Source: an uncultured Bacteroidales bacterium | GTDB taxonomy: Bacteria; Bacteroidota; Bacteroidia; Bacteroidales; Bacteroidaceae | Direction: 5' to 3' | DNA: 38,532 bases | Assembly: GCA_902798705.1 (NCBI GenBank) | Contig: CADBXS010000003.1 | Span: 1 to 38,532, forward strand | Notes under the pieces: generated by a model | Told to the model about the DNA's origin: nothing | Database searches by the model: none | Seen by the model: only the letters and a program-made list of their open reading frames with translations | Program-made: the position numbers and the translations under genes | Shown here: piece by piece, positions 1 to 38,532 of the stretch | How positions within the stretch are numbered: position 1 is the stretch's first letter | Layout: each line of letters begins with the position of its first letter

Positions 1-72
1 ATAGCTGCCATATATAAGTCAGACATCATGTGGAGAGATTATTCCAAAATGTCAGAGGAAGAGGATATTTGA
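1..72 (+). CDS. 3' end of an unidentified gene (partial)
   Basis: Frame 1 is open from the first base of the window to a TGA at 70-72, giving 23 codons that end in WRDYSKMSEEEDI. The composition (acidic end, aromatic residues, no low-complexity repeat) looks like a genuine protein C-terminus. The repeat-rich spacer begins directly after the stop. The family cannot be named from so short a piece. It could be a chance open frame, since 23 codons without a stop is not rare. Confidence 0.4.
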   Translation: MAAIYKSDIMWRDYSKMSEEEDI

Positions 73-144
73 GGTTCGGGAACTCTTCACCATACGGAGT
101 AACTTTAACCTTAACCCTAGCCTTAACTTTCCATCCGGATGGCA

Positions 145-178
145 GTTATCGTTATGGTTATCGTTATGGTTGATATGG
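145..178. repeat. 12-bp tandem repeat, about 2.8 copies
   Basis: GTTATCGTTATG occurs at 145-156 and 157-168 exactly, followed by a degenerate third copy (GTTGATATGG, 169-178). Confidence 0.75.
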
Positions 179-199
179 GCGAGGGGAGTAGAATGAAAA

Positions 200-307
200 A
201 ACTCCTTTACTCCTATGCTCCGTAGAAATAATTAAAAACCACAGATGACACAGATTCACGCAGATGGGGTATTTTTTTCCTCTACGGAGTATAGGAGTAT
301 AGGAGTT
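200..307. repeat. 27-bp inverted repeat around a 54-bp centre
   Basis: The arms 200-226 and 281-307 are reverse complements at 25 of 27 positions (cores CTCCGTAGA and TCTACGGAG). The centre carries the AACCACAGAT element. Each arm also contains internal 9-bp repeats of the type ATAGGAGT. It could form a long hairpin in RNA or single-stranded DNA. There is no coding capacity, so it may be a miniature palindromic element. Confidence 0.75.
237..265 (+). repeat. Dispersed AACCACAGAT-type element, copy 1
   Basis: This AACCACAGAT/ACACAGATT-type sequence resembles the reverse complement of 1687-1712, with only a few mismatches over about 26 bases. The two copies lie on either side of mutY in opposite orientation. 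Repeats of this look are common in Bacteroidales spacers. Confidence 0.55.
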
Positions 308-311
308 GTTG

Positions 312-331
312 TTAGCTCGGCGTAGCCAATG
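312..331. repeat. Short dispersed element TTAGCTC...GCCAATG, copy 1
   Basis: The 20 bases at 312-331 match the reverse complement of 34623-34643 apart from one substitution and one single-base gap. At the second site the element interrupts another repeat, so it may be a mobile or copied module. Confidence 0.5.
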
Positions 332-353
332 AGCAGTGAGAAACGAGGAGTTA

Positions 354-413
354 TTCCATCTGGATGGCTTCTCTCTCTATCTCTCCCCTCTCAGGGGAGT
401 TGGAGGGGTCTTT
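354..413. repeat. GC-rich dispersed element overlapping the end of mutY
   Basis: The order of elements (TTCC, GGATGGCTTCTC, CTCCCCT, GGGGAG, TTGGAGGGG, TCTTT) is the same as at 22113-22159, with moderate divergence. CTCCCC and GGGGAG form a small hairpin. The element runs into the mutY reading frame and supplies its stop codon and the last residues (RPLQLP). Confidence 0.6.
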
Positions 414-1446
414 CATTTTCTGATAGGGTTTCCAGGAGGATTTCGACGAGGCGGGGCTTGGCGTGGTCGTCGAGGGAGGATTCGGGAAGCCATTCGTAGG
501 TGGGAGGGAGAGATGGTGGAGAGGGCACTTCCCATAGGTAGAAGTCAGCAAGGAGGATGCGATGGGTGAGGACATGCTTCACTTGCGACTTGAGCAGGGT
601 GAGGGTACCCTCCACGCCTGAGCGATGGATGAAATCGTGAAGCATGGCAGTGGCAGCAGCTGGTGCATCGCTTTCGAAAAGAAGTGGTTCCCATAGTCCT
701 TGCCAGATGTCGCCAGCGGAACGACGATGGAAGGCAGTAGTGCCGTTATAGCGTATATATAAATAGGCAAAGTGGCGCGTCTTGATGGTGAGTTTCTTTT
801 CCTTCACGGGCAGGAGGTCGATACGTCCTGTACGGAGAGCATCGCAGGTGGTGGTGAGGGGACAGAGCACACAACGTGGTGATTGTGGCGTACACTGAAT
901 GGCACCGAAATCCATCATAGCCTGATTGAAAGCGGCTGGTTGGTCGGCAGGAAGGAGTTCGTTGGCAAGAGCTGTGAAGAGTTTTTTGCCTTCGGTGGTA
1001 TTGATAGGTGTGTCGATGCCGAAGTGTCGCGACAGGACTCGATAGACATTACCATCGACGACGGCATGGGGCAAACCAAAAGCAAAAGAGGCAATGGCAG
1101 CGGCGGTGTAGTCGCCTACTCCTTTGAGGGAACGAATGCCTTCATAAGTGCGAGGAAAACCACCCATCTGCACAATCTGCTTGGCAGCTGCATGGAGGTT
1201 GCGGGCACGACTGTAATAGCCGAGTCCTTGCCACAGGCGCAGCACTTCGTCCTCGGAGGCAGCAGCGAGTTCCTCAACGGTGGGCCAACGCTGCACGAAT
1301 CGCTCCCAATACGTCCATCCCTGCTGTATGCGCGTCTGCTGCAAGATGACTTCGCTCAGCCAAATCAGGTATGGGTCGTGGGTGTCGCGCCACGGCAACT
1401 CACGGCGATTTTCTGCATACCAGCGAAGGAGGGTGTTCGAGAACAT
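391..1446 (-). CDS. mutY: A/G-specific adenine DNA glycosylase MutY
   Basis: This cytoplasmic base-excision repair enzyme removes adenine mispaired with guanine or 8-oxoguanine. The 351-residue length is normal for the family. The helix-hairpin-helix glycosylase domain spans about residues 5-205: SEVILQQTR carries the catalytic-type Glu32, LKGVGDYTAAA is the hairpin loop, and VVDGNV carries Asp131. The iron-sulfur ligands are Cys185, 192, 195 and 201 with the classic 6-2-5 spacing. Residues about 224-345 form the divergent Nudix-like 8-oxoG recognition domain. It is a single gene with no operon partner in the window. The stop codon and final residues are provided by a dispersed GC-rich repeat, so the natural C-terminus may differ slightly in relatives. 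Identification is firm from motifs. Confidence 0.95.
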   Translation of the reverse strand: MFSNTLLRWYAENRRELPWRDTHDPYLIWLSEVILQQTRIQQGWTYWERFVQRWPTVEELAAASEDEVLRLWQGLGYYSRARNLHAAAKQIVQMGGFPRTYEGIRSLKGVGDYTAAAIASFAFGLPHAVVDGNVYRVLSRHFGIDTPINTTEGKKLFTALANELLPADQPAAFNQAMMDFGAIQCTPQSPRCVLCPLTTTCDALRTGRIDLLPVKEKKLTIKTRHFAYLYIRYNGTTAFHRRSAGDIWQGLWEPLLFESDAPAAATAMLHDFIHRSGVEGTLTLLKSQVKHVLTHRILLADFYLWEVPSPPSLPPTYEWLPESSLDDHAKPRLVEILLETLSENERPLQLP

Positions 1447-1483
1447 GGATTAATCTGATGGATAATGGATGATGAATGTTTTG

Positions 1484-1491
1484 CAAAGGTA
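1484..1491 (-). promoter_or_regulatory. Probable -7 box for mutY
   Basis: The reverse complement reads TACCTTTG, matching the Bacteroidetes TAnnTTTG box about 38 bp upstream of the mutY start. No TTTG lies at the ideal 19-bp spacing upstream, so only the -7 element is supported. Confidence 0.45.
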
Positions 1492-1535
1492 ATGAATTAT
1501 TGTTAGGGCAGCACGACAAAAACAGGATTTTTTTG

Positions 1536-1680
1536 AAACCACGAATTTCTCGAATTAAACGAATTTATTGATTTAATTATATCGAATTTCTCTAATTTGA
1601 AAAATGCCAGCATTTTTATTCGTGAAATATCAATAAATAGTCTTTTAAAGAATTCGTTTAATTCGAGAAATTCGTGGTTT
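1536..1680. repeat. Element with perfect 30-bp terminal inverted repeats, copy A
   Basis: Bases 1536-1565 and 1651-1680 are exact reverse complements over 30 positions (AAACCACGAATTTC ... GAAATTCGTGGTTT). The 85-bp centre contains a second hairpin, AAAAATGCCAGCATTTTT. A diverged copy with the same centre lies at 34506-34664. With 1447-1535 and 1681-1716 this makes up the gene-free stretch between mutY and the next terminator. There is no open frame, so it is a non-coding repeat. Confidence 0.85.
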
Positions 1681-1686
1681 TAATTA

Positions 1687-1712
1687 TCCGTAAATCTGTG
1701 TAATCTATGGTT
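1687..1712 (-). repeat. Dispersed AACCATAGAT-type element, copy 2
   Basis: The reverse complement of the 237-265 element, with several substitutions. It directly follows the 30-bp inverted repeat and precedes the terminator hairpin. Confidence 0.5.
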
Positions 1713-1716
1713 AAAT

Positions 1717-1748
1717 AAAAGGCTCGACAACGGGGAGGTTGTCGAGCC
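1717..1748 (-). terminator. Intrinsic terminator of the large secreted-protein gene
   Basis: GGCTCGACAAC and GTTGTCGAGCC (1721-1731 and 1738-1748) form a perfect 11-bp stem with a 6-base loop. On the minus strand the stem is followed by TTTTATTT. It lies about 65 bp beyond the stop codon of the gene ending at 1814. Confidence 0.85.
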
Positions 1749-1813
1749 AAATACTTATTGAGATGGGCGGACAATGCGTTTGTCCGCGAATCTAAGAAAG
1801 GAGAATGTTATGA

Positions 1814-4800
1814 TTACTTCTTGATGAACATCTTCTTGCCATCAATGATGTAAACACCACTGTTGTTGACAGTCTTCAGACGCTGACCAGAGAGAGTGAA
1901 GATGTTCTCTGCATTCTCGAGGAGTGCGTCGATACCAACGCGGTTAGCGATGCAGTCGATGCCCACAGCGTCGGAGTACTGAACGAGTGTCCAGAGAGAC
2001 TTGTCGCTCTGACCCTTGTTGCCGTAGCAAGAAGCACCTACTTCTGCGCCGTCGGTACCAATGAGACCGTAAGGAGTGCGGATAGTGTAGTAAACTTCAC
2101 CACCAACCTCTACAGGAGAAACTACGAGTACGGAACGCTTTTCGTAGTCAACAGACATCGACCATTCGTCAGTGCCAGCCATACCTACGTACTCACGGCC
2201 ATTGCCATAGTAGAATCCACCTTCAGCAGGAGTGAATGTGAGGTTTGCAGCATCCTCAACCTTTTCGCCAAGACATACACTGCCAGATGCAACGCTGAGT
2301 ACATAGCCTGTTTCCTTCTGGATGAAGACGTATGCTACACCGTTCTCAGGAGTTGTTGCAGAGTTCTTGTAAGTAGCAGTTGCAGCAGCGAGTGCGTCGA
2401 TAGCGTTCTGCAGTTCTTCGTCGGTTGCGCCTGACTTATCAGCAACAGCGTTAGCGTCGTCAACAGCAGAAGTGTAAGCATCAACAGCTGTTTCAGGGAT
2501 GAAGAAGAGGCCATCGCCTACACCTTCGCGAGCGTTGATGATTGCATTAGCACTTGCGATAGCAGCATCGAGTTGTTCTGCGAGAGTAGATTCACCGATA
2601 GTCCAGAGAGCACGGTCGCCAACACCATTAGGAGACTTGTCAGCGTAGCAAGCAGCGCCCACGTCAGTGCCATCAGTACCAATCATGTTGTTTGCATTGT
2701 TGAACTTAGCGAATGTGTAGAACACACCGTCTTCAGTCTCGTATGGAGAGATGATCCATTCGTACTTCTTGTCGGCAGCGTTCGACATAGTCCAGTTGTT
2801 AGAGCCCTGGAAGCCTACGTACTCAGCACCGTTGGTGATGAAGTAACCACCGTTCTCGCCTGGTTCGAATGTAACAAATTCTTTGTTCTCGCCGAGCTTG
2901 ACACCCTGTGCCACATTCATGTAGAGGTTAGAAGCCTTCTGCTGGATGTAGTACTTCTTGCCAGCGATTGGAGTGAAGCCAGTGTCCTTCGTATAAACAG
3001 CGTTCTTGTAAGAGAGCCAGCTGATGTTGTTGTCTTCAGCGACGGTGTAAGTAACTACGAGGTTACCGTCAGCATCAGCTTGTCCAACAGCTGTGAAGGT
3101 GTCGATGTAGAACATGGAAGCACCATCGTTGTAGTTGAACTCCTTACCAGTAGTAACGTCAACAGCTTCGCCATCACCTACCTGGAGAGTGATACCACGA
3201 GGAGTTTCGCCATTTGTAACAGCACCATCGTTCAAACGAACGCGGGTGAGGATAGAAACATTGTAAGTAGCACCTGGCTCGAGGTTAGGAATCGTTGCAG
3301 TGAGCGTATTAGCTCCAAGAGCATTACCATCACCAGTCCAGTACTCGAAGAATGGAACCTTGAAGTTAGAGCCATCGGCATCGCCTTCTACAGACCAAGT
3401 GTTGATGTAGAGTGCAGTGGTGTAGTCAACACAAGGAGTTTCGCCGATAGTCCAAACAGAGAGGAGGAGGTTGTCGATTGTGTTAGCATCATCGTGCCAC
3501 CCCGAGTTCCAAACAGTGTTCTTGTACTCGTTAGCCTCAGCGAGAGTGAGTGTACCATCGTCGTACTTAGCCTTGATAGCATCGAATGCTTCCTTGAAGG
3601 TGGCGTAAGCTTCTTCTGTGTAGAAGTTCGTGCTATTCATTTCCTGTTCAACAGAAGCGATAACTGCATCGAGCGCAGCCTTTTCTGCGATGGAAGCCTT
3701 AGCAGCCTCAGTAGCAGCAACGAGTGCAGTAATGGCAGAAGAGAGAGATGCTGGGTCAGCCTTATCAACTTCAGCAGCGATAGCAGCCTGAAGAGCAGCA
3801 AGAACCTCTGCATCCATCTTAGCGCTCTGGTCAACAGCCTGAGCTTCAGCCAAAGCAGCGTCGTAAGCAGCAACGAGAGCGTCGATGCTGAAGTCGCCAG
3901 TGCGAGTGAGCTTGAATGGACCACCAATGAACCAAGACTGCTTCAGTGTGTGAGTACCCTTGAAGCCGATTGTTACAACAGTGTTGTCCTCAGCAACAGC
4001 AAATTCGAGGGAGTTGAGGTAGTAGCCCTTGTCGAATGCAGCCGAAGCCTCGCCCATGCTGTTAGGATATGCAGTGAGCTTGTCGTCGAGAGCGATGCCA
4101 CCGAGTGTAGCAACAGGAGTGCTGAAGCCACCAGCTACGAGGTTAGCATTCGAAATAGAAGGGTCGGTGTCGGCAGCGATACCATAGCGATAGAAGCCAT
4201 AAGCATCGAGACGATAAGTACCAGCAGGGAGTGTTACATCCTGAAGGAGAGAGAAGTCAGTGAGTTCGAGAGAACCCCATCCAGCGTATGCTTCGATAGC
4301 CTTTGGTTCGCCAGAAGCGTTACTCCAGTTACCACCGTTAGCAGCAAGAGTCCAACCTTCCTGGTTCTGCTCGAAATCTGCATTAACGATGAGGTCGGTG
4401 TAGTCGAGCTTGTTAGCGTTGTAGATAACCACATTGGTTACACCGAGAGTAGTCAAGTCAGTCTCATCACCTGGAAGAACGAACATGGTTTCTGCACCAC
4501 CTTCACCATAGTTGACGAAGAGGATAGCGTTGCTGTTAGCATTTGCGCGAACGATAGAGTCAGTGTATTCACCATCATATACCTTATTATAAGTGAATAC
4601 ATTCATCACAGTTTCGTTGTCGTCGTAAGTGCCAGTAGCATCTGTTACATGAACAACCATTTCACCACTTTCAGTGACAACAACACGGCGAGTACGAGAA
4701 ACAGCCAATGGGTTGCCATTGAGTGTTACGTTGTAAGCAGTGTAAGGGATAGTCAACTGAGTTGGGAGACCTGCTGTAGTGGAGAGGAGTGAGTAAGTTG

Positions 4801-5908
4801 GCTGATAAACGCCATCCACCTCAGTAAGAGTAGCAAATGTTACGACAGGAGCATTGAGCTTCATTGGAACACCTGCCTCGATGGTTGTTTCTGCCACTTC
4901 AGAAACGAGGTCGTTATAAACTGCGATTGCCTTGATGGTAGTAGTTGCGTCAATCACGAAAGGCTCTGTATATTGAGTGCTTTCAACGGTTGGTTCGCTG
5001 CCATCGAGAGTGTAGTAAGCAGTCTGCTCGTGGTTCTTGTTGGTGAGACCAGCATTGATTTGGATAGTACGCTCGCCACCCTTTGTTGCAATGATAGAGA
5101 AGGTTGGAGCAATTGCTTCCTCAGCAATCATTACTGGCGAATAGATAGCACCGTAAACGAGTGCATCACCTGCTGCACCACTATAGATAGTGGAGAGGTC
5201 GCCGATAACACCAGTTCCAGCAGTGCAATAAGCGGTATTCAAATAGTAGTCCTTGATTTCATCACCATGACTTCTGTCGAAGGTGAGAGCAGCAATACTA
5301 CCCTTCTTTGAATAGCGGAGACGATAGCCGTAAGTCTTGTCAATACGAGTGAGACCTACACCTTCTGCCAAATAGATGGTGTTACCATTCTGGATGTTGA
5401 GGATGTCCCAAGTGACATTGGCAGCTGTCAGGATATTGACATGTGGAGCGGACCAACCTGCCCAAGTTTCAGAAGCGAGGTCAACGTCATCACCCCAAGT
5501 AGCGTTATAACGCTCTGTGAGTTCGTCCTTCGTCACCTTGGAGAAGTCAACAGTCTCGCGAACGACATAGCTAACTTCGACCTTTTCCTCTGTTGTGCCA
5601 TCCTCATTTTCTACTGTTGTTGTGGTGGTAACTTCATCTGTAGTTGGTTCATAAACTGTTGAAACAGGGAACTCTACAGCTGTTGTGCCATAACCATCAG
5701 CCTTTGCATAGATAGTGAGGATACCCGACTGGTCTGGAGAGAAAGTGTCGCCACTGTTGATAGCCACTTCTGGTCCAGGCTCGCCACCGTTAGGAGTAAC
5801 TACGTAGGAGAGAGTTGGTGAAGACAGGGTTGGAAATGCTCTTCTCGCCAGCTGTCCACTCGTAAGAAGTGAGAGCGATAACAGGAGCATTGAGCGGAGT
5901 CTCAGCAC
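1814..5908 (-). CDS. C-terminal part of a frame-split giant secreted modular protein
   Basis: This is the main body of a secreted protein whose N-terminus lies in another frame (5790-7385). The nominal 1364 residues begin at an ATG inside the overlap. Roughly the first 25, although hydrophobic, are an out-of-frame shadow and not a signal peptide. In order: about 265-345 a chitobiase C-terminal-like segment (YYTLDGSEPT ... IKAIAVYN); 505-670 a carbohydrate-binding-like beta-sandwich (NADFEQNQEGW ... GGPFKLTRTGD); 673-800 FIVAR-like alanine-rich helices; about 983-1106 and 1191-1309 two related beta modules (EYVGFQG/EYVGMAG; MIGTDG/LIGTDG) with helices between; 1330-1364 a tail like type IX sorting domains (IFTLSGQRL ... 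GVYIIDGKK). No catalytic motif was recognised. It is probably a surface or exported binding protein. Low-complexity helices make naming risky. Confidence 0.75.
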   Translation of the reverse strand: MLRLRSMLLLSLSLLTSGQLARRAFPTLSSPTLSYVVTPNGGEPGPEVAINSGDTFSPDQSGILTIYAKADGYGTTAVEFPVSTVYEPTTDEVTTTTTVENEDGTTEEKVEVSYVVRETVDFSKVTKDELTERYNATWGDDVDLASETWAGWSAPHVNILTAANVTWDILNIQNGNTIYLAEGVGLTRIDKTYGYRLRYSKKGSIAALTFDRSHGDEIKDYYLNTAYCTAGTGVIGDLSTIYSGAAGDALVYGAIYSPVMIAEEAIAPTFSIIATKGGERTIQINAGLTNKNHEQTAYYTLDGSEPTVESTQYTEPFVIDATTTIKAIAVYNDLVSEVAETTIEAGVPMKLNAPVVTFATLTEVDGVYQPTYSLLSTTAGLPTQLTIPYTAYNVTLNGNPLAVSRTRRVVVTESGEMVVHVTDATGTYDDNETVMNVFTYNKVYDGEYTDSIVRANANSNAILFVNYGEGGAETMFVLPGDETDLTTLGVTNVVIYNANKLDYTDLIVNADFEQNQEGWTLAANGGNWSNASGEPKAIEAYAGWGSLELTDFSLLQDVTLPAGTYRLDAYGFYRYGIAADTDPSISNANLVAGGFSTPVATLGGIALDDKLTAYPNSMGEASAAFDKGYYLNSLEFAVAEDNTVVTIGFKGTHTLKQSWFIGGPFKLTRTGDFSIDALVAAYDAALAEAQAVDQSAKMDAEVLAALQAAIAAEVDKADPASLSSAITALVAATEAAKASIAEKAALDAVIASVEQEMNSTNFYTEEAYATFKEAFDAIKAKYDDGTLTLAEANEYKNTVWNSGWHDDANTIDNLLLSVWTIGETPCVDYTTALYINTWSVEGDADGSNFKVPFFEYWTGDGNALGANTLTATIPNLEPGATYNVSILTRVRLNDGAVTNGETPRGITLQVGDGEAVDVTTGKEFNYNDGASMFYIDTFTAVGQADADGNLVVTYTVAEDNNISWLSYKNAVYTKDTGFTPIAGKKYYIQQKASNLYMNVAQGVKLGENKEFVTFEPGENGGYFITNGAEYVGFQGSNNWTMSNAADKKYEWIISPYETEDGVFYTFAKFNNANNMIGTDGTDVGAACYADKSPNGVGDRALWTIGESTLAEQLDAAIASANAIINAREGVGDGLFFIPETAVDAYTSAVDDANAVADKSGATDEELQNAIDALAAATATYKNSATTPENGVAYVFIQKETGYVLSVASGSVCLGEKVEDAANLTFTPAEGGFYYGNGREYVGMAGTDEWSMSVDYEKRSVLVVSPVEVGGEVYYTIRTPYGLIGTDGAEVGASCYGNKGQSDKSLWTLVQYSDAVGIDCIANRVGIDALLENAENIFTLSGQRLKTVNNSGVYIIDGKKMFIKK

Positions 5909-7385
5909 CAGTTATCTGCTGCTCGATAATGGAAGAAGCAGTTTCACCATCAGCAAGAACTGCGTATGCAAAGAGTTTACCAGCTGTGCTTGCCTCAACA
6001 TCCACTTCGTCACCGTCTGCGTATGGAAGAGCAGACCAAGCATCGGAACCCATTTCTGGAGCTTCGTCAGCTGGAACGGTGGTGTAGTAGAGTGTACCTT
6101 CGCCATTGTTGTTCACAATGGTGTAAGTCTGGCTTGCGCCGTAGAGAGACTTGAAAACGAATTCAGGGTCCTCAGAAACAGCACCATCCACCCACTGGTA
6201 AACGCTGATGTTGTCGATGTTCACATAACCAGAACCACGACCGAGGAGGGTGTAGATACCTGTAACTGCATTGCTTGCATCCTCAGCAAGAGTACGAACG
6301 TTCACAATGTCGTCGCTTGTATCCTCTGGAGTACCATTGTCGATAGTAGTAGTGACTGTACGGTCATCAACATTGATGGTGTAGTGCATCCATTCAGGAG
6401 CGATGGTTGCAGTCTTAGTACCCTCTGTTACGCCATAGTCTGCATTCAGATAGAAAGTAGTGTTGTCACCTGTGTAGGTAGGGAGCCACTCCTGGAAGAG
6501 ATATTCACTGCCAGTGTAAGTGGCATTGTTCGCCAACTTCGTGTCGGCAGCAGTCGTCACTACAAACTGACTGGCACTGCGGTCTGTGACATTACCACCC
6601 TTGATTTGAGCATCAAACTCGATGGAATAGTTGGAAACACCTTCCAGATTGAGTCCGCTGAAAGTAGTGTAGGCACTACGGTTACCACTACCAGAAACAG
6701 TGAGGTTGATGTACTGACCATAAACCTCGTCACCAGTCTTCAACGCTGGAGTGATGTTTGGAGCAGTCCATGCGCTGGCATCAGCAGCACCTTCATAGTT
6801 CTGAGTGTAGAGGTTCTTTTTTGCCTTCTGAGCAGGAGTAATCATCTCCACCTTCTTGATAGCCGTGTAAGGACCATAAGAAGTGAGGATGAAACCATCA
6901 GCTGCTGCAACTGCTATGTAGCAGTCAAGCTCAGCATTCTTAGCAATGATAGCATCAACTGGCATGGCATTGCCTTCAAGGTCGATGGCATTGTCATTCA
7001 GAATTTTCCAGTCAACGGCACTGCCGTAGATTTTCACTGTGTCGCCAGCGGCTACGTTGTATGCCATGTAAGAAGTCTTACCGGCACTCACGAACCAAGG
7101 ACGACTTGCATCACGGAACCAGAAGTTATTGCCGTTTCCACCCTGCCAGAGAGCAGCAACGCGTTCCTTCACGTTCACGCCGATGAGACCACTTGAAGTA
7201 GTAAATGCAGAGATGTTGTTCAACGTCTTTCCTGCGTAGTCAACTCCTGTTTCGCCAGCAACCACTGTTGTGTAGCCACCAGCCAGAAGTGCATCGAAGT
7301 CAATCGTAAACGTCTTCTGAGCATTTACCGTCATTGCGAACATTCCAACAAGAAGTGCTGCAATGAATGAAGTAAATCTTTTCAT
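5790..7385 (-). CDS. N-terminal part of the frame-split giant secreted protein
   Basis: The 531 residues start with a clear signal peptide (MKRFTSFIAALLVG ... VNAQ, cleavage after about residue 22). Two or more beta-rich modules follow, including a concanavalin-like or laminin-like stretch around 190-410 (NYEGAADASAW ... YVNIDNISVYQW). An FN3-like segment at 415-490 (GTLYYTTVPADE) is followed by another start of that type (APVIALTSYEWTAGEKSISNP). After this the frame runs only about 12 unrelated residues to a stop, while the partner frame continues smoothly with PTLSYVVTPNGGEPGPEV. The region 1814-7385 is 5572 bases, one more than a multiple of three, so one extra base explains the break. The intact product would have about 1856 residues. 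The break could be a real mutation or a sequence error. Confidence 0.75.
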   Translation of the reverse strand: MKRFTSFIAALLVGMFAMTVNAQKTFTIDFDALLAGGYTTVVAGETGVDYAGKTLNNISAFTTSSGLIGVNVKERVAALWQGGNGNNFWFRDASRPWFVSAGKTSYMAYNVAAGDTVKIYGSAVDWKILNDNAIDLEGNAMPVDAIIAKNAELDCYIAVAAADGFILTSYGPYTAIKKVEMITPAQKAKKNLYTQNYEGAADASAWTAPNITPALKTGDEVYGQYINLTVSGSGNRSAYTTFSGLNLEGVSNYSIEFDAQIKGGNVTDRSASQFVVTTAADTKLANNATYTGSEYLFQEWLPTYTGDNTTFYLNADYGVTEGTKTATIAPEWMHYTINVDDRTVTTTIDNGTPEDTSDDIVNVRTLAEDASNAVTGIYTLLGRGSGYVNIDNISVYQWVDGAVSEDPEFVFKSLYGASQTYTIVNNNGEGTLYYTTVPADEAPEMGSDAWSALPYADGDEVDVEASTAGKLFAYAVLADGETASSIIEQQITGAETPLNAPVIALTSYEWTAGEKSISNPVFTNSLLRSYS

Positions 7386-7457
7386 TTCGCTGTAGATTTA
7401 ATTGATTAGAAAAATTAGTTATTTAGTCACAAAGTTTTTGCGTATTCTTTCACATTG

Positions 7458-7488
7458 CAAATTTAAGATAAATAATTGATTCAAGAAA
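7458..7488 (-). promoter_or_regulatory. Probable promoter of the giant secreted-protein gene
   Basis: On the minus strand TAAATTTG (7458-7465) matches the -7 box. TTTC, one base off the -33 TTTG, lies 19 bp upstream (7485-7488). This gives a leader of about 65 bases before the ATG at 7385. Confidence 0.5.
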
Positions 7489-7574
7489 GCAAATCCGTTC
7501 ATTATTTATAGACTTTCGTGCAATGCGGACATCGTAAAAATCTCGAAAAACAGCGATGGATTCGGCATTTTTCG

Positions 7575-7608
7575 AAAAAAGGCCCAGCACAAAAAATTGT
7601 GCTGAGCC
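7575..7608 (-). terminator. Intrinsic terminator of the 927-residue secreted-protein gene
   Basis: GGCTCAGCACAA pairs with TTGTGCTGGGCC (7581-7608 on the minus strand, one wobble), followed by six T residues (7575-7580). It sits 24 bp after the stop at 7632. Confidence 0.9.
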
Positions 7609-7631
7609 TTCATTATTCTGATAAGCGTTAC

Positions 7632-10415
7632 TTATTTCACGATGTACTTGTGGTTACCGAAGATGTAGATACCCTTAGGCAGGTTAGCGTCGAGCTTGTC
7701 AGCCACCTTGACACCTTGGAGGTTATAAACACCCTTCGAAGGCTGCTGGAGCAAATCGACTGGCTTAGCTTCGATGCCATTAGCGCGGTCGTTGTAGTAC
7801 TTCTCAGCATCTCCACAGTAGTAGATGTGGTTTGCACCGAATCCATACAAGTTACATCCCAAGTTACCGATTGCATCAAGACCGAACTTAAGGTTCATTG
7901 CACCTTGAGTATTCACATATTCCATGCGGTAGGTCTTTGGCGTGTATAAGTCAGGGTAATCTGAATGAACATGGATGCTGTCGAGCGACTCAGCATATTC
8001 ATCACCAAGAACGAGGCATACACCTGTTACGTAAGTAGTATCCTGAACAGCAACGTCAGTGTAGAAGTATTCGTATGTCACATTGCCTTCTTCGTCAACG
8101 CCATTCTCAAGGGAGTCGAGATGTTGAACAGTTACAATATTGCCGTTTTCGTCAAGACGGTCAACCATCACAATCATCTTGTCGTCTTCAGCACGGCTGT
8201 TCTTACCTTCGTTGCCTGCGTATGCATCAGCCTGATAAATGTAGAGACCCTTGTTCTCAATAGAGATAGTCTGGCAAGCCTTGTTCTTTGGATAAGCGGT
8301 ATAACCACGCCATACCTCGAAGAAATAACCACCTTCCCAATTATCGTCTTGTTTGAAGCGTGGATTACCATTTGTCTTATCAGAGCCATTTTCGTAGTCA
8401 TAGCTTGAATCGAGCCAACCAGTAGGCTTCACAGTATTTCCGTTGCCACGTGCACCATTTGCAGAGAAGAATGGGTTAATGACAGCAAGGTCAGCCTCAC
8501 GTCCATAACCAGCCACCGACTGCTTCATTGCGTCGAGTGCTGCATTGATTTCCGAAATGGTATTGTTGAAGCTATCACCATCGTTGTTAGGAGTTACATT
8601 GGCAATCATTTCCTTAGCCAGAGCAATGAGTTCTTTCACAGCAGCCATATCAGCACCACTTTGTGCGTAATCATTGCAAACAGCTTCTGCTTCTGCCACC
8701 TTAGCAATGAGGTCATTGTAAGGCTTGTTCTGGTTGATAACATAAGTTCTTGCATTCTGCAAACCACGAACAGCAGTCACAAGGTAGTTGTACTTCTCGT
8801 TATAGAAAGCTTCTTCTTCCACGCTCTGGTCTTGCCACCATTCTGGACCTACTTCGCCTTCAGGAGTAATCCATGCGTAAGATTCTGCCAAGCATCCGTA
8901 CCAAGTGTCGATAGCACGCTGGATGGAGTCGTTATCCCAAGGATAAGTAGTGTCTGCCATCGTAGCCAAGCAAGCATCGTAAGCACTCTGGAGTGCGTTC
9001 TGCTGGGTGATCATATTGCTCACATAAACATCGTGATCAATTTCTGCTGTTGTCTTGCCAATAAGACGAAGCTCAGCATTTGAAATGCGGAATGTACCAC
9101 CCTTGTCATCAAAGCCTGGGAACCAAGCACCTACGCGGAGTGTGTCGCCCTCAGCGAGTTCACCCACGATGAAATGACGAGTTGGTGTGCGGTTATCCAA
9201 AGTTGGGAGTGCAACAGAGTCGTTACCGAAGAAGAGTTTGCTACCATCAGAATAGAAGCTATAGTCGATGCCGTAGTAGCCACCGTCAATCTTTTTCTCG
9301 AAGTAGCGTTGAGCACGCAGGTCGCAAGCAAAGAAATACTTTCCTGCATATCCGAGAGCAGCCTGAGGCTTCTGAATATAGATGTAACCAGGGCCGAGGT
9401 CGTAGCTACCTGGGTAAGAGTAGTTAGCTTCAACATCATTGTTTGGATGTCCCCAACGATTGGATGTTCCATAGAAGTACCAGTCGCCCATGTTGGTTTT
9501 GTTATCACCATTGTTGAACTTGGTCCATTTCTGGATGTCGTAGTTGTTGATTTTGTTTCCCATCGATGCAGAGTTGGCATCCAAATACTTGGTAAACTCC
9601 TCATCGAGCATCTTCATCAAACCTTCCGTTTCACCAATGTCATCCACTGTCTTCTGAGCATCAGGGTCGCCCTCTTCAGCTACAGCGAAAAGACCCATGA
9701 TGTTAGGGAATATTTCTGAAGCGAATTGATTAGGGTCGTTGGTGAAATAGCCTGTTTCAATCACACCTTGATAGTAATTAAGCACTCGCTGTGCAACGCG
9801 TGTGTCGAACACCTGCTGTACTTCAACTACCTCAATATTGGTAATCATTACGCCACTGGCAAGACGACCGAAAGCAACGTAAATGTTACCAGTGGAACCA
9901 CCAGAAATCGTATCACCAATAGCAAAACTAACATTAGTCCATTCCATAGGAATAGTGAAAGACTCACCTACACTCTGATAATTAGTTGTACCGTTAATAT
10001 CACCATCAGAGTTTGAGAATACATTTATGTAGTTGGTTTCAGTACTGGTGGTAGAAGTAGCCTGAGCACCTTCTACGTCCGAAATAATATCGAAACTAAC
10101 AATGTAAGTCTTACCCGCTTCGTAAGGAACAGAAGTGTAGATAGCTGTAGCAGCATCTGCAGAACCATAACTCATCAGTGTATTCTCACCATTAGGTCCT
10201 GCTGCTTGCTCCACAGACCATACGTCTGGGCTAACAGAAGAACCATCAACTTGGAACCAACCGTCAGTACTTGAGAACTGATTGTTCCTAATCATGTTCA
10301 TGCTTACCACCTTGTACTTTGCAGTCGATGTGTAAACGTAATCACCAAGGTTATGAGCATTGGCAGTTACGAAACCAACAAGAGCAAAGAGCTGGAGAAG
10401 TAAAAATTTCTTCAT
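7632..10415 (-). CDS. Large secreted modular protein with T9SS-like C-terminal tail
   Basis: The 927 residues start with a signal peptide (MKKFLLLQLFALVGFVTANA) and have no lipobox. A jelly-roll-like module spans about 35-210 (NNQFSSTDGWFQVDG ... GNIYVAFGRLASGVMITNIEVVE). Another beta module lies near 300-465 and ends GGTFRISNAELRLIG. Helical, FIVAR-like segments span about 470-660. A third beta module lies around 665-860 (INPFFSANGARGNG ... MNLKFGLDAIG). The tail (GVYNLQGVKV ... LPKGIYIFGNHKYIVK) fits the glycine-rich beta pattern of type IX sorting domains. No active-site signature was recognised. It shares architecture with the neighbouring split protein, and both are probably exported carbohydrate-binding or matrix proteins; that role is inference. 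It has its own promoter-like box and a strong terminator, so it is monocistronic. Confidence 0.85.
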   Translation of the reverse strand: MKKFLLLQLFALVGFVTANAHNLGDYVYTSTAKYKVVSMNMIRNNQFSSTDGWFQVDGSSVSPDVWSVEQAAGPNGENTLMSYGSADAATAIYTSVPYEAGKTYIVSFDIISDVEGAQATSTTSTETNYINVFSNSDGDINGTTNYQSVGESFTIPMEWTNVSFAIGDTISGGSTGNIYVAFGRLASGVMITNIEVVEVQQVFDTRVAQRVLNYYQGVIETGYFTNDPNQFASEIFPNIMGLFAVAEEGDPDAQKTVDDIGETEGLMKMLDEEFTKYLDANSASMGNKINNYDIQKWTKFNNGDNKTNMGDWYFYGTSNRWGHPNNDVEANYSYPGSYDLGPGYIYIQKPQAALGYAGKYFFACDLRAQRYFEKKIDGGYYGIDYSFYSDGSKLFFGNDSVALPTLDNRTPTRHFIVGELAEGDTLRVGAWFPGFDDKGGTFRISNAELRLIGKTTAEIDHDVYVSNMITQQNALQSAYDACLATMADTTYPWDNDSIQRAIDTWYGCLAESYAWITPEGEVGPEWWQDQSVEEEAFYNEKYNYLVTAVRGLQNARTYVINQNKPYNDLIAKVAEAEAVCNDYAQSGADMAAVKELIALAKEMIANVTPNNDGDSFNNTISEINAALDAMKQSVAGYGREADLAVINPFFSANGARGNGNTVKPTGWLDSSYDYENGSDKTNGNPRFKQDDNWEGGYFFEVWRGYTAYPKNKACQTISIENKGLYIYQADAYAGNEGKNSRAEDDKMIVMVDRLDENGNIVTVQHLDSLENGVDEEGNVTYEYFYTDVAVQDTTYVTGVCLVLGDEYAESLDSIHVHSDYPDLYTPKTYRMEYVNTQGAMNLKFGLDAIGNLGCNLYGFGANHIYYCGDAEKYYNDRANGIEAKPVDLLQQPSKGVYNLQGVKVADKLDANLPKGIYIFGNHKYIVK

Positions 10416-10544
10416 ACCTTTTGATTTTTTAGTTTGATAGTTGTTAATATTATGAATAATGATTGTTTTTGAGTTGTGAAGGTATCGGAGATTTCCGGAG
10501 GTCTCGAAGGTCTCTGAGCAAACCGACTACTTCTTTTCACGCTG

Positions 10545-10552
10545 CAAATTTA
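10545..10552 (-). promoter_or_regulatory. Probable -7 box for the 927-residue protein gene
   Basis: The reverse complement reads TAAATTTG and is followed by CAGCG, similar to the other promoters here. No TTTG lies at 19 bp. The implied leader of about 125 bases is long and includes GGTCTC/GAGACC and GATTTCCGGA stretches of unknown purpose. Confidence 0.4.
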
Positions 10553-10677
10553 TTACAAAAACTCAAGCATTTCGCTTAAAATAGTTCGTGCTTTATGGAT
10601 TATTGTACAATTCGCCCAATTGAACGTAATTAAATTTTTCGGGAACAAATTTAATGATTTAATTTGTACTTTAGATT

Positions 10678-10685
10678 TATCTTTG
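10678..10685 (+). promoter_or_regulatory. Probable -7 box for the CE12 esterase gene
   Basis: TATCTTTG matches TAnnTTTG and lies 27 bp upstream of the ATG at 10712. The -33 region is weak: a TTTG is present at 10663-10666 but at the wrong spacing. Confidence 0.4.
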
Positions 10686-10711
10686 CGACAAAATTTCTAA
10701 AATTAACACTT

Positions 10712-11947
10712 ATGACAAAATTTATCACATTTATCTCCTTAGCATTGGCAATAACGACCCATGTTCATGCACAGAGTTTCGATTTCGACTTGACGAAAGA
10801 ACAACCCGTCTATACCGATGCCATAGGCTATGGTTACGACATTCTGTCGAAGCCAACGAAGAAAAGCACCACTCCTTTTTATTTTTCTGTTAAAGTGCCT
10901 GATGGCAATTATAAGGTGACACTCACCCTTGGCGACAAGAAACGCGCCAGCCAAACAGCAGTTCGTGCTGAATGTCGCCGTCTTTTCTTCGAGAATGTGG
11001 AAACGAAGAAAGGAAAGTTGCAAACAGTGGAATTCGTCGTCAACAAGCGTTCCACCCAGATTGATGAGAAGAACCGTGTGAACATCAAGGACCGAGAGAA
11101 GGACTATCTGCATTGGGACAACAAACTGACGCTGGAGTTCAATGGTGCAGCTCCTGCTGTGAGCCGTATCAAGATTGAGCGTGACACCACAGCCACCACC
11201 GTGTTCCTCTGCGGAAACTCCACTGTGGTTGACCAGGCAACGGAGCCTTGGGCAAGCTGGGGACAGATGTTCCCTCGCTGGTTCAACACCAACATTGCCA
11301 TCTGCAACCTGGCAGAAAGCGGACTCACGGCTCGCACTTTCGAACGTGCTCACCGCTTGGACTACATCCTCGCGAAAATGAAGAAAGGCGACTATGTCAT
11401 CTGCGAATTTGGTCATAACGACGAGAAGGAACACTACGACGGTGACGGTGCTTGGTACCACTTCGCCTACGAGCTGAAACTCTTTGTGGACAAAGTGCGC
11501 AAGGCAGGAGGAAACATCCTGTTCTGCACCCCAACAGCACGAAGAAGTTTCGATGAATTCGGCAAAATTAAGAACACGCATGGTGAATTCCCAACGGTGA
11601 CGAAGACGGTTGGTCAGCGCGAGAACGTACCTGTGATTGACCTTACCGCCATGACCACCACCCTCTTTGAAACAATGGGTGTGGAAGGCAGCAAGAAGGC
11701 ACTCGTTCATTATCCAGCAGGGGTTTACGGCGACAGGAAATTGGAAGACAACACCCACTTCAACACCTTTGGTGCCTACGAAGTGTCGAAGATGGTGGTG
11801 ATGGGACTCAAGCAACTCAACATTCCATTCGTGAAGGAGCTCCGTACCGACTGGAAAGACTTCAGCCCATCCCAACCCGATGCTGTTGACCAATGGAAAT
11901 GGTACGACTCTGCGATGGTGGACACCAAGAAGCCTGATGGAAATTAA
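10712..11947 (+). CDS. Rhamnogalacturonan acetylesterase-like SGNH hydrolase (CE12 type)
   Basis: Predicted to remove acetyl esters from rhamnogalacturonan I or a similar pectic backbone after export. From the chosen ATG the protein has 411 residues and a signal peptide ending THVHAQ. Starting further upstream would put charged and aromatic residues ahead of the hydrophobic core. Residues about 22-155 form a galactose-binding-like beta domain, typical of Bacteroidetes versions. The SGNH core follows: block I FLCGNSTV with Ser170, block II ESGLTARTF with Gly204, block III FGHND with Asn236, and block V DNTHF with Asp346 and His349. All catalytic residues are present. It lies upstream of a GH2 gene in the same direction but 487 bp away, so joint transcription is uncertain. 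The exact substrate could be another acetylated polysaccharide. Confidence 0.88.
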   Translation: MTKFITFISLALAITTHVHAQSFDFDLTKEQPVYTDAIGYGYDILSKPTKKSTTPFYFSVKVPDGNYKVTLTLGDKKRASQTAVRAECRRLFFENVETKKGKLQTVEFVVNKRSTQIDEKNRVNIKDREKDYLHWDNKLTLEFNGAAPAVSRIKIERDTTATTVFLCGNSTVVDQATEPWASWGQMFPRWFNTNIAICNLAESGLTARTFERAHRLDYILAKMKKGDYVICEFGHNDEKEHYDGDGAWYHFAYELKLFVDKVRKAGGNILFCTPTARRSFDEFGKIKNTHGEFPTVTKTVGQRENVPVIDLTAMTTTLFETMGVEGSKKALVHYPAGVYGDRKLEDNTHFNTFGAYEVSKMVVMGLKQLNIPFVKELRTDWKDFSPSQPDAVDQWKWYDSAMVDTKKPDGN

Positions 11948-12434
11948 GTAACGATAAAAAAACAACTTGGGTTCCTTTTATTTTAAAAACCTCAGATTGA
12001 GCAGATGAAAACAGCAACGATGGGGAAAAAACTCAATGGAAGGCTTTTCCGTATAAATGGAAAACCTTTCCGTGTAAACGGAGAAGTTCTCCGTATAAAT
12101 GGAAAACTTTTCCATAGAGTTCTTTCCTCATGCGGAGGAAGTCTTTTAGCTATCATTGGCATGTTTGTTGGGGTGGTGCGTCGATTTCAGGAGGCTAAGC
12201 TAGTAACTGTTCAGCGATTCATCTTTTTGAGTCGCCTACGGCGAGAAATCTTCCAAATCGATACAAATCAAACAAATATTTTTTGAAGATTAGTGAAAGA
12301 ATTGAAAAGATTTGTGAGATTTCTGCCCGACAGGGCACTCCTTGATAATATATGCTGAGTTTTTACCAAACCTATAGTAATCGTTAAAAATGTGAGAATA
12401 AAGAATCAATATTAAAAAAGTATAGAATGCAAGA
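11948..12434 (+). other. 487-bp spacer between CE12 and GH2 genes
   Basis: It holds a four-unit 21-bp dyad array (12035-12118), a further small inverted repeat (TTCCTC/GAGGAA around 12124-12141), a TCGCC-TAC-GGCGA hairpin near 12231-12244, and AT-rich sequence before the GH2 start. An open frame of 93 codons (12005-12286) crosses the array. It consists largely of the repeat-encoded NGKLFRI heptads and lacks other protein-like features, so I do not call it a gene. No TAnnTTTG box was found. Confidence 0.6.
12035..12118 (+). repeat. Four-unit 21-bp tandem array with internal dyads
   Basis: Units start at 12035, 12056, 12077 and 12098. Each has the form AATGGAAAACTTTTCCGTATA and contains a GGAAAAC/TTTTCC-type palindrome. 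Unit 3 changes both arms together (GGAGAAG/TTCTCC), so pairing is kept although the sequence changes. The spacing is exactly two helical turns. Confidence 0.85.
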
Positions 12435-15344
12435 ATGAAACAACTATTATTAGCTATCTTATTATTGTTAGGTTGTCTAAGTGCCCAGGCTCGCGACACC
12501 TATAATTTCAATTCCGATTGGGAATTGGGCAGCAAGAAGGTAACGCTGCCCCATGCTTGGAACGAGGATGAATCCTACGAACGACTCATCGACCACCTCA
12601 GCGACAGCGTGGTGTGGTATCGCAAGCATTTCCGTCTGCCCAAGATGCAAAAAGGAAGCAAAGTGTTCGTTGAATTCGAGGGTGCTCGCCAAATGGCAGA
12701 GGTGTATCTCAACGGGCATCGCCTCGGTATGAGCGAGAACGGTGTGATGGCGTTCGGTTTTGAGTTGACTCCTTATTTAAAAAAAGGAGACAACTACATA
12801 GAAGTGAAAACCGACAACGACTGGAACTACAAGGAGCAGGCAACAGGTGCCAAATTCCAGTGGAACAACAAGAACTTCAATGTGAACTACGGCGGACTCT
12901 GCAAGAATGTGTATCTGCACATCATGCCAGCAGTCTATCAGACACTGCCCCTCTACTCCACCCTCGGCACGACCGGCACTTACATCTATGCACAGGACAT
13001 CGATGTAAGTGGACGGAAAGCGACCATCCATGCAGAGACAGAAGTGAGAAACAGCAGCAAAAAACCTCTCACCACGGCGTTAGAAGTGGTGGTGCTGGAT
13101 GCAGAAGGGAAGCAAGTGGCTCAGTTCAAAGGTGCCAACGTCACCATTCCTGCCAATGCAGAGCATTTCAAATTGAAAGCGGCGCAATCCCTTAGTAACC
13201 TTCATTTTTGGAGTTGGGGCTATGGATATTTATATAAAGTCAAGACGATTGTAGCAGGTGATACCGTAGAAACCAAGACGGGATTCCGCAAAACCGCCTT
13301 CAAGGACGGAATGATTTACCTGAACGACCGCGTCATTCAGGTTCACGGCTACGCACAGCGCACCAGCAACGAATGGCCTGGTGTGGGCATGAGCGTTCCT
13401 GCTTGGTTGAGCGACTACAGCAACGACCTCGTGGTGCAGAGTGGTGGTAACGTGATGCGCTGGATGCATGTGGCTCCTTGGCGACAGGACGTGGAAAGTT
13501 GCGACCGCGTGGGACTCTTGCAAGCTATGCCTGCGGGCGATGCTGAAGCCGACGTGAGTGACCGCCGTTGGGAACAGCGTGTGGAACTGATGCGCGATGC
13601 CATCATTTATTTCCGCAACAATCCTTCCATCATCTTCTATGAATGTGGCAACCACGGTATCACACAGGAGCACATGGTGGAAATGAAGAAAATTCGCGAT
13701 GAATTCGACCTTTTTGGCGGTCGTGCCATCGGTAGCCGTGAAATGCTCGACATCGACGAAGCCGAATACGGAGGCGAAATGCTTTATGTGAACAAAAGCA
13801 AGAAGAAGCCGATGTGGATGATGGAATATTGCCGCGACGAAGGTCTGCGCAAATACTGGAATTCATGGAGCTATCCTTATCACAAGCAAGGTGAAGGTCC
13901 GCTCTATCGCAATGCCCCTGCCCCAGCCTACAACCGCAATGCGGATGACTTCGTGGAGGAACTGGTGCGTCGTTGGTACGACTACTACACGGAACGTCCT
14001 GGCACTGCCACCCGTGTGAATTCGGGCGGTGTGAAAATCATCTTCTCCGACACGCAGACTCACTGCCGTGGTGAAGAGAACTACCGCCGCAGTGGCGTAA
14101 CAGACGCCATGCGCATTCCGAAGGATGCCTTTTTCGCTCATCAGGTGATGTGGGACGGATGGGTGGACGACATCGCTCCTCGCACCTACATCGTGGGACA
14201 TTGGAACTACCAGAAGGGTGATACCATTCCTCGCATTTTTGTCGTATCCAACGGAAAAAAAGTGTCGCTCCGCATCAACGGAAAAGACTCGGGAATCACT
14301 CCAAAGCATGAATACCGTTACCTCTACACTTTCAAAAACGTACCATACGAGGCAGGCGAACTGAAAGCCGTTGCCGACAACTCGGAATACACCCTCCAAA
14401 CAGCGGGTGAGCCCTACGAACTAAAGCTCACAAAGATAGAAAATCCACAAGGCTGGAAAGCAGATGGTGCCGACGTGGTGCTGGTGCAGTATGAAGTGGT
14501 CGATCGTCAAGGTCGACGTTGTCCTCTCGACAACCGCAATGTGCGCTTCGAGCTGGAAGGTCCTGCCGAATGGCGTGGTGGCATCAGTACACCGACGGGA
14601 GAATACAAGCCTGTGACACAAGAACGCGAAAGCTATTATCGTGGTGAGGGCAATCCAAATCATGTGCTCGAAACCACACTGCCTGTGGAGGCTGGCGTCA
14701 ATCGTGTGATGCTTCGTTCCACGACCGAGGCTGGCAAGGTGGTGCTCAAGGCATACGCTGAAGGACTGAATATGGCAAGCATCGATTTCAACACACAAGT
14801 ATTTGCCACACAGAACGGATTGACAAAAACGCTGACTTCCGAAGGTTTGGCTTCCCGCTACTCTAAGGGTGAGACGCCACGTACCCCTTCTTTCGTTCCA
14901 AGCGGTATAGACATTCCTATTCTCAGAGCTTCGGCTGGCAGCAATGCAGACAAGGTGAGTGCTGCTTTCGACGACAATGAACGCAGCATCTGGGTGAGCC
15001 GCGACAAGTCGCTCGACGATGCTTGGATTGAGTTCGAGATTGAACCAACCGAAGTGAAAGAACTGCAAATGAAAATGGGTGATTTCCGCCGCAAGAGCTA
15101 TCCCGTGGAGATTTATGCCGATGGCGAACTCATCTGGCGAGGCTACACTCCTAAGAGCCTGTCGTACATACACTTCCCTGTTGGTAAGAAAGTACAGAAA
15201 ATCAAAGTGCAACTGATAGGAGCTGTTCGCGATGGCGACATGTTCGACAACATGGGTGAATTGGAAGCCAAAAACAACGACGTGATTGCCAAAGGAAATG
15301 GTGTTCTTCGCATCATGGAGGCACAGATTATCAAGAATTTGTAA
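12435..15344 (+). CDS. Divergent GH2-family glycosidase-like exported protein
   Basis: The 969 residues carry a signal peptide (MKQLLLAILLLLGCLSAQA; LLGC could also be a lipobox). Domains: about 20-180 GH2 jelly roll (FEGARQMAEVYLNGHRLG ... FNVNYGGLCKNVYLH), 185-285 Ig-like, 290-600 TIM barrel, 600-800 Ig-like/GH2 C-terminal modules, about 830-950 an F5/8-type carbohydrate-binding domain (AAFDDNERSIWVS ... MFDNMGELEAKN). Barrel strand 4 reads RNNPSIIFYECGNHG, so the usual N-E acid/base position is His407 after Asn406. Glu403 and Glu412 are nearby. MWMMEYCRDEG offers Glu464 as nucleophile. Substrate and even activity are therefore uncertain; beta-galactosidase or glucuronidase labels would be guesses. 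Next to a CE12 esterase, a pectin side-chain role is plausible. The promoter of the next gene begins 10 bp after its stop. Confidence 0.85.
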   Translation: MKQLLLAILLLLGCLSAQARDTYNFNSDWELGSKKVTLPHAWNEDESYERLIDHLSDSVVWYRKHFRLPKMQKGSKVFVEFEGARQMAEVYLNGHRLGMSENGVMAFGFELTPYLKKGDNYIEVKTDNDWNYKEQATGAKFQWNNKNFNVNYGGLCKNVYLHIMPAVYQTLPLYSTLGTTGTYIYAQDIDVSGRKATIHAETEVRNSSKKPLTTALEVVVLDAEGKQVAQFKGANVTIPANAEHFKLKAAQSLSNLHFWSWGYGYLYKVKTIVAGDTVETKTGFRKTAFKDGMIYLNDRVIQVHGYAQRTSNEWPGVGMSVPAWLSDYSNDLVVQSGGNVMRWMHVAPWRQDVESCDRVGLLQAMPAGDAEADVSDRRWEQRVELMRDAIIYFRNNPSIIFYECGNHGITQEHMVEMKKIRDEFDLFGGRAIGSREMLDIDEAEYGGEMLYVNKSKKKPMWMMEYCRDEGLRKYWNSWSYPYHKQGEGPLYRNAPAPAYNRNADDFVEELVRRWYDYYTERPGTATRVNSGGVKIIFSDTQTHCRGEENYRRSGVTDAMRIPKDAFFAHQVMWDGWVDDIAPRTYIVGHWNYQKGDTIPRIFVVSNGKKVSLRINGKDSGITPKHEYRYLYTFKNVPYEAGELKAVADNSEYTLQTAGEPYELKLTKIENPQGWKADGADVVLVQYEVVDRQGRRCPLDNRNVRFELEGPAEWRGGISTPTGEYKPVTQERESYYRGEGNPNHVLETTLPVEAGVNRVMLRSTTEAGKVVLKAYAEGLNMASIDFNTQVFATQNGLTKTLTSEGLASRYSKGETPRTPSFVPSGIDIPILRASAGSNADKVSAAFDDNERSIWVSRDKSLDDAWIEFEIEPTEVKELQMKMGDFRRKSYPVEIYADGELIWRGYTPKSLSYIHFPVGKKVQKIKVQLIGAVRDGDMFDNMGELEAKNNDVIAKGNGVLRIMEAQIIKNL

Positions 15345-15353
15345 GCATTTTCT

Positions 15354-15384
15354 TTTGAAAAGAAAAAATAATCCTCTAAATTTG
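15354..15384 (+). promoter_or_regulatory. Bacteroidetes-type promoter of fasciclin gene 1
   Basis: TTTG (15354-15357), exactly 19 bp, then TAAATTTG (15377-15384): a perfect fit to TTTG-N19-TAnnTTTG. The start codon at 15423 leaves a leader of about 30 bases. Confidence 0.8.
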
Positions 15385-15422
15385 CAGCAAATAATCGTCA
15401 ACCTACCTTTAATTAGCTACGA

Positions 15423-17474
15423 ATGAAGATTCTCAACAAGCAAACAGCGTTGGCCATGATGTTGGCTGTGAGCATGGGATTCTCGGCCTGTGTGGATGAC
15501 CCAAGCGGGGAAAATCTTTATACCTCGACAGGAAAAACCATCGCCAACCTCATTGAGTCGGACTCCAACCTTACTTCGTTTCACTATATCCTTGAGCGCG
15601 CCAACTTGGTGCGCTCAATGGATGCATACGGGCAGTTCACCTGCTATGCACCCGAAAACGCAGGCATTGCTTCCTATATCGACTCGCTGTGGAACGACAA
15701 AGAAGCAGCCGTTCCCCATAATGGAATGCAAGAAAACTCGCTCCAGGGGCTGACCGACAGCCTCTGCATCGACATCGCCAAGTATCACCTTGCCAACGGT
15801 GTCTTTCGAACCATCATGCTCGATGCAGGCGGCACGTTCAACACCTTCCTCGGACGCAGTTTCTCCGTCAGTGTGGATACGTTGGGCCGCACTGTGCTCA
15901 ACGGTGTGTCAATACTGACAAGCAAGGACAACGAAGCCACGAATGGCGTGTTGCACAAAATCAGTAAGGTGATGCCACGCACCACCCGACTGTTAGCCGA
16001 AACCCTTCGCCGCCTTCCTAACTACAGCATCTTCAGCGAGGCATTGCAGCGCACAGGCTTATGCGATTCGGTGAAGAAGTCAAACAAGGGTAAAACCTAC
16101 TCCATGATTGACCACACAGACACCGACGGTACGGTACTTTACTACCCTACTGAATGTCGCATCGGCTACACCATTTTTGCCGAATCCAACGAAACTTTTG
16201 CAAACTATGGCATTCATAGTTTCGACGACTTAGTGGCATACGTCAACAAAGTGTATCAGAACGCGGCTTCGTGGTACGACTTGCTCAACGAAAAGGGAAT
16301 TCAAGTGAGCACGGGCAACGACTACACCGAGCGCTTCAATGCCCTCAACATGTTTGTTGCCTACCACATTCTCTATGCCTCCATGCCACAAGACCAACTG
16401 GTGTTTGAGCGCAAGACGGGTGTGGCAGACGTGGTTTCGCGCTACAACTACGTGAACGAAGGTGAACCTTACGACTACTACGAGACGATGCTTCCTCAAA
16501 CACTGATGAAACTATGGAAGCCACGTGGTAGTAATAACGTTTTCATCAACCGCTACCAGACTTTCAACACACTGACCGACGGCATTGGCACACTCGGCAA
16601 CAACCACACGTTGATTGACCGAGGCACTCAGGTGATTCGTGAGGACATCGTTGCCTACAACGGCTATATCCACCCCATCGCCCGTATGCTTTTCTACGAC
16701 AAGAACGTGGCAAATGGCGTACTCAACGAGCGTTTGCGCTTCGATGCCAACGAAATGTTTGTGGAACTCATCAACAACAATATCCGCTACACCTACCCCG
16801 ACGAGTTCTCAGCCATGAACAATGGCGGTAGCGGCGTGCGTATTGCCATCCCTATCGACTATCTCGACAATTTCCATTCCTACAACACCACAACGAACAT
16901 CCGTGTGGGACCGAAGGGTGCTTGGTGGTCGTATCAAGCCGACATCTTCCAGGGATGGAACAACTACGACTTCTGCGTGAAGTTACCACCCGTGCCATCG
17001 GGCGTATATGAATTGCGATTCCCTTACGCCACGGTGCCTTACGGCGGCATGATGCAGTTCTATATCGGAACGAGCACCGACGTGCAGAAGATGGAAGCTC
17101 TCGGCGTTCCGTTCGACATCCGTATTCAGTCCGACGACCCACGCATTGGCTGGACATACTTCTACGAAGAGGAAGACTTGGGCATCGAGTCCGACCGCGC
17201 CATGCGCAACCGCGGCTACATGCGTGGCAGCTATGGTTTCACGGGCCATGCCGGTGAAGGCTATGACCCACTCACTACGGGCAACACACGAGGCAGTCAG
17301 CAGAGTATCCGCCGAATCCTCGGACGTATCCAAATGAAGCAAAGCGAAAACTACTACCTCCGTCTGAAAAACGTAGTAGCCGATGCCATCGACCTCAAAT
17401 GGGGTATCGACTTCTTGGAATTGGTTCCTTCCAGCGTCATCGACAACGACCAATATGCTGAGGACTGGTACTAA
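15423..17474 (+). CDS. Two-FAS1-domain surface lipoprotein (paralogue A)
   Basis: The 683-residue lipoprotein has lipobox FSAC with Cys23, followed by VDDPSGE, the acidic pattern that sends Bacteroidetes lipoproteins to the cell surface. FAS1 domain 1 spans about 35-195: motif H1 QFTCYAPEN at 71-79 and H2 NGVLHKISKV at 174-183. FAS1 domain 2 spans about 200-430: TIFAESNETF at 250-259, AYHILYASM, and YNGYIHPIARML. A C-terminal beta-rich domain of about 250 residues follows (FQGWNNYD ... PPVPSGVYELRF ... DPRIGWTYFYEE) and ends YAEDWY. The lipoprotein at 27334 has the same layout and matches at well over half of positions by eye. FAS1 domains mediate adhesion or ligand binding; the ligand here is unknown. 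It has its own perfect promoter. FAS1 assignment is by motif and fold pattern, not database search. Confidence 0.85.
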   Translation: MKILNKQTALAMMLAVSMGFSACVDDPSGENLYTSTGKTIANLIESDSNLTSFHYILERANLVRSMDAYGQFTCYAPENAGIASYIDSLWNDKEAAVPHNGMQENSLQGLTDSLCIDIAKYHLANGVFRTIMLDAGGTFNTFLGRSFSVSVDTLGRTVLNGVSILTSKDNEATNGVLHKISKVMPRTTRLLAETLRRLPNYSIFSEALQRTGLCDSVKKSNKGKTYSMIDHTDTDGTVLYYPTECRIGYTIFAESNETFANYGIHSFDDLVAYVNKVYQNAASWYDLLNEKGIQVSTGNDYTERFNALNMFVAYHILYASMPQDQLVFERKTGVADVVSRYNYVNEGEPYDYYETMLPQTLMKLWKPRGSNNVFINRYQTFNTLTDGIGTLGNNHTLIDRGTQVIREDIVAYNGYIHPIARMLFYDKNVANGVLNERLRFDANEMFVELINNNIRYTYPDEFSAMNNGGSGVRIAIPIDYLDNFHSYNTTTNIRVGPKGAWWSYQADIFQGWNNYDFCVKLPPVPSGVYELRFPYATVPYGGMMQFYIGTSTDVQKMEALGVPFDIRIQSDDPRIGWTYFYEEEDLGIESDRAMRNRGYMRGSYGFTGHAGEGYDPLTTGNTRGSQQSIRRILGRIQMKQSENYYLRLKNVVADAIDLKWGIDFLELVPSSVIDNDQYAEDWY

Positions 17475-17793
17475 TCAAAGAAATTCTTGTTCTATTATCA
17501 GGGATTTAAAGGATTTTCATGGATTTTCCTTTGCTATGAATTCATTCTAAATTATCCCTGACAAAATTATCAAGGATTTAAAGGATTTGAAGGATTTTTT
17601 CATGTGCTATGAATCCTTTTAATCCCTAAAATCCTTGATAAAAAATAAAGATTCAATGAATTATCAAGTGCTATGAATCCTTTTAATCCTTATAATCCTT
17701 GATAAAAAAAGATTCAATGAATTGTCCCGTGCTTTGAATCCTTTTAAATCCTTAGAATCCCTGTAAAAGAAAACATAATCATTGATAAAGACC
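17475..17793. repeat. AATCC/GGATT tandem and inverted repeat region
   Basis: The gene-free spacer contains four copies of a 62-72-bp unit beginning TGCTATGAAT (17532, 17604, 17668, 17730), each continuing with AATCCTTTTAATCC and ATCCTTGATAAA. Upstream GGATTTAAAGGATTTGAAGG blocks (about 17501-17520 and 17573-17596) are in inverted orientation, so strong hairpins are possible. Short 9-10-bp ATCCTT/AAGGAT units recur inside. There is no coding frame. Confidence 0.8.
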
Positions 17794-18564
17794 ATGATGA
17801 TGAACGAGTTGATAGGAATCGTCAAGCAAGCATCTTCGCTGATGCTCACTGATGGATTCGACATTTTAGAGAAAGATGGCGTCACGAATATCGTGACTTC
17901 CTCCGACGTGGCAGTACAGGAGTTTCTGAAAAGCAAGCTCAACCAACTGCTTCCTGGTTGTGGATTTCTCTGCGAGGAAGAAGACAAGCACCGATTAGGC
18001 AAGGAATACACATGGATTATCGACCCCATCGATGGAACAGCCAACTATAGCCGAGGCATTGACCAATGCGCTATCTGCGTGGGCTTGCAACACAACAAAG
18101 ACATGGAAATGTCGGTGGTGTATTTGCCACGCACCAACGAACTCTTCTCTGCCGAGAAAGGCAAAGGTGCTTTTCTGAATGGCAAACCCATCCATGTGTC
18201 GAAGCGTCCGTTCAGCAACTCTCTTTTCTGCACCGCTCTGGCAGTCTATCACAAGGAAGCAGCACAACTCTGTTCCGACATCATCGTCGATACCTTCATG
18301 CAGTGTAACGACCTGCGTCGCTTCGGAGCTGCAGCACCCGAACTCTGCTACCTCGCTATGGGGCGCTGCGAACTCTACTTCGAATACTGTCTTTCCCCTT
18401 GGGACTATGCAGCCGCTTCCCTCATTCTGATGGAAGCAGGTGGTGTCATCTCCAACCTCCATGCCGACTTTCCTTCCCTCTCCGAACCCTCTGGCATCTT
18501 GGCAGCCAACAATGCCCAGAACTTAGCGAAGCTCCAAAGCATCGTTGACAAGCATTTGAAATAG
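17794..18564 (+). CDS. Inositol monophosphatase family phosphatase
   Basis: A cytoplasmic magnesium-dependent sugar or nucleotide phosphatase. From the first ATG it has 256 residues, typical for the family; a TTG four codons upstream is less likely. Metal ligands are conserved: Glu61 in CEEED, Asp77 and Asp80 in WIIDPIDGTANY, and Asp204 in SPWDYAAASLILMEAGG. The substrate cannot be read from sequence: inositol monophosphate, fructose-1,6-bisphosphate or 3',5'-bisphosphonucleotide (CysQ-like) all use this fold. It sits alone between two repeat-rich spacers and splits fasciclin gene 1 from the main fasciclin/SusCD block, so it may have been inserted there or may be an unrelated neighbour. Confidence 0.9.
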   Translation: MMMNELIGIVKQASSLMLTDGFDILEKDGVTNIVTSSDVAVQEFLKSKLNQLLPGCGFLCEEEDKHRLGKEYTWIIDPIDGTANYSRGIDQCAICVGLQHNKDMEMSVVYLPRTNELFSAEKGKGAFLNGKPIHVSKRPFSNSLFCTALAVYHKEAAQLCSDIIVDTFMQCNDLRRFGAAAPELCYLAMGRCELYFEYCLSPWDYAAASLILMEAGGVISNLHADFPSLSEPSGILAANNAQNLAKLQSIVDKHLK

Positions 18565-18589
18565 TTTCCGTATTCCACATAATCAAATT

Positions 18590-18784
18590 CTACTCAGTTT
18601 TTTCTAATACAGGCACACAGAAAGGAAAAACTATTCTCTTAACATCACTTCTATTACCTATGAATTTCTGAACAATAGGCAACACTTTATTGAGATTAGC
18701 ATCATAGACACTTTTTTAGTATGTCGAGTCAAAAGGGTGAAGTCGGTTGTCTTTGTACTCAAGCATCACTCGCTCTGAGGTTTT
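18590..18784 (-). pseudogene. Possible decayed gene fragment
   Basis: On the minus strand one frame reads SERVMLEYKDNRLHPFDSTY, a TAA at 18716-18718, then KSVYDANLNKVLPIVQKFIG and on to a stop at 18590-18592. Both halves are protein-like (mixed charges, hydrophobics and helix pattern), with a single in-frame stop and a TGA just upstream. The family was not recognised. It may be chance. Confidence 0.3.
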
Positions 18785-18827
18785 TCACAAATGAACATGA
18801 AGAAGAAAAAGGGGACATGATGACAAC

Positions 18828-18899
18828 GGGATGCTGGCATCCCTTCCCAACCTCCCCAAGGGGAGGGAGTGAAAAGTGAAAAAGGAAAAGTGAAAAGTT
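18828..18899. repeat. GC-rich dispersed element with hairpin and GTGAAAAG run
   Basis: The 7-bp stem GGGATGC/GCATCCC is followed by a CCTTCCCAACCTCCCC, AA, GGGGAGG segment. This resembles 22049-22080 in base order. GTGAAAAG units then follow, in the inverse sense of the CACTTTTC units found at 34780-34815. Confidence 0.65.
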
Positions 18900-19098
18900 C
18901 ATTCCGGATGGTTAGCCTTTGACTTTAGACCTTAGATTTGATAGCGCATAACACAGAATGCAATTTTTGGCGAATTCATCGAAAGAAATTAATTGGTATA
19001 ATATGTTTATTCTAATTTCTTTCCATCTGGAAGGAGCAAAAAATCGTTCAAAAACATTAAATATAGTTCATATATGCGCGCAAAGCGTTAAACAATGT

Positions 19099-19129
19099 TT
19101 TGAGTTTCTTAAATTTTTTTATAAATTTG
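19099..19129 (+). promoter_or_regulatory. Promoter of the fasciclin/SusCD operon
   Basis: TTTG (19099-19102), exactly 19 bp, then TAAATTTG (19122-19129), a perfect Bacteroidetes consensus. It shares TAAATTTGC, one base, then GCAAAT with the promoter at 15354. The leader to the ATG at 19169 is about 33 bases. Confidence 0.85.
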
Positions 19130-19168
19130 CGGCAAATTATAATTATAATTCAACTAACTATTATCCTT

Positions 19169-22030
19169 ATGAAAAAATTCTTTCTATTGATTCCCTTGGC
19201 TGGTTTGGCCTTGCTAAACAGCTGTGTGGACAAGTATGAAGAAGTGGATGCCGACTCCAAGCCAAGTTTCTTGGGCGAGAGCATTTATGAGGAATTGTCG
19301 AATCCTGAACGAAATGGCTTACAAGGCACGTTCAACACCTACAAGATGTTGATTAGCGACTTGGGCGAAATGGAAACGCTCAGCCGTACGGGTAGTAAGA
19401 CCATTTTCCCTGCGAACGACGAGGCCTTCGACCGCTTCTTCCAATCCAACATTTGGGGTGTTCAGAGCTACTATCAGCTGAGCAACACTCAGAAGAAACT
19501 GCTGCTGTATTCGTCAATGATTGACAATGCTCTGCTGCTGAGTATGCTTCCAAACGTGTCGAATGGTACGACGGATGTGGTGAAGGGAGATGCTGTGAAG
19601 CACCAGACGAGCATCAGCGTGATTGACTCTGTGACTCACATTGCGGGCAAGGACTTGCCAAAGAACAACTCCTATTGGGACCGCTATCGCGAGAGGAACG
19701 GAGGCATGTATCTGGTAAGCGATGCTACTCGTCCAATGATGGTACACTTCACTCGTGAACACATGCTCACCAACAACATCACCGTGAGCGGCGAACAAAG
19801 TGACTTTGCCATCCTGACGGGAACTCCTTACACGGAAGGCAGTGCTTACATCTTCGACGACCAGGTGATTGCCAGCGACATCACCTGCAAGAACGGTTAT
19901 ATCCACCAAGTGAAGGATGTGCTGGTTCCGCCAGGCAACATGGCCGACGTGCTGGCACGCGGTGCGAATACCAAGATTTTCAACCACATCCTGGACTATT
20001 ACGCTGCACCTTATTATAATGCAACCATAACTAACAACTATAATGCCTGGGCCATTCAGAACGGACACGAGCAGATTGACTCCATCTTCGAGAAGCGTTA
20101 TCTGAGTTCACGTTCTCAGAACGCAACACTGATTGAGGATCCTAACGGCAAGACCTTGTCGAGCTCGGTGGTACTCTCCTACGACCCAGGTTGGAACCAG
20201 TATTATCCTGCCAGCAACTACAACACAGGCAAGGACAACACGATTACCGACATTGGCGCGATGTTCATTCCTGACGACAATGCTGTGAAGAAATACTTCC
20301 TCCCAGGCGGTGCAGGTGCTTACCTCATCGACATCTACGGCAAGAAGGCTAACACAGAGGAGAACCTGATTGAGAACCTCGACTCGCTGCACATCGCTAA
20401 CAAGCAGATACTGACTTCCTTTGTGCGCAACTTGCAGAAGTCATCGTTCTCCGCTACCGTTCCAAGCAAGTTCACCACCATTTCGAACGACGCCAGCGAG
20501 AACATGGGCATGAACATGAGCTACTTGCAGACGAAAACCGATGGCAAATACGACATCCGCTTTGCCAACAACGGTGTGATTTATATCCTGAAAGACATGA
20601 TTGCCCCTGACGAGTATCAGGCAGTTTTGGCACCATCCTCTTCTTATCCCGACATGCGCGTGATGAACTGGGCCGTGCAGGACCGCATCTACTTGGGCAT
20701 CGACTTCCGATTCTACCTCTTGGCCATGAGTGCCAACTATGCTTTCTTCATTCCTGATGACGAGGCATTCGACCAGTACTACATCGACCCAACTACTTTG
20801 GGACACAACCAGCAGGAAGTAATCCGTTTCTGGTACAACTCCGATCCTAACTATAGAGGAGAAAGATTCACAACCCAAACTTACAAGTACAACCCAGAGA
20901 CCGGCGAGGTGGGTGACTTGATTGCCACACTGAGCTTGACGAACCAGAACCATTTGGCTCGCATCAAGTCGGCTCTCTCCGATATTCTGAACTACCACAC
21001 CATCATCCTTGAAGATGGTGACTCGATTGGTATGACCAACAGCTACTATAAGACGAAGCACGGTGGCGAAATCTATGTGGATGGCGGCAAGGTAGGCAAC
21101 AGTGTCTATGGAGCTTCACAACTCTACAATGGCATCACTCCTTCGAAGATTGAAGTGGACTACAAGGAAAAGAACGGACATGCGTACCGAATTGACCACG
21201 TGATTCAGGCTCCACAGGAGAGTGTGTCGAAAGTGTTGCAGAGCAACAACCAGTTCAGCGAGTTCTACCAGCTCTGCGCTGGTTTTGCAGCTGAAAACAT
21301 CTTGAGTTGGATTGGCATTGACGCCACTCAGAACGAGTTTGGAACCACAGAACAAGAACAATACACCATCTTCACCAGCACCTACGGCAGCGGTAAAGCC
21401 AAGATAGAGCAGGCCTGCCTGGACGAGAACGTGAAGATGTTCAACACCTACAACTACACCCTCTATGCTCCAGACAACGAGGCCATGCAGAAAGCATACG
21501 AAGCTGGACTCCCAAGCTGGTCGGACATCGAGGCTGTCTATAACGAGGGCATCACCGAGAGCGACGAAGCCAAAGTGGAAGCCATGAAGAGCGAACTTTG
21601 GACGAAGGTGAAAGCTATGCGTGACTTCGCCCGCTATCATTTCCAGAGCATCAGTATCTATGCCGACAACAAGGTGGAAAGCGGTACCTATCAGAGCTTG
21701 TCGTATGACAAAGTGGGTGTTTCGCTCGACTTGAATGTATCGGGTGGCAACAAGAAACTGGTGGTGAAGGACTTGGCAGGCGTGGAACACACCGTGGATG
21801 CCAACGACGCTACGAAGCTGACAAACTACATGACACGCGACTATTGGTTCAACTCAGACAGAAGAAGTGCGACAGCAATCACCACCTCTTCGTTTTGTGC
21901 TATACACGAGATTACTGAGCCTCTCTACAACAGCAAAAACAAGCGATTTGACGCAGAATGGGCAACGAAAGCTGCAAGAGTGAATGCTCAAAAGGAATAT
22001 GTGCGACGCAAAGCAATCAATCAATTGTAG
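19169..22030 (+). CDS. Large multi-FAS1 surface lipoprotein
   Basis: From the ATG at 19169 the protein has 953 residues and starts MKKFFLLIPLAGLALLNSC. Cys19 is the lipid anchor and VDKYEEVDADS follows as an acidic surface-export signal. Upstream start codons add an unlikely isoleucine-rich leader that overlaps the promoter. Four FAS1-like repeats can be traced by H1/H2 motifs: TIFPANDEAF (78-87) with NGYIHQVKDVLVPP (242-255); AMFIPDDNAV (364-373) with NGVIYILKDMIAP (468-480); AFFIPDDEAF (525-534) with NGHAYRIDHVIQAP (669-682); TLYAPDNEAM (764-773) with a degenerate end. It is the first gene of the operon, before SusC, so probably an accessory surface protein of that transporter. The ligand is unknown. 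No enzymatic motif was seen. Confidence 0.85.
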   Translation: MKKFFLLIPLAGLALLNSCVDKYEEVDADSKPSFLGESIYEELSNPERNGLQGTFNTYKMLISDLGEMETLSRTGSKTIFPANDEAFDRFFQSNIWGVQSYYQLSNTQKKLLLYSSMIDNALLLSMLPNVSNGTTDVVKGDAVKHQTSISVIDSVTHIAGKDLPKNNSYWDRYRERNGGMYLVSDATRPMMVHFTREHMLTNNITVSGEQSDFAILTGTPYTEGSAYIFDDQVIASDITCKNGYIHQVKDVLVPPGNMADVLARGANTKIFNHILDYYAAPYYNATITNNYNAWAIQNGHEQIDSIFEKRYLSSRSQNATLIEDPNGKTLSSSVVLSYDPGWNQYYPASNYNTGKDNTITDIGAMFIPDDNAVKKYFLPGGAGAYLIDIYGKKANTEENLIENLDSLHIANKQILTSFVRNLQKSSFSATVPSKFTTISNDASENMGMNMSYLQTKTDGKYDIRFANNGVIYILKDMIAPDEYQAVLAPSSSYPDMRVMNWAVQDRIYLGIDFRFYLLAMSANYAFFIPDDEAFDQYYIDPTTLGHNQQEVIRFWYNSDPNYRGERFTTQTYKYNPETGEVGDLIATLSLTNQNHLARIKSALSDILNYHTIILEDGDSIGMTNSYYKTKHGGEIYVDGGKVGNSVYGASQLYNGITPSKIEVDYKEKNGHAYRIDHVIQAPQESVSKVLQSNNQFSEFYQLCAGFAAENILSWIGIDATQNEFGTTEQEQYTIFTSTYGSGKAKIEQACLDENVKMFNTYNYTLYAPDNEAMQKAYEAGLPSWSDIEAVYNEGITESDEAKVEAMKSELWTKVKAMRDFARYHFQSISIYADNKVESGTYQSLSYDKVGVSLDLNVSGGNKKLVVKDLAGVEHTVDANDATKLTNYMTRDYWFNSDRRSATAITTSSFCAIHEITEPLYNSKNKRFDAEWATKAARVNAQKEYVRRKAINQL

Positions 22031-22044
22031 AAGAAGGTCAAAGA

Positions 22045-22159
22045 AAGCCCCCTCCCAGCCTCCCCGAGGGGAGGGGGAAAAAAGAATGATAATTAGGACG
22101 AAAACTAAACAGCCTTCCGGATGGCTTCTCTCCCCCTCGGGGGAGCTGGAAGGGGGCTT
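22045..22159. repeat. Two GC-rich elements in inverted orientation before SusC
   Basis: Bases 22045-22074 and the reverse complement of 22130-22159 agree at 25 of 30 positions (both start AAGCCCCCT and contain CCCCGAGGGG). They bracket about 55 bp and could fold into a long hairpin in the mRNA between the fasciclin and SusC genes, ending 18 bp before the SusC ATG. Each arm also folds on itself. Confidence 0.75.
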
Positions 22160-22177
22160 GAAACTATAAGAAATCGT

Positions 22178-25100
22178 ATGAAAAAGATATTAGCTATATT
22201 ACTGCTCCTCTGCACGATGGTGCAGATGGCAATGGCACAGACCAATGACCGCATCTCGGGTACGGTTGAGGACGACTTCGGCCCTGTGATGATGGCAAAT
22301 GTGGTGGAGCGTGATGCCAACAATCGTGTTGTCAATGCTACCGCAACAGACGCCAATGGTAACTTCTCTATGCCAATCAAAAGCGGAAAGAACAAACTCG
22401 TCGTTTCCTTCGTGGGAAACAAGACACAAGTGCTCGACATCGGCAGCAAGCGCACTTTCAAAATCATCATGAGCAGCGATGCCGTTGCCATCCAGGAAGT
22501 GGTTGTGAAAGCCACTCGCACGCAGTCGGGCGGACTGAGCATCCCAGTGAAGGAAATCTCCGTGGCACAGCAGACGATGAACATGGAAGACGTGGAAGGT
22601 CTGGCATTCACGAGTGCCGACGAAGCCCTGCAGGGTGAGATTGCAGGTCTCGATATCGTTGCCAACTCAGGTAACCTCGGTGCCGGTACTCAGATGCGTC
22701 TGCGTGGTGTGACCACCATCACGGGCGATGCCAACCCTCTGATTGTTGTGAACGACAAAATCTTCGACAACCCTGACGAAAACTTCGACTTCCAGAATGC
22801 AGGCGAAGAGGAATATGCTTCGCTGCTCTCTGTGAACACACAGGATATCCAGAGCATCACCGTACTGAAGGACGCTGCCGCAACCGCTGTTTGGGGTGCG
22901 AATGGTGCCAACGGTGTAATTCTGATTACAACCAAGCGCGGTGTTCGTGGTAAGACACACGTCACGTTCGATTATAAGTTTACAGGTACATGGCAGCCAA
23001 AGGGCTACGACCTGCTAAACGGTGACGACTATACGATGATGATGAAGGAGGAATTCTACAATCCTGCTCAGGCATCGAACGCAACGACTAACATTGCCGA
23101 ACTGAACTACGACAAGAGTTGGGCAGAATATGAGAACTGGAACAACAATACGGACTGGGTGGATGCCGTGACTCAGTTTGGTCAGCAGCACAGCTACAAC
23201 CTCAACCTCACGGGTGGTGGTGAGCGTGCCACCTTCCGCATCAGTGGAGGTTATGACCATCAGACAGGTACCATCATCAAGCAAACCCTCGACCGTTTCA
23301 CCACTCGCCTTGCCCTCGACTACAACGTGAGTGACCGCATCCGCTTCTCGACCGACTTCGCCCTCACCTACACGAACAACAATCGTAACTGGGATGGCTC
23401 CGGAAAGAACACACTCCTTGGAAAGGCTCTGAACATGGCACCAAACATGTCGATTTATCGTCAGGATGCCAACGGAAACGATACGGATGAATTCTACATC
23501 ATGAATCCAAGCGGCGACCCTTACGCAGGCAACTTCTCCTCCACTCGCCTCAGTGCTATCCGTACACTCGGCAACCCTGTGGCTATTGCCCACAACGCTT
23601 GGCAGAAGGAAACGACCTATCGTCTGACTCCAGACTTCACGCTCAAGTATGAACTCCTGGGCACAGACGACCACTCTCACCGCTTGAACTTAGAACAGCG
23701 TATCGACTTCGATATCTACTCTAACAGCTCTCCATCTTGGTATCCAGCATCGTTGTCAACCAATGCTTGGACCAGCGGAATATATAACCAGAGCATCAGT
23801 TCGGAAAGCAACCGCTTCCGCATTGGTAGCCGAACCCGCCTGAACTACACTCCTCACTTCAACAACGAGGACATCTCCCTGACTATGATGGCTCAGTATG
23901 AGTTCCACAAGTCGAAGAGTAGCGCTCAGAGCAACACCATGCAGCAGTTGCCTGGTGGCATCACTTCCACCGTGGCTGACGGATATCTCAGCGCAATGAG
24001 CAGTAGCAACAGCCGTTCTGCAGACCAGAACTTGCTCTACAACATGCACGCTTCCTACAAGGACGGACGCTATAGCGTGGGCTTCTCAATGCGTGCCGAT
24101 GGTAACTCCAAGTTCGGTCCTGCTCACAAGTGGGCTTACTTCCCAGGCGTTTCGCTCCGCTACAACATCAGCGACGAACCATTCATGCGTCCATTGATGG
24201 ACAAGGTGAAGGTTTCCATTCTCGGTTTGCGTGCCAGCTACGGTATCAACGGACGCGCTCCTTCAGCCGACTACCTCTACTTCAACACCTACTCCACTTC
24301 AGCTGGTTACTACGGTGTGGGAAGCACCGCTGCCAACACAGCAGCACTCGATGCCCTGAAGTTGGATGACCTGCGCTGGGAAAAGACTAGCAGTGTGAAC
24401 CTCGGTTTCAACCTCGGATTCCTCGACAACAAGCTGAGCTTCGACTTCGACTATTATTATAAGGACACGAAAGACCTGCTGATGCAGAGCGTAGGTATTC
24501 CTCGCACCACAGGTTTCGGCTCCATGAGCTGGGCAAATGTAGGCGAGATGACAAACCAAGGTTGGGAATTGAACTTCAATGCCAGAGACATCATCAAGAA
24601 GGGTAAGTTCACGTTTGGCATGAGCTTCAACATCGCTCAGAACAAGAACCTCATCAAGGAAATGGACCCAACCGTTTTGGCTTCCATCAACACAGAGTGG
24701 TCGGCAACGACTCGCGGTGCATTGCTCAATCGCGTTCAGCTCAACAACCCTCTCGGTTCGATGTACGGATTCCGCTACAAGGGAGTCTATCAGTATTCTT
24801 ACGACTACTTGGAGAACTACAGGAAGGAGCACAACCTGAATGCAGTTCAGTACGAGGCTTGGATTTATGAGCAGTTGGCTGCAGGCAAGACCTTCCCAGT
24901 GGTGATTGGTTCCGATGGAAAGGTGCTGATGACCAATCAGGGCACTCCTCAGCACTTGGTTTACAACTACGCTGACGGAAGTTCCACTTACACGTTCCAA
25001 GGCGGTGATGCCATCTATGAGGACATCAACAACGACGGACAAATCAATGCCCTCGACATTGTTTATCTCGGCAACTCTCTGCCTAAGGTGAACGGTGGTT

Positions 25101-25570
25101 TCAACTTCAACTTCAAATATGGCAACTGGAGCCTGAAGGCACGTTTCATGTTCCGCTTCGGCAACAAGATTTTCAACTACGCACGTATGCAGATTGAAAA
25201 GATGTATGACACCTACAACCAGAGCTCGACTGTGAACTGGCGCTGGCGCAAGGATGGCGACGACACGCCTATGCCACGTGCCATGTACGGTACAGGCTAC
25301 AACTGGCAGGGTTCGAGCCGCTACATTGAAGATGGTGGATTCGTCCGTTTCCAGAACTTGCAGATTATGTACAGCTTCCCAAGCAAGCAAGTGAAGAGAT
25401 GGGGACTCAGCAGTCTGAAGGCTTCCCTCTCTGTCAACAACATCTACTGCTGGACGAAGTATAGCGGTACAGACCCAGAAATCAGTGTTGGTTCATGGGG
25501 TGTTGCAACCGATAATTCGAAGACTCCACGTGCTAAGTATTTCACAGCAAACATAAACATTGGATTCTAA
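22178..25570 (+). CDS. SusC/RagA-type TonB-dependent outer-membrane transporter 1
   Basis: An outer-membrane barrel importing oligosaccharides or peptides with its SusD lid, powered by TonB. From the ATG at 22178: 1130 residues, signal peptide MKKILAILLL ... MAMAQ (1-21), carboxypeptidase-regulatory-like domain about 25-105 (ISGTVEDDFGPVMMANV), EVVVKATRT linker, then plug about 140-265 (LQGEIAGLDIV, LRGVTTITGDANPLIVVND, ITVLKDAAATAVWGANGANG) and the 22-strand barrel ending in Phe (ANINIGF). The upstream in-frame ATG at 22121 would translate the GC-rich repeat and is rejected. SusD follows after 13 bp. Length and motifs are standard. No TonB box is obvious. Confidence 0.95.
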   Translation: MKKILAILLLLCTMVQMAMAQTNDRISGTVEDDFGPVMMANVVERDANNRVVNATATDANGNFSMPIKSGKNKLVVSFVGNKTQVLDIGSKRTFKIIMSSDAVAIQEVVVKATRTQSGGLSIPVKEISVAQQTMNMEDVEGLAFTSADEALQGEIAGLDIVANSGNLGAGTQMRLRGVTTITGDANPLIVVNDKIFDNPDENFDFQNAGEEEYASLLSVNTQDIQSITVLKDAAATAVWGANGANGVILITTKRGVRGKTHVTFDYKFTGTWQPKGYDLLNGDDYTMMMKEEFYNPAQASNATTNIAELNYDKSWAEYENWNNNTDWVDAVTQFGQQHSYNLNLTGGGERATFRISGGYDHQTGTIIKQTLDRFTTRLALDYNVSDRIRFSTDFALTYTNNNRNWDGSGKNTLLGKALNMAPNMSIYRQDANGNDTDEFYIMNPSGDPYAGNFSSTRLSAIRTLGNPVAIAHNAWQKETTYRLTPDFTLKYELLGTDDHSHRLNLEQRIDFDIYSNSSPSWYPASLSTNAWTSGIYNQSISSESNRFRIGSRTRLNYTPHFNNEDISLTMMAQYEFHKSKSSAQSNTMQQLPGGITSTVADGYLSAMSSSNSRSADQNLLYNMHASYKDGRYSVGFSMRADGNSKFGPAHKWAYFPGVSLRYNISDEPFMRPLMDKVKVSILGLRASYGINGRAPSADYLYFNTYSTSAGYYGVGSTAANTAALDALKLDDLRWEKTSSVNLGFNLGFLDNKLSFDFDYYYKDTKDLLMQSVGIPRTTGFGSMSWANVGEMTNQGWELNFNARDIIKKGKFTFGMSFNIAQNKNLIKEMDPTVLASINTEWSATTRGALLNRVQLNNPLGSMYGFRYKGVYQYSYDYLENYRKEHNLNAVQYEAWIYEQLAAGKTFPVVIGSDGKVLMTNQGTPQHLVYNYADGSSTYTFQGGDAIYEDINNDGQINALDIVYLGNSLPKVNGGFNFNFKYGNWSLKARFMFRFGNKIFNYARMQIEKMYDTYNQSSTVNWRWRKDGDDTPMPRAMYGTGYNWQGSSRYIEDGGFVRFQNLQIMYSFPSKQVKRWGLSSLKASLSVNNIYCWTKYSGTDPEISVGSWGVATDNSKTPRAKYFTANINIGF

Positions 25571-25583
25571 AAACTGAAGGATT

Positions 25584-27314
25584 ATGAAAAAGATACTTTC
25601 ATTCATCATATTAACAGCAGGTCTGATGCTCAGTTCCTGTGTAGATACTGAATTGCTGCCTTACAACAAGACGGTTGACGAGGATTTCTGGCAGACCAAA
25701 GGAGATGTATCGTCAATGGTGAACGGTGCTTACAAGAGTATGCTTTCCGCCGACGTGATTTCCCGTCTGATTGTTTGGGGTGATTTTCGTTCCGACGAGT
25801 TGGTGCTCGTAAACTCCATCAGCAACTCCACAACAGAGGCTCTGAATGAAATCTATGCTGCCAACTTGCAGATAACTAACACATACGCCAACTGGGCATC
25901 GCTCTATTCCGTCATCAACATCTGCAACATCGTGTTGGAAAAGTCGCAAGCTGTCATCAACATCGACCCTTCCTACACCGAAGGTGACTGGAAATCCGAT
26001 TGCGCTCAGATGAAGGCGCTTCGTTCTCTTTGCTACTTCTACTTGGTGCGCAACTTCCGCGACGTACCTTATTCCTCGAAGGCATACATGAACAGCAGTC
26101 AGGACTTGCGCTTGGCTCAATCATCGCCCGACTCCGTGCTCACTTGCTGCATCAACGACTTGAAGGAGGCAGAAGCCGACATCATCTCGGCAGAGGCCTA
26201 TAGCGATTGGCGCCGCGTGGGTTGGTTCAACAAGGACGGTGTGGATGCACTGCTTGCCGACATCTATTTGTGGCGTGCTTCCATCATGGACAGTTCCAGC
26301 GACTATGAACAAGCCGTTTTCTACAGCAACAAGGTGATTGAATCCAAGAAGGCTCAGCACCAGACAAGGCGCCTGCAGATTGAGGAACAGGAATATCCTC
26401 TCGTTGCAGGAAACGAAGCCTACTCCAGCCTGTTCATCAATCAGAATGCGGAGGAAAGCATCCTCGAACTGCAATTCGACGGTTCGAACAACAGCAACAC
26501 CGCACTTTGCCAATACTATTATAAATATGCTGGTAACTATTCCACCTACGGCTATCTTCGTGCAGCATCCATCTTTGGAATGCGCGGAAATAACATGGTG
26601 TATGAGAAGAACGGTGACTACCGCTTCGTAGAGAATGTCTATAAAGCAGGTAAATCAGACGAATCATACGACATTCGCAAGCTTGTCACTCAGACTACCT
26701 GGTCAACAGGCAATCCAGGAGCTGCCACTGGCAGAGAACGCAACAACGAAGACCGTGCATTTGCCAACTTCCGCCAGAACTACATTGTGTATCGTCTGAC
26801 CGACGTGATGCTGATGAAAGCCGAAGCAATGGTTCAACTCGCCGTGGATGAGAACGACACATTGCTGCGTCAGGCATTCAACATCGTGAAAGCTGTGAAC
26901 GACCGCTCCATCTATGAGGGAAGTCTTTCGAACGACTCTCTGAAATGGGGTAACTACAACACACTCGACCGCATGGAGAACCTCGTGCTGAACGAGCGTC
27001 TGCGCGAACTCTGCTTCGAGGGCAAGCGCTGGTACGACCTCATGCGTTATGGCTATCGCAAGATGGAAAACGTGGACTACACCACCACCCTTGCACGCCA
27101 GCAAGAACAGGGTAAGACTCTGCCAAACGTGAGCAGGGACATGATGAGCCTGATGACTCGCAAATACACATCAGGAGGAACTTCCGTGAGTGCAAAGATG
27201 CGCACAGAGCCTTACCTCTATATGCCAATCATCGAAAACGAAATCAAAGCGAACGACCTGCTGAAGCAGAATCCAGCTTACTCGTCGAGCGACCAGTGGG
27301 AAAAGAACTATTAA
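25584..27314 (+). CDS. SusD/RagB-type surface lipoprotein 1
   Basis: The glycan-binding lid of the preceding SusC barrel. It has 576 residues and lipobox LSSC with Cys19. Family features are seen in order: YNKTVDEDFWQTKGDVSSMVNGAY at the N-terminus, tetratricopeptide-like helices (MKALRSLCYFYLVRNFRDVPY, about 145-165), the YIVYRLTDVMLMKAEAM segment, and the C-terminal ERLRELCFEGKRWYDLMRYG motif. It is coupled to SusC by a 13-bp gap with a purine-rich AAGGA site, and a FAS1 lipoprotein gene follows after only 19 bp. The substrate is not evident. Confidence 0.95.
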   Translation: MKKILSFIILTAGLMLSSCVDTELLPYNKTVDEDFWQTKGDVSSMVNGAYKSMLSADVISRLIVWGDFRSDELVLVNSISNSTTEALNEIYAANLQITNTYANWASLYSVINICNIVLEKSQAVINIDPSYTEGDWKSDCAQMKALRSLCYFYLVRNFRDVPYSSKAYMNSSQDLRLAQSSPDSVLTCCINDLKEAEADIISAEAYSDWRRVGWFNKDGVDALLADIYLWRASIMDSSSDYEQAVFYSNKVIESKKAQHQTRRLQIEEQEYPLVAGNEAYSSLFINQNAEESILELQFDGSNNSNTALCQYYYKYAGNYSTYGYLRAASIFGMRGNNMVYEKNGDYRFVENVYKAGKSDESYDIRKLVTQTTWSTGNPGAATGRERNNEDRAFANFRQNYIVYRLTDVMLMKAEAMVQLAVDENDTLLRQAFNIVKAVNDRSIYEGSLSNDSLKWGNYNTLDRMENLVLNERLRELCFEGKRWYDLMRYGYRKMENVDYTTTLARQQEQGKTLPNVSRDMMSLMTRKYTSGGTSVSAKMRTEPYLYMPIIENEIKANDLLKQNPAYSSSDQWEKNY

Positions 27315-27333
27315 AAACATGGAGGAACTCAAT

Positions 27334-29400
27334 ATGAAAGCAATAAAGAATTTCTTTTCGGCAGCTTTGCTCGCCATTTCCAGCGTAGGTTTCGGACTCG
27401 TGTCATGCGTGGACGAACCAGACGGTGAGAACCTCTATACCAGTACGGGTGAAACCATCGAGAGCCTCATCAAGCAAGACTCTACCCTCACGTCGTTCAC
27501 CTACATCCTGCAGCGCGCCAACTTACTTCGAAGCATGGCTGCCTACGGACAATATACGGTATATGCGCCATCCAACGAAGGCGTGGCATTATATGTTGAT
27601 AGCTTGTGGAACGATCCGAACGCCGTTGTGGATCACAATGGCATGAGCAGCAATTCGTTGGAAGGTCTCTCCGACAGCCTTTGCATCGACATTGCCAAAT
27701 ATCACATAGCTAACGGCATCTATAGCATCATCGAAATGGGTGGAGCAGGCACTACCATCTCTACCATGTTGGGACGACCAATCTCCACCACTGTTGATTC
27801 CTTAGGTCGCACTGTTTTGAATGGTGTTTCCATCATCACGAGTGAAGACAACGAAGTGGTGAACGGAGTGGTACACAAAATCAACAAGGTGGTGCCACGC
27901 ACAACTCGCCTATTGGGTGACACCTTCAAGTATCTGAAAGATTATACCATCTTCAACGAGGCTCTCCAGCTGACTGCACTGGCAGATTCAGTATCGAAAA
28001 GCGACAAGGGAAAAACATGGGAGCTGATGTCCGACCACAGCGACACCAATGGCGATGTGCTCTATCAGCCTACCACCTGCCCTATCGGCTTTACCATCTT
28101 TGCAGAAAGCGATGCCGTGTTTGCCAACTATGGCATTCACTCGATTGAAGACCTCATCAGCTACGTGAACAACTTTTATCGAAATGCTCCATCGTGGTAC
28201 GACTACATGAGCGAGAAAGGACTCACCGTGAGCACAGCCAACGACTACACAGAGCGCTTCAATGCACTCAACATGTTCGTTGCTTACCACATCCTCTACG
28301 CTTCCATGGCACAAGACCAGCTGGTATTTGAGAACCAGACAGGCGTAAGCACAGCGGTGTCAAAATGGAACTACGTGAACGGTGGTGAGCCATACGACTA
28401 CTACGAGACCATGCTCCCTAACACACTGTTGAAGATTTGGGAGCCTCAGCCAGGCAAGAACCTCTACATCAACCGCTACCGTACCTTCAACACACTGACA
28501 AACGAAGTGGGTACGATGGGTACGAACCACGAAGTGAGGTCGCAGGGTGTGCCAATCATTCGTGAGGACATCATGGCTTACAATGGTTATATCCACCCTA
28601 TCCGCAGCATGTTGCTCTATGGAAGCCAAGTTCCTGACGGTGTGCTGAACGAACGTCTCCGCTTCGAAACGACCACTTACCTTGAGGAGTTCATCAACAC
28701 AGGCATTCGCTACATGTCGATGAACGAAGTAAGTATTCTCAACGGTGGTGGCAGTGGTGCCCGCGTTGCCTTCCCAACGGATTTCTTCAAAGATGTGAAG
28801 GTGTATAACACGACCTCCAACTTGCGTTACAACGTGAAGGGCGACTACCGTGCATACCAGGCCGATGCTTTCCAAGGCTGGAACAACTACGACATCGCCA
28901 TCAAGATTCCGCCTGTACCAACGGGCACATACGAATTCCGTCTGTTCTACTCTCCTATGGGACACGGAGGCATGATGCAGTTCTACTTGGGCACAAGCAC
29001 CAACGTGCAGAGTATGCAGGCACTCGACATTCCACTCGACGTGCGTATTCAGGAAAGCGACCCACGCATCGGTTGGACTCCATTCTATGAGGAAGACGAC
29101 CGAGGCATTGCCACCGACATTGCCATGCGCAGCCGTGGCTACATGCGTGCTCCATTCAGTTTCCGTGGACATCCAGGCACAGGTGGTGACGAGCTCACCT
29201 CCTCCAACTGCCGTGGTGACGGAGTTGTCACTTTGCGTCGCATCCTCGGCACGCTTCAGTTCAAGCAGAGCGACGACCATTGGTTCCGCATCAAGAGCGT
29301 CATCAGCGACGAAACCGACTTGAAGTGGCAGGTTGACTTCATCGAACTTGTACCAATCTCTGTTGTGAACAACGACCAATACTCTGAGGACTGGTACTAA
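27334..29400 (+). CDS. Two-FAS1-domain surface lipoprotein (paralogue B)
   Basis: The start is placed at 27334 because GGAGG (27321-27325) lies at good spacing before it and the signal peptide then begins MKAIKNFFSAALL. An ATG five codons upstream is possible. The 688 residues carry Cys25 in LVSC followed by VDEPDGE. FAS1 domain 1 has QYTVYAPSN and NGVVHKINKV. FAS1 domain 2 has TIFAESDAVF and YNGYIHPIRSML. A beta-rich C-terminal domain follows (FQGWNNYD, PPVPTGTYEFRLFY, DPRIGWTPFYEE) and ends YSEDWY. It is clearly a duplicate of the protein at 15423, here inserted between the two SusC/SusD modules. It is probably a surface binding partner of the transporter; no enzymatic residues were seen. 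Confidence 0.87.
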   Translation: MKAIKNFFSAALLAISSVGFGLVSCVDEPDGENLYTSTGETIESLIKQDSTLTSFTYILQRANLLRSMAAYGQYTVYAPSNEGVALYVDSLWNDPNAVVDHNGMSSNSLEGLSDSLCIDIAKYHIANGIYSIIEMGGAGTTISTMLGRPISTTVDSLGRTVLNGVSIITSEDNEVVNGVVHKINKVVPRTTRLLGDTFKYLKDYTIFNEALQLTALADSVSKSDKGKTWELMSDHSDTNGDVLYQPTTCPIGFTIFAESDAVFANYGIHSIEDLISYVNNFYRNAPSWYDYMSEKGLTVSTANDYTERFNALNMFVAYHILYASMAQDQLVFENQTGVSTAVSKWNYVNGGEPYDYYETMLPNTLLKIWEPQPGKNLYINRYRTFNTLTNEVGTMGTNHEVRSQGVPIIREDIMAYNGYIHPIRSMLLYGSQVPDGVLNERLRFETTTYLEEFINTGIRYMSMNEVSILNGGGSGARVAFPTDFFKDVKVYNTTSNLRYNVKGDYRAYQADAFQGWNNYDIAIKIPPVPTGTYEFRLFYSPMGHGGMMQFYLGTSTNVQSMQALDIPLDVRIQESDPRIGWTPFYEEDDRGIATDIAMRSRGYMRAPFSFRGHPGTGGDELTSSNCRGDGVVTLRRILGTLQFKQSDDHWFRIKSVISDETDLKWQVDFIELVPISVVNNDQYSEDWY

Positions 29401-29488
29401 CACAGACACAGAGATGCAAGTGTATCACTCTCAAATGAAAAAAAGATTTCGTTGAAAGGAAGCAATTTCAATAAACAATCAAAGCTAT

Positions 29489-31174
29489 ATGAAACTACAT
29501 AAATATATAGGAATTATGATGGGGGCAGCAGCCATGCTGACTGCCACCTCATGCTCCGACTGGAATGATTACAATGAGGTGAAGCCAGATGCCGTGAATG
29601 CTTCTGCCGACCTCTCGCTCTGGGAAAACATTTCGCAGAACCCCGAACTCAGCGACTTTGCCAAGATCATCCAGAAAGTCGGATTCGATGATGAACTCAA
29701 GGCAGCTCACTACTATACGGTGTGGGCTCCGCTCAATGGCACTTACGATGTGCAGGCTCTCTTGAAAGAAAATGACAAGGATGTGCTCTACCAGTTTGTG
29801 AAGAACCACATTGCTGAATACAACCATCCTGCATCGGGCATCTTCTCCGAGCGCATTCGCACACTCAACCTGAAGAGTCACATCTTCGCAGGTGAAGCCA
29901 ATGCCTACACCTATTCGGGCGTAAAGGTGGAGAAAGCAAACTTGCCAAGCGTGAACGGCACGATGCACATTCTTGCTGCTGATGCTCCGTTCCTCCCTAA
30001 CGTGTATGAATACATTCAGGAGCGATTTGGTGAGGACTCTATCGCCAAATATTTCCGCAACTACGAATACACCTACCTCGATGAAGAGCGTTCGGTGGTG
30101 GGACCAATCGTTGACGGTCGTCAGACCTACATCGACTCCGTGATGGTGACAGAGAACACACTGCTCAACTACCTCAACGCTGGTTTGGATGAGGAAGACA
30201 GTACCTACACATTCCTCTACCCTTCGAACGATGCATGGGTGAAGCGCTACAATGCTTCAAAGTCTTACTACAAGTACATCAGCACTCTGAAGGCACAGGA
30301 TTTGGCCAACTCCACGTCGAACAGCGACATTCAGACCTTGCAGGTTAGCTCTTTCGACACAGAGTACATGACCGACTCCCTTGTGAAGCGCAGCATGGTT
30401 CGCAACCTTGCGTTCAGCAACAACGACACCTACAATGCCATTCTCAGCAAGACGAGCTTCACAGCCGAGGACTCCATCCGTTCCACAGCTTATGCAAAGT
30501 TCTCGAATCCTGCAGAGATTCTGAAGGCAAGTTCAGAGACCATCGAAATGAGCAACGGAACCGTTCGTATTTTGGATTCCATCGCTTTCCATCCATGGGA
30601 GACCTTCGCACCTGCCATCACCGCTTCTTCCATTGTCAATCGTGCTCGTATCCTCACAGGAACGGCTCACGAAATGCGTGTGGATGACCCCGACTCTACA
30701 AAGGCCGACTTCACAAAAATGCGCGAATCGCTCCGCTACACATGGGTAGAGCCAACCAGCACCTACTCGAAGCCAGAGCTCGACATCTTCCTGCCAAATG
30801 TGCTCTCCACCACCTACAACATCTCTCTTGTGATGGTGCCAGCCAACATTTCCCTGGCAGACTCACTTCGCGAGAACAAGCCTAATCAAATCAACGTGAC
30901 ACTCAACTATTGCAGTGCCAACGGAAGTCTCGTTGATAAGGATTTCGGCACATTCAGCAACGATGTGACTAAGATTGACACCCTCTTCATTGGCCAGCAC
31001 ACTTTCCCTGTTTGCTATAACGGCCTCAGAAATTTTTATCCAAACATCAAGATAACGTCTCCTTTCAGTGTCTTCAACAAAACCATGATGGACACCTACA
31101 CTCGCGACCTTCGCATTGCAGCTGTCCTACTGAAGCCAATCGAAATGGAAGAATATGAAAAAGGAGGAAACTGA
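29489..31174 (+). CDS. Two-FAS1-domain surface lipoprotein (third type)
   Basis: The 561 residues carry lipobox ATSC with Cys22 followed by SDWNDYNE. FAS1 domain 1 is about 40-172: H1 YYTVWAPLN (75-83), H2 NGTMHILAADAPFLP (156-170). FAS1 domain 2 is about 200-370: H1 YTFLYPSNDAW, H2 NGTVRILDSIAFHP. The last 190 residues form another beta-rich region (YNISLVMVPANISL) that is unlike the C-terminal domain of the 683/688 pair. It sits 88 bp after the previous gene and 2 bp before the second SusC, so it is translationally close to that transporter. In order it corresponds to the large FAS1 protein ahead of the first SusC. FAS1 assignment is by motif. Confidence 0.83.
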   Translation: MKLHKYIGIMMGAAAMLTATSCSDWNDYNEVKPDAVNASADLSLWENISQNPELSDFAKIIQKVGFDDELKAAHYYTVWAPLNGTYDVQALLKENDKDVLYQFVKNHIAEYNHPASGIFSERIRTLNLKSHIFAGEANAYTYSGVKVEKANLPSVNGTMHILAADAPFLPNVYEYIQERFGEDSIAKYFRNYEYTYLDEERSVVGPIVDGRQTYIDSVMVTENTLLNYLNAGLDEEDSTYTFLYPSNDAWVKRYNASKSYYKYISTLKAQDLANSTSNSDIQTLQVSSFDTEYMTDSLVKRSMVRNLAFSNNDTYNAILSKTSFTAEDSIRSTAYAKFSNPAEILKASSETIEMSNGTVRILDSIAFHPWETFAPAITASSIVNRARILTGTAHEMRVDDPDSTKADFTKMRESLRYTWVEPTSTYSKPELDIFLPNVLSTTYNISLVMVPANISLADSLRENKPNQINVTLNYCSANGSLVDKDFGTFSNDVTKIDTLFIGQHTFPVCYNGLRNFYPNIKITSPFSVFNKTMMDTYTRDLRIAAVLLKPIEMEEYEKGGN

Positions 31175-31176
31175 TT

Positions 31177-34100
31177 ATGAGAAGCAACAATAACACACTC
31201 CGCAAGCAGAGCCTCCGATTCATGCTCTGTGCTTTTGCACTCACGCTCTCTGCCCCACTCCTCGCTCAGGATGAGACAGAAGCCGTTGAAACCCAAGCAG
31301 TGCAGCGTCCGAAGCGCGAAAAGCAAGTGGCTAAATATCCAATGATGGAAATCAGCGGAAAAGTCTTCGACATGGGTACTGGTGCTCCACTCGCTGGTGT
31401 TCAGCTTCAGGTGCTGAACAATGCCCAATACGCAGCCATGTCCGACGAAGAAGGTAACTTCACCATCAAGGTACCTACCTTCACCACCGCCCTCTACGCT
31501 TTCTCGCCAGGTTATGCCAACCAGCAAGTTGCCATCAGCAACGACGACAGTGCTCAGAAAGTTGTCATCAAGATGTTGAGCGACAAGTTCAACACCATGT
31601 ACGAGAACACCACCATCTATACAGCAACAAAGAAGGTGAACACCAGCAACTCCAACAACGTGGCGATTGATGCCGACATCGAGAACAGTCTCGGTGGCGA
31701 TGTCCACACCATCCAGCGTTCGGGTGTTGCCGACGGAGGTGCTGCCATGTTCATTCGTGGTTTGAACTCACTCAATGCCAACGCACAGCCGCTCATCCTC
31801 ATCGATGGCATCGAGCAGGATATGCAGTTGGACCGTCCAGCACTCCACGACGGACAGTTCGTGAATATGCTCTCCAATGTCTCCACCAACGACATCGAAA
31901 GCGTGCAGGTACTCAAGAACGCCACTGCTCTCTATGGTGCTCGTGGTGCCAACGGTGTCATTCTCATCACCACCAAGCGTGGACACTCACAGGCCACTCG
32001 CATCGATGCCAACATCTATGCAGGTGTGACACTCAAGCCATCGCTCCCAACCACCATGAATGCCTATCAGTATCGCAACTATGCCACTGAGCTGCTCGGA
32101 ACGATGAAAGAGATTCAGGAGCGAAAGAATCCTATCGAGTTCAACTTCCTCAACGACGATCCTTCCAACTATTACTACTACACCTACCACAACGATGTGA
32201 ACTGGAAGGACTACGTCTATCGTGATGCCATCACACAGAACTACAGCGTGAATGTGCAAGGTGGTGACGACGTAGGTATGTATAACCTCTCCATTGGCTA
32301 CATGGATGCAAAATCTACTGCCAAGAAGAATGGTTTCGACCGCATGAACGTGCGTTTCAACACCGACATCGACATCTTCAAGAATTTCACGACGAAGTTC
32401 GACATTTCCATTTCCCGCACCAACAACGAAGTGTTCGACGATGGAGCACGTGCCGACCTCACCAGCGGAACCATCACATCGCCAACCTTCCTGGCACTCA
32501 TCAAGGCTCCTATCGTCAGCCCTTACCAGTACAGTGCCATCCAGGGAAAATACACCACCTTGCTGAGTGGCTATGATGAGATTTACAGCCAGTTGGGCAA
32601 CGGCTATTCACTTGCCAACCCTGTTGCCATCCTTGAAAATGCCAATGGCGACAACAAGAACAAGGCTGAGAACACCATCTTCAACGTTCGTCTTGCTCCA
32701 ACTTATCAGATTAGCAAGAGTCTGAAGATAACCGAAGACCTCAGCTATAGCTACAACCGCAACAACCAGCGCTACTATCGTCCATACGTGGGAGTTCCTT
32801 CCTTCGAAATCAGCGACCTCGGCACCGTCACTTCCATGGTGATGTCGCTCTTCTCCAAGGAAAACATCTTCGTCACCAACACCCGCTTGGATTGGAATCA
32901 CAACTATGGCAAGCACACCCTTGCTGCCTTTGGCGGATTCCGTTTCCAGTCGTTCTCCTACGACTCTCCAAGCCTCTCCACCGAATACACCTCTGAAACC
33001 AACGACAAGAACCCTACCCTCTCGGCTTCTTCTGGCTATCAGAACGTGAGTGGTGCCAACGACACATGGAAAAACATGCAGTGGTACGGCAACTTCGATT
33101 ACAACTACATGAACAAGTACTTCGCCACCGTTTCCCTCTTGGCCGAAGCCAACAGCCGTTTCGGTAAGAAGAAGGGCTTGAGCCTCTTTGGCACACAGTG
33201 GGCCATCTTCCCAAGCGTTCAGGCTGCATGGGTACTCACCAACGAGAAGTGGTTCCCTAAGACCAAGGGCGTCAACTACCTCCGCATCAACGCAGGATTC
33301 GATATGAGCGGCAACGACAACATTTCCAACTATGCTGCTCGCACCAGCCTCTCCGCCGTGAAGTACAACAACCAGGCAACAGGTTTGCAACTCACCAACA
33401 TCGGTAACGACGAAATCAAGTGGGAAACCACCACGAAGTTCAACGTAGGTGTTCAAGGCTATTTCGTCAACAACCGCATTGGAGCCGGCGTCGATTTCTA
33501 CATCCACAACACCAAGGACCTCCTCTCGCTCAAGTCGTTCGACAACCCAATCGGTGGTATCAACAACTACTGGAGCAATGGTGGTAGCCTTCGCAACGTG
33601 GGTGCCGAAGCCAACCTCTCCGTGAAGCCAGTGGTCAGCAAGAGCTGGACAGTGGAAGTGGGTGCAACCCTCGGCCATTACAAGAACAAGGTAACGAAGT
33701 TGCCTGACGGCGATTTCACTTCGTCCATCTATGGCGACAAGAACATCCTCACGTCCGTAGGCAATCCTGTTGGCGTATTCTTCGGCTATCAGACGGCAGG
33801 CATCTTCTCCACCGATGCCGAAGCAAGCACAGCTGCCAACGGCAACTATCTCCGCATGGTGGATGCCACAGGTGCTTCCTACAACTTCGAGGCGGGTGAT
33901 GTTCACTTCATCGACCAGAACGGCGACGGCATCATCTCAGAGGCCGACAAGGTCATCATCGGCGACCCTAACCCCGACATCTACGGAAACATCTTCGCCA
34001 ACGTCTCCTTCAAGCGCTTCACGCTCAACATTGGCTTCAACTACAGCCTCGGCAACGATGTTTACAATTATCAGCGCTCCATCCTCAATGCTGGAAGCAA

Positions 34101-34467
34101 CTTCTTCAACCAGCAAGTGGCAGAGGTCAACCGCTGGCGCTACGAAGGTCAGCAAGCCGAACTTCCACGCGTGAACTTTGGCGACCCTCTTGGCAACAAC
34201 CGTTTCAGCGACCGCTGGATCGAGGATGGTTCCTACCTCCGTCTCAAGACCGTGAAACTCAACTACAATGTTCCTGTTCCTGGTTCGTGGTCTTGGCTCC
34301 AAGGTCTTAACATTTGGGCAGAGGCTCGCAACCTCCTCACCTTTACCCACTATCTTGGAGGCGACCCAGAGTTCTCCATTGGCAACGGTGTGCTCTATCA
34401 GGGCATCGATGCAGGAAACATCGCACAAGGTCGCTCGTTCCTCGTAGGTGTGAAAATCAACCTGTAA
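31177..34467 (+). CDS. SusC/RagA-type TonB-dependent outer-membrane transporter 2
   Basis: The 1096-residue outer-membrane receptor starts 2 bp after the FAS1 gene, with an AGGAGG site (31162-31167) lying inside that gene's end. The signal peptide ends SAPLLAQ (about 1-31). A charged linker (32-56) follows, then a carboxypeptidase-like domain (ISGKVFDMGTGAPLAGV, about 57-135) and plug (MFIRGLNSLNANAQPLILIDG, VQVLKNATALYGARGANGV). The barrel ends GVKINL. It differs strongly from SusC 1, so it is not a recent tandem copy. Unusually its SusD lies 262 bp away rather than directly adjacent, with a palindromic repeat in between. Confidence 0.95.
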   Translation: MRSNNNTLRKQSLRFMLCAFALTLSAPLLAQDETEAVETQAVQRPKREKQVAKYPMMEISGKVFDMGTGAPLAGVQLQVLNNAQYAAMSDEEGNFTIKVPTFTTALYAFSPGYANQQVAISNDDSAQKVVIKMLSDKFNTMYENTTIYTATKKVNTSNSNNVAIDADIENSLGGDVHTIQRSGVADGGAAMFIRGLNSLNANAQPLILIDGIEQDMQLDRPALHDGQFVNMLSNVSTNDIESVQVLKNATALYGARGANGVILITTKRGHSQATRIDANIYAGVTLKPSLPTTMNAYQYRNYATELLGTMKEIQERKNPIEFNFLNDDPSNYYYYTYHNDVNWKDYVYRDAITQNYSVNVQGGDDVGMYNLSIGYMDAKSTAKKNGFDRMNVRFNTDIDIFKNFTTKFDISISRTNNEVFDDGARADLTSGTITSPTFLALIKAPIVSPYQYSAIQGKYTTLLSGYDEIYSQLGNGYSLANPVAILENANGDNKNKAENTIFNVRLAPTYQISKSLKITEDLSYSYNRNNQRYYRPYVGVPSFEISDLGTVTSMVMSLFSKENIFVTNTRLDWNHNYGKHTLAAFGGFRFQSFSYDSPSLSTEYTSETNDKNPTLSASSGYQNVSGANDTWKNMQWYGNFDYNYMNKYFATVSLLAEANSRFGKKKGLSLFGTQWAIFPSVQAAWVLTNEKWFPKTKGVNYLRINAGFDMSGNDNISNYAARTSLSAVKYNNQATGLQLTNIGNDEIKWETTTKFNVGVQGYFVNNRIGAGVDFYIHNTKDLLSLKSFDNPIGGINNYWSNGGSLRNVGAEANLSVKPVVSKSWTVEVGATLGHYKNKVTKLPDGDFTSSIYGDKNILTSVGNPVGVFFGYQTAGIFSTDAEASTAANGNYLRMVDATGASYNFEAGDVHFIDQNGDGIISEADKVIIGDPNPDIYGNIFANVSFKRFTLNIGFNYSLGNDVYNYQRSILNAGSNFFNQQVAEVNRWRYEGQQAELPRVNFGDPLGNNRFSDRWIEDGSYLRLKTVKLNYNVPVPGSWSWLQGLNIWAEARNLLTFTHYLGGDPEFSIGNGVLYQGIDAGNIAQGRSFLVGVKINL

Positions 34468-34505
34468 TTAAAGTAAAAAGTAAAAAAACTTGGAAACGAT
34501 TATAT

Positions 34506-34664
34506 AACCACGAATTTCACTAATTAAACGAATTAATTTTTTTATCTAATTACTCTAATTTTAAAAATGCCAGCATTTTTATTCGTGAAATTTGATAAAA
34601 TAATCTTTAAAGAAATTCGTTACATTGGCTAACGCAGAGCTAAAGGTTCGAGTAATTCGTGGTT
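34506..34664. repeat. Inverted-repeat element, copy B, with a 24-bp interruption
   Basis: This is a diverged copy of 1536-1680: AACCACGAATTTC at the left, ATTCGTGGTT at the right, and the same centre AAAAATGCCAGCATTTTT (34564-34581). The right arm is interrupted at about 34623-34646 by a segment related to 312-331. It occupies most of the SusC2-SusD2 spacer. Confidence 0.8.
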
Positions 34665-34682
34665 GATAATAATCCCAACGTG

Positions 34683-34722
34683 ATTTTTAATTTTTAACTT
34701 TTAACTTTTAATTTTTAATTTA
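34683..34722 (+). repeat. TTTTTAA/CTTTTAA tandem run
   Basis: Six to seven T/A-rich heptamers of the type TTTTAAC or TTTTAAT lie directly upstream of the SusD 2 start. They may affect translation or promoter geometry. Confidence 0.6.
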
Positions 34723-34729
34723 TTTCTAT

Positions 34730-36619
34730 ATGAAGTACAATATAATACATAAGATGAGAAGCGTAGTGATGATGCTGCTTACACTTTTCACTCTTCACTT
34801 TTCACTTTTCACTCTTTCGTCCTGTTCCGACATGATTGATACGGACTCCACCATGCAGGCCTTCGACTACGAGCTCAACGAAAAGACCGACTCCATCTTC
34901 TTCGCTTACGGCATCCTGCAAGCCATGCAGCAGCTTGCCGACCAGCAAGTGTTCTTGGGCGAAATGCGCGGTGAACTCGTTGCCACCACTGAATATACCC
35001 TCAATTCGTTGCGCCAGTTGCACGACTTCTCCGCAACCACCACCAACGAATACGACAGCGCATACGTTTACTACCGCGTCATCAACAACTGCAACTACTA
35101 CATTGCCCATCGCGACACCACCCTCATCACGGGAAGCACCCGAGTGGTGATGAACGAATACGCAGCAGTCAAGGCCATCCGTGCCTGGGCTTATTTGCAG
35201 TTGGCTCGCAACTATGGCACAGTGCCATTCTTCACCGAACCACTGACCACCATCTCGCAAATCAACAACAGCAACTACCCTCAGTACGACATCAACGGCA
35301 TCGTCAACGCACTTGCTCCCGACCTCGAGCAGTACAGCGGTCGCCCAGTGCCAAGCTATGGCACGAGCGTCAACATCGGTACCACCAACTTCGGACAGGC
35401 CAAGAGCATGTCAACACCGCTCTGCTTCATCCCTGTCGATGTCATCTTGGGCGACCTCTATCTCGAAGTCGGCAACTATGCCAAGGCAGCCACCTACTTC
35501 ACCAACTACATTTGCAAGTTCGACCAGAAGGCATATAGCATAGGTGCTGCCGTCAACCAGACATTCTGGACTCAGCACGACAACCTCATTCAGCCTTCCG
35601 ACTGGGGCGGTTCGCAGGCATACAACAACACCTTCGGAAGCATCTTTGTCAACAATGCCGTGCTCGACATCATTTCCTACATTCCGATGTCCGTCAACCG
35701 CACTCGTGGAACCACCACCAAGGTGCCTGAGTCTTTTGGCTACAACTACTACTCACTCTCCAATTCCGCCGATGAGCTTTGGAACGAGCAAATGCAGCTC
35801 ATTCCTTCGAAGGCATACACCAGCATGGCGCAGAACAGCAAATACTACTACTATCAGCAAGTGACAGGAGCACCAGCTCAGCAGTATGTCAATTTTGCCA
35901 TGATGGGAGATATGCGTGCCGAAAACGGCCAGTCGCTCCGCGTCACCAACGAAATTGAGAACAACGAGACAGAAACCCACACATGGGTACGCAAGTACAT
36001 GAGCGGCAACATCATCCTCTATCGTGGCACCACCGTCTGGCTCCACCTCGCCGAAGCACTCAACCGCCTCGGCTATCCCGATGCAGCCTTCATGATACTC
36101 AAGGAGGGCATCAACGAGCGCTCCATGGACTCCACCGCTGTCTATGTGTCCAATGCCACGCGCAAGCTCCTCACCGAGACCTACCCAATCATGGGCGAAA
36201 AATATGCATCGCAGTTCACGACTGCATACAATTACGGCATTCACTCTCACGGAGCAGGAGTCACTTCCGATGGCAACTACCCAGGACGTTCACCTTATCA
36301 GTTAGGCATCGTCGTAGGCGAGAAGATGCAAAGGCTCGCACAGACCAACGAACAGCTTCAGCAACGTCTCGTGGCAGGAACGACCACCAAGGAAGACACC
36401 ATCAACGCCATGGAGGACATCCTTTGCGATGAGTACGCCATGGAGTTTGCCTTCGAGGGAACACGTTTCTACGACCTCATGCGTCTCGCGCGTCACAAGA
36501 ACAGAGCAGGACTCTATGGTGGCAACTACGGCAGCACTTGGTTGGCAGACAAGCTGAAGGCGAACAACCCTCGAAAGGATCTCACCAATCCTGAAAACTG
36601 GTACATGCCTTTCAAGTAA
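34730..36619 (+). CDS. SusD/RagB-type surface lipoprotein 2
   Basis: The 629 residues carry lipobox LSSC with Cys32 and SDMIDTDS after it. An internal ATG nine codons in (34754) would give a shorter, more typical signal peptide. Features: EKTDSIFFAYGILQAMQQLADQ near the N-terminus, the TPR-like AVKAIRAWAYLQLARNYGTVPF, and C-terminal DEYAMEFAFEGTRFYDLMRLAR, a canonical SusD motif. It is the lid of SusC 2. The signal peptide core LFTLHFSLFTLS is encoded by a CACTTTTC tandem repeat (34780-34815) resembling intergenic repeats elsewhere. It is the last gene of the operon and a clear terminator follows. Confidence 0.93.
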   Translation: MKYNIIHKMRSVVMMLLTLFTLHFSLFTLSSCSDMIDTDSTMQAFDYELNEKTDSIFFAYGILQAMQQLADQQVFLGEMRGELVATTEYTLNSLRQLHDFSATTTNEYDSAYVYYRVINNCNYYIAHRDTTLITGSTRVVMNEYAAVKAIRAWAYLQLARNYGTVPFFTEPLTTISQINNSNYPQYDINGIVNALAPDLEQYSGRPVPSYGTSVNIGTTNFGQAKSMSTPLCFIPVDVILGDLYLEVGNYAKAATYFTNYICKFDQKAYSIGAAVNQTFWTQHDNLIQPSDWGGSQAYNNTFGSIFVNNAVLDIISYIPMSVNRTRGTTTKVPESFGYNYYSLSNSADELWNEQMQLIPSKAYTSMAQNSKYYYYQQVTGAPAQQYVNFAMMGDMRAENGQSLRVTNEIENNETETHTWVRKYMSGNIILYRGTTVWLHLAEALNRLGYPDAAFMILKEGINERSMDSTAVYVSNATRKLLTETYPIMGEKYASQFTTAYNYGIHSHGAGVTSDGNYPGRSPYQLGIVVGEKMQRLAQTNEQLQQRLVAGTTTKEDTINAMEDILCDEYAMEFAFEGTRFYDLMRLARHKNRAGLYGGNYGSTWLADKLKANNPRKDLTNPENWYMPFK

Positions 36620-36650
36620 GTATTTATTAGGACAGACCTTTAACAACAAT

Positions 36651-36700
36651 GCGTGGTAATTCATGTAAATGATTGTTTTACATGGATTTGCCACGTTTTT
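36651..36700 (+). terminator. Terminator of the fasciclin/SusCD operon
   Basis: An outer stem CGTGG (36652-36656) with CCACG (36691-36695) encloses an inner stem CATGTAAA/TTTACATG, followed by TTTTT (36696-36700). It lies 32 bp after the SusD 2 stop. Confidence 0.8.
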
Positions 36701-36730
36701 CATTTTCAACCCACCTTTAGAAGAGTGCGA

Positions 36731-36814
36731 TTGGAGACGTAGCATTGCGCCTTTGGGGACGTAGAGTTGTGCAATTGGGGGCATAGAACTATGCTATTGG
36801 GAACATAGTTTATG
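36731..36814 (+). repeat. Four-unit 22-bp tandem array with internal dyads
   Basis: Units start at 36731, 36753, 36775 and 36797 with the form TTGGGGACGTAGA...TTGTGCAA. Unit 3 contains GCATAG-AA-CTATGC and unit 4 AACATA-GTT-TATGTT, so the dyads are kept while the bases change. The design resembles the 21-bp array at 12035. Confidence 0.8.
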
Positions 36815-37244
36815 TTTGAACGTTCATTATTACTTCGCATCCTCAAAGGCTGATTTGCAAACCTTTACCTCTCCATTTTGCATACGTTGGTTGAAATGCA
36901 ATGTTTTCCCCTATTTTTCATTGTTAGAACTTTTTTTTGTGCATTTATTTCATCTGTTAAATATTTTTTTGTATTTTTACACTCAATTCTTGAAGTCAGT
37001 TGTTAATATGCAATCATGGAACGTGTCCTGAATCATTGATGCGACAGATGACCACACCGAGCCAAGTGAGGCAATCCTGCCATAACAAAGCGGGCTTTGG
37101 ATGGAAAAAACAAGAGTCACTACATTTAGGTAGATATAGTTTTTACTGATTTATCACACTTAGAAAATACAAGGAAAAACAACAATTGTCAAAATACTTG
37201 AAGAATATGATTTATATAATATCAAACATTTAAAATGATACAAT

Positions 37245-38243
37245 ATGAAAAAGAAAATCTTTCTATTAATTAGCAGCTTTCTTTGTATGATGCAGATGTT
37301 TGCCTATAGTTTTGAAGAAGGTGGCATCTACTATAACATCACCTCATCGGCCAATATGACAGTGGAGGTTACCTATGGACGGAATTATGGCGAATACAAG
37401 ATGACCACTGTGAGCATTCCCAATTCGGTACAACACGACGATAAGGTTTACTATGTGACATGCATCGGTAGTCATGCCTTTTCTGGTTGTACAGACGTTA
37501 GTAGAGTAATATTCAACTCATATATCACCAGTGTGGGGAGCTATGCCTTCTCTGGTTGTAACAACATGACCAGTATTACTATTCCTGCCAATGTCACAAG
37601 TATCGGCAACTATGCCTTTTCAGGTTGTTTCAACCTCACTTCAGTGAATATTGAAGATTCCGAACAGACCTTATCCCTTGGCTATGGCAGCATGAACGGA
37701 AGCAACTACGGTCTTTTTGCAGACTGTCCATTGTCAAGATTCTACTGGGGCAGACCATTGAACTACAATACAAATTATGGTCTTTCGCCTATCGCTAACA
37801 AAAGCAAATTGAGAGACATTACTATCGGTCCGAATGTTTCAACCATTAGTGCTTATATGTTTTATGGCAATACTGCTTTTAACAGAATCACACTTCCCGA
37901 GACTGTCACAGCATTAGGCAATCATGCTTTCGATGGTTTCATAGGTTTAAAATCTTTCACTATTCCTAAGCAAATAACGTCCATTGGTGATTATGCTTTT
38001 GCTGGTTGTACAGGTCTGACCTCCTTTACTATTCCAGAATGGATTACTTCCATTGGTGCTAGTACTTTTTCTAGCTGTACAGGTCTGACATCTTTCACGA
38101 TTGGTTCGGGTGTGACGACTATTGGTAATTCTGCTTTTGCCGATTGCACGAATCTTACTTCCTTTACAATTCCCAATAATGTTAACAGTTTACCGTTCTC
38201 CCTTCCGGGAACATCCGACACTGAAAAAGGCAACAATAGGTGA
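37245..38243 (+). CDS. BspA-like leucine-rich repeat surface protein (frame-disrupted)
   Basis: A secreted adhesin-like protein, 332 codons in this frame. The signal peptide is MKKKIFLLISSFLCMMQMFA. An N-terminal 55-residue cap precedes at least eight LRR_5-type repeats of about 23 residues (pattern LTSxTIPxxVTSIGxxAFxGC), from about residue 75 on. LRR_5/BspA proteins bind host or matrix proteins in Bacteroidetes and protozoa. The frame runs into a stop after GTSDTEKGNNR. Removing one A from the A5 run at 38224-38228 restores a continuous repeat frame to the window end, so the stop is probably a frameshift. It is separated from the SusD operon by a terminator, so transcription is independent. 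Confidence 0.8.
   Translation: MKKKIFLLISSFLCMMQMFAYSFEEGGIYYNITSSANMTVEVTYGRNYGEYKMTTVSIPNSVQHDDKVYYVTCIGSHAFSGCTDVSRVIFNSYITSVGSYAFSGCNNMTSITIPANVTSIGNYAFSGCFNLTSVNIEDSEQTLSLGYGSMNGSNYGLFADCPLSRFYWGRPLNYNTNYGLSPIANKSKLRDITIGPNVSTISAYMFYGNTAFNRITLPETVTALGNHAFDGFIGLKSFTIPKQITSIGDYAFAGCTGLTSFTIPEWITSIGASTFSSCTGLTSFTIGSGVTTIGNSAFADCTNLTSFTIPNNVNSLPFSLPGTSDTEKGNNR
38091..38189 (+). repeat. 99-bp exact direct repeat, copy 1
   Basis: Identical base for base to 38434-38532, starting TCTTTCACGATTGG and ending GTTAACAGT. It encodes about one and a half LRR units. Confidence 0.95.
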
Positions 38244-38532
38244 AGAGATTACATACATTAACGATTGCCTTTTTGACTGGGCCACACAATTGAACGAAGT
38301 AATTCTTCCTAACACAGCGGTCACCATTGGTAACAATGCTTTTAATCATTGTGAGTCACTGAAATCAATTGATATTCCTGCAAGTGTTACTACATTTGGA
38401 AGCGAAGCATTCTCTAACTGTATAGGTTTCGAGTCTTTCACGATTGGTTCGGGTGTGACGACTATTGGTAATTCTGCTTTTGCCGATTGCACGAATCTTA
38501 CTTCCTTTACAATTCCCAATAATGTTAACAGT
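38221..38532 (+). pseudogene. Out-of-frame continuation of the LRR gene, cut by the window end
   Basis: In the next frame 38221 onward reads LKKATIGEEITYINDCLF, then AFNHCESLKSIDIPASV, AFSNCIGFESFTIG and so on with no stop to 38532. These are standard LRR_5 repeats, so it is the same gene after a +1 shift. No start codon or signal peptide belongs to this part. Its last 33 codons repeat residues 283-315 of the upstream frame exactly. Confidence 0.75.
38434..38532 (+). repeat. 99-bp exact direct repeat, copy 2, ending at the window edge
   Basis: Identical to 38091-38189, 343 bp downstream and one frame shifted. The repeat stops at the last base of the window, so its true length is unknown. Confidence 0.95.

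Follow-up and report, generated by a model that had tools for sequence, protein, structure and literature searches.

A conserved seven-gene cassette of FAS1 lipoproteins and two SusC/SusD pairs, a candidate two-pump glycan importer of Bacteroidia

SusC/SusD systems are the main route of complex glycan uptake in Bacteroidota, and the accessory lipoproteins of Sus loci are thought to vary freely between loci. A 38,532-nucleotide stretch of contig CADBXS010000003.1 from an uncultured Bacteroidales bacterium (the window) encodes lipoproteins with fasciclin (FAS1) domains among two SusC/SusD pairs, raising the question of whether these proteins belong to a transporter and, if so, what they do there. 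An initial annotation had proposed that FAS1 lipoproteins are integrated in a Sus-type system, and this core idea holds.

All features given here lie on the forward strand. The cassette (19169-36619) consists of seven genes in the order FAS1-L (19169-22030, 953 aa, PF02469 E 4e-17), SusC1 (22121-25570, 1149 aa, an internal start at 22178 being equally likely), SusD1 (25584-27314, 576 aa), FAS1-M (27334-29400, 688 aa, PF02469 E 3e-16), FAS1-S (29489-31174, 561 aa, PF02469 E 3e-12), SusC2 (31177-34467, 1096 aa) and SusD2 (34730-36619, 629 aa). A fourth FAS1 lipoprotein gene, FAS1-M1 (15423-17474, 683 aa, PF02469 E 5e-17), lies upstream. The earlier calls of four FAS1 lipoproteins and two SusC/SusD pairs, together with the FAS1 sizes, starts and gaps of 2, 13, 19 and 88 bp, are correct, and to them we add gaps of 90 bp between FAS1-L and SusC1 and 262 bp between SusC2 and SusD2. 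All six window lipoproteins (four FAS1, two SusD) carry a lipobox-like cysteine, and a lipobox-like motif is found in 87 of 91 L, 144 of 149 M and 95 of 96 S relatives. Treating the four FAS1 genes as one set is right for three of them but not for the 683-aa gene, a stand-alone paralogue with 62-63% identity to the cassette FAS1-M (placed by a comparison of 146 rows, two identical ones dropped). Because an inositol-monophosphatase-like gene outside the system (17782-18564, PF00459 E 6.5e-55) intervenes and marks a break, the 683-aa protein falls outside the cassette run. A single operon holding all four FAS1 genes was rejected in view of this unrelated gene and of the 683-aa gene's own predicted promoter.

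The Bacteroidetes promoter consensus is TTTG-N19-TAnnTTTG. A motif scan predicted such a promoter for the cassette at 19099-19129, 39 bp upstream of FAS1-L, in agreement with the promoter first noted before the 953-residue gene, and a second one, absent from the initial annotation, at 15354-15384, 38 bp upstream of FAS1-M1. The window has 3 matches to this motif against 0.80 expected, and 5 of 100 shuffles have at least 3. By contrast, the terminator claimed after the second SusD is not borne out, since the scan gave no site there and only an AT-rich hairpin was seen by eye. Sigma-70 and terminator scans of the window returned site numbers no higher than in shuffles.

SusC1 and SusC2 match TIGR04056 with 690 and 596 bits (cut-off 368), and SusD1 and SusD2 match PF07980 with 78 and 48 bits (cut-off 23; E 1e-21 and 1e-12). 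The adjacent SusC/SusD pair that defines a Sus-like PUL thus occurs twice in the cassette, and the carbohydrate-active enzymes also expected of one are present upstream in the window as a GH2 enzyme and a GDSL esterase. In a tree with 11 other SusCs of the same genome, SusC1 and SusC2 form separate lines, each monophyletic with a support of 1.0. Of the 22 SusC matches above cut-off in the source genome, 10 sit in FAS1-SusCD cassettes. Among the 16 window proteins scanned by Pfam there is no dedicated regulator (HTCS, SusR or sigma/anti-sigma). Two-component regulator domains occur among the neighbours of some related cassettes.

The concern that the gene order might be unique to this contig is answered by its conservation across the class, in tens of genomes. 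The complete seven-gene order is present in 83 of 141 annotated stretches (two of which, L052 and L101, are apparently one contig, with remaining overlaps between sets retained), and a further 16 are truncated by stretch ends yet consistent with it; median gaps within the cassette are 9-30 bp. The profiles used derive from the first 61 stretches, themselves among those annotated, and 80 loci were the best 80 of 372 relatives by similarity to FAS1-M, a choice that favours M-bearing loci. All 7 loci (7 of 7) taken from two further families of the class show it too, SusD2 lying beyond the stretch end in 3. Unlike freely varying accessories, the three FAS1 lipoproteins and the two dissimilar SusCD pairs have thus stayed in one arrangement in no fewer than four families (f1, f8, f19 and f21). 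FAS1-L, taken as the marker, was detected in 128 of the 201 genomes sampled from the window's own family, with at most 4 candidates scored per genome. Over 65 cassettes all seven proteins diverge in step, their pairwise distances being correlated at r 0.91-0.97, whereas the maximum in 200 permutations of M versus SusC1 was 0.11. The same order in such distant relatives points to an old and little-noticed machine for the uptake of plant cell-wall sugars.

The FAS1 assignment, for which an HMM check had been proposed, stands: PF02469 is above the Pfam cut-off in 4 of 4 lipoproteins (E 4e-17 to 3e-12). The confident AF2 models of FAS1-M and FAS1-L (pLDDT 90.3 and 89.7) match TGFBIp and periostin in Foldseek. 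The FAS1-M model matches tandem FAS1 proteins with E 9e-16, and that of FAS1-L aligns with the four-FAS1 TGFBIp over 919 columns (E 2e-21), yet with an rmsd of 15 and a TM of 0.26. In a profile comparison, segments 1 and 4 of FAS1-L were clear (97.6 and 96.4) and segments 2 and 3 weak (76.5 and 29.8); going by the model, FAS1-L is probably a chain of four FAS1-like domains. FAS1-M has two FAS1 domains followed by a region (residues 477-674) that is mostly strands in its model. Besides FAS1 proteins, including the carotenoid-binding 8c18, the FAS1-M model matches the CBM-type jelly roll 7ehg (E 6.5e-5, TMt 0.64) and the CBM6 structure 2cdp (E 2e-3, TMt 0.47), in both cases over an M range that is not given, and likewise Cry-toxin and adhesin domains. 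The predicted C-terminal beta-sandwich is probably CBM-like, and the FAS1-M sequence has no match to a Pfam CBM family. In FAS1-S, hhalign supports a clear FAS1 domain (98.5%) and a probable second one (86.9%); the C-terminal region that follows has no assigned family and reached only 10% in hhalign against that of FAS1-M. Solved-structure searches with the single L or S sequence gave nothing useful, and the PDB sequence matches of FAS1 name no SusCD partner. No window FAS1 lipoprotein matches the SusE or SusF families in Pfam, though position and lipobox fit.

The window GDSL esterase (10664-11947, PF13472, with an ATG start slightly downstream of the listed TTG) is 47% and 41% identical to GDSL esterases adjoining cassettes of another family, and the beta-galactosidase-like GH2 enzyme (12435-15344, with Glyco_hydro2_C5 and DUF4982, NCBIfam matches being below cut-off) is 50% and 52% identical to GH2s in the same situation and 94% identical to its counterpart in a related stretch (L114). 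The esterase, which matches the pectin acetylesterase NF041897 weakly and far below cut-off, is perhaps a pectin or rhamnogalacturonan acetylesterase, and its gene likely forms a group with those of the GH2 and the stand-alone FAS1-M. Of the seven distant loci, three (G249, G467:C13 and G223) lie amid rhamnogalacturonan or rhamnose genes; their pooled flanks hold GH106, GH88, GH95, PL22, a rhamnogalacturonate-lyase protein, GH115, GH2 and GDSL esterases, and RhaD and RhaT are above cut-off in the G249 flank. The two GH2s with 50-52% identity to the window enzyme come from these three loci. Elsewhere, one neighbour of G366 is a GDSL+SASA esterase, and one of G467:C9 lacks any Pfam match at 1e-5. 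These flank genes were chosen by eye and come from loci other than the two f21 ones (G237 and G418). CAZymes also occur in Pfam scans of chosen neighbours of related cassettes: among 42 chosen genes flanking window-type cassettes, 3 encode GH28 and 2 encode proteins with RG-lyase domains, GH115 accounts for 5 of 42 and 2 of 43 genes in two chosen sets, and GH67, GH43 and one GH10 are found as well. Given these mixed flanks (GH115, GH67, GH43, GH10), the substrate would differ between cassette copies. The Pfam tallies covered 39 of 46 downstream genes, 25 neighbours of stand-alone M genes (nearly all out of 78 listed) and, in later sets, 33 of 51 and 12 of 28 genes plus 10 and 30 earlier neighbours, respectively; they are not fair samples, because housekeeping-looking genes were left out and members are shared between tallies. 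Several cassette flanks resemble housekeeping genes by eye. For the window copy, a pectic glycan of rhamnogalacturonan type is the most likely substrate, a choice resting on the two enzymes. A clean split of substrate by FAS1-L length (about 850 aa for xylan, 920-1040 aa for pectin) was rejected, since both groups show GH115 and GH43.

We consider it probable, with some reserve, that the cassette is a two-pump Sus-type importer whose FAS1 proteins capture glycan at the cell surface, in the window copy a pectic one. It would act as one outer-membrane uptake machine in which two non-redundant SusC/SusD pumps divide the labour and three FAS1 surface lipoproteins take the role of SusE/F-type surface glycan-binding proteins. 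FAS1-M would grip the polysaccharide, probably through its C-terminal beta-sandwich, while FAS1-S beside SusC2 and FAS1-L beside SusC1 might hand on or hold the chain, or else join the two pumps to each other; the SusD lids would then deliver oligosaccharides to SusC for TonB-driven import. In the window, the glycan would be trimmed by the GDSL esterase and the GH2 whose genes lie just upstream together with the second FAS1-M. SusE/F-type proteins are usually encoded right after SusD. We prefer glycan capture to a simple tethering role because two FAS1 genes (M and S) occupy this position behind SusD1, because FAS1-M matches CBM-type folds besides FAS1, and because of the rhamnogalacturonan/rhamnose clusters around three of the seven distant loci. 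Counting against it, FAS1 elsewhere binds proteins and carotenoids (8c18), and 12 cassettes lack FAS1-M.

The same near-invariant order and strong co-divergence would also fit a physical complex in which the FAS1 chains are mainly protein-binding and bridge both SusCD pumps and surface enzymes, glycan binding being minor. TGFBIp and periostin, the top fold matches, bind proteins, and relatives of L, M and S cluster without SusCD in two stretches (L181 and L182, with type-I-looking signal peptides), as do L and M in a third (L270), so that the three may associate on their own. However, the CBM-type matches of FAS1-M suggest direct glycan contact, and FAS1-M is not indispensable in cis, being absent from 12 cassettes; we regard such a bridging role as rather unlikely, if still the foremost competitor of glycan capture. 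We give lower odds to adhesion, in which the FAS1 lipoproteins would anchor the cell on plant fibre or a matrix while SusCD imports released material. FAS1 is known from adhesion proteins, which are its best fold matches, rumen or herbivore-gut MAGs contribute many members, and the available text of PMC10199937 interprets as adhesive a FAS1 protein that is highly transcribed in a symbiont with SusCD. Adhesion alone would not need an order locked to SusC and SusD across the class, and it leaves the two SusCD lines unexplained. Some SusCD systems (RagAB, BT2261-2264) import peptides, and the FAS1 fold can accommodate small ligands, carotenoids (8c18) among them; import of a peptide, glycoprotein or small ligand is nevertheless quite improbable here, as glycoside hydrolases, lyases and the rhamnose pathway recur around the cassettes. 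That the FAS1 genes are chance neighbours of ordinary PULs, as stand-alone M genes adjoining unrelated genes in places might suggest, is refuted by the seven-gene synteny and congruent divergence.

In common with Sus-like PULs, the cassette has SusC/SusD pairs, extra lipoproteins directly after SusD1 and carbohydrate enzymes nearby. It differs in that the SGBP places hold FAS1 proteins without a SusE/F Pfam match, a lipoprotein precedes each SusC, and a single operon constantly combines two SusCD pairs that are unlike each other. Utilisomes, such as BT2261-2264, are SusCD complexes to which additional surface lipoproteins belong; the cassette likewise encodes additional lipoproteins that may sit on SusC/SusD, but those of utilisomes are not known to be FAS1 proteins. 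The rhamnogalacturonan-II PUL of B. thetaiotaomicron, BT1024-1030, also has two SusC/D-type pairs and a pectic substrate as proposed here. The cassette is set apart from it by description, BT1026 being a DUF4957 rather than a FAS1 protein in the gene list given in PMC10434189. TGFBIp, periostin and fasciclin I have FAS1 domains in a chain as in L and M, whereas the cassette proteins are bacterial lipoproteins in a transporter operon and M adds its predicted beta-sandwich. Xus is a Prevotella xylan locus with tandem susCD. The tandem-susCD PULs of Prevotella share two SusCD pairs and a plant cell-wall substrate with the cassette, but no FAS1 proteins are named and "fasciclin" has 0 occurrences in the available text of PMC12959208. 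The earlier statement that no Sus-type system built around FAS1 has been characterised holds within the literature searched, with the qualification that the Fig. 6 legend of PMC4891872 places a FAS1 domain protein in a SusD-bearing PUL of cellulose/hemicellulose-like type, found in Gramella portivictoriae and further Flavobacteriaceae, alongside GH5, GH9 and GH26. This PUL may be the same kind of locus, and one cassette (G031) likewise has a nearby GH9/cellulase protein; the likeness comes from the legend, and the available text does not discuss the FAS1 protein. If our favoured reading of glycan capture is right, the FAS1 fold would gain a role in bacterial nutrient import, and structural studies would have in the cassette a two-pump complex of natural origin.

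The distribution of FAS1-M suggests a further possibility. Some genomes combine an M-less cassette with up to 19 M genes elsewhere, and 2 of the 12 genomes with an M-less cassette (G087 and G067) have no M at E<=1e-60. We tentatively propose, as a doubtful extension, that FAS1-M may be an interchangeable adaptor acting in trans, with an L-C1-D1-S-C2-D2 machine served by several to about twenty stand-alone M proteins, each for another glycan. Substrate range would then grow by copying one lipoprotein gene and not a whole PUL, a new way for it to evolve. The 38 stretches classed as lone M include two (L099 and L100) with ordinary short FAS1 proteins. More than one M row appears in 4 full cassettes, one of which (L044) has a split M, leaving doubled or tripled M in 3 (L123, L125 and L154). 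A half cassette (L155) reads M-M-S-C2-D2, and one stretch (L087) carries a single L-like protein on its own.

The seven-gene cassette of the window is conserved well beyond it. ORF listing, translations and Pfam/NCBIfam scans confirmed the four FAS1 proteins and two SusC/SusD pairs that the initial annotation had described, all on the + strand. The cassette (19169-36619, +) runs FAS1-L (953 aa), SusC1, SusD1, FAS1-M (688), FAS1-S (561), SusC2, SusD2, with intergenic gaps of 90, 13, 19, 88, 2 and 262 bp, and a FAS1 gene does directly precede each SusC (FAS1-L before SusC1, FAS1-S before SusC2). The grouping of all four FAS1 genes into one set held for FAS1-L, FAS1-M and FAS1-S but failed for the 683-aa M1 (15423-17474, +), a FAS1-M paralogue of 62% identity separated from the cassette by an intervening inositol-monophosphatase-like gene. 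M1 starts 78 bp downstream of a GH2 gene, upstream of which lies a GDSL esterase gene. The promoter proposed before the 953-residue gene was recovered in the window motif scan as a TTTG-N19-TAnnTTTG site (which we take to be the promoter consensus) upstream of FAS1-L, and a second one lies upstream of M1; the window holds 3 matches against 0.80 expected, the third having a different spacing and lying inside an LRR gene. The GDSL-GH2-M arrangement was found again in L114, a locus of another Prevotellaceae MAG, with identities to the window of 87% (GDSL esterase), 94% (GH2) and 94% (M). Given the separate promoter-type sites, the intervening gene and this recurrence, the region probably comprises two or more transcription units: one is the cassette, and another holds M1, which lies close to the GDSL and GH2 genes.

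Annotation with profiles of the cassette proteins covered 141 stretches, comprising the window, 60 stretches and the best 80 of 372 relatives. The entire seven-gene run was present in a single order and orientation in 83 of the 141 (a sample including those best 80 of 372), with M doubled or tripled in 3 of these full cassettes and split in 1. Another 16 stretches were truncated by contig or stretch ends with the remaining genes in agreement, 2 were without M, 1 had only M-M-S-C2-D2, 38 had M-type matches without the cassette and 1 had an L-like protein by itself. Median gaps at the six junctions ranged from 9 to 30 bp across the annotated stretches. By record title, the best 80 of 372 relatives were mostly uncultured Prevotella, Prevotellaceae, Bacteroidaceae or Bacteroidales, with one Alistipes MAG, and many came from rumen or other herbivore-gut samples. 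At greater distance, a profile made from the diverged short FAS1-L was run on 296 genomes of the phylum and matched 6 in addition to the window's own. Their 7 loci, which belong to families f19 and f21 within the window's class, agree with the cassette in all seven genes and in gene order (SusD2 runs off the stretch end in 3). The kept order in both sets goes against the refuting condition named in the initial annotation, a gene order unique to this contig. Of 201 genomes sampled from the window's family, 128 have FAS1-L (E<=1e-40), and these span 16 of 30 genera. PF02469 matched in 13/13 genomes of the window's genus (its own counted), 4/12 other genomes of its family and 4/16 of its order; two of the four order-level genomes had ordinary short FAS1 proteins without SusCD (L099, L100).

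Variant loci were also seen. L155 holds a half cassette, M-M-S-C2-D2, downstream of a 1611-aa ORF and without L-C1-D1, and L052 / L101, closely related to the window cassette, has both L and S divided into two ORFs apiece, which may reflect assembly frameshifts.

In a tree of 59 SusC proteins (24 C1, 24 C2 and 11 other SusCs of the window's genome), C1 and C2 each formed a clade with support 1.0, separate from the 11 others, and grouped together against these with support 0.93; the C1 and C2 subtrees were similar in appearance. Pairwise distances of the seven proteins in 65 complete single-copy cassettes correlated at 0.91 to 0.97, and permuting M against C1 gave correlations of at most 0.11 in 200 tries. 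The correlated distances and the separate clades with similar subtrees indicate that the cassette genes are inherited as a set. Such cassettes account for 10 of the 22 over-cut-off SusC matches of the window's genome.

FAS1-M is the variable member of the cassette: it is doubled or tripled in some cassettes, and solitary M genes occur elsewhere. A tree of 144 M proteins (99 from cassettes, 45 lone) showed 14 changes of the cassette/lone label, whereas shuffled labels gave a mean of 38 and a minimum of 32, suggesting that lone M lines are fairly lasting. Among 20 L-bearing genomes searched for M, coordinates placed it beside L in 11; the other 9 all have complete L-C1-D1-S-C2-D2 cassettes. Together with G022, G023 and G024 (the last cut within SusC2), these make 12 genomes with an M-less cassette, from genera g11, g12, g13 and g36. 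M occurs elsewhere in the genome in 10 of the 12 (1 to 19 matches), and was not found in 19 genomes picked for lacking the system, of which 11 had tested negative for FAS1-L and 8 only for PF02469; this distribution fits M being able to serve the importer in trans. Genome G086, for instance, has 19 FAS1-M matches, one FAS1-L match and an M-less cassette (L275). The remaining two, G087 and G067, had no M anywhere in the genome at E<=1e-60, and show that M is dispensable to the putative six-gene machine. G007 (56% complete) was the sole genome with strong M and no L among those to which both profiles were applied. Relatives of L, M and S lie side by side without SusC/SusD at L181 and L182, as do relatives of L and M at L270, which hints that the L, M and S proteins associate with one another; by eye, the proteins of these three loci have type-I-looking signal peptides, not lipoboxes.

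A lipobox-like motif is present in nearly all L, M and S proteins, so the FAS1 proteins should be anchored lipoproteins. The FAS1-M model (mean pLDDT 90.3, 74 sequences in) had TGFBIp and periostin as top Foldseek matches (E 9e-16); ranked below the FAS1 proteins were CBM-type jelly rolls (7ehg MiXBM, E 6.5e-5; CBM6 2cdp, E 2e-3), and other matches included Cry toxins, a xanthan lyase and gingipain adhesin domains. Because residues 477-674 are mostly strands in the model and have no Pfam family, the jelly-roll matches, for which the Foldseek listing gives no matched residues, are taken to cover this C-terminal region; M proteins show strong conservation there. The FAS1-L model (pLDDT 89.7) aligns to four-FAS1 proteins over 919 columns (E 2e-21) but with an rmsd of 15, which we read as a flexible chain; in the profile comparison, FAS1 is clear in the first and last segments only. 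FAS1-S has by profile one clear (98.5%) and one probable (86.9%) FAS1 domain, followed by a C-terminal end without assignment.

We consider the existence of a conserved cassette settled. As to its function, we favour on balance a Sus-type importer with two pumps, in which predicted FAS1 surface lipoproteins would form a layer that captures substrate and hands it over to the two SusC/SusD pairs. Like the Sus system, it contains SusC and SusD and would work in the Sus manner; unlike that system, it is missing SusE/F members and has FAS1 proteins in their place. The initial annotation knew of no characterised Sus-type system built around FAS1, and no account of the cassette was found in the open-access literature. 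However, one paper draws a FAS1 domain protein in a SusD-bearing hemicellulose PUL of Gramella (PMC4891872), perhaps a locus of this sort. Another reports a highly transcribed FAS1 protein in a SusCD-bearing symbiont, interpreted there as adhesion (PMC10199937).

Neighbouring genes give clues to the substrate. Among the 7 distant loci, flanks were scanned at those of f19, and three are informative: G249 is flanked by a RhaD-type aldolase/dehydrogenase and RhaT, both over cut-off, and further by an L-rhamnose-isomerase relative, an FGGY kinase and GH2; G467:C13 by GH88, GH95, GH106, PL22, GH2 and a GDSL esterase; and G223 by GH106, PL22, GH2, GH115, a GDSL esterase and a rhamnogalacturonate-lyase protein. 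Compared with the window's own enzymes, the GH2 proteins of G249 and G223 share 50% and 52% identity, and the GDSL esterases of G467 and G223 share 47% and 41%. These flanks and likenesses suggest a pectic, rhamnogalacturonan-type glycan as the window's substrate. Other loci gave differing signs, with a GDSL+SASA esterase at G366 and a GH9/cellulase protein at G031; one gene near G467:C9, another locus of G467, had no match in the domain scan. Within the window's family, cassette neighbours include GH115, GH67, GH43, GH28, RG-lyase domains, GH95 and a GH10, pointing to more than one plant polysaccharide, in tallies that are not a fair sample since the neighbours were chosen; several flanks there resemble housekeeping genes by eye.

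Elsewhere in the window, two overlapping ORFs at 1814-7385 (-) encode large secreted-type proteins of 531 and 1364 aa and may be a single gene broken by a frameshift; the 1364-aa protein has Fn3_assoc and CHB_HEX_C_1 domains. A 927-aa secreted-type protein at 7632-10415 (-) has no Pfam match at 0.1, and its C-terminal tail is similar by eye to that of the 1364-aa protein. A BspA-type leucine-rich repeat protein is encoded beyond the 3' end of the cassette, at 37245-38243 (+), and one LRR_5 protein occurs among the chosen neighbours of other cassettes.
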